A stretch of 64,000 bases of DNA, from contig JAFEMH010000162.1 in NCBI GenBank assembly GCA_022495995.1, positions 744,001 to 808,000 of the forward strand. The letters run 5' to 3'. This stretch comes from Adenophora triphylla var. japonica (Eukaryota > Streptophyta > Magnoliopsida > Asterales > Campanulaceae). Below the pieces are notes generated by a model. That model was not told the origin of the DNA. It did not search any database and was given only the letters and a program-made list of their open reading frames with translations. This document shows positions 1 to 64,000 of this stretch, one piece after another; positions within the stretch are counted from its first letter, which is position 1, and each line of letters begins with the position of its first letter. Made by a program: the position numbers and the translations under genes.

Positions 1-4
1 TTAT

Positions 5-1621
5 GTGAATAAGAAATCTAAATCGAATGATGTGAACAACATGTTTATGTGGCATTGTCGGCTTGGCCATATAAATGTGAAACGCATTTCTAAACTCCAT
101 AAAGATAGACTTTTAGACTCACATGATTATGAATCATACGAGATATGTGAATCTTGTTTATTGGGCAAAATGACCAAACCACCCTACACTAAGAGTAGTG
201 GAAGGGCTAGTGACTTATTGGCCCTAATACATACATATATATGTGGACCATTAAGCAGTATTGCTAGGGGAGGATTTCGGTATTTTATTACATTCACTGA
301 TGACTTATCTAGATATGACTATGTCTATCTGATGAAGTCCAAAAGTGAATCGTTTGAGATATTTAGAATATTTCAAAATGAAGTACAAAATCAACTTGGA
401 AAAACTATTAAAGTACTTCGATCCGATCGAGCTGGTGAATATTTAAGACAAGAGTTTGAAAATCATCTCAAAAATTGTGGAATCGTTTCAGAGTTGACTC
501 CACCGGAACACCACAATGGAATGGTGTGTCTGAGAGGAGGAATAGAACCTTGTTGGACATGGTTCGTTCGATGAAGAGTCAAGTTGACCTTCCTATTTCT
601 TTTTAGGGACATGCATTAGAGACTGCTGCGTTCACACTGAACAGAGTCCCTACTAAATTGGCTCCTAAGACCCCACATGAGATGTGGCATGGAAGAAAAC
701 CAAATTTGTCTTTCATGAAGATTTGGGGTTGCGAAGCTTATGTGAAGAGACTTGTCTCCGATAAGTTAGCAACAAAATCTGACAAATTTATTTTCATTGG
801 TTATCCTAAGGAAAGAAAAGGATATTACTTTTATAGCCGCAATGAGAACAAATTGTTTGTTGCTCAATCTGATACTTTTCTTGAGAAACAGTTTCTCAAT
901 AAAGGATCTAGTAGGAGTAAAATTGATCTTGAAAAAGTTCAAGAGCCCGAAGATAACATGGAACCGAGAGTAGAGACGGAACCAAATTCATAAGGAGTTG
1001 TGGAACCGGTTCAAGATGCACAAGTCCATCGTAGATCGGATAGGTTACGATCCGAATCCGAGAGATATGGATTTCTCGTATCGGAAAGTAATGAAGTGGA
1101 AGTCATTGAGAATGACGAACCTACTTCCTATCAAGAGGCAATGTCCACTCCTGATTCGGATAAATGGCTAGGAGCCATGGAATCCGAATTACAATTCATG
1201 CACAATAATCAAGTTTGGAACTTGATTGATCCACCTAAAGGTGTAAAAACCATAGGGTGCAAGTGGGTTTTCAAGAAGAAGAACAATATGGATGGGAAGG
1301 TGCATACTTACAAGGCTAGGTTTGTAGCAAAGGGATATAGACAAATTCATGGTATTGACCATGATAAAACCTTTTCACCAGTTGCAATGCTTAAGTTTGT
1401 TAGAATTTTAATTGCCATATCCGCATATTACGACTATGAGATATGGCAAATGGATGTCAAAACAGCTTTCCTAATTGGGAAGCTACTTGAGGATGTGTAC
1501 ATGACACAGCCTGAAGGGTTTATCGATCCAAGAAATTCTAACAAAGTATGCAAGTTGCAAAGATCCATATATGGGTTGAAGCAAGCTTCTAAGAGTTGAA
1601 ATCTTCGTTTTGATGAATCGA
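5..1621 (+). pseudogene. copia-1 pol fragment: GAG-pre-integrase, integrase, reverse transcriptase
   Basis: Residues coded from 5 to 574 give the GAG-pre-integrase zinc motif (HCRLGH ... CESCLLGK) followed by the integrase core (FTDDLSRY, then SDRAGEYL). A frameshift lies between about 530 and 657. The next frame (658-1599) holds the integrase tail and the reverse transcriptase N-terminus (KARFVAKGYRQ, QMDVKTAF, YGLKQAS), with a TAA at 991-993. At YGLKQAS-K-S the expected Trp codon is TGA, and the recognisable frame continues as NLRFDE up to the CACTA-like tract. The YVDD catalytic box and RNase H are absent. Family assignment is firm; clade is not. Confidence 0.85.
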
Positions 1622-1785
1622 CACTAGTACAGATTTGAGCTTAGATAGCGCATTTTTTATTAGCTTAGGTAGCGCTTATAAGCGCTATCTAAGCTACCGC
1701 TATGCAAGTTAGCATAGCGCTTATTATGCGCTACATAAGCTCATGCACTTAGATAGCGCTTTTAAAAAGCGCTATCTAAGCACTT
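1622..1785. repeat. CACTA-like terminus with a cluster of AGCGCT palindromes
   Basis: The copia-1 reverse transcriptase frame is broken at 1621 by CACTAGTACAGATTTGAGC, which has the 5'-CACTA start typical of EnSpm/CACTA elements. It is followed by repeated AGATAGCGCTT and AAGCGCTATCT arms. Two near-perfect palindromes stand out, at about 1662-1693 and 1748-1780, with arms of about 15-16 bp and almost no loop. Such sub-terminal AGCGCT repeats are known in plant CACTA elements. No matching TAGTG end or 3-bp target duplication was found, so this is either one end of a truncated element or a small foldback. Confidence 0.5.
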
Positions 1786-1982
1786 TATAATAGAGAATGT
1801 GTATCTTGAGTATGTGTATCTTGAGTATTATATGTTTTGCATGTTTGTTATAATAGAGAATGTGTATCTTGAGTATTATAGTTATTTTGACTCATAACTA
1901 ATACTGTTATGTAATCGTCTTTACCGTTTATAATAGAGAATGTGTATCTTGAGTATTATATGTTTTGCATGTTTGTTATAAT
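1786..1982. repeat. Imperfect direct repeats of about 50-75 bp
   Basis: The phrase TATAATAGAGAATGTGTATC followed by TTGAGTATTATATG occurs around 1788, 1853 and 1930. Two of the copies continue with TTTTGCATGTTTGTTATAAT. Copies differ in length. It is non-coding and of unknown role; it may be part of the copia-1 3' region or of the CACTA-like insertion. Confidence 0.6.
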
Positions 1983-2566
1983 ATTCTGTGTCCCTAGTTA
2001 TTGTGAATAAATAGTATAAGTTGGTAATGGATAATCATAGAGATGATTATATGCATGGGGATGCACATTACACTTATGGGTACTTGTTAGAGAACAATGT
2101 ACTGGACTGACCCATCTATGAGATTTATGACATGGTCTATGGTCATATATGTCATGATTAAATCTCATGATAGTCGTGTCATTGGAAAACTTAATACCTG
2201 AGATTATCATCTTCTTTCACATGATGAACGTTGTGTTTGATGTAGTCTAACACTATCTTTAATAGGATAGCAATGAGGGCTATGTTGGCAATTCTGGATT
2301 CTTGTAGGGAAGAATGATAAGTCAAAATGGGATTTGTCCCTCGTAAAGAGAGATGTCTGCTTGGGCTCCTCGATGAATTGTGTTTGATGAAATGTGTGGC
2401 CACACTCAAGAGATTTGATAGAGATCAAATGCACTTGGATTATCAACATATTCGAAGTCGAGAAAGCATTAAACAATATAAGTTGACGTGGACCATGACT
2501 TATGTTAATATGACATCGTGTGACAAAGGGATTGTGACATTGATCTATCAAGGAATCAAGCTTTGA
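1983..2566 (+). other. Non-coding 3' region of copia-1
   Basis: No supported gene. Short open frames here on both strands lack any recognisable motif. The position between pol and the LTR and the general character fit the long 3' untranslated region of copia elements. A weak polypurine-like stretch (AAGTCAAAATGGGA) lies near 2310-2330, so the true LTR start could be there instead of 2567. Confidence 0.4.
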
Positions 2567-3376
2567 TGTTATATTTAATTGGGTGGATATGTCTTGTGAG
2601 GTTGATGTTTCAACTCACTACCAACATAAAATATAATTTCTAAAGGGTCACACACAAAGAACGAATTGAAAATGGCTCAAAAATGGAGAAGGGGCGATCG
2701 TGCGCCCTATGAGGGGGCGATCGCGCCTTTTCTCTGTTCAAAGGGGGCAACCGCGCGAACTGGTAGGGGCGATCGCGCCTTTTCTCTGGACAAAGGGGAT
2801 GATCGTGCGCCCTAGAGGGGGGGGGGATCGCGCCTTGCCGTCTGTGCAGTTCCGTTTTGGCTTTGGATTAGGGCTTTTCTCACTAATTGTTAGGGATATT
2901 TATAAAGTATAAATAGCCCCTTTTACCTCAACCAAGAAATACGAATTTTAGGGTTTGAGAAACACAACTCTCTTGATTTTGATTACGAATCAAAAATCAA
3001 AACACCCTAGATTCGATTTCATATTAGCCATAGATTGTTGAAAACAGTTTCAACAATCGGGGATCATCTAGCAATCCAACGAGATTCGATCTTGGTTCAT
3101 TCGCATTTGGATTACCGATAGAGGGTGATTGCTTTATCACCTAAAGCTTGAAGGCCTACATTGTTGATTCATCACCAAGGAAGAACAAAGAAGAAGATCA
3201 AAGTTTCATCTACGGCTCAAGGTGAATTACGATTCGTGTACGAAAGACACACTCGCAACAAAGATTAGTGAATCTATATTCATAGTTTTAATCTATTCAT
3301 GTTAGACGAATTCATGGTTAGGGTTCTGTGATTATTGTTAAATCTTCCGCTGCGCATGTAACCCCGAAACCCAACA
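2567..3376 (+). repeat. copia-1 3' LTR
   Basis: The tract starts TGTTATATTT and ends CGAAACCCAACA, giving the TG...CA form of an LTR. The 3' end (AATCTTCCGCTGCGCATG, then the CCCAACA end) is typical of plant copia LTRs. A TATA box (TATAAAGTATAAATAG, about 2900-2915) follows six copies of a CpG-rich motif of the GGGGCGATCGCGCC type at 2690-2835. The other LTR is outside the window. The start is less certain than the end. Confidence 0.65.
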
Positions 3377-3859
3377 TCATGTGGAGTGGTTGACAAATAG
3401 ATGGAGCAGGAAGCTACTCAAGGTGGAGTTGAACTGGGCAAGCCATGGTTAGGAAGTCAATGCACAGATTTGGGAAGCGAGGAAGGAATCAAGGAAAAGG
3501 TACGTACTTTTGGGGATTCCACGGATATGGCTGCTTCATTTGTTTGGGTTGGCAAGATACTATGTCAACTGGATTTGCCCAATTACCGGTTGGGGCAATT
3601 TTGAGTGCCTACTGCAGTGGCACATTTGGGTGTCTTGGAGATATATTGGTGTGCTCAGCGCAGCACAGATTGGGTGTCCAAGGGATACATTTGGGTGTCT
3701 GGTAGACATGTTTGTTTATTTGTTGAACGGGGCTGATCAACTGTTGCATCAAGTATTTTGGTGTTTTCGGCGTAACAAGTTTGGTGTTTGGCATTACACA
3801 TCTGAGGCAGAGGGGAGTTTTGTTTTGTGATCGGGCAGTTAGATGTCAAGGTGGAGATT
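3377..3859 (+). other. Internal 3' tail of a second copia element (copia-2)
   Basis: No recognised protein. The tract ends in a polypurine tract (AAGGTGGAGAT, 3848-3858) directly before an LTR start, so it is read as the end of the internal region of copia-2. It contains short repeats of TTTGGGTGTC around 3625-3705. Confidence 0.45.
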
Positions 3860-4451
3860 TGTTGGATTTAATGCCATCTAAAGTGGGAAACTTCAAGGAT
3901 TGAACAAAGGGGAAAATTGGTAAATTCCTGTGGCAGAAAAAGGGAGCGACCGCGCGGAGTCAGGTGCGCGATCGCGCGAAGTTGCTGGAAAGAAGGGGCG
4001 ATCGTACCTTTTTTGGGGCGACCACACCCAAGGAGGAAAAGGACCTAGGACACATTGACTGAAGGTGAGTTTGATTTGGAGTTGACTAGGGATAAGGAAT
4101 GTATTTTTCCTTTTAGGAATAATATTGTTCTTTTGTCCAGGCAGTATAAATACATCCTATTCACTAGCAGTGTTTTGGTGGTTGTAATTCCTATTGTGAT
4201 AGGCATATCAATAATTCTAGGTATCCCTAGGTTTTCTTTTTTTCTCTATTGGTTCTCTAGATCTAAGGTTTGCACAGATAAGAATTCCTTGCAAGGATTC
4301 GTGCATTAGATTAGAGATTGTATTCGGTGATTGCCAGTTGATAATAATATTCTTGCCCTTTTCCCGTAAACGTAGCCAAGTTGGTGAACCACGTATATTC
4401 TTGTGTTGTGTGATTGGTTCGTTTATGCGTCTAAAAAGATCTGTTATAACA
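3860..4451 (+). repeat. copia-2 LTR
   Basis: The LTR starts TGTTGGATTTAATGCC right after the polypurine tract and ends near GTTATAACA. A TATA box (TATAAATA) lies at 4145-4152. Four CpG-rich motifs of the form GAGCGACCGCGC or GCGCGATCGCGC lie upstream of it at 3946-4030. No partner LTR is in the window. Confidence 0.6.
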
Positions 4452-4870
4452 AAGTGTACCAAATTCGAGGACGGATTTTTCAAAAACGAGAAGAATGATG
4501 GTGATAAATATAGAGATATACATAAGGTTTATTTTTATTTTTATTTTTAATTATAATAATAATAATAATACTAATTATTATTATTTTTTTAATTTTCGAA
4601 ATTATTATTTGATAGGTAGTATTTTCATAGTTTGATGTAGATTAAGACTTTAGTTTGATATTTTAGGAATGTATTAGGTTACCATATAGATTAGGGTTAT
4701 TCTTAGACGTGTTTGACTTGTTTTTCAAGTCATAGGAGCTATATAAAAATAGGGTTATGTTCAATTTCGAAAATTAATCTTGATTAATAATATTTTGATA
4801 TTGAGCGTGTCTCTTTATTATTCAAAAGTGAATTTGTTCCTTTTTATACCAATTTCCTAGTATTCTTTTT
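4452..4870 (+). repeat. End of a Ty3/gypsy element and its LTR (truncated)
   Basis: The phrase AAATTCGAGGACGGATTTTT at 4461-4480 resembles the conserved end of the pol/3' region of plant Ty3/gypsy elements, followed by a purine-rich stretch and an AT-rich tract that looks like an LTR (short run with TATAAAAATAGGG near 4743, then R/U5-like sequence). No partner LTR or exact ends can be given. Copia-2 appears to have inserted next to or into it. Confidence 0.4.
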
Positions 4871-5560
4871 GAGTCAATATGGAAAATTCTCTAAGGACCC
4901 TCCTATTCAGATGTTATTCCTTATTAAAGACATGCCTTTTGTAAATAACAAATAAAGAGTTCTCCACAAATTTTAATTCCCCAGACAACAATAGGCTCCC
5001 CTACTCTACCCTCCCGTTACGTCATTTCCTTATTTTATCTCATCCCTTCTCTTTCTAAAACACACAATCTCTCTCTAAAAAACACGCACTAAACTCTTAC
5101 TTCTTCTTCCCCTGTCATCTGCGCCATCTCCTTCTACATTTCCCTCATTTCGGCCTCCGTCCATCTTCCTCATTGTCGCCCCTCAGATCTGTTCATATCT
5201 TCTCGCATCATCTCCAATAATTTTGTACAAATCCTTTATCTCCGGCCAGATTCACAACAACCCAAATGAGCTCGCTACACCAGCCTCGTTTCTCTGCATA
5301 ACCACACTAACCACAGCCTCAACCATCATCTCTCTCACTTACCACTGCTGCATATCACACATCGCCGTCCCTGTTCGTTCTCCGTTGCTCTCTCCAACAA
5401 AAACTACAATGGAGAAAAGGATGAAACGGTCATTTCATTTCTGTTCAAAGACCGTTGATTTTGTTGGCAGAAATTACAATAACAGAAAGAAAAGAATTAC
5501 AGAAATTAAAAATAGAAATATAAACTGAATAAATTTGAAGAAACAAATCAGCAGTAACAA
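4871..5560. other. No supported feature (pyrimidine-rich spacer)
   Basis: The tract is CT-rich with CTCTCTCTAAAA runs and resembles a 5' leader, but no conserved coding frame follows. An open frame of about 100 codons (5223-5528) has no recognisable domain and biased, low-complexity composition. Nothing firm is seen. Confidence 0.3.
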
Positions 5561-5784
5561 TTGGTTGTTGTGCACGACCCCTGATGAATTAGTCTCCTTA
5601 AGACTTATTCGTCCCCTCACCGATAGTGCTTGAGGCTGCCATGGACGCGAGTTTCCCAGGATAGAACGTGCGGATCAGGGGCACTTTGCACATAAAGTTC
5701 TCGGCGAATTGGCAGTGTGCCTGGACAGTATCACTACGATGCAGAAATACATGAAGGCCAGAGGAAAGATGCTACAATATGCAA

Positions 5785-5812
5785 CGAGAGAGAGAGAGAG
5801 AGAGAGAGGGGA
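5785..5812. repeat. (GA)n microsatellite
   Basis: About a dozen uninterrupted GA dinucleotides within the presumed copia-D LTR. Confidence 0.9.
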
Positions 5813-5942
5813 GGCTGCTGGAAAAATTTTTGGCGTTCTTCAAAAATATTATTTGTGGCTCGGTTTGTGGCTCCATCTTATATCCAATAATCGGGCAATT
5901 GAACAGTCACCAATTTAATTATGTGTGATTGTTACAAAAGGA

Positions 5943-6135
5943 GGAAATCAAACAGACATGCATTAAGATTGTTGTTACAAGTTTGTTCATGATCATGAGA
6001 ATACAAACAAATATTAAGCATGATGTTACAAGTATGTTCATGATCATGGGAATACAAACAGACATTAAGCTTGTTGTTACAAGTCTGTTCATGATCATGT
6101 GAATACAAACAGACATTAAGCTTGTTGTTAGAAGT
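5943..6135. repeat. 51-bp tandem repeat, about 3.8 copies
   Basis: CATTAAG recurs at 5961, 6012, 6063 and 6114, exactly 51 bp apart. Each unit carries TGTTCATGATCATG and GAATACAAACAGACATTAAG with a few substitutions. It lies inside the presumed copia-D LTR. Confidence 0.85.
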
Positions 6136-6489
6136 GTATTCAGTATGATAACCACATTTTCCCACTTTCAACCCACTAACTTGAGCCTTAATATCTCATT
6201 CATCCATTAACCATTTTGGATAAATAAATATTTGATTTCAATGTTGTCATGGAGTAGAACACAAACCCACATTCAATTTGGTCATTTAACAAATTACCCA
6301 TTTAGGAAAATTTCCAAATTTCCTTCACACCCACTACATTTTTCCAACAATCCCCCACATGAAGGAAATGATGAGGAAATGGTAATAAAGTCCGGCAATC
6401 GACACCTGCATAGGATAGCTAGGGGTTTTCCCTTTGAACCTTCCCTTGTAAAATATATTTACTCTACTCGCTAATTAGTAGACGCGTTG

Positions 6490-8886
6490 TGTGGGGCCTC
6501 CCCGACCCGAGACCTATAAACTCATGCCCCGAGCTGGAGGATCCCAAACCACCTCCATTTAAAAAAAACTTTTTGTTTAATTAACTTTAAAGTATACCAA
6601 CCTTTAACAAACCAACATTAACATCTCCACTTGGAGGTGATATATGAACCATGTTTGAAAAGTCATAACCTGCTTTAGTTACAAACACTACCAATGTAAA
6701 GGCTTACAAAAGCTAACCTTAAAGGAAAACCAATCCCATACTTAATTACAACACAACCACACTAAAAATGTTTGATAAAAGTTTTATATACAAATCTCCC
6801 CCAAAAGAATAATGCTCACCACTACTCCCAACTCCCCAAAACATATACATACCCTGACAACCCAAAAAGTACGCGATCCAAACTCCTTTTCGGCCTCACC
6901 GGTCTGGTCCTCCTGTCTCAGCGGGATCTAAAACAGTAAAGGGAGAAGGGGTGAGAATAAATCTCAGCAAGCTATTATGGATGCAACAATATGCCATGTA
7001 ATATGAAACACATAAACAGGTTGCTCATAATCATATTGGTAAAGCGGTAAACACATTACGTTACCTCATTTTACCTTTCCCGTCTGAACAATAAGTCGTA
7101 CAATATCGGGAGTAAAACTCCACTCATTTGTGAACTTCTTAGGCATATTCACGTCTTATAAGAGTCCTAATGCGGAGAACTATATAAGAACCGCAGCTAT
7201 CTGTAAGGCTTTTGGCTCAATACAGACGCATTCAACCCCAATCTGTGGCCACATAAGGGGATAGTCACAGGTATAATGTAATCTGATCAACTTATGGAAC
7301 AATTTCTCATAATTGATCGTATTCCATTATACCCCCTCTGATCAGCTGATATAAACACATTCAAGCACATAATAGATGCTTGAAAATAAATCCACACTTT
7401 GGGATATTAATACATAACATGGTAATATTACTCATGTTAAATCATCACAATAGTGCAACATATATTTCATACACTATGTGCCCAACTAACCATGAATATG
7501 TAATCAAATATGACCACAATGAATAACAAGTAAGCCCTACATATTCATTACACAATATTGAGTAACTTCTATAAAGGTTCCATATCAATTTACCATGTTT
7601 TTATCAACTTTGGTTAAAGTTTCACAAGGCCTTCAAACCATTTTCAAGACCATATTTAAAGACCTTCCCTATATCATTTTGAACCATTTAAGACTTCATT
7701 GTAAAGTCCTAATGTTTTACTAGAGTTATAATCAATTGGTGTTACAAGATGTATTAGGGAACTAGGGTCTGCAAGGCTTGAAAACTTATTAACAGTGAAC
7801 TACACTGGGCACGACTCGTGCCCCATGGCACGACTCGTGCCCCATGGCACGACTCGTGCCCCATGGCACGACTCGTGCCCCATGGCACGACTCGTGCCCC
7901 ATGGCACGACTCGTGCCCCAATTCTGCACGACTGCCTTGATTATCACGACTACTTACTACGAGTGAAAGGCATGGGAACAACTCGTGCTCCAGGGCACGA
8001 GTCGTGCCCTTGCCCAGAATTCATGCTGAAGTACAAACATCAGCAACCAAGACAAGAACATGTCATTTTTACTCATTCTCAGCTCTTTCAACACCAGTAT
8101 ACAAACTCTAAATAACTAAAAATGTTCCCACAAGACCATATAGCATAGTTATAACAACTGTGTCACCTCCCATCCTAACCCTCATACCACTACCTTCCAT
8201 AATCAATCCAAAACCCCCTTTTTTCTTTCATTTCAACAACCAAATAATTTACCAAAAATATCAAGAACCATTTACATGTTAATAATATCATCATTAAATA
8301 TGAAATGAACAATTATTGAAAGAAATCATAATAACCTACCAAAATATTTTGAAATAAAGAAAAGCTTTGATCGGTTATAAATGTTCCACTCGACTCCCTG
8401 AGCGTTTATTTGAAGTCAAAATGAAGAAAGGATCAACGGCTGATTTTTAAGGATTTTAGGAAGGTAACCCTAGGTTTAAGGGAACATAGGGAGGAAGGAA
8501 GAACTAAGAGAAAGAGAATGAAGGTTCTGGGAAGTTTTAAGGATTTATATAGCAAATTTAGACTCTAGTTCCTCCAAGAATCGAATCCTACAATCAACCA
8601 CCTTAAGCTTATATTTATATCCATGCTCCTCAACACTTTTTATAACCTTTTATTTAAAATTTCAAATATTATAACTTTACCACAATAATTTCTATTTATT
8701 CCATTTAGACCTTATATCGTTGAAATTAATTTATTAACATTCTAAAATCACGTAAATTATCAAAATATAAAAATAAACACATAACCAATCCAATTATCAT
8801 ATAATGCCTAACATGAGATGCAATGCACCCCACCCCCACGTGCTCACCACGTGCCCAAAATGGTGCCTAGGTTTAGGATTGTGACA
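6490..8886 (-). repeat. Chromovirus 3' LTR (left copy)
   Basis: The plus-strand left end reads TGTGGGGCCTCCCCG and the right end GGATTGTGACA, i.e. TGTCACA...CCCCACA on the element strand. It carries six tandem copies of a 19-bp palindromic unit at about 7808-7922, against two in the other LTR. That accounts for most of the 73-bp length difference. Confidence 0.92.
7808..7922. repeat. 19-bp minisatellite, six copies, palindromic core
   Basis: The unit is GGCACGACTCGTGCCCCAT; its core GCACGACTCGTGC is a near-perfect palindrome. A diverged inverted pair (ACTCGTGCTCC, GGCACGAGTCGTGCCC) follows at about 7980-8010. The right LTR has only two units at about 14768-14805. Confidence 0.95.
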
Positions 8887-8902
8887 CTCACTCCCCCTTA
8901 AT
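8887..8902 (-). promoter_or_regulatory. Chromovirus polypurine tract
   Basis: Minus strand TTAAGGGGGAGTGAG directly precedes the 3' LTR start TGTCACA, as expected for the plus-strand primer of reverse transcription. Confidence 0.8.
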
Positions 8903-8926
8903 GAAAATTCGTCCCGAATTTGTTAT

Positions 8927-10205
8927 TCACTTACCTGAATGATCAAATAACCCAGGATACTTCTCTCTCATTTCAGGTTCCAACTCCCAAGTAGCTTGCT
9001 CAATGGTATGATTCTTCCATAAAACTTTTACCACAGGAATACTCTTGGTACACAATTCCCGAACCTGCCACTCCAGAACTCTCAATGGTACCTCCACGTA
9101 AGTCATATCTGCCTGGACATCCTCGGGAGGAGAACTTAAAACATGCGAAGGATCATAGCAATACTTTCGCAATATGGAAACATGGAATAAAGCATGGAGA
9201 GAAGAAAGAGATGGATGTAGAGCCAATCTATACGCTAACTCACCCACCTTTTCTAACACCTCAAACGGACCCATAAACCTTGGTGCCAACTTTCCTTTGT
9301 TGTCAAACGTTTTAATCCCAGTCCTTGGTGAAATCTTTAAAAATACCAAGTCACCAACCTGAAATGAAACTCCCTTATTCTGGTGTCGGCGTAGCTTTTC
9401 TGTCGACTCTGGGCTGTCTTTAATCTGTCCCGAATCACTTTAATCTTCTCTGTTGAATCTCTAACCAAGTCTAGACCCCAAAGTCTAGCTTCACCAACCT
9501 CGTCCCAACACATTGGAGACCTACATTTCCTCCCATATAATGCCTCATATGGTGCCATCTCAATACTTGACTGGTAGCTGTTATTATAAGCAAATTCCAA
9601 TAAAGGCAAATGATCTTCCCAAGATGAGTGGAAATCCATCACACACGCCCGTAACATGTCCTCAAGAATCTGAATGGTTCTCTCAGTTTGCCCATCTGTC
9701 TGAGGATGAAACGCCATGCTAAAACTCAACTTGGAACCTAGAGCTTCGTGCAAAGCCCTCCAAAACCGCGAGGTGAATCTCGGATCCCTATCTGAAACAA
9801 TGTTGACAGGAACTCCATGAAGTCTCACAATCTCACGAATATACAATTGGGCCAATCTTACCAATGAATATTTGGTTGAAACTGGTAGAAAGTGAGCTGA
9901 CTTGGTCAATCTGTCCACAATCACCCATATAGCATCCATCTTCTTCGATAGGAGTTAATCCAGTTACAAAATCTATAGAGATACCTTCCCATTTCCATTC
10001 TGGAATATCCAATGGTTGAAGTAATCCCGCGGGCCTTTAATGTTCAGCTTTGATTTGTTGGCAAGTCAAACACTTTGAGACAAACTCTGTGATTTCCTTT
10101 TTCATGCCATTCCACCAATACCCTCTCTTCAAGTCCTGATACATCTTCGTGCTTCCAAGATGAATAGCAAATCTGGACTTGTGACCTTCCTCTAACACTT
10201 GCCTT
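8927..10205 (-). pseudogene. Chromovirus integrase with C-terminal chromodomain
   Basis: The minus-strand frames 9939-9337 and 9349-8927 together give the integrase catalytic core ([35 protein letters not shown]) and the C-terminal region (DNKGKLAPRFMGPFEV). This ends in a chromodomain-like segment (LEWQVRELCTKSIPVVKVLW ... TWELEPEMREKYPGLF). Chromodomains at the integrase C-terminus bind modified histones and steer chromoviruses to heterochromatin. A frameshift separates the two frames near 9340. The H2C2 zinc region at 9940-10205 is further broken. The chromodomain sequence supports a Tekay/Del assignment. Confidence 0.85.
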
Positions 10206-11926
10206 TTAATCTCTGGGGAAGAAGGTATGCAAATTCTGCCTCAGAATGTTAAATTCCCATCTTTGTTCAACGCAAACTCCCCAGTCTTTCCATCTTGTAA
10301 TTTCCCCAAATTTTTTTTTCAATTCAATGTCACATTGCTGGGCTTCCCTAAGATCTGAATATATAGTAGGAATGGCTCGGACATTCACAAATAACATCTC
10401 CCTTCTCGATTCACGAGACATCAAGGATGATAAATGAGCCTTACGGCTAATAGCATCTGCTACTACATTAGCCTTCCATGGATGATAGGAAATGACACAA
10501 TCATAGTCCTTTAGCAGCTCTAACCAACGCCTCTGCCTGTTAGTCGACTCCTTTTGGGTAAACAGGTATTTCAGACTCTTGTGATCAGTGAATATCTCAA
10601 ATTTTGCTCCATATAAATAGTGCTTCCACTTATGCAATGCAAAGACAATAGCAGCCAACTCCATGTCGTGAGTAGGATAGTTCTGCTCCGCTGGTGATAA
10701 CTTCCTCGAAGCATAAGCAATCACTTTCCTATTTTGCATAAGAACACAACCCAATTCTTCTTTAGAGGCATCACTGAAAATAACAAAATTTTCGCATCCA
10801 TCTGGCGGGTAAGAATTGGAGCCGAAGTCAATCTCTTTTTCAACTCAGTAAAGACAACTTCACACTTAGCATCCCATACAAATGGTATATCCTTCCGAGT
10901 CAATCTGGTCAACGGAGTTGCAATTCTCGAAAATCCCTCTATAAATCTTCGATAATACCCCGCTAACCCAAGGAAACTACGAACCTCAGTCACTGTAGAA
11001 GGCTGTTTCCAGTTGACTACGACCTCAATCTTCGTAGGATCCACTTCAATACCCGTACTCGACACCACATGACCCAGGAAAGAAATTTGTTCAAGCCAAA
11101 ACTCACATTTGCTGAACTTGGCAAATAATTGTTTCTCACGAAGGATAGACAACACTATTCGCAAATGCTGCTCATGTTCTTCCCGGGATTTTGAGTATAC
11201 TAGAATATCATCAATAAAGACCACAACAAAACTGTCAAGATAAGGTTTGAAGAATCTGTTCATCATGTCCATAAATACTGTCGGTGCATTGGTCAACCCA
11301 AAAGGCATAACAATAAATTCATAATGACCATACCTTGTTCTGAAGGCTGTTTTAAAAATATCATCTGGTCTGATTTTCAACTGATGGTATCCGCTAAGCA
11401 AGTCAAGCTTGGAATAGATAACGGAACCTTGAAGCTGATCAAACAGGTCATCAATATGCAAAAGAGGATATTTGTTTTTGACAATAGCTTGATTCAACAG
11501 TCTATAATCAATACATAACCTCAACGTACCATCCTTCTTCATGACAAACAAAACCGGTGCTCCCCAGGGTGAAACACTTGGACAAATGAAACCCCTGTCT
11601 AACAATTCCTGCAACTGAATTTTCAATTCTTTTAACTCAGCTGGAGCCATTCTGTATGGTGCTTTAGATATGGGTGAAGTACGACAATAAGTCAATACAA
11701 AACTCCACCTCTCTATCTGGAGGCAAAGAATACTCAGTACATCAATAAATCCATTCACAACTGGAACATGAGATAGCTCAGGAGACTTCTTACTAGAGTC
11801 TAACACATACGCCAAGTACCCCTCACACCCTTTTGATAACAATTTTCTAGCCTTTAATGCAGATATAACATGAATGCCAAATAAAGACTTATTCGCATCA
11901 AATATAAACACAGGCACATAATGCAT
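10206..11926 (-). pseudogene. Chromovirus reverse transcriptase and RNase H
   Basis: Frame 11926-10721 contains the complete RT domain with conserved phrases [31 protein letters not shown], the catalytic box [15 protein letters not shown] and [16 protein letters not shown] frameshift around 10720-10754 moves to frame 10754-10206 with RNase H ([46 protein letters not shown]). In an intact element these make cDNA from genomic RNA and degrade the RNA strand. The FIDD variant is usual for plant chromoviruses. In-frame stops separate it from the protease upstream. Confidence 0.9.
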
Positions 11927-11938
11927 AGAAAAAGAGAC

Positions 11939-12330
11939 TCACTTCTTGCGACAGTCTACTAAGGCATGACAATTACTCAACCAATCCATGCCTAGAATGA
12001 CATCAAAATCTCGAATTGGTAACTCTACAATATCCACTGGCAATACATGCCCACATATGACCACCTCACAATCATGATAAATCAAAGAGTATTCGAGGCA
12101 TTCTCCCATAGGAGTAGAGACCTCTAGCACATAAGGCAACAACTTAGGCAATTTGTGCAAAGTGAATGCAAAATGAGATGCCACATAAGAATGGGATGAC
12201 CCAGGGTCTATAAGAATACGAGCCCTGACTCCTGAGACAGGTACTATACCTCTAATGACCGCGGTAGGATCTACCTCGCTAAGGCAAACACTCTACCTTG
12301 CACTCTCTCCTTAGACTTTCCCTCATTATC
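11939..12330 (-). pseudogene. Chromovirus aspartic protease region
   Basis: Frame 12184-11939 carries the protease C-terminal signature FDVILGMDWLSNCHALVDC typical of plant Ty3/gypsy retropepsin-like proteases. The upstream part with the active-site D(S/T)G falls in another frame (about 12185-12330). The protease and RT frames are the same register, separated by a stop at 11939. Confidence 0.75.
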
Positions 12331-12360
12331 CCTCTTCACGCCACCCCTTGGCTGGCCACC

Positions 12361-13350
12361 CTACTGTCTGCCACCCGCAGCTTGAACCCGTTGAAATTTA
12401 GGACAATATTTCCTGTAGTGCCCCATTTCTCCACAGTTTATACATTTCCCTTGTTTGCTCCAACATCTGTCTTCAGAATGTCCCACCTTCTTATAAAAGT
12501 TGCAAACAGTACCAAACTGGCTCGACACAGGCTGAGTTGAAACTGTGACATTTCTTCCTCTAGCCACTCCAGGAGTTGAAGACTTAGGCTGACCCCTGCT
12601 CTGTCCTAAACCTTGGCCTGGAAACTTGGGCTTGCCTCCACTACTGCCTTCAGGTCTACCCCGATGTTCTTCAATATCATTTTCAATTCTATATGCCATG
12701 TTCACTGCTGCTTGATAGTTGGGGAAATCATGCGTCAACAGCTGCTTTCGGAACTCCAATCTCAGCTCCTTCACGAACCTGTATACTCTACTCTCCTCCT
12801 CTGGTACCAAATGAGGGCAATACCTTGCTTACTCTGTGAACTTCGCCGAATACTAGGCCACTGTCATCGTCCCCTGCTCGAGCCTCAGAAACTCAACCTC
12901 TTTCATATCTCGGGTAATCAAAGGAATGAAATGTTCTTTGAATCTCCTGGTGAAATTGTCCCAAGTTTGGGGTGTGTGGTCCCTCTTCCAACTCTCCTTA
13001 AGTATCTGCCACCAGTGCTCTGCAGGACCTTCCAGTTTAAATACAGCACATCTAACTTTCTCCTCGTCAGAACTTTCCATTGCCACAAAAATTTTATTCA
13101 TAGCTTCCAACCATCTTTCTGCTTTCACTGGATCTGGATCCCCATTGTAGCTTGGTGGAGCCATCTTGACAAACTTCTCTAACCCATGTGCTTGTCTTCC
13201 CTCAGGTTGCTGTTGAGCCTGTCCCTGAGTTGCCATATTTTGAAGGAAAACCCTGAACATATTCATCATTTCTGCATTCTGGTTTCCTTCGACTCCCATA
13301 TCACCCATATTTCCTTGATCCCTTTGCTGGTCATCACTAGTTCCCGCCAT
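12361..13350 (-). pseudogene. Chromovirus gag with CCHC zinc knuckle
   Basis: The ATG at 13350 starts MAGTSDDQQRDQ. The gag core is recognisable (MAPPSYNGDPDPVKAERWLE, FKEHFIPLITRDMKEVEFL). A CCHC knuckle (CINCGEMGHYRKYC) near the C-terminus binds RNA. Two in-frame stops lie between 12853 and 12811. One looks like CAG to TAG, since the flanking phrase is otherwise continuous. Confidence 0.85.
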
Positions 13351-13437
13351 TACACCAATCCCTGCATTAAACGCTCGTCGTCAGATATCACACACTCCCC
13401 CTTAGACTAGACATCTACCCTTGACTTCTAAACCAAA

Positions 13438-13449
13438 GCTCTGATACCA
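13438..13449 (-). promoter_or_regulatory. Chromovirus primer-binding site (initiator tRNA-Met type)
   Basis: Minus strand TGGTATCAGAGC lies two bases from the end of the 5' LTR (13452) and matches the standard plant retrotransposon primer site complementary to initiator tRNA-Met. Confidence 0.9.
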
Positions 13450-13451
13450 AC

Positions 13452-15775
13452 TGTGGGGCCTCCCCGACCCGGGACCTATAAACTCGTGCCCCGAGCTGGA
13501 GGGTCCCAAACCACCTCCATTAAAAAAAAACTTTTTGTTTAATTAACTTGAAAGTATAACAACCTTTAACAAACCAACATTAACATATCCACTTGGAGGT
13601 GATATATAAACCATGTTTGAAAAGTCATAACATGCTTTAGTTACAAAAACTACCAATGTAAAGGCTTACAAAAGCCAACCTTAAAGGAAAACCAATCTCA
13701 TACTTAATTACAACACAACCACACTGAAAATGTTTGATAAAAATTTTATATACAAATCTCCCCCAAAATAATAATGCTCACCACTACTCCCAACTCCCCA
13801 AAACATATACATACCCTGACAACCCAAAAAGTACGCGATCCAAACTCCTTTCCGGCCTCACCGGTCTGGTCCTCCTGTCTCAGCGGGATCTAAAACAGTA
13901 AAGGGAGAAGGGGTGAGAATAAATCTCAGCATGCTATTATGAATGCAACAATATGCCATGTAATATGCAACACATAAACAGGTTGCTCATAATCATATTG
14001 GTAAAGCGGTAAACACATTACGTTACCTCATTTTACCTTTCCCGTCTGAAAAATAAGTCGTACAACGTCGGGAGTAAAACTCCACTCATTTGTGAACTTC
14101 TTAGGCATATTCACGTCTTATAAGACTCCTAATGTGGAGAACCATATAAGAACCACAGCTATCTATAAGGCTTTTGCCTCAATACAGAAGCATTCAACCC
14201 CAGTCTGTGGCCACATAAGGGGATAGTCACAGGTATAATGTAATCTGATCAACTTATGGAACAATTTCTCATAATTGATCGTATTCCATTATACCCCCAC
14301 TGATCAGCTGATATAAACACATTCAAGCACATAATGGATACTTGAAAATAAATCCACACTTTGGGATATCAATACATAACATGGTAATATTACTCATGTT
14401 AAATCATCACAATAGTGCAACATATATTTCATACACTATGTGCACAACTAACCATGAATATGTAATCAAATATGGCCACAATGAACAACAAGTAAGCCCT
14501 ACATATTCATTTCACAATATTGATTACCTTCTATAAAGGTTCCATATCAATTTACCAAGTTTTTATCAACATTGGTTAAAGTTTCACAAGGCCTTCCAAC
14601 CATTTTCAAGACCATATTTAAAGACCTTCCCTAAATCATTTTGAACCATTTAAGACTTCATTGTAAAGTCCTAATGTTGTACTAGAGTTATAATCAATTG
14701 GTGTTACAAGATGTATTAGGGAACTAGGGTCTACAAGGCTTGAAAACTTGTTCACAGTGAACTGCACTGGGCACGACTCGTGCCCCATGGCACGAATCGT
14801 GCCCCAATTCCGCACGACTGCCTTGATTATCACGACTACTTACTACGAGTGAAAGGCATGGGAACGACTCGTGCTTCAGGGCATGAGTCGTGCCCTTGCC
14901 CAGAATTCATGCTGAAGTACAAACATCAGCAACCAAGGCAAGAACATGTCATTTTTACTCATTCTCAGCTCTTTCAACACCAGTATACAAACTCTAAATC
15001 ACTAAAAATGTTCCCACAAGACCATATAGCATAGTTATAACAACTTTGTCACCTCCCATCCTAACCCTCATACCACTACCTTCCATAATCAATCCAAAAC
15101 CCCCCTTTTTTCTTTCATTTCAACAACCAAATAATTTAACAAAAATATCAAGAACCATTTACATGTTAATAATATAATCATTAAATATGAAATGAACAAT
15201 TATTGAAAAAAAAATCATAATAACTTACCAAAGTATTTCGAAATAAAGAAAAGCTTCGATCGGTTATAAATGTTCCACTCGACTCCCTGAGCGTTTATTT
15301 GAAGTCAAAACGAAGAACGGATCAACGGATGATTTTTAAGGATTTTAGGAAGTCAACCCTAGGTTTAAGGGAACGTAGGGAGGAAGGAAGAACTGAGAGA
15401 AAGAGAATGAAGGTTCTGGGAAGTTTTAAGGATTTATATAGCAAATTTACACTCTAGTTCCTCTAAGAATCGAATCCTACAACCAACCACCTTAAGCTTA
15501 TATTTACATCCAAGCTCATCAACACTTTTTATAACCTTTTATTTAAAATTTCAAATATTATAACTTTACCACAATAATTTCTATTTATTCCATTTAGACT
15601 TTATATCGTTGAAATTAATTTATTAACATTTTAAAATCATGTAAATTATCAAAATATAAAAATAAACACATAACCAATCCAATTATCATATAATGCCTAA
15701 CATGAGATGCAATGCACCCCACCCCCACGTGCTCACCACGTGCCCAAAATGGTGCCTAGGTTTAGGGTCATGACA
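13452..15775 (-). repeat. Chromovirus 5' LTR (right copy)
   Basis: Same ends as the left copy (TGTGGGGCC ... GGTCATGACA on plus). The two copies are colinear throughout apart from the minisatellite and scattered substitutions. A TATA-like ATATAAATCC on the minus strand lies near 15435. Confidence 0.92.
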
Positions 15776-16239
15776 TGTCCTTGAAATGTTCAGATTTTTG
15801 TGTAGCCGGTCATATACTTTACACAGGTATCTCCCTAACACACTTCAATTCTCATAGCTATGTTCATTTACGGCCCTGGGCATAATGCCTGGTTATGTGA
15901 GAGGGTCTAAGAATTGATCCTCACGCAATTCACCTCAAAGCGGCCAAACTTTTCTCTCACATAAGTGATTCTTATAAGTAACCCGTATTATCCCCACTCG
16001 ACAATTCCGAAGTGTAAGAATCATTAAAAGCTATAAGCTTAACCTTTCCTTTCGGGATGTCACTTAAGGAATGGGATTGGGGTTGGTTCCCTAAAGTGAC
16101 ACTACAAGTATTTTAACAGTTAGGTTGTCCTTTTGAAAACATAGATCTTGGGATCTCCAGTCAACTAGGTTGGGTTTTCCGCTGTGTTTAACTTCTTAAT
16201 AGGCTTTAATCCCATTCCCAATGTCAATCTTTCAACTAC
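15776..16239 (-). other. copia-D 3' non-coding region
   Basis: The tract sits between the chromovirus and the stop codon of the copia-D RNase H. No coding frame is supported. It is interrupted here by the chromovirus insertion and resumes at 6489-6350. Confidence 0.55.
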
Positions 16240-18003
16240 CTATTTAGTTAACCATTTGGTTAACGGATCCGCTAAGTTATATTTTGACTTCACATAGTCA
16301 ATAGATATAGTACCAGTTGAGAGTAGTTGTCTTATGGTATTATGTCTGCGACGTATATGTCTAGACTTACCATTGTACATGTTGCTTTGTGTCCTAAAAA
16401 TTGCAGATTGGCTATCACAATGGATACAAATTGCTGACACATGCTTCGACCATTTTGGAATATCTTTTAAAAATTGGCGTAGCCATTCGACTTCTTCACC
16501 ACACTTATCCAAGGCTATAAACTCTGATTCCATAGTGGATCTGGCTATAACAGTATGTTTAAAAGATTTCCATGATATAGCTGCACCTGCTAATATGAAT
16601 ACATATCCACTTGTAGACCTAGAGTCTTTGATATCTGATATCCAGTTAGCATCAGTATATCCTTCAATCACAGTTGGATGTCTGGCATAATGTAATCCAA
16701 AGTCACGAGTATATCTTAAGTACATTGGTACTCTCACAATACCCTTCTAATGGTACGTCCTAGGATTACTTGTATACCGACTCAGTTTGCTCACAACATA
16801 AGCAATATCTAGCCTTGTACAACTCATTAAATACATTAAACTTCCAATGATCCTTGAATACTCTAACTAAGACACATGTTTGACTCTATTCTTTGTTAAA
16901 TGTAGTCTTGTGCAGTTCTATTGTCATCCTTGTTAAATTTCTCTAGTATTTTATCCACATAATGTGATTGACTCAGTACAAGTCCATTAGGTATTCTAGA
17001 AATTTTCACTCCATGGATCATTTTCACTAAACCCATATCTTTCATGTCGAAATTCAAGTTCAACATATTCTTTGTGGATTTAATCATTTTATCACAGCTT
17101 GCTATGATAAGCATGTCGTCTACATAAAGACACAAAATGACATAGCCATTTTTCGTGTTTTTGATATAGACACATTTGTCACATTTATTGATTTTAAATT
17201 CACTTTCAATTATGGCTTGATCAAACTTTTGATGCCATTGTTTTGGTGCTTGTTTGAGGCCATACAATGACTACACTAACTTGCACACTTTGTTTTCTTA
17301 CCCAGGAGCAGAAAAGCCCACTAGTTGTTCCATGTATATCTCCTCTTCTAAATCTCCATTTAGAAAGGGAGTTTTTACATCCATTTGATGTACTTCAAGA
17401 TTTCGCAATGCGACAATTGCAAGTACAATCCTAATAGACGTTATTCTCGTAACAGGAGAATACGTGTCAAAGAAATCTAGGCCTTCCTTTTGTCTGTAAC
17501 CTTTAATTACAAGTCTAGCCTTATACTTATCAATTGTTCCATCTACCTTCCTTTTCCTTTTGAAAATCCACCTATATCCTAATGGTTTACTTCTCGGAGG
17601 AAGATCCACTAGTTTCCAAGTGTGATTTTGCAAAATGAAATCAATTTCACTCTTAATGGTCTCTTTCCACTAAGGTCCTTCGGAATAGCTCACGGCTTCT
17701 TTATAACTTTGTGGCTCACTATCTAGCATGTAGGTTAGAAAATCTGGCCAATAAGATTTTTCTACCCTTGCTCTTTTGCTACGTCGAGGTTCCATTTCCT
17801 CTTCTTCACTTCTATCTTAAACATGTTCTTCTTCTATTGAATGTTGTACCCTAGTTGATGAGCTTGCCTTATTTCTTAACTTATATGGTAACACATTCTC
17901 AAAGAAAGACACATTCCTAAATTTCATTATAGTATTCTGGTGGGATGATACATTTGTGATCTCTGTGTGAAAATCGAATAGAGAGATTGAATTTGGGCGA
18001 GCA
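16240..18003 (-). pseudogene. copia-D pol fragment: RT and RNase H
   Basis: From right to left the minus strand gives an integrase-RT linker (frame 18050-17817), RT N-terminus (17633-17298: KPLGYRWIFKRKRK, KARLVIKGYRQKEG, HQMDVKTPFLNGDLEEEIYM), RT catalytic part (17267-16896: MYGLKQAPKQWHQKFD, LCLYVDDMLIIAS) and RNase H (16737-16240: [50 protein letters not shown]). Each block is separated by stops or frameshifts. It encoded the copia polyprotein C-terminal half; gag, protease and most of integrase are gone. Confidence 0.88.
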
Positions 18004-19052
18004 CTTTTAGTATATATAGACACAAGTACTCTTACCCGTGCCAATGGCACGGTGACCTTATGAATTTGGTCGGTTCTATTGTATAACGTATTATGCGATA
18101 GGGGATGGAGAGGTCGATTGCTTTAATGTATGGTTAAAGTTTTATATCATAACCCGAATATCAGTAGCATCATTGAGATAATATTTAGCCTTACTTGATT
18201 TGAACTGAATAGTTAAATTGATTAACCCGGTGAAAGAATGTATTTTTTTTTGTTAAACTACAATCTTAATATTTGATTCAAGCTATGAAACATTCCAATT
18301 CGATTTGTTTCTTCTCTTCTAAAATTTTACTAAAGGGACTAATTATAATTATAATTTAAAATATTTATATGTATATAAAAATCTTAGAACTTTGATTGAC
18401 GCACAATTAAAATACAATTAATAATTTTTTAATTTTTTAATCATGGATATTTAATGTGGCTAGATTTCGTTTAATTTTAAGCAAATTTGTTAACAGAGTG
18501 AGAACATTTTGAAAAAAATGTAAAAGTTAAGTGAGAACATTTTGAAAAAAAAAGTTCAGTGAGAACATTTTGAAAAATATAGTTCAGTGATGAACATATG
18601 ATTTTTGCCAAAAATAAAAAAAGAAATGAATAAAGGAAATCGCTAATTGTCAGCCCTTAGGTTAGAGTAACTAAAAAATAATTCAACGATTGAAATTAAA
18701 AAGAAATAAAATCGTTTAATAATAGCCATTAGATGAGGGCGGTTATGGATTAATCTGGACCCTTCTTTAAAGTCAATAGGAAGTTATTCCTGGAGACAAT
18801 CACAGCCGCTCTTTATGGTGGTTGAAAATAGATCCTGATCGCTCTTTGTCTTGCGGTTATTCCCGAACATTATTATAATATAGATTAGTCACTTTTGTAT
18901 GATTGCATTATAACAAAAAGTTAAACTTGCTATTACTAAGTGAAGAAAATGAAAAAAGAAGGCTCAAGCTTGCGCCTTGCGGAGGATAGGATTTGGAAAG
19001 AAAAAGAAAAGCATGTCAGCCTACGAAGAATAGGGATAAAGAAAATAAATAC
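18004..19052. other. AT-rich spacer without a supported gene
   Basis: Only minor structure is seen. A 17-bp stem-loop-like CCGTGCCAATGGCACGG lies at 18035-18051, and a phrase AGTGAGAACATTTTGAAAAA is repeated three times (about 18498-18580). Nothing coding. Confidence 0.4.
18496..18592. repeat. Three direct copies of AGTGAGAACATTTTGAAAAA
   Basis: Copies start near 18499, 18531 and 18559, spaced about 28-33 bp, followed by a degenerate fourth (AGTGATGAACATATG). Such phrases are common at the edges of plant DNA transposons, but no TIR partner was found. Confidence 0.6.
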
Positions 19053-19222
19053 ACGCCCACAAGGATTCGAACATGGGGGTAGTCTCTGTGCATGAAAGGT
19101 TTTGAGAAGTCCCTTAACAACGGCCGGAACAAACACAACGCCCACAAGGATTCGAACATGGGGGTAGTCTCTGTGCATGAAAGGTTTTGAGAAGTCCCTT
19201 AACAACGGCCGGAACAAACACA
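19053..19222. repeat. Tandem duplication, two copies of 85 bp
   Basis: Copies 19053-19137 and 19138-19222 appear identical. On the minus strand each contains TGTTCGAATCC, which fits a pol III B-box, but no convincing A-box is present. Confidence 0.9.
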
Positions 19223-19255
19223 GTATTTTGATTCAAAACTGGGACATTTTATATA

Positions 19256-19528
19256 CTCCCTCAGTTTCCCTGAATTAGGATAATTTTCTATTTTGCACGT
19301 CCAACGCGATTTATAACGTGCTACAATGACAAGTTTATATTATTTTTATATATCATGGGACCCAGTTGTCATACCAACAACAACAATTATTCCTCCTACT
19401 CATTATTTCTCATATTTTACTTTTTATACTCACAATATCTCCTTCACTCATTAATTTCCTGTTATTATGTTAGATTCTTAATTTTCATGCCAAAAAAGAA
19501 GATTTTAAATCAAATGAGACAGAGGGAG
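19256..19528. mobile_element. Stowaway-type MITE
   Basis: The ends are CTCCCTCAGTTTCCC and (reverse complement) CTCCCTCTGTCTCAT, each flanked by TA. This is the TIR and TA target duplication of Tc1/mariner-derived Stowaway MITEs. Length 273 bp, AT-rich, non-coding. Confidence 0.75.
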
Positions 19529-19904
19529 TATAGAGAAACATAAAAAACTTGGAGGCCTAAAATTCGATCAAAATTTTGGAGGCTCAAAGCTGTCGCTTAG
19601 TGGTTAGTATAAGGTTGTGCATGGTTTTACCTCACATATAAGAAACTCAAAATTAAAGGTCTAAGTTAAAACATATTTTCTCTGTTTCTAAATGATTGTT
19701 TATTAAAAAATTGCCCTGAATGTTTATTTTAATTAAATTTATAATTTTCCAATAAATGTTGCAAAATTAAAATTTTGTAGAGAGAATAGGTAGTTAACAT
19801 ATATTTCTGCATCTTTACTGATAAATTTTCTCAAAATTAACTTTTTAAGAATATAGACTAGAGTAAGAAATAGACTTTAATTTAGGAACATATGATAATG
19901 AGTA

Positions 19905-20220
19905 TTTTTTTCATCCCAAAATAAATGTCATACGTACTTTCTAATTTGTAGGTTCTATATATTGTCACATTTCTAACCTAGAAATAAGTCTTATTGTTTG
20001 TAAATGAAATGTACAAATATGTAAATTACATTTCTCGAATACGTTAGACTAATTAAATGCGATATTTATTCTGTAATAAAAGTGAGTATTATTTAACCAA
20101 TCGAGAAATCACACATGAATAATTTAGGGATAATTTCTTTTTTAGAGAATAAATTTACATTTGGGACTATTTTCTTTAAGAAATAAATATTCATTTTGGA
20201 ATGGAATGGAATGGAGAGAG
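19905..20220. mobile_element. Probable diverged Stowaway-type MITE
   Basis: TA-flanked ends (TTTTTTTCATCCCAAAAT on the left; CTCTCTCCATTCCATTCC as reverse complement on the right) resemble the Stowaway consensus. Length 316 bp. Ends are diverged, so the call is tentative. Confidence 0.45.
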
Positions 20221-20508
20221 TACATTTATTCCCAATATTTAAGGGTTTCATATGTGATTCTACGAAAAGCGGTGGGGTCAATAATGTATGTATTTAGGCA
20301 ATTGCTAAATTTTCAGGGGATTAATTGACACCTCTTGCCGTAATGCAGCTCCGTCCCCGAAAGTAAGCGCCAGCTCCAACTTCCAAGCATGCTGAATAAT
20401 ACTCTCTATGTTCTCCTATTCAGAATTAATGTCGTATTTGCTCAATTAAATTGAAATTTGACAAAAAATTATGATAATTTGATTATATTCATATCATTTT
20501 GAATATGA

Positions 20509-20912
20509 TTTTTTTTTTTAATTGCTAACCACGTATTATCAATTCTATCCGGCATGGGGTATTGAACCCAATACCTCTACGACGGAGACACTTAAACCAA
20601 TGGCGAAGCTATGTTATAGGCAAGGGGGTCCCCCTTCAACTTTGAAACTTGTCAAATTTTGCATCTTGAAATTTAAGAAAATGACATTTTACCTCTAAAT
20701 TTAGCAATTTTATCAATTTTGACCCCCTTAATTTTCATTAAAATTGCAGTAAATAATTTTTTGACCTCCTTCTGAAATAAATTTGGATGCCTTAATTATA
20801 GTATTTATTTTTAAAACAAACTTGACACCCTTCATATAATTTTCTGGCTTCGCCACTGACTTAAACCCGCTCAATATGCCGCTTGGACACAAGTCCTTTG
20901 GCTATGGTTATT
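20509..20912 (-). mobile_element. SINE (minus strand) interrupted by an hAT MITE
   Basis: Read on the minus strand, with the MITE removed, a tRNA-like head contains TGTCCAAGCGG (A-box-like) and GGTTCAATACC (B-box). About 30-40 bases after the B-box the sequence runs into an A tail, seen as T's at 20509-20519. About 140 bp long without the MITE. The target duplication is not clear. Confidence 0.6.
20598..20858. mobile_element. hAT-type MITE, 261 bp
   Basis: Terminal inverted repeats CAATGGCGAAGC and (reverse complement of the right end) CAGTGGCGAAGC, flanked on both sides by the 8-bp direct repeat ACTTAAAC (20590-20597, 20859-20866). An 8-bp duplication and CA(G)TGGCG ends are typical for hAT MITEs. 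It sits inside the SINE. Confidence 0.85.
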
Positions 20913-21502
20913 GATACACCAATAAGAAACACTATTAATAACTACTTTTAAATTTTCATGAAGATAAATAATTTATAAGTACATATGTGACATTTATTCT
21001 GGGAAGACGGAAGAGTAAATGAATAACAGACAGTTTATTTTGCATTAAACATCTTTAATGCTACCAGATTAAAGAGTAAGAGGCACCAAAGTAAGCCAAC
21101 TATATATATCCCCCAGGATTCCATAATGATAACGCTTCAACTGTTTCATGCCTGCAAATTCAACACTCAAAAAGGGGTCGAATATAATATGTTAGCGGAC
21201 ACAGATAAAAATAAAAGATTATACAAGTAAAAGCTGGTGACATTTTATTAAACATTTTGAACATGATTATAAGCAAGCAGCCAATCACTACCAATGCGTT
21301 CACTTGAGAGTTTACGCTGTAAATGGTCTAGCGTAGATAACAACATACATATACAACTAGAACCTCATAATTAAACATTTTACGAGGATTCTTGCCGTGC
21401 ATAATTCCCTTGTTCATTTGATAATTTACGGATGCATTCAAACCTTCAGAATGAAAGTGAAATATATATCACAAGTTTTGAGCCAACAAGTTGCCTTCAA
21501 AT
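20913..21502. other. Downstream region of the dioxygenase gene
   Basis: AT-rich, no conserved frame. It would contain the 3' UTR of the minus-strand gene ending at 21503. No clear polyadenylation signal can be singled out. Confidence 0.35.
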
Positions 21503-21691
21503 TTAAACTGAGGGGATTTTGAAAGGAGCCAACATTGAAGGTTCATCTTTGCGTCCTCCATTAGATCGTAAAGTGTGATATTCTTGTAAGGTAACCTCCC
21601 TATAAATTTGAGGGTTTTCTTCTGAAATCAACTCCTTGATTGGCCCGTATAATCTAGTTTTAGAATTTTCCGCAAATAATGGCATGAAGAA
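21503..21691 (-). CDS. Dioxygenase exon 3, C-terminal part (after the copia insertion)
   Basis: The frame from 21691 encodes FFMPLFAENSKTRLYGPIKE and continues to the family C-terminus (ISEENPQIYREVTLQEY ... LAPFKIPSV, TAA at 21505-21503). The phrase YGPIKELISEENP is a signature of ACC-oxidase-homolog-type dioxygenases. It continues exon 3 part 1 (26768-26847); joined directly the frame is short by one base, consistent with a small deletion at the right copia junction. A host transcript reading through would stop inside the copia LTR, so this segment is probably no longer translated with the rest. Confidence 0.88.
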   Translation of the reverse strand, partial: FFMPLFAENSKTRLYGPIKELISEENPQIYREVTLQEYHTLRSNGGRKDEPSMLAPFKIPSV

Positions 21692-22118
21692 TGTTGAAAC
21701 CGAATGCGGAAATGGATCTTGCACTTCCCACACACCCACACGAACAAAGTAACAAACGAGACACAAGATTTACGTGGTTCGGAGAAATTCTCCTACGTCC
21801 ACGGGTGGCAACCAAAATCACTATTAGGTGATTACAAATTGTTTACAAAGTGATCTCTCACTACAAATGTGTCTCTCTCTCACAAAGTGTTTAACACTCC
21901 AAATGATTTCTCACAACTTGCCACAATACTAGAAAGCATCCTACCAAAGCCTATTTATAGGCACAAACCATCCAAGGATAAGGATGTATCAAGAGAGAGA
22001 TGGAACACCAAAGTGTTTCTTGGGAAACACCAAAAGCCATCATACATTCACCATGTGGATAATGATGAATGTCCAAATGAATAATAGATAATTCTAGAAC
22101 TTGAAGCCAAAACCAACA
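21692..22118 (-). repeat. copia-3 3' LTR (left copy)
   Basis: Plus-strand ends TGTTGAAACCGAATGC and GCCAAAACCAACA; on the element strand TGTTGGTTTTGGC...GGTTTCAACA. A TATA box (minus CTATAAATAGG) lies at about 21950-21960. Confidence 0.95.
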
Positions 22119-22135
22119 ATCTCCACCTTGGCGAA
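22119..22135 (-). promoter_or_regulatory. copia-3 polypurine tract
   Basis: Minus strand AAGGTGGAGAT abuts the LTR start TGTTGG. Confidence 0.85.
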
Positions 22136-22183
22136 AGTTCCAACTGCAAAACCGGGTCAGGTTGCCACCAAGACCGCCGGCTA

Positions 22184-25100
22184 TCATCTTCGACCAATGT
22201 TGATTAAATCCAAACAATGCGCAAATTTATCCCGAGTGACTACCTTCGTTAACATGTCAGCAGGGTTATCAGCAGTCCCAATCTTCAATAACCGAATGTC
22301 ACCTTCATTGACAATTTCACGAACAAAATGAAAGCGAACATCAATATGCTTCGTACGGGCATGGTGCACTTGGTTTTTCGATAAACAAATAGCACTCTGG
22401 CTATCACAAAACACACTAACGTGTTGCTGCAGAATCCCTAAGTCATTCACCAACCCATGCATCCAAATAGCTTCCTTAAAAGCTTCTGTGACTGCCATAT
22501 ACTCTGCCTCGGTGGTAGACAATGCAACTGTGGACTGGAGTACAGAACGCCAACAAACAGGTCCACCAGCCATAGTGAACACATAACCAGTTGTAGATCG
22601 ACGCATATCCAAATCACCAGCGTAGTCTGAATCCACATATCCAACCACAAGTTTATCAAGCTCAAGTTTTTCTTGTTTTTGAAACTTGAGACCAACATCA
22701 ACAGTTCCATGAATGTACCTCAAAATCCACTTAACAGCTTGCCAATGCCCTTTTCCTGGATTGTGCATATATCGGCTAACAATACTCAACGCTTGAGCAA
22801 TATCAGGCCGGGTGCAAACCATAGCATACATCAACGCACCAACGGCATTTGCGTATGGAACCTTTTCCATCTGAATCTTCTCTTCATCTGAATTAGGACA
22901 CATCGAAGCACTCAATTTGAAGTGAGGAGCAAGCGGTGTACCAACTGGTTTTGTCGAACCATTCATGCCAAATCTTGCTAACACCTTTTGCAAATACTGT
23001 GACTGTGTCAACCAAACAGTACCACTTCCTCGATCTCGCTGGATTTCCATCCCTAATATCTTCTGTGCTTCACCCAAATCCTTCATCTCAAACTCCTTAG
23101 ACAGCTGAGCCTTCAGTTTATCTGTCTCCACCTTGCTCTTGGATGCAATCAACATATCATCTACATACAAGAGCAAATAAATGAAGGATTCATCTTTGAG
23201 TTTTCGAAAGTACACACAATGGTCAAAATGGCTACGAGTATAATCATGCTCCACCATAAACTGATCAAATCTCTTATACCACTGTCGAGGAGACTGCTTA
23301 AGTCCATACAAGGACTTCTTCAATTTGCACGCCCAATTTTCCTTACCAGCAACTTTAAAACCATCTGGTTGGGTCATATAGATCTCCTCCTCCAAATCTC
23401 CATGCAAGAAAGCAGTTTTCACATCTAACTGTGCAAGCTCAAGGTCAAATTGAGCAACCAATGCCAACAATATCCGGATAGATGAATGCTTTACAACCGG
23501 AGAAAATATCTCGTTGTAGTCTACCCCTTCCTTTTGTGCATAACCTTTCGCCACCAACCGAGCCTTATAGCGAATCCCAGGAGTGTCATCTTTCTTTGCA
23601 AATACCCATTTGCACCCAATTGCTTTCTTACCCTTCGGAAGCTCCACCAAATCCCAAGTCTGATTTTTCTTCAAGGACTTCATTTCCTCGTTCATAGCCT
23701 CTTGCCATCTCAAATTATCAGAACACAAAATAGCGTCTTTATAGCTATTGGGAACTTCTTCAATCATGGGAAGAGCATATGCAACCATATCATCAAATCG
23801 AGCAGGTCTACGAGTCTCTCTTCGAGGTCTATCTTTTGCAATAGAGTACTCAGGTTCAACATCCTGTTCATTTTCATCCTCATTGTGGATTGGCTCCACC
23901 TGATTAGAGTTCTCCGAACTCTCCTCCACCTGTTCAACATTTTCAAATATAGGCTTAACAACCGGATTAAATACAACTTTTTGTACCTGCTTGGGGGCTT
24001 CATTTTCTTTCTCTTCCTTCTTCAAAGTCATCACAGACTCATCAAATGTCACGTCTCGGCTCTTGACAATTTTTCTTGTTTCAGGGCACCACAACCTGAA
24101 ACCCTTTACACCACTGCTAAAGCCCATGAATTTGGCTTTCTTTGCTCGAGGATCCAACTTCGAATCATCAACATGATAATATGCAGGGCATCCAAAGATG
24201 TGCAACTGGTCATAATCTCTGACTGGTTCACCAGACCATACTTCAAGAGGTATCTTGCCTCCATTTCCAGTTGTAGGCAACCGATTCACCAAATCAACTG
24301 CATAGTTGAGAGCCTCAGCCCAAAATGCCTTACTCAAACCCGCTTGGGATAGCATGCAACGAACCTTTTGTACCAAGGTCTGATTCATCCTTTCTGCAAC
24401 TCCATTCTGCTGCGGCTTGCCAGGAATAGTGAAGTGTCTAACAATGCCCTCTTTTCTACACATATCCAAGAATGGATCATACTTGTACTCACCACCATTA
24501 TCTGATCGCAACTTCTTAATCTTGCGGCCCATCTGGTTCTCCACCATTTTCTTCCATTCAAGGAAGACACTAAGAACCTCGTGCTTGTTCTTCATGGGGT
24601 ACATCCAAACTCTCCTAGAGTAATCATCAATAAAGGTGACGAACCACCTTTTTCCACCCAACGAAGCATTCTTCGTAGGACCCCATACATCCGAGTGAAC
24701 ATAATCCAACACACCTTTGGTTCTATGAACCGAAGTGCCAAACTTCACCCTTCTATGCTTGCCATAGACACAATGTTCACAAAATTCAACTTTGCCAGTT
24801 TTAGCACCTTTGAGTACTCCTTGATTCACTAAAGTCTGCAGGGGCTTTTCTCCAACATGTCCAAGTCTCATGTGCCACAATTTCGACATGTCTGCCTCAT
24901 TCGAGCTTGCTACGGCCGCTTGTTCAACAACTGTGCTTCCATTTAGGTAGTACAAGTTACCTCTCCGAGTCCCTTTCATCACTACCAAAACTCCATGAGT
25001 TACTTTTAAGTGACCCCCATCCAAAGTGATGCGATAGCCTTTTGCATCCAAGGCTCCAAGAGAAATTAAATTTTTCTTCAAATCAGGGACATAACGAACT

Positions 25101-26179
25101 TCGGTGAGCTTACGAATAACTCCATCAAACATCTTCAAATGCACAGTACCAATACCCCTTGTTCTGCAAGTGTTGTTGTTGCCCATGTAAACAACTCCAC
25201 CATCGAGCTCTTCAAATGTTGAGAACATTTCTTTGTGAGGACACATGTGGTAGGAGCAACCCGAATCCAAGATCCACTCATCAACATGACTGACTGAAAC
25301 TGAGAGTGAAACCGTCAAAGCGTCATCTCCGTCACTGTCTTCCCTCCTAGCCACATTTGCTTTTGACTCATTCTTCTTGTTCTTTATTTTCGGGCAATCT
25401 TTCTTCCAATGACCCTTCTTCCGGCAATAGGCACATTCATCTTTGCCGACTTTCTTTGGATCAGCAGATTGTCCTCTTGATCTCGACTGGGAATGACCAC
25501 GATCTCCATTGTTTCTACTAGTAGTCCTCCCACGAACAGTAAGAGCATCCGAATCTGAGTCTCGAAGGGTTCCTTTATCCTTCCTCCGTACCTCGTTATT
25601 CATCAAAGCATTGGAAACATCATCAAAAGTAATTTCAGATTTTCCATGCAACAAGGTAGTAGTCAAATGTTCATATGACTCAGGCAAAGAATTTAACAAT
25701 AACAAAGCCTTATCATCATCAGCTATATCAACATCTAAATTTTGCAAATCGGTAATAATTTTGTTAAATTCATTTAAATGTTCAGTCATCGAATTACCTT
25801 TCTTGTAATCAAAACGGAAGAGCTTCTTCTTCAAGTAGAGTTTGTTCTCTACACTTTTCTGCATATATTTGGCCTCCAATTTGTCCCATAACTCCTTTGC
25901 CAAAGAGACCTTCATAAAAGGATATTTTTGGTCCGTACCCAAACAAGAACGAATTGTTCCACAAGCTTGGCGATTTAGCTTCTTCCATTCGGACTCTTCC
26001 ATTTCTTCGGGCATCTCCTCGAGGGTGAATTCGAGGTCTTGCATTGCTAAAAGATCTAAAACTTCGCCTTGCCAAACTCCAAAATTGTTTCCCCCATTAA
26101 ACTTTTCAACTTCAAGATTAGTACTAGACACCCTTGGCCCACGCTTTTGTGACTTAGTACTAGTCTCAGTTTCCACCAT
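22184..26179 (-). CDS. copia-3 gag-pol polyprotein (1331 aa)
   Basis: One uninterrupted frame. The start chosen is MVETETSTKS at 26179, since the ATG eight codons upstream is less plausible. Domains in order: gag (LEVEKFNGGNNFGVWQ; LLNSLPESYEHL), CCHC zinc knuckle (CAYCRKKGHWKKDC, about residue 250), protease (WILDSGCSYHMC), GAG-pre-integrase (HMRLGHVGEKPL), integrase (FIDDYSRRVWMY; LRSDNGGEY; PQQNGVAERMN), reverse transcriptase (KARLVAKGYAQKEGVDY; LLLYVDDMLIASK) and RNase H (GYVDSDYAGDLDMRRSTTGY; ALSTTEAEYMA; HIDVRFHFVRE). All catalytic motifs are present and the length is normal for Tork/Tnt1-like elements. It may be transposition-competent. Confidence 0.96.
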   Translation of the reverse strand: MVETETSTKSQKRGPRVSSTNLEVEKFNGGNNFGVWQGEVLDLLAMQDLEFTLEEMPEEMEESEWKKLNRQACGTIRSCLGTDQKYPFMKVSLAKELWDKLEAKYMQKSVENKLYLKKKLFRFDYKKGNSMTEHLNEFNKIITDLQNLDVDIADDDKALLLLNSLPESYEHLTTTLLHGKSEITFDDVSNALMNNEVRRKDKGTLRDSDSDALTVRGRTTSRNNGDRGHSQSRSRGQSADPKKVGKDECAYCRKKGHWKKDCPKIKNKKNESKANVARREDSDGDDALTVSLSVSVSHVDEWILDSGCSYHMCPHKEMFSTFEELDGGVVYMGNNNTCRTRGIGTVHLKMFDGVIRKLTEVRYVPDLKKNLISLGALDAKGYRITLDGGHLKVTHGVLVVMKGTRRGNLYYLNGSTVVEQAAVASSNEADMSKLWHMRLGHVGEKPLQTLVNQGVLKGAKTGKVEFCEHCVYGKHRRVKFGTSVHRTKGVLDYVHSDVWGPTKNASLGGKRWFVTFIDDYSRRVWMYPMKNKHEVLSVFLEWKKMVENQMGRKIKKLRSDNGGEYKYDPFLDMCRKEGIVRHFTIPGKPQQNGVAERMNQTLVQKVRCMLSQAGLSKAFWAEALNYAVDLVNRLPTTGNGGKIPLEVWSGEPVRDYDQLHIFGCPAYYHVDDSKLDPRAKKAKFMGFSSGVKGFRLWCPETRKIVKSRDVTFDESVMTLKKEEKENEAPKQVQKVVFNPVVKPIFENVEQVEESSENSNQVEPIHNEDENEQDVEPEYSIAKDRPRRETRRPARFDDMVAYALPMIEEVPNSYKDAILCSDNLRWQEAMNEEMKSLKKNQTWDLVELPKGKKAIGCKWVFAKKDDTPGIRYKARLVAKGYAQKEGVDYNEIFSPVVKHSSIRILLALVAQFDLELAQLDVKTAFLHGDLEEEIYMTQPDGFKVAGKENWACKLKKSLYGLKQSPRQWYKRFDQFMVEHDYTRSHFDHCVYFRKLKDESFIYLLLYVDDMLIASKSKVETDKLKAQLSKEFEMKDLGEAQKILGMEIQRDRGSGTVWLTQSQYLQKVLARFGMNGSTKPVGTPLAPHFKLSASMCPNSDEEKIQMEKVPYANAVGALMYAMVCTRPDIAQALSIVSRYMHNPGKGHWQAVKWILRYIHGTVDVGLKFQKQEKLELDKLVVGYVDSDYAGDLDMRRSTTGYVFTMAGGPVCWRSVLQSTVALSTTEAEYMAVTEAFKEAIWMHGLVNDLGILQQHVSVFCDSQSAICLSKNQVHHARTKHIDVRFHFVREIVNEGDIRLLKIGTADNPADMLTKVVTRDKFAHCLDLINIGRR

Positions 26180-26329
26180 TGTAGAAAATTGCTTCCAAAA
26201 CAATTATCCAACTACGAGAGAAAACAAACAAATTCTGGAAAAATTCATTTCCAAGAAAAAATAGCAAATGACTTATCTCAATATGTGATGTGTGTAGGAG
26301 CACCGAGTAGAACAACTTCTACAACCAAA

Positions 26330-26341
26330 GCTCTGATACCA
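26330..26341 (-). promoter_or_regulatory. copia-3 primer-binding site (tRNA-Met type)
   Basis: Minus strand TGGTATCAGAGC two bases from the end of the 5' LTR at 26344. Confidence 0.92.
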
Positions 26342-26343
26342 AT

Positions 26344-26767
26344 TGTTGAAACCGAATGCGGAAATGGATCTTGCACTTCCCACACACCCACACGAACAAA
26401 GTAACAAACGAGACACAAGATTTACGTGGTTCGGAGAAATTCTCCTACGTCCACGGGTGGCAACCAAAATCACTATTAGGTGATTACAAATTGTTTACAA
26501 AGTGATCTCTCACTACAAATGTGTCTCTCTCTCACAAAGTGTTTAACACTCCAAATGATTTCTCACAACTTGCCACAATACTAGAAAGCATCCTACCAAA
26601 GCCTATTTATAGGCACAAACCATCCAAGGATAAGGATGTATCAAGAGAGAGATGGAACACCAAAGTGTTTCTTGGGAAACACCAAAAGCCATCATACATT
26701 CACCATGTGGATAATGATGAATGTCCAAATGAATAATAGATAATTCTAGAACTTGAAGCCAAAACCA
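26344..26767 (-). repeat. copia-3 5' LTR (right copy)
   Basis: Colinear with and visually identical to 21692-22115; it lacks only the terminal ACA. On the gene strand, reading from exon 3 into this LTR meets TAG after seven codons. Confidence 0.95.
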
Positions 26768-26847
26768 GCTGCAACAGAAACTCTTGGGCCAATTTTTTGG
26801 ACTACGACTCGGTGATGCACGCTTTTGAACTTATCATTAGTAAGGAG
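26768..26847 (-). CDS. Dioxygenase exon 3, first part
   Basis: The acceptor AG is at 26849-26848 (TTTATGCAG). The exon then reads LLTNDKFKSVHHRVVVQKIG and PRVSVA. It contributes the third iron ligand (H289 in SVHHRV) and the 2-oxoglutarate-binding Arg-x-Ser (R299, S301 in GPRVS). The exon is cut by copia-3 after GCA-GC. Translation continuing into the LTR would add AGFGFKF and stop, giving a 310-residue product that still has all cofactor ligands but lacks the last 62 residues. Confidence 0.9.
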
Positions 26848-27169
26848 CTGCATAAACAAATTGAGTTTACTTGGTTCCTAAATCATATACCTCTGGCATA
26901 AAGTTTGTGTAACTAACTAAAACGAGTTTCCGTCCCAAAATGAATGATCACTTTGAATTTAAGAGTCATTTTTAAAATATTGATTTTTAATAGAAAAAAG
27001 AATCATAAACATTCTTGCTATTCACTTTCAAAATTTAAATTTTGTAAAAATATACTGAACTATGAAAAAGATGAAAAAAATTTCATTTATGGACAATTTT
27101 TTATTGAAAAATTTCAAAAGATCATTTATTTTGAGAAAACAGTGGAAGTACAAAATTATGTAAACTTGC
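26848..27169 (-). other. Intron 2 of the dioxygenase gene, GC-AG borders
   Basis: The donor is CAG|GCAAGT at 27169 and the acceptor TGCAG at 26848; 322 bp, AT-rich. CAG|GCAAGT is the classic strong context of the minor GC-AG intron class, and the join gives DLLQ-LLTNDKF exactly as in the family. No GT in the neighbourhood keeps this join. Confidence 0.85.
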
Positions 27170-27491
27170 CTGCAAAAGATCTGCAACATTGACAATCAGA
27201 GCTCCGGGATGTGGGGTAACATCGACCCAATTTTCTTCGTGACGAACCTGAAGGCCACCCAATAAATCTTGTAGAAGAATTGTAAAGAAGCCGGAGTCGG
27301 TATGGTTGAATGTCCCAATGGTCAACTCTGGTTCAGGGCATGGTGGGTAGTAATGACCAAGGAAGAAAAGGCCCTCAGCGCAGCCCATATCTTTCAAGTG
27401 ACTAGGTTTGAGCCCTAGGGTCTCAGAGAGCAACTCAAGCATGGTAAGCCCTAATCTCATAATGTAATTTGAGTATTCAGTTATAATGTCT
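27170..27491 (-). CDS. Dioxygenase exon 2 (2OG-Fe(II) oxygenase core)
   Basis: Acceptor AATCACAG ends at 27492. The exon is 322 nt, coding residues 170-277 from [15 protein letters not shown] to [12 protein letters not shown]. It holds the double-stranded beta-helix core with iron ligands H233 and D235 ([12 protein letters not shown]) and the family phrases [30 protein letters not shown] and [16 protein letters not shown]. In this enzyme class these residues bind Fe(II) for O2 activation with 2-oxoglutarate; the protein would be cytosolic and soluble. There is no stop or frameshift. Both borders agree in phase with exons 1 and 3. Confidence 0.93.
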
Positions 27492-27681
27492 CTGTGATTA
27501 AACAAGAACATAGATTTCTCAGTTTTAGCATTAGAAAAATCCAAACAAAGACAACATATAGTCTTACCTGTAAATAAAATAAAAACTAAAAAAAGTCATA
27601 TGTTTTAATCCTCCCTTCCCAAAAAGATTGTCTCTCATTTTTTTATTTGTTTGTATCAATTCGATTAAATTTTGACCAATA

Positions 27682-27826
27682 TACTCTCTCCCATTTGAAA
27701 GTTCCCATTTTTTTGGGACGGAACTAAATGAAAAATATTAAAATATTAATAGTAAAGTAGGTGTTTCTAGTGTATATAAAAAGTGAGTGAGAAAAAAGAA
27801 TGTGGGGTAGGGACGAACGGAGAATA
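27682..27826. mobile_element. Probable Stowaway-type MITE in intron 1
   Basis: TA-flanked ends CTCTCTCCCATTTG and (reverse complement) TTCTCCGTTCGTCC, with the inner phrase CCCATTTTTTTGGGACGGA common in Stowaway MITEs of plants. About 145 bp. Ends diverged. Confidence 0.55.
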
Positions 27827-27910
27827 TATCAATGAAACCTGGTTGGGGTATGGTGCTTGATGGACAGTCTAATTTATTTGGTCTACGTTATATTGATTGA
27901 GAATTGGAAA

Positions 27911-28423
27911 TGATGACGCCACAACTTTTAGGGGTATCACAAGGATGAACATTGGCTTTATACGACTAATGTACCTAAACACAAACAATAAGCGCTATTA
28001 GAGACCAAGCCGGGGTTGATTTCGTCTCAGGGCCTTGGGTGTAAGATTAAGATATTTGACGTTTGATAACTGAGATATAAGCCTTGTAATGTCTTGGTGT
28101 GTTTGTGTGATAGGGTTTGGATAATGTGACTTACCTTACCATGGAAGAAAAGTGAGTATATATAGTAGAGAGAGACCAGTTGGATGGATGTCAGCCTTGG
28201 GTATATTTGTCTTGACCAAGTGAGAAGCTGGTGTCAGAGCTTGTACGGAATCGTGTCCCACAAGCTTGATATTAATTGGGAGTATGGTATAAAAACGCGA
28301 TCAACGCAGACCGGGAAGGCTCGGTCAATGCGGATTAGGAAGGCGCGGTCTTAGGTGTGCCACGTCATATATTGCCTTTGTACCATAGCGAGCTTGGCCA
28401 GTCTAAAGGGTTCGGGCTTATCA
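27911..28423 (-). repeat. Tat 3' LTR (left copy)
   Basis: 513 bp, TGATGACGCC ... GGGCTTATCA on plus. Compared with the right copy (about 700 bp after removing the CRM insertion) it lacks about 190 bp after GTCTTGACC. A TATA box (ATATATAG region) lies at about 28155. Confidence 0.88.
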
Positions 28424-28739
28424 GTGGCCATTGCTTCGAGGGTTAGATCATTTATGGTTAGGGCGAGAAGCCATACATAAAACTAGGTATGCAGGGTGGA
28501 GCACATCGCGGGCACAAGTTTGTGAAATTTTACCACTTCTTCACACAGACTCCCTGCTTATTATGGGCACGTGAGGGGAGTTTAGTGGAAGTATGTGGTA
28601 GGTTACAGAAGCCTCCCGGATAAGGTTTGAGTGGGCCATAAATGCCAACCGCCATTAATTCAAAATTTAAACTATACTGGTTCATCGCTCGAGGGAATTT
28701 GGTCTGTGGGCTCATTAATACGGGTTAAACCGGTATGCC
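28424..28739. other. Tat internal region between 3' LTR and antisense gene
   Basis: No coding frame. Probably holds the polypurine tract of the Tat element (minus) and upstream promoter sequence of the plus-strand accessory gene. Confidence 0.4.
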
Positions 28740-31700
28740 CTTGGCCTATAAATACCAAACCCCTCTTCCCTTCAATATTTTATCACTCCCATCTTTTGGG
28801 TTTGCATCTTAGAGAGAGAAAAATTTCACAGCTTCCTTAAGCATCCTTCTTGCTAAATCATCTTTCGTTAGTTTTCTTTTTGTAATTCCTCCTTCTCCAT
28901 CTGTCACTCACCATTACTTATTTTATGGAGCGTCCATTTTAGCTAGGCAATGGGATGCCCTAACACCTTCGCCGTTGATAATAAGTCGGGTGGATTTATC
29001 GTAAGGTTGCTGGGGTTCGGGTGAAACTGTCTCTTGGGTCTTTCGAATACTTCGCTGTGAGGTATGAATGGGGAAATTGGGTCACACCCCGGTTGTGGGA
29101 AGCCAAGGGGAGGAATTTTTTGACTGGTGACATGCTAGTTTGAGGAAACCACACCCGTTTGAGAAATTTTGTGATGGGGGTGCTGTGCAGGTTTCCTAGA
29201 GAACGCAATCAAGCTTTGAATGCCCAGGAGTTGGTAAGGAGAGTTCGAATTGATCCAATGGTTAGACATATTACTCAATGGGAGAAGGTGTATATTGCTG
29301 ATGAAATCGAGCTAGCTGTGGCCCCTGATGCTGCAGCTGAGCCCGCGACCAACCTTGAAACTACTGAGAACGCGGCCTCCTTGGCCGTAGTTAAACCCTT
29401 GGCCCAGATCGAGGCCCAACCTAGGGCGGTCATAACTTAGGTAGCAATGGTTAAGAGGCCATGTATATGGATGAGTTGGACTTAGAAGTAGCTCAACCTT
29501 CTTCCTCGGACTCTTCTTTGGAATAATATGGGTCCGGAAGTAGTTCTGAAACCGAGGTGAATAATAGGGAGATCGCAGACTGCATGGCGGTGGATACTGC
29601 CCAGAGAGCGGTTGAGATCATTGATGCTTTCTTTGAAGGCCATGTGGAGACCGTTGCTATTCGAGAGCAGAGTCAAATCGGTGCTTCCACCTCTGGCTGT
29701 GGTCATTCCAAGAAGAAGGGTGCAGTCCGCAAGGCTAATGAGGACAAACTAGCCTTAACCTTTAACATTGACCTAACTCCTTCTTCATTAGCGGGCTGCA
29801 GAAGATAGAGCACAATGGTAATCTTCATCCCGAGACCATCTTTGTTGTCTGGGATAGCAATAGGGCATGTGTCTTTTCTGGAGCCTAGTTCGAGTGCGGT
29901 CTCAGACTTCCTCTTGACCCCTTTATCGTTCAATTTCTTGAATTCAACAACTACCTGCCAATGCACCTTACCCTAAATAATGTTCGAGCATTAATTTCTT
30001 TCATAATTGTGTGTAAGGTTTTAGGGTTTGATCCTACCCTTCCTGGGCTATATGCCTTCTATTTCAACCAAATAACTAATGGCAATCTCAGCCTGAAAAC
30101 CAAATCCAATTCTGCCAAAACCTTCTCTCCACCCAACAATAAATTTGATCAATAGAACCAGACGAACATTTTGTGATCGAAAATAGGTTCGGTTGGAGCT
30201 TCCCTAGGCTTGAGGGTTTGGCCCCCATTAGGATTTCTGTGAGCTCATACCCTAGCTTGTCATAATATGAGGAGTTGCTGATCGCGTTCACAAAATATTT
30301 AGCTTTACATATCCAGGGGAAGGTGACCCCAGTTTTTGACGTGGCCGAGATTGTAGAAGATGAGCCTCTGCTGATATATGTCGGGTTGGACCCCAAAGAG
30401 AAGGGTTAGATGTGGCTCCTAGAGTAGAGATAGGGACAATCCTACGCGATCGGACTGGAGAGTCCATGAGTTCTTCTAATTCGTGTCCAAATGTGGATCC
30501 TGCATGATAAGTGCGGTCTGCGAACCTACAGAGTGGATCGGTCTCTTTTTAATTTTCGTTTCTACAGTCATCGTACTTTACTTGCTTTCAAAATTTTGAA
30601 CTGCGATCTGACTTTTCTTTATCTTTATGCTGACCCCAAAGATATTACAATGGCTCCCAAGGTTTCTCAGGCTGAGCTTAAGGCTGCCTGGGTTCGTGAA
30701 ATGGTCAAGGAGAGCAAGTTGAGGCAGGAGAAGCTCCAGAAGACTCCTGCTCAAGGTGTGATTTTGCCCGTGGTAGATAGGGTGAGTGGGGAGCTCCTGG
30801 CTGTGGGGCACGGCATCCCTAGAATAAAGGATCTTCCTCCCCGATCTCAATCAACCCATGGCCGCGGTACTGATGATGATCGTGTTCCACCTAATGCTCA
30901 ATCTGACAAGATATATAAGGGGAGTACGAGTCCGCAAACCGATGCGGAGAGCTCGGGCAAGGACAAGCAACCAAGAGTCCAAGACCCCAATGTCATAACC
31001 CTTGCTATCCCTACCAGCTCGCCTGCCATACCGAGCTCCATTTATGGGAGTGCCTATCCCTTGGTTGATATAGATACTAGGGAGAAGGCCTGGGATCTGA
31101 GCAATAATTTGGGGAAGGTTTATGTTGTCCACAGGGGGACCTATACTCCAGGTGGGGTGATAATTCGATGGTAGAGCTTGGCCTTTTAAACAGGCTCTAT
31201 TGCCCAGATTATTATGAGAAAGTGGGCTCTAAGCTCAATGCTTCCGCCTTAGCTGGTAACATCGGTCTGATGGCCGCACAGGTACTTCGTCTCTTCACAT
31301 CTTGTTTTTCCTTTATTTTTCTTCCTTTTCCTATTTCTTACTATTTCCTTTTCTATTTTTAGATGGTCGATGATGCCATGCGGCTGAGGAAGATCACTTA
31401 CGAGCAAGTGGCCTCGATCACTGATAAGAATAAGGAGTTGATAAGGGCGCTTGAGGAGAAGGAGGTCCTCAATAAAACTCTGCTCGAGAAGGAGTTCGAT
31501 CTGAAACAGGTTTGTGGAAGATTGGACACCTCTCTCAAATCTCTGGATAAAGCCAACGACGAAGGGAATGATCTCCGTGGGAAGAAGGAGCATCTGGAGA
31601 AAGATATCATGGAGTACCAGAAGAAACTGGAGGCTGCGCAAGTGCATGTCAAATAATTGGAGGCCCAAGTTGACAAGCTGTCCGACGAGCTTGTGGCTTT

Positions 31701-32222
31701 GAAGTAGTTTAAACTGGAAAAGGATGATGCACTTTTTACTGCTAGAAAGGAGGCTTTGAAAGAGTTCAAAGACTCCCAAGAGTTCAAGGATCTCATGTTT
31801 GCGGAGAGCTCTTCCCAGTTTGAGGCCGCCTGTAAAACCCAACTAATGAATTTGCGGCTACAGGCAAGTTTTCTGCTGAACAATTAGCTATCATTGGCTC
31901 TTTGATCGCAACAGACTTGGAATGCCTTCCCGGTCATGCCCTTGTTCCTTTACATGCGGAAGATATTGCAAATCTAGAAGTTGCAGCGGTCTCCTCCTTG
32001 CCTCCAGTGGCCGCGGCCACCGCCACCTCACTTATTAATGAACTAGACACTTTAAGATGTGATGAAGTAAAGTTATCTCTAGACGCCGTTGCTGCTCGCC
32101 TATTTCCCAATGGGTCTGCAGTTAGCAAGCTATTCCCAAAATGGCCAGCTTCAACAACTCCAACTCCAACTCCAACTACAACTTTAGCTCTAGAAAATGA
32201 ACAAATCCAAGAGCACAACTAA
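28740..32222 (+). pseudogene. Antisense accessory gene of the Tat element (decayed, with introns)
   Basis: On the strand opposite to gag-pol lies a gene-like unit: TATA box CTATAAATACC (28746-28756), a leader, broken coding blocks and an AT-rich end. The block at about 29917-30100 reads LDPFIVQFLEFNNYLPMHL then RALISFIIVCKVLGF, resembling the plant 'putative gypsy type transposon' domain. A block at 30650-31281 (MAPKVSQAELKAAWVREMVK) is followed by a typical 81-bp intron (31282-31362, CAG|GTACTT ... TTTTTAG), a coiled coil (31363-31656; KNKELIRALEEKEVLNKTLL) and a C-terminal tail to 32222. Antisense extra ORFs are known in some Tat-lineage elements. Function unknown. Several stops and shifts make it non-functional. 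Confidence 0.65.
31282..31362 (+). other. Intron within the antisense Tat gene
   Basis: GCCGCACAG|GTACTTCGTC and a pyrimidine-rich CTATTTTTAG|ATGGTCG; 81 bp, strongly T-rich. Both flanking frames are phase 0 and open (LMAAQ then MVDDAMRLRK), consistent with splicing. Confidence 0.6.
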
Positions 32223-32832
32223 ACCACGGTCTGATATGTAAAAGGGCAGCTTATTTTGTTTTTGAATAATTGTATTTTCATTTAATAGGTTTAGATTGTA
32301 ATTTTTTCCTTATTAATGAAAAGATCCTTTCTGCTCATATATTCATGCTTTATCTCTTATTGAGATTTTATGATGAATATTATTTTTGCTCAATTGTAGC
32401 CGCGGGCAATGTCTTGCCTTGTATATTTTTGGACCATATGAGACTTAATAACCCATTATGTAAAATATTTAGTTTATATGGGAGTTAACCTTATAAATAT
32501 GACCACAATGACTATTGGCTCTTATACTCTAAGGTTTTTCCTTGTTCTGAATTTTGAGCTTTATAATACATCATTTTCATCCATAATTCCACCTAAGTGA
32601 TTTAGACAATCTGGACTCTTGAATCTGTATGTATGTAAGATAGCCAAGGCAAGCTTCTTATATTATGGGCATACGGAGTGCAGTTTGAAGGCAGTCCGCG
32701 TATCAGCAGAGTGTGACAGTGCTGTCATCCATTGTTTGGGCACAACCCTACTAGCATTCACTCTGTTAATTCCGGTAGTGAGAAAATTATTCTTTTACTT
32801 TTTGGAGTTACAAATCCTATAAAAGTATAGCT
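32223..32832. other. Tat internal spacer between antisense gene and integrase
   Basis: AT-rich, no supported gene. It would carry the convergent 3' ends of the sense pol and the antisense gene. Confidence 0.4.
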
Positions 32833-34372
32833 TTAATAGATCATAACCACTATCACTATTTTTACATATAATTGGTACAATTTTTCTAGAAAAAGTATTT
32901 TCTGAGATGATCGTTGTTTCAAGAGTTTTTTAGGTTTTTTCCCTCTTTTGTTCGTAATTTTTAATTCCCTTTTTTGATGACTTGAGTGACTTGATAGGGA
33001 CCTTCCCATTTCGGGGAGAGATTGTGGAAACCGGGCTGGGTTCATTGAACCAATATGTTTTGTAATACGCAATCTCCTACTGAGAAGCTTCATTTGCTAA
33101 CTCTCTTATCATGGTGCTTTTTGGACTTTTGCTTGTAATTGACAATTGTTTCTCTAGCCCCACATCCTTTTTTTCTTTGAGATCATCAGGGTCGCATCTT
33201 CTGGAGTTCTCATTTTTGGATTCATCAAAGTAGGTAACTTTGTATGAGGGGAGAGCTACTTCAACTGGAGCAACAACCTCTGATTCGTATGTGAGCGAAA
33301 AAGGAGTTATATCTGTTAAATTTCTTAGGTGGTGTGGACTACTCACAATGATGTCTGATGCTCTTCTAGCCATCGTCTTCCTCTCCCTTCTATGTTTTTC
33401 TTTAAGGATGCCAAGACTAGTTTGTTCGCGGCCTCAGCCTATCCGTTTCCTTGAGGATAAGCTACAGCGGATTGCCTGTGTTCTACCTTCATTCTTTCGC
33501 ATTTTGCGGTAAACTTTGTTACAAACTGAGTGCCGTTGTCCGAGACTATTACTCTTGGTAAGCCAAATCGGTACCATATGTGATCTTGAGCAAAGTTTAT
33601 CACATTTTCCTCAGAAATGGTGGCCAAAGCTTTGGCTTTTGTCCACTTTGTGAAGTAATCCACGACCTTCACTACGCATTTTATGCCTTCTCTAGCGGTT
33701 GGAAAGGGACCAATTAGATCAATTCCCCACGTATCAAACGACCACGTTGGTATTACCAACATTTGCTCTGTTGATTGGAGTCTAGGAATGTCCGCAAACC
33801 ACTGGCAATTGTCACATATTCTTACATACTCTTCTACATCTTTTCTCATTGTTGGCCAATAGAAACCTTGGAATTTTACCTTGTCAGACATAGAGTTCAG
33901 GCTCCAGGATGTCCACCACAAACTCTTTCATGAACCTTGTAGAGTAGGTTTATGACCATGTGAGCTTTTACGCATCCGAGGAGAGGCTTGGTGAATGACT
34001 TTCTGTAAAGTTTCCTCTCTATTACCGTGTATTTTGTGGACACCTTTGTGATGAGTCTTGCTTTACTTTGATCCTCAGGGAGGGCCTCCTTTTCGATATA
34101 ATCCTTGATTTCATCTACCCAGTCCCTTTATTGGTCTTCAATGCTGCTAATCTTGATCCGATCTATAGTAGGTGCTTCTACGAACTCAATTTGGCAGTCC
34201 GCATTTAGATCCTCCATTTCTTGCTCGGTGATTCTTGACAGGAGGTCTGCTTGTGCATTGCCTTCTCTCATAATTTGATTCAGCTTGTAGTATTCAAATC
34301 TTTTGAGAAGGGTCTTGGCTAGACCACAATATTTTGCTAAGAATGGGTTTATCGTATCATACTCCCCTTTAT
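32833..34372 (-). pseudogene. Tat integrase
   Basis: Frame 33921-33439 gives the zinc-region end (YVRICDNCQWFADIPRL) and integrase core (WGIDLIGPFPTAREGIKCV, VDYFTKWTKAKALATI, VIVSDNGTQFVTKF, HRQSAVAYPQGNG); frame 33373-33077 gives the C-terminal part (TPFSLTYESEVVAPVEVALP). Wording is characteristic of Tat-lineage integrases. Frameshifts and stops interrupt it. The N-terminal H2C2 part lies in 33922-34372, poorly preserved. Confidence 0.82.
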
Positions 34373-34931
34373 TTAATTTACTATGAGCTGAGAATCACTA
34401 TTTATCTCTAGATTAGGGACGTCCATGTCCTTTGCTAGCTCTAAGCCAGCTATGATTGCTTCGTAATTGGCCTGATTCTTTGAGGCTTCAAATTTAAATT
34501 TTAAGGCTCTTTCAAACCTTTCCCCACATGGTGCGATCAAGAGTATGCTCGCGCGCACGCGGGGTCTTAGCCTGATGGTTAGAGTTCATGGCTTCCTACC
34601 TGGAGGTCATGGGTTCGATTCCCTCACCAGTGGTTAGAGGGAATGACATTGCCCTCCCTAGCATAGCTAGGCGCCTCTGTGAAGTGCACCAAGAGGGGAG
34701 CGGTGAAATGTGTTGATCCCCTTCTAAAAAAAAAAAAAAAAAAAAAAAGAGTATGCTCGCGCCACTAATTAATATGCTCGTCGATCCGTCAACGAACAAA
34801 GTCCATATCTCTTCTGGGCGTTCTTTGATTAGAGTTGTCTCTGATTCTTGGCTTTCTTGGGTTTCTTTGGTTTCTACTCTATTTCTTTTCCCTAGCTCAT
34901 TGTCTGCATGTTTAAATGATTTTTCTTCCAC
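34373..34931 (-). pseudogene. Tat RNase H, split by a SINE
   Basis: Frame 34931 upstream reads EEIWTLFVDGSTSILISGAS and after the SINE the frame 34558-34373 continues LIAPCGERFERALKFKFEAS then NYEAIIAGLELAKD and LEINSDSQLIVN. Together these are the RNase H fold typical of the Tat lineage (DGS, E in NYEA, DSQL). The junction coincides exactly with the SINE target duplication. Confidence 0.85.
34539..34762 (+). mobile_element. SINE with 16-bp target duplication
   Basis: Body 34555-34748. Pol III A-box-like TAGCCTGATGG (34569), B-box GGTTCGATTCC (about 34612-34622) and a 3' tail of over 20 A's. The direct repeat AAGAGTATGCTCGCGC flanks it (34539-34554 and 34747-34762). This is the complete structure of a tRNA-derived plant SINE inserted in the Tat RNase H. 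Confidence 0.95.
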
Positions 34932-36013
34932 AAAGTCTGCTAGATCTTGCGCTTTATGGTCCTTATTAGTGAGTAGGTGATCTGGAACTTAGTGAGTTCT
35001 ATAGACCATGCTAACCTTCTTCCTGAGGACTCTGGCTTGTGCAAGACTTTTTAAATGGTGCTTCTGTGAATACAGTGATTGGGTGTGCGGAGAAATAGGA
35101 TGGTAATTTTTGAGCAGCTACAAGTAAGCATAAGCTAACTTCTCTATATTGAGATAAAGGATTACTATAGTGGACAACGCCTTTGATACATAATAAAATG
35201 GTTTTTGGGAGTTACACTCCTCCCTTATAAGAACTGCAGCTACTTCCAGGTCAGTAGCTGCTAAAAAATAGAAAAAGTTCTTCCCCGGGCACCGGGCTAC
35301 TGAGGAGAGGGGGTTGCCCGAGGTATTTCTTGACTTCTTCAAAAGCCAGATCGCATTCCTCATTTCATGCAAACTCGTTGGCTTTCTTCCCCCCTTTGAG
35401 AGTTTAAAAAAAGGGGAGGCATTTCTCTGCAGATCACGAGTTGAAGCGGCTAAGTGCTGCGATACGCCCATTTAGCTTTTGCACATCCGTCACACACGCC
35501 TGGGGTTTCATGTCAAGCAACGCTTGGATTTTCTTGGGGTTTACCTCAATTCCGCGTTGATTAGCCATGAATCTTAGGAACTTGCCTACCTTTACCCCAA
35601 AGGCACATTTAAGGGGATTAAGGTTCATATTATTGCGGCGCAAGTTGGAGAAAGTTTATGCCATGTCGAGCTCGCGGGAGTTCTTCTTTGTTTCTATGAC
35701 CATATCATCGTTGTAGGCCTCAAGGTTCTTGCCTAGCTGGTCTTTAAAAACGATATTGACCATTCTCTAGTATGTGGCTCCTGCATTTATTAGCCCAAAT
35801 GGCATCATTGTATAGCAAAGTGTTGCCCGCGGCTATAAACGCCATCGAGGCAAAGCCTTCTGTAGCCATTTTGATATGATGGTAACCAGAGTATGCATCA
35901 ATTAAGCTGAGGACTTTATAGCTTGCTATGTAGTCCATCAATCTATCAATCCTAGGAAGAGGGAAGCAATCCTTGGGGCAAGCTTTGTTGATATCTTTGA
36001 AGTCAACACACAT
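34932..36013 (-). pseudogene. Tat reverse transcriptase
   Basis: Frame 36013-35744 reads MCVDFKDINKACPKDCFPLP, IDRLMDYIASYKVLSLIDAY and SGYHHIKM, the Tat RT palm. The catalytic box appears as YNDDM near 35700 (usual form YVDDM). Frame 35643-35434 gives LNPLKCAFGV and KFLRFMANQRGIEVNPKKI; frame 35471-35118 gives the RT-RNase H connection (ATDLEVAAVLIREE). The pieces lie in different frames and the RT is dead. Confidence 0.85.
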
Positions 36014-36651
36014 TCTCTACTTTCCATTTGGCTTTTTCACCATCACCACATTTGCTAGCCAATTGGGATACGATTTTTTTTTAATTATCCTAGCCTTGAG
36101 CAGCTTTTCCACCTCTTTATTAATTGCGATCTCCTTCTCAGTAGAAAACTATCTTTTAAGCTTATGGACTATGACGTCCTCAGTAATTTCTTACATCTTC
36201 CCTTCCCTCCATGTGAACACATCACTGTTATTTCTAAGATACTCAATCAAGATTCTCCTATACTCGGGATGAATTTCCAGGCCGACCTTAACTTTTTGCT
36301 CAGGATAGTTGACATTAATTATCACTTCCTCGAGCTCATTGTTAGGAAAGAGATCGCTGGTTTCTCGGTTATGGAGGGAGTCAATTATGATGGTAGGGGG
36401 AAGATAACTTGAACCTGTAAGAGCGGATATGGAATAGATAATTTCTCGGTCTATGTCCCCTAGAATTCCCCTATCAACATATCATCCTGCAACCGGAGTC
36501 AACCACTTCACTCTTCTACTCTTCTTGAGCTCAATTTATGTGGAGTGGAAGGAGAGCATCCCCACGAACTCGGGTTTCGGGCACTTGCCTTTGTTATTTG
36601 CCCGCTTGGATTCTTCCTCCAGTTGCGAGCTAGAGGCCTTGTTTTTCATTT
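36014..36651 (-). other. Tat RT N-terminal / linker region, poorly preserved
   Basis: Lies between the protease and RT blocks of the Tat pol. Only scattered RT N-terminal phrases are recognisable on the minus strand (around 36030-36110, ANWLANVVMVKK-like). No intact frame. Confidence 0.4.
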
Positions 36652-37103
36652 TTATTCTCTACTCCAAGATTTGAGGAATCTCTTGGGCTGGTTTTTCAAG
36701 ACTGCCACTCCGCCAGGTGTGTTGAATTTTATCCTTTGAGGGGGGATAGATGCCACAATACCTAATGCGGCCTTAGCCATGACTCCGTAGATGGCATTGT
36801 AATGTGATTGCAGATCAATGACCATGAAAGTGACCTTGGCAGTTTTTTGTAGGGATTTACCCATATTGTCACTTCAAAATCAATTTTCCCCTTCATGTGT
36901 ACGGTGTGGTTGGTAAACCCTTCAACCAGTCCGTCAGAAAGGGTGAGGTGGGCTTCGGACATCTTCATCTCTACTAAGGTATGATAATAGAGGATGTCTC
37001 TAGCCGCACCTGTATCGATGAGAACCCATCTTATGTTAGCCCCAGATCCTCATTTTGAAGGTCAAAGACTGGGTTGAGTGGAATAGAGTGAAAGGTAGCT
37101 CAC
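36652..37103 (-). pseudogene. Tat protease region
   Basis: Frames 36968-36762 and 36864-36652 contain LTLSDGLVEGFTNHTVHMKG, VTFMVIDLQSHYNAIYG and IPPQRIKFNTPGGVAVLKNQ, the usual post-active-site part of Tat proteases. It ends at the Athila insertion (37104); the coding continues on the far side from 51130. Confidence 0.75.
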
Positions 37104-38062
37104 TAATAAATGGCTATTTTATTGTCATTTATAGTATTTTTATTACGTTTTTACTTTAAAATTAATGCCAATTAAGTATAAATTAGCTTCTTTTATTTTA
37201 TATCTTCGATTTTACGCTTGGTTGGGATTTTGTGTAAATTTACAGGCTTTAGGACCATATTTTGAAGTACAAGGGGCTTAGAGTAAAGCTTTGGAAATAG
37301 AAGGGTCAAAACTAAAAATTGCAGAAGATCAGTCCAAGGCAGCTGCTGCTCGGCCGATCACCTTCTTGACTCGGCCGAGCATGAAGGACCATAAGGAGGC
37401 TTGCTGAGGAAGACCTTGCTCGGCCGAGCACGTCCCTTGCCTCGTCCGAGCACCCCCTGTTCGGCCAAAAGATGCCTTTTTCCAAGAGATGTAACCCAAC
37501 TTGTATGATTCTAGTTAATCGAGAGAAGGACGTAGCTATGAATCTCGATTAGCGGAACCATATGAAGAACTAGGTTTCATTAATCACGAGAGTAGATTAA
37601 TGGCCTAGGGATGTTCCTTGAATGGAAAGTACGTACAATTTATAAACATTAATTGATTCTTACTAATTATGGGCAATCGAGAGATAGGGCATAATTAGTG
37701 AAGAATACAAATGCTACTTTCTTGATCGTGAGAAGTAGTATAGGCTGAATGTACCATCCTTAATTTTGATGAAACTTGTATTCAAAGGCATGATTATTTG
37801 ATGAATAAATAATTGCTCGAGTCACAAATCCGAGAATACCTTCATCTTATAAGAGTTAAACTAAAGTAATCTGTGTATGATTTAGTATTTTCATAAACCA
37901 AATCATATTTCCCCCAATATTATTTCTATAAATCTATATAAAAACAAATATCCTTCTAAGTAAACCATGTCTCTATGGGATCGACTCGTATTTGTACTTG
38001 CTAAACTATATATAACCCGTGCACTTGCGGTATAAAAATAACCGTTAGGTTCTGAGACAACA
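37104..38062 (+). repeat. Athila-A 5' LTR (promoter deleted)
   Basis: 959 bp. Compared with the 3' copy it lacks about 400 bp, including the TATA box (present in the 3' copy at about 50242), and has about 60 bp near its end that the 3' copy lacks. It carries CTCGGCCGAGC-type palindromes at about 37345-37465. Confidence 0.88.
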
Positions 38063-38065
38063 AGC

Positions 38066-38087
38066 TTTTGGGGCCATTGCCGGGGAC
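38066..38087 (+). promoter_or_regulatory. Athila-A primer-binding site
   Basis: TTGGGGCCATTGCCGGGGA starts six bases after the LTR, the common Athila/Tat primer site. Confidence 0.85.
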
Positions 38088-38203
38088 AACGGTTTACTTT
38101 TTGATATTTGTCTTTACTACATATTTTTGTCTTAATTTTTATTAAATATTATTTCCGAAGATTTGTTGCGTTTAATTTCTTTCTTGAGTATTCTTTGCAG
38201 TTT

Positions 38204-39290
38204 ATGAAAAGAACTCGGATCTTCCTTGATAATTTCGATTCGGAACCCGAAAGAACTTTTCACGAAAGATTAAAGAAGACTCAAAGAAGTGCTAGATCAA
38301 CAAATGGCGGAAGAGGTACCCGCAACACCACCTAGGACCTTAAGGGAATTTGTTAATCCAAGTACCCCGGGAACTAGATCACCTATAGTTGTGCCGAACG
38401 CTAATGCGGCCAACTTTGAGATAAAACCTCAGCTAATTCATATGGTTATGAATAACCAATATAGTGGTTCATCATTTGAAGATCCTCACCTCCATGTGCA
38501 AACATTCCTAGAATATTGTGACACCACCCGAATCCAAGGTGTCACGTCTGAGGCAATAAGGATGCGCCTTTTCCCTTTATCTTTGAAGGATAAGGCAAAA
38601 TAGTGGTTGAACTCGGTCCTCCTGAATTCCTTGACAACATGGGACCAAGTTCAAGAGCTCTCCTAGGGTGTTTCTTCCCACCAAGTAAGACCGCCCAAAT
38701 CCGTACTAAAATTACAAACATTAGCCAAACAGGAATCGAGTCACTGTACGATGCTTGGGAGCGGTTCAAAGAGCTCCTAAAGATGTTCCCTCACCACGGG
38801 CTTGAAAAATGGTTGAGTGTTCATACTTTCTACAATGGTCTCACATTCAAAACGAGAGAGACCATAGATGCTGCTGCAGAAGGGGCACTTATGAATAAGA
38901 CGGTGGACGAGGCATATAATCTCATCAAGGACATAGCCTTAAACCACTATCAATGATCGAATGAAAGGGAGCAACCGCAAGGAACTCCAGGTAAGTACAA
39001 CGTTGATGATGTTACTCTCCTTTCATCTAAAGTTGATATGATTTTGAAAAAGTTTGAAAATCTTAATGTGAATCCCATGAACAGCGTTAACATTGTTTGT
39101 GAATTATGTGGGTCAAACTCACATTGTACGGACTGTTGTGAACTACTTGACACCACTTCTTGTGAGCAAGTAAATTTTGTTAATTCTTATAGACAAAAGG
39201 GGGGTATATATTCAAACAGATACAATCCCGAGTGGAAAAATCACCCCAATTTTTCCTATAAGAGTAACAATGTTTTAAACACATAACCTT
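38204..39290 (+). pseudogene. Athila-A gag
   Basis: Starts MKRTRIFLDNFDSEPERTFH. Phrases NFEIKPQLIHMVMNNQYSG, DPHLHVQTFLEYCDT and RMRLFPLSLKDKAK are the Athila gag core. A TAG follows DKAK where a Trp-containing continuation (WLNS) is read, then frameshifts lead to WERFKELLKMFPHHGLEKWL and FYNGLTFKTRETIDAAAEGA. A cysteine-rich segment (CELCGSNSHCTDCC) near 39100 is the nucleocapsid zinc motif. Non-functional. Confidence 0.85.
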
Positions 39291-39361
39291 CGGCACAACC
39301 ACCGGGATTCACACAAAAGAATTTCAATTCTAATTCTAATGCTTTCCCTCTCCCTAAATAT

Positions 39362-40119
39362 ATGTTAGAAGAATTTGAGAATTTTATTTTGGTAGAAGAC
39401 GTAAGTGCTATTTTGCAAAAGAAACTGCCCCCAAAGCTCAAAGTTCCCGACACTTTCTCAATCCCGTGTTGCATTGACATGTGTAATATACACAATGCCA
39501 TGCTTGATTTAGGGGCTAGCGTTAGCCTAATGCCACTATCGGTTAGCGATAGATTAGGTGTGGGGGAACTCATACCACCATTTCTCTCCAATTGGCAGAC
39601 CGCTCCATACAATACCCAATATGTATAATGAAGAATTTGCCTTGTCTAATAGGGAACTTAATTATCCCTGTCGACTTTGTTGTTCTCAAGATAGAAGAAG
39701 ACTAACAAATCCCGGTCATTCTAGGGAGACCATTTCTTGCAACCGCAGGGGCAATAATAGACGTGAAAATGGTACCCTCTCGCTAAATGCCGGGAAAGAA
39801 AAAGTTGAATTTTATATGCAAAACATAAATCTCGAGGACACTCTTCAAGAAATCAACACCCCCGAAAATAACAATGAAAAGGGTGAAGAGTCACGGCCTA
39901 AAGGTCGAATAGTAGATCATTTTATAAATGAAAAATCTTTAGATGGTGATAATAATAGTAATGTGTTCAAGTATTATATGCATCATGTTACTAACCATGC
40001 AGTCAAGGACGCAAATCTTGAAGGAACAAAGGAACCGAACAAGAAAAACATGTCGAAATATCAAACGTGTAAAAACTATTGGCAACTTTTTCCACCAAGA
40101 AAGAGTATGGGATGGAGGA
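39362..40119 (+). pseudogene. Athila-A protease-like region
   Basis: Contains IPCCIDMCNIHNAMLDLGAS with active-site-like DLGASVSLMP (retropepsin motif form in Athila), then in shifted frames the typical continuation and NAGKEKVEFYMQNINLEDTL. Broken by element B at 40120; it resumes at 46486 for about 100 bases only, where coding sequence runs out before any RT domain. Confidence 0.78.
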
Positions 40120-41717
40120 TGATGGATGTGTATTTACCCATCCAAATGATGCACTTTTAGACTTCCTTTGTGTTCGATTCCCGAGTTTTATGTATATTTG
40201 ATATGGTTTGTGAGTATTTTATGAGTACAGGGTATAGAGCTGATTAAAGGTGTATTTTATGGCTAAAAAGTGCAAAAGAAATAAAGTGGAGCGGAGCAGT
40301 GAAGGACAATAGTGAAATAAACTAGCTCCAAGGACTAAATGGGAAATATTGGAAAATTCAGGGACTGAACTGGAAATATGGAAATTTTGGACGAATTTGA
40401 TGTATAAAAATTCCTGGGATAAAATGAAAAATAAAATCTCAAAGAGCGAAGCGCAGAAGAAGTCATTAAAGTGGTCAAAGTGCGACTGCAAGATAGCGGG
40501 ACGAAACGAATATGTATTGTTACTAAACAGGGCCAAGCAATTTGGGGTCCATGGCCGGCCACTGCTGGGGAGTTGGGGCCAGCTTCTAGGCCAGTTGGGG
40601 CCAAGGCCTGGGATGCTTGGGCAAAGGCAAACAAGGGCGGCCGCGCACATAAGAAAGAAAACGCCGGCCAAGTTGCTGCCAATAAGGGCGGACGCGCCAT
40701 TTTACCAGGGCGGCCGCGCTAGGGAAATCAAGTCTCGGCCAAATTGTCTGCCCATTAGAGCGGCCGCGCCAACATCAATTGCGGCCGCGCTCCTCCGTCT
40801 CCAGCTGCGATTTTCACAGTTCAATTGAGGGGCATTCATGTCTTTTCTCGCCTTGGACCATTGACTTTTGCCCTATTTTCTTTATATAACCACAGCAGCC
40901 ACGTTAGGAGGATCGGATATCATATATCATAGCATTGGATTTTTTTTATTGTTCTTGAACAAATCAATTGAAGAGGAGAATTATTCCGAATTTCAGGTTT
41001 TTATTATTTGTAAATTATGAGTAGCTAAATTCTTAGATTTGTAGATTGTTTTGATCTTCACCGGATTTCTATGCAATAGTATTTTAATTCTTTCAATTTA
41101 ATTTCTTCTAGTTCAATAATAGATCTTAATTTCTTGTTCTTAGATTTGAGATGCATGTTAATATGCAAACTCGTCTTTGAATAATTGGGTATTTATTGAG
41201 CCATTAATTTGGGCGATTTATACATAGACTGCTATTAATTGAATAACTTGATCTGTGCCGTAATAGAATCGGATCAACGTTAGGTTATTGTATTCTTTCG
41301 TGCTTAACGTATTCTTGACATATTGTGGAACCGTAATAGAATTCACAATATTAAAAAGAGTATTTAGGATTGTAATCCGGCCACCTAACCGTGTCGATCC
41401 TAGCTAAAGTGAATGAATCCTAGAAGTTGAGTTGATGTTTTATAAGAAAAATTTTGCATAGAATGATGGTGAAGTGAAATCCAATCTACGAATCTCTGCT
41501 CATAATCTGCTTTCTCGTTTAGTTAGTTTTTGTTATTTAATTTATGCTCTTAGTTTTTAAATCAAATCTATAAACTTTGGTTACTAAATTCATTGCTTTT
41601 ACTCTATTTGTTTACCAACGAGTCTCTGTGGATTCGACCCCTGCAATTGCATACTGCTACACCGGTAGTGGGTACACTTGCTCGGTTTTTATTACAAGAG
41701 GGAGTTTTCCTCCATCA
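40120..41717 (+). repeat. Element B 5' LTR
   Basis: 1598 bp. A cluster of GCGGCCGCGC-type motifs (about 40636-40795) lies upstream of a TATA box (TTTATATAACC, about 40880). Open frames of up to 159 codons inside it are chance frames, present equally in both LTRs. Confidence 0.95.
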
Positions 41718-41722
41718 AGTTT

Positions 41723-41741
41723 TTGGTGCCGTTGCTGGGGA
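41723..41741 (+). promoter_or_regulatory. Element B primer-binding site
   Basis: TTGGTGCCGTTGCTGGGGA five bases after the LTR end, an Athila-type site. Confidence 0.85.
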
Positions 41742-41775
41742 CTTGTTGCAAGTAAACAAGTAGGTTAGGTAGTGA

Positions 41776-43252
41776 ATGCAAGGTCGTCGTTCTTTGAAAC
41801 CTACATTGGTGCCATTGAACGACAACATAAATAGACTTAATAAAGCTAAATACACTAAGCTTCTTGAGGAAGTATTTGAGGGCGATCCCCTCTTTAATCC
41901 ACTTTTCTCAGATTCGAACATCGAATCAGAACCCTCCACCACCGAGGTAGAGGAAGAGAAAGCCGAGATGACAGTACCACCGGCGCAGACTATGAATGAT
42001 TTCCTGAGACCTAGGGTAGACATATCTACCTCTTGCATAGTGCTGTCCGATGCAGCCAAAAATCTAGAGGTCAAAGGAAAATACTTTGCCATGTTGCCAA
42101 GCTTTCACGGATTGCCTGGTGAGGATGCACTTACGTTCCTTAAAGAGTATATTATTGTTGTTGCTCAATTCTTGTTAAGACAGGGAGTGACTGAGGAGCA
42201 AATTAGACTGAAGTTTTTTCCTTACACTCTTAAGGGAGTGGCTAAAACATGGTTGATGATGCTTGCACCGAGCAGCATTAGTACTTGGGGAGAATTACAA
42301 GATGTGTTCCTTAAAAGATATTACCCACATCATCTTTTGGCTGGTTTTAGACAGAAATTGATGACATTTTCCCAAGATGTGGGGGAGCCCTTTCATGAGG
42401 CATGAGAAAGATTTAATACAATGTTAATGCAATGTCCCCAACACAATTTCACACTACCCTCACTGAACCAAGCCTTTTATGATGGCTTGAATGACAATGG
42501 TCAATCAATGGTTGACAACGCGACTGGAGGCTCGATAGGAGCCAAGACCCCGGATGAGACTAAAGCTTTATACGAGATGTTGAGTGCTAATTCTCAACAA
42601 AAGAGTTCGAGGGGTAAAACAAGGGGGGTATTGGATTTGACTGCTACCGATAATCTTTCTAAGCAAATTGCAGTCTTAAGTAGTAAATTTGATAAATTGA
42701 CTGCCTGTGGCACTTCTGCTGGTGCCAATGTTAAAACTGATTATTGTACAAATTGTGGTTTATTGTACAATTTTTAAAGATGATGTGAATGGATGTGAGA
42801 AAAGTGGAGATAATGCGGACGTTTGTCCCGTGGCTAGTAACACTAAAGCCGACCAATACTCTAGGAGTAACGGGTCGTATCACTCCCCACACGACTCCCA
42901 TAAAGAGTCGAATCCATCACATTTACCACAAGGGCCTTCAAAATCGAGAGTTAGTGAGGAGAGTTATAGTGATTTATCTGATTCTATATTTTTAAATATT
43001 TTTGTGCATGATAACTCTCTTGATCTTGGTTGTGAGAATGGTGTTCTGCAGGTTGCAGAAAAGGTAGAGTTTGGGGGTGGAAACCCCAATAAAAGGAAAA
43101 GAAAGAGGGGTAAGCACAAGCGTAAAGTTTTAAAAACAAATTTGGCTTTACCCCTACTCGTTGACAATGGAAAGCTGAAGTGGAAAGAGAAGGGCGTTTG
43201 TGCCCGTGAGGAGAAGAGATGGTCCAAAGGCCGCAAAGCTAAGGCCAAGTAA
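41776..43252 (+). pseudogene. Element B gag
   Basis: The ATG at 41776 (MQGRRSLKPTLVPLND) opens an Athila-type gag with core phrases MLPSFHGLPGEDALTFLKEY, RLKFFPYTLKGVAKTWLMML and KRYYPHHLLAGFRQKL. A TGA at 42403-42405 replaces the expected Trp (FHEA-W-ERFN), after which the same frame continues to about 42770 (LPSLNQAFYDGLNDNGQSMV). A shift leads to a Cys-rich segment (DYCTNCG) and a basic tail (KRKRKRGKHKRK) to 43252. Apart from these two lesions it is nearly whole. Confidence 0.85.
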
Positions 43253-44882
43253 GTTTGGGACCATAGTCGGGCTAACGACTTTAACCAAATGCGCTGCTTG
43301 GAAGGCAACCCAATGAGGTATGCTTTATTTTTTTTATGTTAATTACTGTCTAGTAGTGTCTTGCCATCCGTTAAATCCTAGACACGCTTTTGTTCTCTTT
43401 GCTATGAGGACATAGCATGTTTTGAGTTTGGGGGTGGGCAACTCTCCGAGTTTGTGGGTTTATAGGGGAGTGTATATAGTGTCACCCTCTAAAAAAATAG
43501 AAAAATTTAAAAAAAAAATTGTTCTTTTCATAGTTGGGATGTTGGCCAAAGTCTGTGATGATTAGAGTGTGCTTTAATTTTAAAATCACATGTGCTATTA
43601 TTAGTGTGGTGATTGGGATTGCATTGAAACATTTAAATTATGATTGCACCACCTCTCACTTCCGTATCATATTCTTGGTCATTGTCATCAACTTAGGTGC
43701 CTTTTATGGGATCACTTCGTGTATTCTCGGGGTCCCTAGAACATGTTTGCATGATTGTTAATATCACGTCAATAGGTTACTTGATATATATGGCTATTCT
43801 TTGAATCCCTTTTTGTGAGCCTTAAACTTTCTAGTCACTAAAAATTTTCCGCTAGAACCCCTTTTGAGCTTGAAAAAGAATGAAATCTCTCATAAAGTGG
43901 GAGGTTATCTTAGACCACCATTCGCCTTCATTTGTACCCTCATTATCCCACCCTTTTAACTTATACACTATTTTTTTACCTTTTCAAGAAAGTGAAACTA
44001 GGAAATGAATTGGGAATTGTGGGGGAAGTTTGGAAAATCAAGGGTTGAATGGAAAGTGGTCACGAAAATAAAGAAAAGGGTCATGTTATGTAATGAAAAG
44101 AGGGGATTGATAAAAAAATATATATATATTGAATGCACATTCTTCGTGATGTAATTGTGCAATGCAAAAAAAAAAAAAAAAAGCCTTGCCTCTCTAATAT
44201 CAAAGTGGAAATTATGTTTCAAGGTGACCAAAGAAAGTAATGGAATGTGTTTAGCCCTATGTCAATGTATGAAAAAAATTTAGTTTGTGGGTTGGCACAT
44301 TGGGAAGTAATAAGGGTGAGTGGAGAAATTATCATCAAAAGTGGGGATGTTGTGTTAAAAGAAGACTTTCTAGTTTCACTTTCTTATGCTCGTATGTCCT
44401 TACCTTCATTTGTAACCATGAACCTAGCCCTGTGATCTTTCGCAACTTAACTTTTAGGCCATATCATTCTTTCAAATACCGAGTAACCGGGTTGACAATC
44501 GTGTAAATGTGCATATAAGTGTCCTTTTTGGGATTGTACTGTCTATGACATATTGATTTAGAGCATCACTTAGTAAATCCATAAACAATCTTAGGTTGTT
44601 GGCAGTGACCTCCCATAATTCATTCATCATTCAGGCCGCGGTGGAAAATTGTGAGTTTTATGCTTCAATGTGATTGTAATCCCATTACTGTGGTGGCACT
44701 TGTTGATTATGTGTGTTGGTAAGAATCTGAGACTTGTATGGCCAATGACTCATCTGTGATAGAACATCCCAAAAATAATTATTTTGCTTTAATGTTTTAT
44801 TATTAGTAGTTAGAGTAGTTTTATTTTATTTCTTTTAGTTTAGTTTTACTCGGAACGAGCAAAAGGTTAGTTTGTGGGTGTT
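43253..44882 (+). other. Element B 3' non-coding region
   Basis: 1.6 kb without a conserved frame, although an autonomous element would have pol here. Includes GTTTGGGGGTGGGCAACTC-like purine phrases near 43427 and a polypurine-like AAAGGTTAGTTTGTGGGTG before the LTR. A short A run at 44166-44181. Confidence 0.6.
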
Positions 44883-46480
44883 TGATGGATGTGTATTTAC
44901 CCATTCAAATGATGCACTTTTAGACTTCCTTTGTGTTCGATTCCCGAGTTTTATGTATATTTGATATGGTTTGTGAGTATTTTATGAGTACAGGGTATAG
45001 AGCTGATTAAAGGTGTATTTTATGGCTAAAAAGTGCAAAAGAAATAAAGTGGAGCTGAGCAGAGAAGGACAATAGTGAAATAAACGAGCTCCAAGGACTA
45101 AATGGGAAATATTGGAAAATTCGGGGACTGAACTGGAAATATGGAATTTTTGGACGAATTTGATGTATAAAAATTTCTGGGATAAAATGAAAAATAAAAT
45201 CTCAAAGAGCGAAGCGCAGAAGAAGTCATTAAAGTGGTCAAAGTGCGACTGCAAGATAGCGGGACGAAACGAATATGTATTGTTACTAAACAGGGCCAAG
45301 CAATTTGGGGTCCATGGCCGGCCACTGCTGGGGAGTTGGGGCCAGCTTCTAGGCCAGTTGGGGCCAAGGCCTGGGATTCTTGGGCCAAGGCAAACAAGGG
45401 CGGCCGCGCACATAAGAAAGAAAACGCCGGCCAAGTTGCTGCCAATAAGGGCGGACGCGCCATTTTACAAGGGCGGCCGCGCTAGGGAAATCAAGTCTCG
45501 GCCAAATTGTCTGCCCATTAGAGCGGCCGCGCCAACATCAATTGCGGCCGCGCTCCTCCGTCTCCAACTGCGATTTTCACATTTCAATTGAGGGGCATTC
45601 ATGTCTTTTCTCGCCTTGGACCATTGACTTTTGCCCTATTTTCTTTATATAACCACAGCAGCCACGTTAGGAGGATCAGATATCATATATCATAGCATTG
45701 GATTTTTTTTATTGTTCTTGAACAAATCAATTGAAGAGGAGAATTATTCCGAATTTTAGGTTTTTATTATTTGTAAATTATGAGTAGCTAAATTCTTAGA
45801 TTTGTAGATTGTTTTGATCTTCACCGTATTTCTATGCAATAGTATTTTAATTCTTTCAATTTAATTTCTTCTAGTTAAATAATAGATCTTAATTTCTTGT
45901 TCTTAGATTTGAGATGCATGTTAATATGCAAACTCGTCTTTGAATAATTGGGTATTTATTGAGCCATTAATTTGGGCGATTTATACATAGACTGCTATTA
46001 ATTGAATAACTTGATCTGTGCCGTAATAGAATCGGATCAACGTTAGGTTATTGTATTCTTTCGTGCTTAACGTATTCTTGGCATATTGTGGAACCGTAAT
46101 AGAATTCACAATATTAAAAAGAGTATTTAGGATTGTAATCCGGCCACCTAACCGTATCGATCCTAGCTAAAGTGAATGAATCCTAGAAGTTGAGTTGATG
46201 TTTTATAAGTAAAATTTTGCATAGAATGATGGTGAAGTGAAATCCAATCTACGAATCTCTGCTCATAATCTTCTTTCTCGTTTAGTTAGTTTTTGTTATT
46301 TAATTTATGCTCTTAGTTTTTAAATCAAATCTATAAACTTTGGTTACTAAATTCATTGTTTTTACTCTATTTGTTTACCAACGAGTCTCTGTGGATTCGA
46401 CCCCTGCAATTGCATACTGCTACACCGGTAGTGAGTACACTTGCTCAGTTTTTATTACAAGAGGGAGTTTTCCTCCATCA
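44883..46480 (+). repeat. Element B 3' LTR
   Basis: Colinear with 40120-41717 without a length difference; about two dozen substitutions noticed by eye. Confidence 0.95.
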
Positions 46481-46485
46481 GAGGA

Positions 46486-46915
46486 TGTGTAAAAAATCGA
46501 ACACCCAAAGAGGCATGAGATGGCAAGTTGTTAAAGACAACATGCCGTCACAATACCATTCATTGCCCGTATTGATTAAAGGAAAGGGGTCGAGCTAATG
46601 ACCTTAAACAAGCATCATCGGTGTAATAAACCGATGGATTATTTTGCTTTTCTATTTTATTTATAATTATTTATTTTTATGTTTTATACTAATTTTGTTT
46701 TGTAGGCATTTAAAAAAAATTGCAGAAAAAGTGCTCGGCGGAGCACCTCACATTACTCGGGCGAGCAAGGTGGAATAGAAGAAACATCAGACTGGAGGCT
46801 GATGGTCGGCTGAGTCAAGGCTCATGCTCGGCCGAGCAAGATGCATCAGCAGCAAATTTTTTAAAGTCAAAAACGGGGCTTTTGGTTTTTTTTTTCTCAC
46901 TTTCCACCTCCCTAG

Positions 46916-46953
<38 letters not shown>

Positions 46954-47288
46954 CCCTCAAAATATCAACCCCCTATCAACACAAATCCACCATTAATTTC
47001 GGCCAAACGAAGTTCATCCACCCTAATTCCATCTTCTATACACTACCCAAACCATCCACTACCCACAAATCACCCCAATACCTCCAAAACCCTAGTTCTT
47101 CCTTCCAAACCTAAAAGTTCAAATTTGCTCAAGTTTGTGGGTCAAGAAGATTTCTTTGAAGTTCTCAAGCTTCAATCAAGGAAGAAACACAAGGTCACAA
47201 GTCATTACTCGGGTAATTCAAAATTTCTCTCATTCCTTTTTTTTAAAAAAAATGTTGGGTTTTGATTCTAGTTATCCTTAAGCTCACC
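46486..47288 (+). other. Athila-A inter-ORF region with LTR-like palindromes and (CT)n
   Basis: After the broken protease region comes non-coding DNA with GCTCGGCGGAGC, CTCGGGCGAGC and GCTCGGCCGAGC (46733-46850), the same motif class as in the Athila-A LTR, then a (CT)n run (46919-46951). No coding sequence for RT or integrase. Confidence 0.55.
46919..46951. repeat. (CT)n microsatellite
   Basis: About 15 CT dinucleotides upstream of the ATHILA ORF-1-like gene. Confidence 0.9.
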
Positions 47289-48390
47289 ATGGACAAAAGA
47301 GGAAAGGGAAAAACAACAACTAGGGCACCAAAAAGATCCTATAAGGATGACTCTTCTAGCTCTAGATTAACCCCAACACTTAATACTTTAGGGATTAATT
47401 TCCAATTCGAATCTGAAACTGCTAGATTTGCTAAGCTCTGTGGGAAGAATATTAAACCCACACAATTCCCTGACTCAGAAACAATGAGAGCCTAAGGAAT
47501 TAGGGGCAATATTTGGTCTTTACATCAAGGGTTAAGTAGTGAGGAATTTCTGCAAATGAGCGAGAAGACTTACGAAAACCTCACCCTAGAATTCCTAAGT
47601 TCTATGACCAAGAGAACAAGAACCTTGATTGATAATGAAACGGGTGAAGAGTTTGAGGATATATAAATAGGATTCCGACTGCTAAACACTCACCACACCC
47701 TTGACCTTGAGGAGATTAATTAACGATGTTCTTGGTTGGCCTTCCTCCAGGACGTCCCGAATATACCCCCTCCACATTATAATGCGAACATCTTTTGGAT
47801 GGAAATCACAGGCCATACACCTTTCCTCCCCAAAACATCCAAAGCCTTCTTAATTATTCATCCCGTTCTCTGTTATATCCATAGAATTTATGCTTGCACA
47901 ATTTTTTCAAGAGAGGATAAGGGGACAATCAACATGAATGAATTATTTCTTTTATGGGCATTTGTCATGGGGTATAGAGAGATAAATTTGGGAAAATGTT
48001 TCATTGACCGACTTTGGGATCACATTTCCTCTAGCTTTTCCGGTGACATTCACATAGGGGTGATGATAACGCTCCTAGCGATTTATGTTTGTATTCAATT
48101 ACCAGAAGAAGGTCCCGATGCTTGGTTACTGGTAAAAGGGTCAAGAGTGCTTGATATAGCGGCCTAAAAGTAATGAATATGATTTCTGAAATTGAACAAG
48201 GAGGGTACACATGGTTTGTGGGAGGTGGAGCAAATAAAACACCTTATGCCATTTTGCCCAATGCCAATATCCCCGTAGTATCAATAAGCAAACCGAATAC
48301 TTGGATTTTCCCTCATATCTTAGGTCAAGATGAAGAAGGGAATGTACGATTTAATTTGGGGCAAGAAGAAGGGAATGAGGAAGAATAACA
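47289..48390 (+). pseudogene. ATHILA ORF-1-like protein gene (broken)
   Basis: Starts MDKRGKGKTTTRAPKRSYKD. After a TAA at 47493 and shifts, frame 47736-48167 contains the family core: NIFWMEITGHTPFLPKTSKA, IIHPVLCYIHRIYACTIFSR, NMNELFLLWAFVMGYREINL and HIGVMITLLAIYV. A C-terminal part follows at 48173-48388 (EQGGYTWFVGGG). This protein of unknown function is encoded downstream of pol in Athila elements. Here it lies directly after the gag-protease remnant because pol is absent. Confidence 0.8.
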
Positions 48391-49835
48391 ACAACCAACA
48401 AACCTAAACCAAAACCAACTACCACCCGAATTTTACACTAGATTTGACCAAATGACCCTCCAAAATAACCAAATTCTCCAACACCTATCCCAATTTTCCC
48501 AAGAATTCCATGAATTCCAAACTGATATCCAAGGTCGAGTAAACACCGTCCAAGGACAAGTAGACTCCATCTACAATTACGGGATCAATCATTGGGAAAA
48601 CTTTCCACCACCACCGCCACCACCACAATTTTTGTAAGTGTCTTTTCTTCTTTCCCCACCATGCTTATCTCTCCTTAAAACATTGATGAAAATGTTTAAC
48701 TTCAAGTGTGGGGGAAGATTTCATTTCCGTTTTTACTTGCATTTTAGTTTAGTTTTTAATTCATTTTTCTTTATGATTAGCTTAGTTGCATTTTTTCCCC
48801 TTTTTGTTTTCTATGTATACATTAGAAGCATGTTTAACTTTCAAAAAAAAATAAAAAAATCTCTATGATGATGAAGTGTTCTAAGCATTAAAAAGCTTAT
48901 TTAATTGCCTTTAAAATCAATTTCTATACATTGATTCGTATCTTTTCAAAAATTTGAAAAAATTTCCTAGAAATTGACTTTAGGGATATATTGGGAGATA
49001 GATAAAATAATTATAAATTAATATAATATAAATAAAATTGCTCTAAAAAGCATTATTTTTTGAAAATTTTAAAGCATTGGATACTATAATTATTTTCGTA
49101 AAGATTATCTTTGCGCTTCGAGACTTTCATCTTTGAACTTCATTTTTCGAAGGGCACTCATCTCTTTATGCACCATTTTTTGGATCACTTTTACCTCCAT
49201 TCCATCTTCAGGCTAGTTAAGAATAAAAATGAACACGCCTTGCTTCAATAAACTTCTTCACCCAAAAATTAAAATGAATAAATTATTATTAGAGTGAGAA
49301 AAAAAAAGCAAGGTGTGATGGCATTTCAAAAAACTTGTATCATCTTTAAAGAATGCTACTTAAAATGCTAGCCTTGACCCCTTCCTTTCCACTTCCATTA
49401 ACACGACCATTAATTGTGATTCAAGAATGTTGTGCTAAAATCTTTAAAGTGTCTTTTCTAAAGTGAAAATCATCATTTTAAATCCTTAAAGTTGCATAAC
49501 AAATCTTTTCTCATTTTTTTTTTCAATACAAGCATCTTCATTTTCAAATTTTGCTTAGAAAAACATTTATTTATGCAAAGTTAATTTTAGTTCTTTTATC
49601 TAGACTCCAATATGTCTTAAAGATCTTTTTAGGAAACACTTTCATTTTTGGATGATATGAATCAATATCGAAAATAGTTTTATTAAAGGAACAATCGTTA
49701 ACAACACATCAAATCTGAAAGGGAGCCACTTATTTATTTTAATCTTTCTTTTTGGTCATTTACTTCTCTCTCTCTCTCTTCTATTTTTTATTCAAGACTT
49801 GCTTGGGGACAAGTAAGGTTTAAGTGTGGGGGAGT
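48391..49835 (+). other. Athila-A 3' non-coding region and polypurine tract
   Basis: A short Pro/Gln-rich frame (48452-48637) may be the ORF-1 tail. The rest is AT-rich and non-coding. The end GCTTGGGGACAAGTAAGG then GTGTGGGGGAGT, directly before the LTR, is the standard Athila polypurine region. Confidence 0.65.
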
Positions 49836-51129
49836 TGATAAATGGCTATTTTATAGTCATTTATAGTATTTTTATTACGTTATTTACTTTAAAATTAATG
49901 CCAATTAAGTATAAATTAGCTTCTTTTATTTTATATCTGATTTTATGATTGGTTGGTATTTTGTGTAAATTTACAGGCTTTAGGACCATATTTTGAAGTA
50001 CAAGGGGCTTAGAGTAAAGCTTTAGAAATAAAATGGTCAAAACTGAAAATTGCAGAAGATCAGTCCAAGGCAGCTGCTACTCGGCCGAGCACCTCCTTGA
50101 CTCGGCCGAACATGAAGGACCAGAAGGAGGCTTGCTGAGGAAGACCTTGCTCGACCGAGCATTTCCCTTGCCTTGGTCGAGTACCCCCTGTTCAGCCAAA
50201 TGATGCCTTTTTCCAAGAGATGTAACCCTTAGCTAAAATGGCTATAAATAGGACCCTTGTATTCAGTCTTAGATTTAGAAAATCATCTGAAAAACACACA
50301 GAGAGATATCAAAATACTCTAGCAATTTACTTATATTCAAAGATTCATCGATTATTCTTAGAGTGATTTTTGAAGATCGAAGCAATAAAATTTCTGAAGT
50401 TTACTTTCAGTTCTTGTTTCTCCTACGAGCATAAGTCTTTCTATCCCTAACTTCGTTTTATTATTTTATGTTTGTCTTAATTATTGGTTGTGAGTAATCC
50501 CCCAAATTCTTGGGGTTGGAAACTCAGCACTTTTATTCATCACTTTTAAAATCATGCCATCTCTCTTCATCTTAACAATTCTTTCATATCAAATTGAAAA
50601 GACTAACATTTTGGAGACGTCCAACTTGTATGATTCGAGTTAATCGAGAGAAGGACGTAGCTCTGAATCTCGATTAGCAGAACCATATGAATTGAACTAG
50701 GTTTTATTAATTACGAGAGTATATTAATGGCCTAGGGATGTTCCTTGAATGGAAAGTACGTAGACTTTATAAACATTAATGGATTCTTACTAATTATGGG
50801 TCATCGAGAGATTGGGCATAATTAGTGAAGAATACAAATGCTACTTGCTTGATCGTGAGAAGTAGTATAAGCTGAATGTACCATCCTTGATTTTGATGAA
50901 AACTTGTATTCAAAGGCATGATTATTTGATGAATAAATAATTTCTCGAGTCCCAACTCCGAGAATACCTTCATCTTATAAGAGATAAACTAAAGTAATCT
51001 GTGTATGTTTTAGTATTTTAATAAATCAAATCATATTTCCCCCAATCTTATTTCTATAAATCTATATAAAAACAAATATCCTTCTAACCCTATCTCTGTG
51101 GGATTGACCTGTTAGGTTTCGAGACAACA
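49836..51129 (+). repeat. Athila-A 3' LTR (complete promoter)
   Basis: 1294 bp. CTCGGCCGAGC-type motifs at about 50078-50200 are followed by a TATA box (CTATAAATAGG, 50242-50252) and transcript leader-like sequence that is deleted in the 5' copy. Confidence 0.9.
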
Positions 51130-51134
51130 CTCGC

Positions 51135-52378
51135 TTCTCTTGAAACCTATTTCTTGCTCTTATTCTAGAACCAATGAAGGAATCAAGAAGACCTTTTCTA
51201 GGGTCTTAATCTGATGAGACAGCTGGGTGTTGGAGAGAGCCTCTACCCCAATATAGTTAATGTCATATGTCCCCTACTAGTCATAATCATTGTTTCTCTC
51301 TCTCCTCTTAGGGCCTCATTGAGCTCGATCTCTATTGTTGTTATTGTTTCCCTTGACTCAGCTGGCCAGCTCGCCATAATCAATTTTTTGCTAAATGATT
51401 ATCAGCTGGAAGCAATCCTCCGTACTGTGACCGTGGTCATTATGATAGTCACATAATTTACTTCTTGACCTTTCATTCGGACTTCTTGTCATTGAAGTAG
51501 GAGGAGAGACTTCCATGGTTTTGAGAATGGCAGCTCGCGGTGCAGTCAAGGGAGTATAAACTGTTTCATCCGCAATTTTCTTGAATTTTTTCAGTATTTC
51601 GGTTTCTATTTTTCCCCTGGATATAACCACAACTGGATCCTTGGCCAGCTTCCTTAACATGCTTAATTCTTTCCTTGGGCGGTGTGTAGGCATCAAGGAG
51701 TTCTGCGAGCTCTTCCGCGGAGGCAACATGAGTTTAAAAAGGCACTCCGGATTTGTTCAAGGCTGCGAATGGATTTTGGTTTGTGGGCCAGCATCCATGA
51801 TAGGGCCCGTGAAGGAGGAAACTAAGACTTTGCACATTACAGCCTCATCCTTAGAAAATAGGGATATATACCTTTCAAACCTCCCCATATGGCATTTCGC
51901 GTTTGTGGAGCCATCATAAGGCTCTATCTGGGGGGGGGGGTTTACCTCTTTGGATGGGAGCGTTCGCCATCTTATCAGCAAAAGCATCCATGGTGCGGCC
52001 ACATTATGAACTGCCTTGTTGGTGGGTTTTCCACATTTGCTGTATGAACTTTAGGAAGTCTGGGTTCATGCCAAGTGTTTTCATTTTCTTAGAGGGAGAA
52101 ATCACGGCCTTTCCATTGGCCTTAGTCGTGTGTTTTTCTCTGGATTTCTCGGGGAGAGGAGTAGATTCAGCTTCCTCACCCTCAACCTCCTCCTCCTCAT
52201 CTTCCTCATCGTGATCGAGCTCAACGATGGGTACTTCCAACCTTTTGTTTCCCCTAGCCTGACTGGCTATAGACTTAGTTTGGGCTCCTTGGTTTAACCG
52301 TAGGAAGCCCTCTTGTAGGGGAACGCCACCATTGGCCTCTAACTCTACCAGCTTGAGTTGTGCATCATTTATGGCCAT
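51135..52378 (-). pseudogene. Tat gag
   Basis: Frame 52378-52004 begins MAINDAQLKLVELEANGG, with an acidic run (DHDEEDEEEEVEGEE); frame 52002-51757 has IEPYDGSTNAKCHMGRFERY; frame 51729-51391 ends with the zinc knuckle form CDYHNDHGHSTEDC (CX2HX3HX4C-like variant seen in Tat gags). Interrupted after this by Athila-A. Frameshifts between blocks. Confidence 0.8.
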
Positions 52379-52778
52379 GCCTCAGCCACGAGCCTAGCAG
52401 TATATGCAAGAGCTTGGTTCCTTTTCAATATTAACTCAGGAGTTATAGGAGAGGTAGGATTTTTTGGATTGTTGGTTTGAGGGGCATTCTCACTGCGGAT
52501 AGCTTCATGCTTCTCGCTAAGGTCTCTTTGAGTTGGAGTAAGAGAACCTTAACTGTTAGTACGACCCCCTAACCTAATAAAGGAAGAGGTGCTTGGTCTA
52601 ACATGATTGACATTAGTGGGAGAAGGCTGGTTATTTCTAGGTGGAGTAAGGTAACTAGCATTTTGCAATGGGGTTCCAGTCATTTTGAGAGTGAAAGATG
52701 AAAAACTGATTTTGGCTTGTGAGTGTTTGAGAGAAATATTTAGAAAGACTCAAGATCACACAAGAAAGTTAAATCGTT
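52379..52778 (-). other. Tat leader region between primer-binding site and gag
   Basis: No complete frame; minus-strand leader of the Tat element with short broken frames. Confidence 0.4.
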
Positions 52779-52796
52779 TCCCGGCAATGCAACCAC
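52779..52796 (-). promoter_or_regulatory. Tat primer-binding site (diverged)
   Basis: Minus GTGGTTGCATTGCCGGGAA next to the LTR end resembles the tRNA-Asp-type primer site of Tat/Athila elements with mismatches. Confidence 0.6.
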
Positions 52797-53190
52797 TGAT
52801 GACATCAGAACATTTGGGGGTCTCACAAGGATAAACACTGGCTTTATGTGACTGGTGTACCTAGAGCACAACACAAACAATAAGCACCATCAGAGACCAA
52901 TCTGGGGATATTGTGGCTCAGGCCCTCGGGTGTGATATTAAGACCTTTGAGGTTTGATAACTGAGATATAAGACTTGGAATGTCTTGGTGTGTTTGTATA
53001 ATAGGGTTTAGACAATGTTACTTACCTTGCCCTAGAGGACAAGTGAGAGTATATATAGTAGAGAGAGAGAGAGAGAGAGAGAGATCAGTTGGATGGATCT
53101 CAGCCTTTGGGGTTATTTGTCTTGACCTCGGACACATGTTCGCGCCTAGTTGAATCGTACAATAAAGCACAACATATTGTAGAGGGATGT

Positions 53191-53737
53191 TGATAGCCAA
53201 AAGCCTATGAGAAATAGCCGAACGGAATTAATAACCAAAGTTCTGAAGAAAAAGCTTCAGCTTTTCTTATGAAAATTCAATCAACAAAAACTGCATTAAT
53301 CCAAGCTAAAAGATGTTTAAATACTCCATCCAAACCCTAAAACAAAGTGACAAACGAAAGACCAAAATATCCCCATTAAAAGTTCAAAACACCAGATCAA
53401 ATACGCATAAGGAAACAGCAATACGTAAATAAGGAAACACCAAACAATGCGAGGCGCCCGCCCCGTGAAGTGTGAGGCGTCCGCCTCCAATCCAGTAACT
53501 CATTGCTTGGTCGAACATGCGTGAGGCGGCCGCATGGGCCTCTGTGAGGCGTCCGCATCGCGCTCCGTAGCAAGGCCTCCTTGTTCTGCAAATGGGGCGC
53601 CCGCCTGATCATGTTTGATGCGCCCGCCTGGCCTTGTGCTGCTGCTGTTGCTCGCTGCCAGGCCTTTGCCCCTACCTCCATGAGCTGTGCCAACCATGCA
53701 TCCCTTGTTTGTTGGAGTATCATGTAGAACTATATCA
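53191..53737 (-). repeat. CRM 3' LTR (left copy)
   Basis: TGATAGCCAAAAGCC ... GAACTATATCA on plus. Element-strand TATTTAAACATC promoter box near 53307; GGCGCCCGCC / GGCGTCCGCC repeats (53448-53635) lie upstream of it. The polypurine tract (minus CAAGACGGGGAGGA) borders it at 53738. Confidence 0.93.
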
Positions 53738-56700
53738 TCCTCCCCGTCTTGAGAAAAACTCGTCCACGAGTTGCCATCATCGTCATTGTCTCCATGGTAA
53801 GCTGATAAATCCGTGACATTGAACGTGGCAGAGACGTTGTACTCATCGGGCAAGTCAATCTTGTACGCATTGTCATTAATTCGCTCCACTACACGAAATG
53901 GACCATCAGCCCTTGGTTGTAACTTGCCAAAGCGACCAGCTGGGAATCTCTCCTTTCTCAAGTGCACCCACACCAAATCTCCAACCTGAAACACAAACCG
54001 TTTGCGATGCTTGTCCACCTGCTGCTTGTACATGTTGTTTTGACGTATAATGCTCTTGCGAACCTGCTCATGAAGCTCTTTAATCTGAGTTGCACGCGCC
54101 TCAGCATCCGAACTGTACTGACTGGTAACCGGAAGAGGAATAAGGTCCAATGGACTGACAGGGTTACGGCCATACACAACTTGGAAAGGGCTTTTGCCCG
54201 TAGTGCTGTTCCGAGAATTATTGTAAGCAAACTCGGCTTGTGCAAGTGTCAAGTCCCACTGGCGGGGATGGTCACCAACTAAACTGCGTAATAAATTACC
54301 CAAACTACGATTAGTCACCTCAGTCTGTCCATCCGTCTGCGGGTGATACGAGCTACTGAACTGTAAGCATGAGCCCATCTTCCTCCACAATGTGCGCCAA
54401 AAATGGCTAACGAACTTGACATCCCTGTCAGAAGTAAGTGATTTCGGAATGGCATGCAACTTCACAATCTCCTTGACATACAAGTCTGCCACTTGTGTTG
54501 CATCAAATGTCTTACTGCAGGGAACAAAATGGGACATTTTTAAAAATTGATCCACCACCACCATAATGGAATCCTTCTGTCGTTGTGTACGGGGCAATCC
54601 CAACACAAAATCCAAGCTAATGTCCTCCCACGGAGCAGTAGGAACCGGCAAAGGAGTATAAAGGCCTGCATTGGACTTGCGAGTCTTGGCTACATGACAC
54701 ACACGACATCATTCCACAAACCGAGCAACATCATGCCCCAACTTTGGCCAAAAAAATTGCTCGCCTACAAGAGCGAATGTCTTATCTTTGCCAAAGTGTC
54801 TTGCAAGTCCCCCTTCATGACTCTCGGATATGATAAGGTCCCTCAACGAACAATAAGGGACACAAAGCTTGTTCCCCTTAAACAAGTAGCCATCATGGAT
54901 CAAAAATTGCAGAAAATTACCTCGAGTACACTTATCCCAAACCTCCTCAAAATATGGATCATCACGGTACAAATCACGAAAAGTGTCAAATCCGCATACC
55001 TCAACCTGCAATGTAGATATTAAGGCATGTCGACGGCTCAAAGCATCAGCCACACGGTTCTGAACTCCCGCCTTATGTGTAATGACAAACGTAAAAATCT
55101 GAATGAACTCCACCCACTTGGCATGTCGCAGATTAAGCTTATGCTGCCCTTGGATGTATTTGAGTGCCTCATGATCAGAATACAACACAAACTCCTGTGA
55201 CAATAGATAATGTTGCCAATGCTCCAAGGTGCGAACAATGGCATAGAATTCCTTATCATAGGTAGAGTACTTCTTCTTAGCATCGTTCAGTTTCTCACTA
55301 AAGAAGGCGACAGGCTTCTTATTCTGACTCAACACTCCGCCAACGCCAACATTGGAGGCATCACAATGAACCTCAAAAACTTCATCAAAATTAGGCAAAA
55401 TAAGAACAGGGGCTTGTGTCACCGCCGTTTTCAAGAGCTGAAAAGCATCATCTGCTGCCTTATTCCATACAAACACACTCCTCTTGATGCAGTCAATAAG
55501 AGGGGCAATAATACTGCTAAAATCACGAATGAAACGACGATAAAAGGAAGCCAAACCATGAAACCGCCTAACATCATGAACATTCGTCGGTGTAGGCCAG
55601 CTAGTGATAGCTTCCACCTTCGAATCATCCATACGAATGCCCTCCTTGGTAACAACATACCCCAAGAAGGTCACTTGCTCCGTCAAAAAGTGACACTTCT
55701 TACGATTAGCATAAAGTTTCTGCCCACGCAGAACATCAAAAACCTGTCTCAAGTGTACCAAGTGTTGTTCCACAGATTTACTATAAACCAAGATATCATC
55801 AAAATAAACAACAACAAAAGTACCAATGAAAGGTCTGAAAATCTGGTTCATGAGTCGCATGAACGTGCTAGGAGCATTAGAGAGTCCAAACGGCATCACC
55901 ATCCACTCATACAAACCATCCCGAGTCTTGAAAGCCGTCTTCCACTCATCCCCCAGTCTGACACGAATCTGTTGGTACCCGCTCCGCAAATCAATCTTGG
56001 AAAACACCACCGCACCATGTAACTGGTCAAGCAAATCATCGATCCGAGGAATGGGAAACCTGTACTTGATGGTTATTTTATTGATCGCCCGACTATCCAT
56101 ACACATACGCAATGTTCCTTCAGCCTTAGGTACCATCAAAGCAGGAACCGCATAAGGGCTCATACTTTCCCGAATGACACCCTTGTCAAGTAACTCCCGT
56201 ACTTGTCGCTCTAACTCCTCATGTTCCTTGGGTCTCAATCGATACGCAGCCTTGTTCGGAATAGAGGCACCCGGAACAAGATCAATACAATGCTGAATAT
56301 CTCGCATGGGAGGGAGTCCCGGAGGAATCTCATCAGGAGTAACATCACCGTAATCATCCAATAATGACTGTACCTCTGCGGGAGTGGACATACCCGACTC
56401 GTTCTCCTCTAGCATGACAAGAACATAGAACCCTCGCTCCCCTGCTGAAGCTGAATCAAACTCTGAGCAGCTAAGGAGTTGGTGAACAACAGCATTCGTA
56501 GGTTTCTCACTAGTAGTCTGCTCCTGTCTCGGGTCCGTAGGACAAAGAGTAATATAGACATCATTCATGCGGAAGGTGTACGTATTCTTGAACCTATCAT
56601 GCTTAACCCGCCTGTCAAACAACCACGGCCTTCCCAACAAAATATGACATGCATCCATTGGTACCACATCACACCACACCTCATCTCTATAGCGCTTGCC

Positions 56701-58092
56701 AATAGAAAACTGCACGAGGCACCGCTTATCCACCTTGAGTTCATTGCCCTTGATCAACCAAGACAACTTATATGGCTGTGGGTGTACAACCGTAGGCAAA
56801 CTCAGCTTGTCCACCATTGTAGTAGAAACAATATTCTCGCAACTACCACCATCAATAATAACCTTGCACACCTTACCCTTGTCAGTGCACTTTGTATTGA
56901 AGATATTATGGCGAAGCCACTGATCATCATCTACAGCTGTTGTGTTCAACACACGTCTAACCACCAAGGCCGGACCCTTGTCTGCATAAACTACCTCGAT
57001 CTCGACGTCAGACACCTCGTCTTCTTCATCATAGACCTGCAACTCTTCCTCAAGTAAGGCAACAACGTTCCTGTTGGGACACTCGACTTGAAGGTAACCA
57101 ATACCCTGACATTTGAAGCACCTCGCAGGCTGCCTTCCCCTAGTATTTGTTGCAGTGGTACCCGAATTGGCTGTAACTGGTGTCTTAGGAGCAGTAGGGG
57201 GAACCCCTTTTAGTGTGCTAGAACTACCAACGCCTCTAGTGTTGGTAACATCTCTGCTCGGCCGACGATTCACCGATTTCTTTCGCTTCAACTGTTTCTC
57301 AACCTTCAAGGCAAGTCGACACACATCCGCATAGGTCCAATACTGCTGCAATTGAACCACCTCCGACACGTCAACACGTAGTCCCCCAAGGAAGCGAGCA
57401 ACGGTCTGTTCATCCTCTTCGAAAACATCACACCGCATCTGTAAACGATCAAACTCGTTGATGAATTCCTCAACGGTCATGTCCCCCTGTTTCAAATTAT
57501 GGTAATCAAGAAAAGCCTCCTGTCTATAGTGGTCCGGAAGGAATTTCCTTTGTAGCAACTTTTTCATCTTATCCCAAGAGTGAATTTTCGACTTCCCCTC
57601 TCTCGCCCGTTGCTTCTTAACATGTTCCCACCATATAGAAGCATGCTTTTTCAATTTGATTGCCACAACCTTAACCTTATGACTATCGTCCATGGGTTTC
57701 AAATCAAACACACGTTCAACAGTATTTAGCCAATCAATGAACTCATCAGGGTGTGCCTTACCTTCAAACTCCGGGATGTCGATCTTCATGCCTATATCCT
57801 TCGAAGGATCAGCCCCAAGCCTGTGTCCACGATCATGACCACGAGCGAAGGGATTGCGCCCGTCTGCAAAGCCTCCTTCCTCAGACGAGCCGTCTGAATC
57901 AGAGCCCACATTAGTGGGAGCCCGCATATCAGCAATCTGCTGTTGGAGCCGCTGAACTTGGTTTCGCAATTCGTCATTCTCAATATCGCGTAGGTCTCTC
58001 TCACGATGGATTTCATCCGCCTGGGGGTTTGTAAGACGGCCTCTACCCTGTCCACGACGACCATCTCGAGCACCACGTCCGCATTCGGCCAT
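53500..58092 (-). pseudogene. CRM gag-pol polyprotein with one nonsense codon
   Basis: Start taken as MAECGRGARDGRR at 58092, just after the primer site. Domains: gag (IDIPEFEGKAHPDEFIDWLN; FLGGLRVDVSEVVQLQQY), zinc knuckle CFKCQGIGYLQVEC (the His is replaced), protease (VIIDGGSCENIVS), RT ([28 protein letters not shown]), RNase H (VHCDASNVGVGGVLSQ; YSDHEALKYIQ), integrase (HEGGLARHFGKDKT; MVVVDQFLKMSHFVPC; TSDRDVKFVSHFW; HPQTDGQTEVTNRSLGN). The TGA at 54711-54709 falls just before the CxxC of the zinc region and looks like CGA to TGA. The frame continues 237 bp into the 3' LTR, as known for CRM integrases. Confidence 0.92.
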
Positions 58093-58097
58093 TGATA

Positions 58098-58117
58098 ACC
58101 AGGATACTGATACCAAA
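58098..58117 (-). promoter_or_regulatory. CRM primer-binding site
   Basis: Minus TTTGGTATCAGTATCC directly after the 5' LTR end; the first ten bases fit the tRNA-Met site TGGTATCAG. Confidence 0.8.
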
Positions 58118-58640
58118 TGATAGCCAAAAGCCTATGAGAAATAGCCGAACGGAATTAATAACCAAAGTTCTGAAGAAAAAGCTTCAGCTTTTCTTATGAA
58201 AATTCAATCAACAAAAACTGCATTAATCCAAGCTAAAAGATGTTTAAATACTCCGTCCAAACCCTAAAACAAAGTGACAAACGAAAGACCAAAATATCCC
58301 CATTAAAAGTTCAAAACACCAGATCAAATACGCATAAGGAAACAGCAATACGTAAATAAGGAAACACCAAACAACGCGAGGCACCCGCCCCGTGAAGTGT
58401 GAGGCGTCCGCCTCCAATCCAGTAACTCATTGCTTGGTCGAACATGCGTGAGGCGTCCGCATCGCGCTCCGTAGCAAGGCCTCCTTGTTCTGCAAATGGG
58501 CGCCCGCCTGATCATGTTTGATGCGCCCGCCTGGCCTTGTGCTGCTGCTGTTGCTCGCTGCCAGGCCTTTGCCCCTACCTCCATGAGCTGTGCCAACCAT
58601 GCCTCCCTTGTTTGTTGGAGTATCATGTAGAACTATATCA
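58118..58640 (-). repeat. CRM 5' LTR (right copy)
   Basis: 523 bp; same ends as the left copy; one fewer copy of the GGC-rich 23-bp repeat. Confidence 0.93.
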
Positions 58641-59052
58641 TATGTCTCTGATTGGACGAGGATATGGGGGCAGGCGACAGTTGGTGCGACACATTAACGC
58701 GCGTGATAGGCGCCTGAGCCTTCATTTTATGTGATGGTAACAGGCTTGCCATCTGGTGTCAGAGCTCGTACGGAATTGTGTCTCACAATCTTGATATTAA
58801 TCGGGAGTCTGATATGAGACCGCGGTCAACGCGAACTATGAAGGCTCGGTCAATGCGAATTAGGAAGGCGCGATATTAGTTGTGACACGTCATATATTGC
58901 CTTTGAACCAGAGCGAATTTGGGACCGATCTGAAGGAACATGGCTCATCAGGAAATAAACCCCTGAAAATCAACTTTTGTATTGAATTGACCAACTTCAC
59001 TTTTAATTTTTAGTATGGACCTTGGTCTGAAACAATTATCATTTATGCATAA

Positions 59053-59910
59053 GAATTAAATAATAATTTGGTCCCTAAAATTGTCACATTTTATTAGTTT
59101 GGTCCCTTATAAATATTTTTAATTAGTTTTATCCTTTTGTTGATTTTCTTTGTCAATTTGCCCCTTATGTTTGAAAAATATTCAATATACCAAGAATGCC
59201 TTTATAGTAGATAATAATTTGTTCCCTAAACTTAACACTTTTATCAATGTAGTCCCTTATGATGGTTTCTTATCAGTTTAACCACGCTATATATTTTGCT
59301 ATTTTTTACCCCTCAATAAAAAATATCCATTACTATGTGATCGATGTTGGGTTTTTCAAATTTTTTTATCCAATCCATACAAAACTATAATTTTTATTTT
59401 ATCCTTTTTTTATCAAATGATCAACCCCCAAAAAAATTAATTTTTTTATAATGTGTTGACAAAGTTAATTTGATTTTGTAAATTTTTGTATGAACTCTCT
59501 TTAAATGGAGAAAAATGAGAGGTAAGAAATATTGAGAAAAATAAAAAAAAAATCTATTAGAAAAATTAAAAATGATATTCAACTGATTCATGATTTCTTT
59601 AAATCAATATGTATAATTTTTTTATAATTTGGATTCAAAAAAGTTGAAAACTCTCAATATTACAGTAAGGGATATTTTTGACAGAAAGTTATAAATTGGC
59701 AAAAATATAGAGAGGGGATAAAGTGACAAATAACGATTATAAGGGACTAAATTGATAAAAGTGTTAAGTTCAGGGACCAAAATATTATTTAGTACAAGGG
59801 TATTTTTGAATATTCCATGAACAAAAGGGTCAAGCAGGTAAAAATAACCAACATAAGGGACCAAACTAATAAAAAGTTCCAAGTTAAGGGACCAAATTAT
59901 TATTTAATCC
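59053..59910. mobile_element. Mutator-like MITE with about 300-bp inverted repeats
   Basis: Ends GAATTAAATAATAATTTGGT and, reverse-complemented, GGATTAAATAATAATTTGGT. Both arms continue as inverted copies (GGTCCCT, TTATTAGTTTGGTCCCTTAT, CTTAACACTTTTATCAAT) for about 300 bp. The flanks TATGCATAA (59044-59052) and AATGCATAA (59911-59919) form a 9-bp near-identical target duplication typical of Mutator-like elements. Non-coding. It lies in intron 1. Confidence 0.85.
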
Positions 59911-60149
59911 AATGCATAATTAAAATAGTATTAACAAGAAGTTATATAATTTTATAAGGATAGTTAAATTTTCATAAAATATTTATTTTTAACAAAATTG
60001 AATTAAATTGACACAGAAAGTCTTGGTGTTCTTTCCGATAGTATTACACTGCAAGTCTACAACTATGCGAGAATTATTTTGAAACTCACAAAGGAATTGA
60101 GACTGTTATTATGGTAAGAAGGCAATAAATTTGATGGGTAGGTAATTAC

Positions 60150-60658
60150 CTGCAAACAGAAGGAAGTTGATGGGGATCAGCAGGACTAGGAGCCATTACC
60201 CAGGAAATTGAATCACTCCAGTTTGCCGGATCTCCGTTGTATAGAAGAAGATTGCTGATATAGGAAAACTTCTTCGAGAAGTCACGCGTATAATAATTCT
60301 TCTTCAATTCAACTTCAAGCTCGTGAAAACTTCTAACTCCTTCAATCATTTTATCCAAAACATTCATAGGTATTCCATGATTTATTATTTGGAAAAAACC
60401 CCATTTCTCACAAGCAACTCTAATTTTCTCAATAATATCAGTTCGATCAGCTCCAGCCAAATCTATGACCGGAATTTTATTGACTGGAGAGGAGATTAGA
60501 TCAGTAGATCTCGATTTCTCCTCATTTATGGATTTTTCGTGGATGAAAAACTGCGGGACTTTGGTTAAACCGGCATCAACAAGACCTTTGACTCCAGCCT
60601 TTGAATTATCAAAGGCTTTTATTTCGCTCTCACGATCATAACTACCATTGGCTGCCAT
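60150..60658 (-). CDS. Dioxygenase exon 1
   Basis: Start chosen at the ATG 60658-60656 (MAANGSYDRESEIKAFDNSK), because the family begins with this phrase followed by AGVKGLVDAGLTKVPQFF; an upstream in-frame ATG at 60733 gives an unlikely extension. The exon covers residues 1-169 with the N-terminal non-haem dioxygenase domain (NKIPVIDLAGADRTDIIEKI; ACEKWGFFQIINHGIP; GVRSFHELEVELKKNYYTRD). It ends HQLPSVC-R at the donor CAG|GTAATT (60149). 509 nt, phase 2. No stop or shift. The next exon is 32.7 kb away. Confidence 0.93.
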
Positions 60659-60960
60659 TTTTGAAAATATTTTGGTCTGGTGTGTGGATTTCCTTAGATG
60701 ATCTGGTGGTGTTGTTTGTCTCTGCAATTTCATATTTATTTACAATTGGGAGTAAGATAATGTTTAATTTTTGTCAACACCAGTAAACAAAACAAAATAA
60801 CGTGGGTAGATGCTACATAAATAATAAACAAAACAAAACGGCTAATCTATGTATTCATGTAACTAACGTAGTGTCCGATTTGAATCAATTAATCCAATGT
60901 AGTTGTTAGTTCTGACATATTACGATACGTACTTTATAAGATTTTATCAAATAATGCAAT
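60659..60960 (-). promoter_or_regulatory. Putative 5' leader and promoter of the dioxygenase gene
   Basis: Upstream sequence on the minus strand contains AAATAAATATG (about 60740-60728, weak TATA-like), a W-box-type GTTGAC (about 60773) and a CCCACGT G-box-like site (about 60800). Sites this short occur by chance; start and regulation are unproven. Confidence 0.3.
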
Positions 60961-61589
60961 ACACTAATTTATTTTTTAATGGCGTTAAACATCCTTACGA
61001 AATTATGATGTGGCATATATAATTTGATTAACCTAGTCAAGAATTTTCAGGGGTAAAAGTGCAAATATCTGTTAAATACCTAAGGAAATTTTCCTTAATC
61101 ATCCAAAAAGTAACGAAGTTTCCTCAACCACCGCACCAAGCATCCCCTTAAAGCCCACCACTCATCACCTCTCCACCACCAACCACCGCCACCCCAAAAA
61201 TCAGGCAACCCAACCCTACTTAACTGCCCATTCCTCCATTAAAACCCATCCATATCTCCAATAAGCCATTTAAAAATTTCACCAAAAAACAACCCACTTC
61301 CATTTATTCAAACCCATTTCCACGACCACGCACCATCCCCAGTTTGAACTTTTGCCATATCTGAAACAAACCCAATTCATTTTTTTTTTCAAACCCATTT
61401 CAAATCTAATAAATCATAAAGAATGATGAAAACATTAGCTTAAAAAATATGCCCAGATTGAAACATAGCCGAACAAATTCAATTTTCCTTGTCCGCCGAC
61501 GGGATTGAGGAGGACGGTGATGAAATTGGAGGTTAGTAGGGACGGAGCTGTAATGGGTGGGGGAGAGAGGGTAAGAACAAGGTGAGGAA
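60961..61589. other. Spacer with no supported gene
   Basis: Low-complexity C/A-rich stretch 61130-61330. A phrase AATGGCGTTAAA at about 60978 followed by TGATGTGGCA resembles the window's right end in inverted order. No coding frame. Confidence 0.35.
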
Positions 61590-61661
61590 GGAAGTTGGGT
61601 TTGGGTTTGGGTTTGGGTTTGTGTTTGTGTTTGTGTTTGTGTTTGTGTTTGTGTTTGTGAT
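61590..61661. repeat. Hexanucleotide microsatellite (TTTGGG)n then (TTTGTG)n
   Basis: About four GGGTTT units followed by about seven GTGTTT units. It is not the plant telomere repeat (TTTAGGG). Confidence 0.95.
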
Positions 61662-61852
61662 GTGCCCATAACAAAATTTTTTGCCCCATAAGTGTTTACC
61701 CGGTCCAAGTTCGAATATGATCAATATGGGCCCCTATTTCGTGAGGATCTCGTCAAAAGCTTGGTTCTCGCTGTTGGTTCTCGCCAATATTATGATTGTC
61801 GCCAAAGTTATGTTCATAGTTATAGTTACGGCTTGGTTCTCTCAGCATAGCA

Positions 61853-62211
61853 TGATTTATGTTATATGTTATATGTCGCAAGGCGCATGATTTATGTTAT
61901 ATGTTATATGTCATCTGGGCATGATTTATGTTATGTGTCGCATGGCGCATGATTTATGTTATGTGTCGCATGGCGCATGATTTATGTTATATGTTATATG
62001 TCGCATGGAGCATGATTTATGTTATATGTTATATGTCGCATGACGCGTGATTTATGTTATGTGTCGCATGACGCATGATTTATGTTATATGTCGCATGGC
62101 GCATGATTTATGTTATATGTTATATGTCGAATCGCGCATGATTTATGTTATGTGTCGCATGTCGCATGATTTATGTTATGTGTTATACGTTGTATGTCAC
62201 ATCTCGCATCT
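61853..62211. repeat. Tandem array of 11 units, 28 or 34-35 bp
   Basis: Units start at TGATTTATGTTAT at 61853, 61888, 61922, 61950, 61978, 62013, 62048, 62076, 62104, 62139 and 62167. The longer units contain an extra 7-bp TTATATG. Most end in CGCATGGCGCA-like text. Confidence 0.95.
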
Positions 62212-62385
62212 AGACCTCTTTCGCATGTTGATGTCTCCAGGTGAGGACCATGCCACTTGTCAAGTTTCTGACCTTGACCGTATCCAAATGAAATCTCTTG
62301 TTAAGATTGTTGTGAAATTGGGGGGATCACCACATCTACTAGCCCATAATAGCAGTCATCAACATGGAGAAAAATAAATCAACAC

Positions 62386-63022
62386 ATGATAATATGAAAG
62401 AACAAGAACACCGATAATTTGTTAACCCGGTTCACCACCACCCGTGGCTACATCCGGAGGCACCAAGCCAGGATATCACCATAATAATATATGAAGGATT
62501 ACAACTTTACATATGCACTCACACAGATCTAGCATAGTAACTCTCCATGAGCAATCTCTCATATACATTATCTCACCTTCCCTAGAACGCACAAATAACA
62601 CGGTCATGGCTGGGTTGTAGGATCGCCCCCATGGCTCTCCTAGGTCCCCGACCTCCCTTCCTAGACACTATTTTGTGGCTCACTTTGATATCCTAATTTT
62701 CTCCTCTTGGGTACAAATATTATGGTGGTAGTCACAATGTATTTATAGAGATACAAAACCTACTCCTAATCAAAACCTAATTTACCCGGAGTCCTTGAGA
62801 CGGAAGGAGTATAACTTTAATTAGGAATACTAATTTGTTACCGAAATTAATTCCACTCCAAGACTCCTTTACACGCCTTCGCAGAAAATCCGTCCCCGAC
62901 ATCTGTTCCCTTGGGCGGTCGCCCACCTCCTCTATGGGCGGTCGCCCATCACAATAGTCCGCTCCGATTTTCTGCTCCTCCATGGTTTTGATCCTCTCCT
63001 TGATTTTGGCTCCAATCCCAAC
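62386..63022 (-). repeat. Ty1/copia LTR (minus strand)
   Basis: On the minus strand the LTR starts TGTTGGGATTGGAGCC at 63022, preceded by a polypurine-like GGAGGGAAATCTT. A TATA box (CTATAAATAC) lies near 62750, with two copies of GGGCGGTCGCCCA (62914-62951) upstream. The end is near TTATCA (62386). R/U5-like text (CCACGGGTGGTGGTGAACC) fits copia LTRs. Partner LTR and coding part are not in the window; solo or truncated. Confidence 0.6.
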
Positions 63023-63567
63023 AAAGATTTCCCTCCGTTGTGGGCGTGTCACGTGTAAAGTAAAGTAATGATGATCATGATGATGTCACATCTTGGCCAT
63101 ATATATACTTCCTCCCTCCCTTTGCTAAGGTATGTTCTAAGTCACAAATTATGACCTCTTTCTCTCCTCTCTCTCTCTCTCTCTCTCTAAAAATTTGGAG
63201 ATTATGTCAATATATGTTATGTTATGAATCAGATTGATGATTCTCACACCGGAGGGTTTTGGGGGGAAAGGCCTCACACCCCTAACGGTGATTTGTCTTA
63301 TAGGTTCCACATTAAATCGGACCCGAGGAGCTTTCTTCCGGATCGGACATTTTTGACACCCCCGGTCTGTCCTGTGCAGCCATTTTGGCATGGCCGCATC
63401 AGTTTGGGTTGGGGGAAGAGTATGTGCCAGAATCTATGGAGGAGTGAGGGAGGGGTAGGGGAAATTAGGAATGGGGTTTTGATGGAGGTGGGGAGAGAGG
63501 GAAAGGACATGGATTTTATGTGGGTGGGGGAGAGAGAGAAGAAAAAGTGGATTTTATGGGGGTGTGG
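63023..63567. other. Spacer; (CT)n microsatellite at 63165-63188; no supported gene
   Basis: Contains a CT run of about 12 units and purine-rich sequence. Open frames here are low-complexity and lack recognised domains. Confidence 0.4.
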
Positions 63568-63787
63568 GAGAGTGGCAATGTTGGGTGGTGGTTGAAGAGA
63601 ACAATGGAGGAGGTAGGGAAATGTTGTCTGAATGTATGGAGGAGTGAAGGGAAGGATAAACAAGGAAAAGGGGGGGGGAGAGTGGCAAAGTTGGGTGGTG
63701 GTTGAAGAGAACATTAATGGAGGGGGTAGGGAAATATTGTTTGAATGTATGGAGGAGTGAAGGGAAGGAGAAACAAGGAAAGGCGGG
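63568..63787. repeat. 110-bp tandem duplication (two copies), purine-rich
   Basis: GAGAGTGGCAA(T/A)GTTGGG recurs at 63568 and 63678, followed in both by GTTGAAGAGAACA, GGTAGGGAAAT and GTATGGAGGAGTGAAGGGAA. A more diverged partial copy lies at about 63435-63480. Confidence 0.85.
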
Positions 63788-64000
63788 GGGGTGTGATTTC
63801 ATGACTTTGTTTTTAATTTTTTAATTTTTTTATTCAAGTTAATTAGTTAACTATAGTTGGACTGGTTAATTATTTAACGGGTTTTAGTTATGTTTGATTT
63901 GACGACTTATCCACGTCAGTATTCCGTCAAACAAATTTAACGCCATCCATTAAATTGTTTGTACCTTGCATTAAATGAAAATAATTGTCAAAGTATGTTT
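63788..64000. other. AT-rich right end, possible DNA-transposon edge
   Basis: Contains CCACGTCAGTATTCCGTCAA and TTTAACGCCATCCATTAAAT, phrases often seen at ends of plant DNA transposons. No gene. Confidence 0.35.

Follow-up and report, generated by a model that had tools for sequence, protein, structure and literature searches.

A plant dioxygenase gene with a predicted intron 1 of nested LTR retrotransposons and a Copia element within exon 3

We suggest that a 64,000-nucleotide stretch of the Adenophora triphylla var. japonica genome (contig JAFEMH010000162.1, positions 744,001 to 808,000 of the forward strand; hereafter the window) very probably holds a single dioxygenase gene, the predicted intron 1 of which was enlarged stepwise by four nested LTR retrotransposons and the exon 3 of which is split by a Copia element, leaving a shortened and probably inactive product. 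The parts of the gene and the elements inserted into it are listed in Table 1.

Table 1. Parts of the dioxygenase gene and retrotransposons lying within it (positions in the window; minus-strand features are mostly given in reading direction)
Feature	Position	Strand	Remarks
Exon 1	60658-60150	-	509 nt, starts at ATG, DIOX_N domain
Predicted intron 1	60149-27492	-	32,658 bases, GT-AG
Outer element	27911-58950	-	Ty3/gypsy, Tat-like, old; LTR K2P 0.173
Outer element LTRs	27911-28423 and 52797-53190 + 58646-58950	-	
Element A	37104-51129	+	within outer element; CTCAC/CTCGC target duplication (4/5); LTR K2P 0.058
Element B	40120-46480	+	within A; 1.6-kb LTRs, K2P 0.0145; GAGGA twice (5/5); gag-like ORF
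Element C	53191-58640	-	Ty3/gypsy, within right LTR of outer element; K2P 0.0077; GATGT/TATGT (4/5)
Exon 2	27491-27170	-	322 nt, H233 and D235, 2OG-FeII_Oxy domain
Predicted intron 2	27169-26848	-	322 bases, GC-AG
Exon 3a	26847-26768	-	80 nt, H289, R299, S301
Copia element	26767-21692	-	Ty1/copia, full-length, 5.1 kb, inside exon 3, in gene orientation
Copia LTRs	26344-26767 and 21692-22115	-	identical, 424/424 bases
Copia gag-pol	26179-22187	-	open, 1331 codons
Exon 3b	21691-21503	-	62 codons and stop, phase differs from exon 3a

On the minus strand, exons 1, 2 and 3a together give a stop-free and phase-continuous frame of 303 codons of a 2-oxoglutarate (2OG) dioxygenase. Against the curated Pfam cut-offs, DIOX_N scores 71.3 bits (cut-off 27.3) and 2OG-FeII_Oxy 93.7 bits (cut-off 23), and the ligands H233, D235, H289, R299 and S301 are all there in the arrangement HxD...H plus RxS, which we take to be the iron triad and the 2OG motif of the enzyme, respectively. 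A protein search returned 3432 matches, the best 120 of which were listed; among these, identity to plant 2OG dioxygenases is at most 63% across 98% of the query, far above chance. Relatives bear names such as 1-aminocyclopropane-1-carboxylate oxidase homolog 1 and deacetoxyvindoline 4-hydroxylase-like, and those with a solved structure include feruloyl-CoA ortho-hydroxylase 1 (4xae). By descent, the gene is a plant 2OG-Fe(II) dioxygenase, with the coding sequence of the present copy interrupted in its C-terminal part. It shares both domains and the ligands with its named plant relatives, but is divergent from them (end branch of 0.52 in a tree of exon 1 and of 0.29 in a tree of exons 2-3) and, unlike them, has an interrupted exon 3.

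The first-pass annotation had described a dioxygenase of about 366 residues with all cofactor ligands, encoded by stop-free exons that fit together in order, strand, phase and splice sites. The full set of ligands and the open exons are borne out, and the fit holds for exons 1, 2 and 3a. It fails for the pieces at 21.5 and 26.8 kb, which are the halves of an exon 3 split by the Copia element, with no splice-site join between them. Since these halves are out of phase, the locus as sequenced cannot be read through as a 366-residue protein.

At the splice sites of exons 1 and 2 the split codon and the phase agree, and the earlier claim of a 32.7-kb intron of nested transposons agrees with what we find: predicted intron 1 has GT-AG ends and is made up mostly of four nested LTR retrotransposons with target-site duplications. 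The donor of the much shorter predicted intron 2 is GC rather than GT (27168-27169, minus strand), in the context CAG|GCAAGT.

The left LTR of the outer element begins with TGATGA and its right LTR ends with TCATCA. For the flanks of inserted elements, an agreement of at least 4/5 has a chance of 0.020. Judged by LTR divergence, the outer element is older than A and A is older than B (p ~1e-8 each), with no significant difference between B and C (p 0.27). Supposing that C came last, the size of intron 1 went through steps of ~1.6, 13.2, 20.8, 27.2 and 32.7 kb. Substitution rates of 7e-9 and 1.3e-8 per site and year are in use for plants, and at these the outer element would be 12.3 or 6.6 million years old, respectively.

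Elements of the Tat lineage are marked by a reverse transcriptase (RT) that precedes the integrase, a Tat-type primer-binding site and an antisense ORF. Remnants of RT and then integrase follow each other on the minus strand of the outer element, the primer-binding site of which is degenerate. A 234-codon ORF without a Pfam match (30470-31174) runs antisense to the outer element, in a position which, we presume, resembles that of the antisense ORF of Tat elements. The gag-pol frame of element C (58131-53500) is open except for one in-frame stop (54709-54711). The interior of element B (41718-44882) holds a gag-like ORF (PF03732); because tblastn with two gypsy queries gave no match to a reverse transcriptase inside it, element B is probably non-autonomous. 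The older part of intron 1 also includes an imperfect inverted repeat (59043-59919; arms 59043-59399 and 59601-59919, 69%), like a foldback or MITE-type element, and a stretch near 27690-27830 that we take, by resemblance, to be Stowaway-like. Outside the gene, a Ty3/gypsy element with LTRs of 2.3-2.4 kb (96.4% identical over aligned sites) lies downstream at 6490-15775, with Copia remnants on either side of it and on opposite strands (17-1617 and 16243-17906), and two tandem arrays are found upstream of exon 1, at 61850-62187 (63-base unit, 5.4 copies) and 63566-63791 (113-base unit, 2 copies).

Constraint on the exons during the growth of the intron was addressed with drift simulations, starting from the present exons and with drift set at half of the LTR divergence, and with a test of conserved columns. 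Both are tied to the LTR clock, and the drift test has as its premise that the exons mutate at the rate of the LTRs. Under drift, the probability of acquiring neither a stop nor a frameshift since the insertion of the outer element is ≤0.0008, or ≤0.004 with a transversion-based distance, and 0.013-0.078 since that of A. As the homologues were selected by similarity to the query, the column test is biased toward conservation: at a conservation threshold of 95% of the 97 homologues, the query is changed at 0/71 columns (34/97 homologues equal that), at 90% it is changed at 0/102 (matched by 3/97), and at 80% it deviates at 14/153, the homologue mean being 12.9. Drift would be expected to bring 12.7 conserved-column changes over the time since the outer element inserted and 4.6 over that since A; zero changes were obtained in 0/10,000 runs for the former and with a probability of 0.008 for the latter. 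The joint probability of no stop, frameshift or conserved change since A is 0.0002-0.001.

Selection on the exons is thus probable for a time when the intron was already large: the simulations and the column test support its having acted once the intron was past the 13-kb stage and, with less confidence, past the 21-kb stage. At the full LTR rate, the joint probability of no lesion is 0.11-0.17 since B and 0.32-0.40 since C. Because the steps to 27.2 and 32.7 kb happened too recently for the test, nothing shows selection at those stages. The earlier proposal that coding capacity was kept alongside a giant intron can therefore stand for the period following the insertion of the old Tat-like element, and goes too far for an intron of 32.7 kb, the last insertions being too recent.

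Among alternatives, the one that survives best, though still unlikely, is that the gene died long before the arrival of Copia and that its exons stayed intact by chance or through slow exon mutation. At half of the LTR rate, the probability of no stop or frameshift since the outer element becomes 0.002-0.03 and the joint probability since A 0.012-0.029, which leaves some room for such an early death, and the donor of intron 2, being GC, could represent a lesion acquired early. However, neither set of highly conserved columns contains a change, the joint probability since A is far lower at the full LTR rate, and CAG|GCAAGT is the usual context of working GC introns. We therefore retain the reading in which the exons were under selection through at least part of the growth of intron 1.

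The element inside exon 3 is recognized as Copia by its gag-integrase-RT order of Pfam domains, its LTR pair and a primer-binding site after the first LTR; the best-scoring match of its polyprotein is from Actinidia (70%). A target duplication is absent on comparison of the flanks, which differ, and the upstream LTR is without its first three bases. Only the first two bases of codon 304 are present at the end of exon 3a, whereas exon 3b opens at codon 305, the junction of the exon halves being short by one base relative to the frame of the relatives. The simplest reading of this would be that a small deletion took place at the upstream end of the element. Unspliced readthrough of exon 3a gives ...VSVAAGFGFKF followed by a stop, that is, a predicted product of 310 residues from which the last 62 are lost. 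In such a product the iron and 2OG ligands would be kept and the C-terminal end of the fold would be missing; it would probably be inactive.

Copia is younger than B, with LTR differences of 0/424 versus 23/1598 (p 0.008), and indistinguishable in age from C (p 0.13). Zero differences at 424 sites correspond to a 95% upper bound of ~0.7% divergence and, at the plant rates given above, to an age of roughly less than 0.3-0.5 million years. Most likely, then, Copia inactivated the gene recently and the present allele is recently dead.

We regard it as very unlikely that the allele still works thanks to splicing of Copia out of its mRNA as a newly formed intron. There are precedents. The Copia element Evelknievel in exon 13 of Arabidopsis CMT1 is spliced out, as backed by RNA (PMC6238269), and among new ONSEN insertions in Arabidopsis genes an exonic one is spliced out as a new intron, with others ending transcripts early (PMC12112155). 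In the present locus, a GT at 26765 together with AGs just before 21717 and 21723, all in the LTRs, would preserve the reading frame at the cost of about nine extra residues. However, the 27/150 GT/AG pairs found to stay in frame as far as the natural end compare with about one third expected from frame alone and, being without a control or a splice-site score, carry no weight. In CMT1, moreover, the frame is restored in only 25% of splice events and full-length mRNA is rare (PMC6238269). The two cases are alike in having a frame-breaking Copia inside an exon, but CMT1 keeps its target duplication (PMC6238269), whereas here the duplication is absent and one base is missing. The ONSEN insertions are likewise Copia insertions in genes, but arose in an experimental burst in a known host (PMC12112155), whereas the insertion described here is natural. 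That the spliceosome would remove both the 32.7-kb intron and the 5-kb Copia, yielding a working dioxygenase of 375 residues with nine of them LTR-derived, has only a very small chance of being right; if true, transposons would have been intronised at two successive levels within a single gene in nature.

We give an equally small chance to the Copia junction having arisen in the assembly or belonging to a heterozygous insertion, with the working allele not the assembled one. The missing target duplication and the loss of one exon base and three LTR bases at the upstream junction would fit with this, and assemblies often go wrong at identical LTRs. Yet past the element exon 3 picks up again with the codon that comes next, which a chance join would hardly give. 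A recent inactivation of the assembled allele by Copia remains our preferred explanation.

Evidence that the exons belong to one gene comes from the outer element itself and from phylogeny. GGAAA is found on both sides of the outer element (27906-27910 and 58951-58955), a 5/5 target duplication; between random intron places, 5/5 agreement has a frequency of 0.0014. Intron 1 minus the outer element measures 1,613 bases, and the perfect five-base duplication implies that exons 1 and 2 were ~1.6 kb apart before the element inserted. Further to that, exon 1 and exons 2-3 were each given a tree of their own, built with 97 homologues of 345-392 residues (taken from the best 120 of 3432 after 23 had been dropped), and the two trees were compared by the smallest set holding the query (no more than half of the rows). 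Both trees place the query in an identical 11-row set, consisting of the query and 10 homologues, with SH-aLRT values of 93 (not starred) for exon 1 and 97 (starred) for exons 2-3; the exon-1 placement is weakened by the long end branch (0.52) of the query. Seven members of the set are named, from Cynara (three), Cichorium, Lactuca, Arctium and Centaurea, all presumably Asteraceae. The grouping of the exons with different paralogues, which the first-pass annotation had put forward as an outcome speaking against one gene, is thus not what these trees give.

A comparison of BLAST-score ranks of the homologues between exons proved weak, since the homologues are nearly equidistant, and lends no support as regards exon 1: ranks for exons 1 and 2 were uncorrelated (rho 0.11, p 0.30, n=99), those for exon 1 vs 3a, exon 1 vs 3b and exon 2 vs 3a were near zero too, and rho was 0.28 (p 0.006) for exon 2 vs 3b and 0.40 for 3a vs 3b. 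No further dioxygenase fragments were found in the window at E < 0.05. We reject a reading as two unrelated fragments in view of the target duplication of the outer element and the two exon trees. The duplication, the trees and the lack of further fragments support the reading of exons 1, 2 and 3 as parts of one gene and, together with the K2P of 0.173 between the LTRs of the outer element, uphold the original view of a single gene holding an old Tat-like element in its intron. That exon 1 and exons 2-3 are leftovers of two different dioxygenase genes is scarcely credible: the 32.7 kb between exons 1 and 2 and the uncorrelated ranks would suit it, but the 5/5 target duplication, splice sites that agree in phase and in the codon they split, and the identical 11-row set in both trees all speak against it.

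For the one-gene reading we propose the following course of events. An ancestral working gene would have had its exons 1 and 2 ~1.6 kb apart. Its intron 1 would then have taken up the outer Tat-like element, followed by A, B and C, with these nested insertions being tolerated, the gene presumably being transcribed and spliced across the growing intron. Purifying selection on the exons is likely through at least the earlier growth steps and may have acted until near the present. Copia would then have inserted in exon 3 and ended the reading frame in this allele.

Large introns of this kind are known from grapevine, where 2,563 genes were found to contain 2,697 introns of 3-100 kb backed by ESTs; in the 39 genes compared, the large introns were mostly 5' in position (PMC3058033). 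Some large-intron genes of grapevine were split in annotation (PMC3058033), the kind of outcome that the first-pass annotation had expected from software at the present locus. As in the present locus, these are single genes with introns made largely of repeats, including LTR retrotransposons; in grapevine, however, splicing is proven by transcripts, whereas here it is predicted from the sequence. In the present locus, LTR divergence gives an order for the nested insertions. A copy of IBM1 in Theobroma cacao has a methylated intron of 27.2 kb (PMC11265718), and in Arabidopsis factors such as IBM2 and EDM2 are needed for transcription to pass through intragenic TEs (PMC10241880). The cacao gene and the IBM2/EDM2 targets likewise have long introns that need to be transcribed through, but they are other genes in other hosts, whereas ours is read from the DNA only. 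A literature search found no case closer than grapevine, IBM1, CMT1 and ONSEN.

As plants are already known to have both giant introns filled with TEs and Copia insertions in exons, the locus leaves the picture held in the field unchanged. The locus offers a clean example in which stepwise growth of an intron by nested retrotransposons would have been tolerated before an exon was struck. It also illustrates the need to examine such loci closely: pieces lying far apart very probably make up one gene here, and the allele in the assembly has most likely died recently and is not a working gene with a giant intron.
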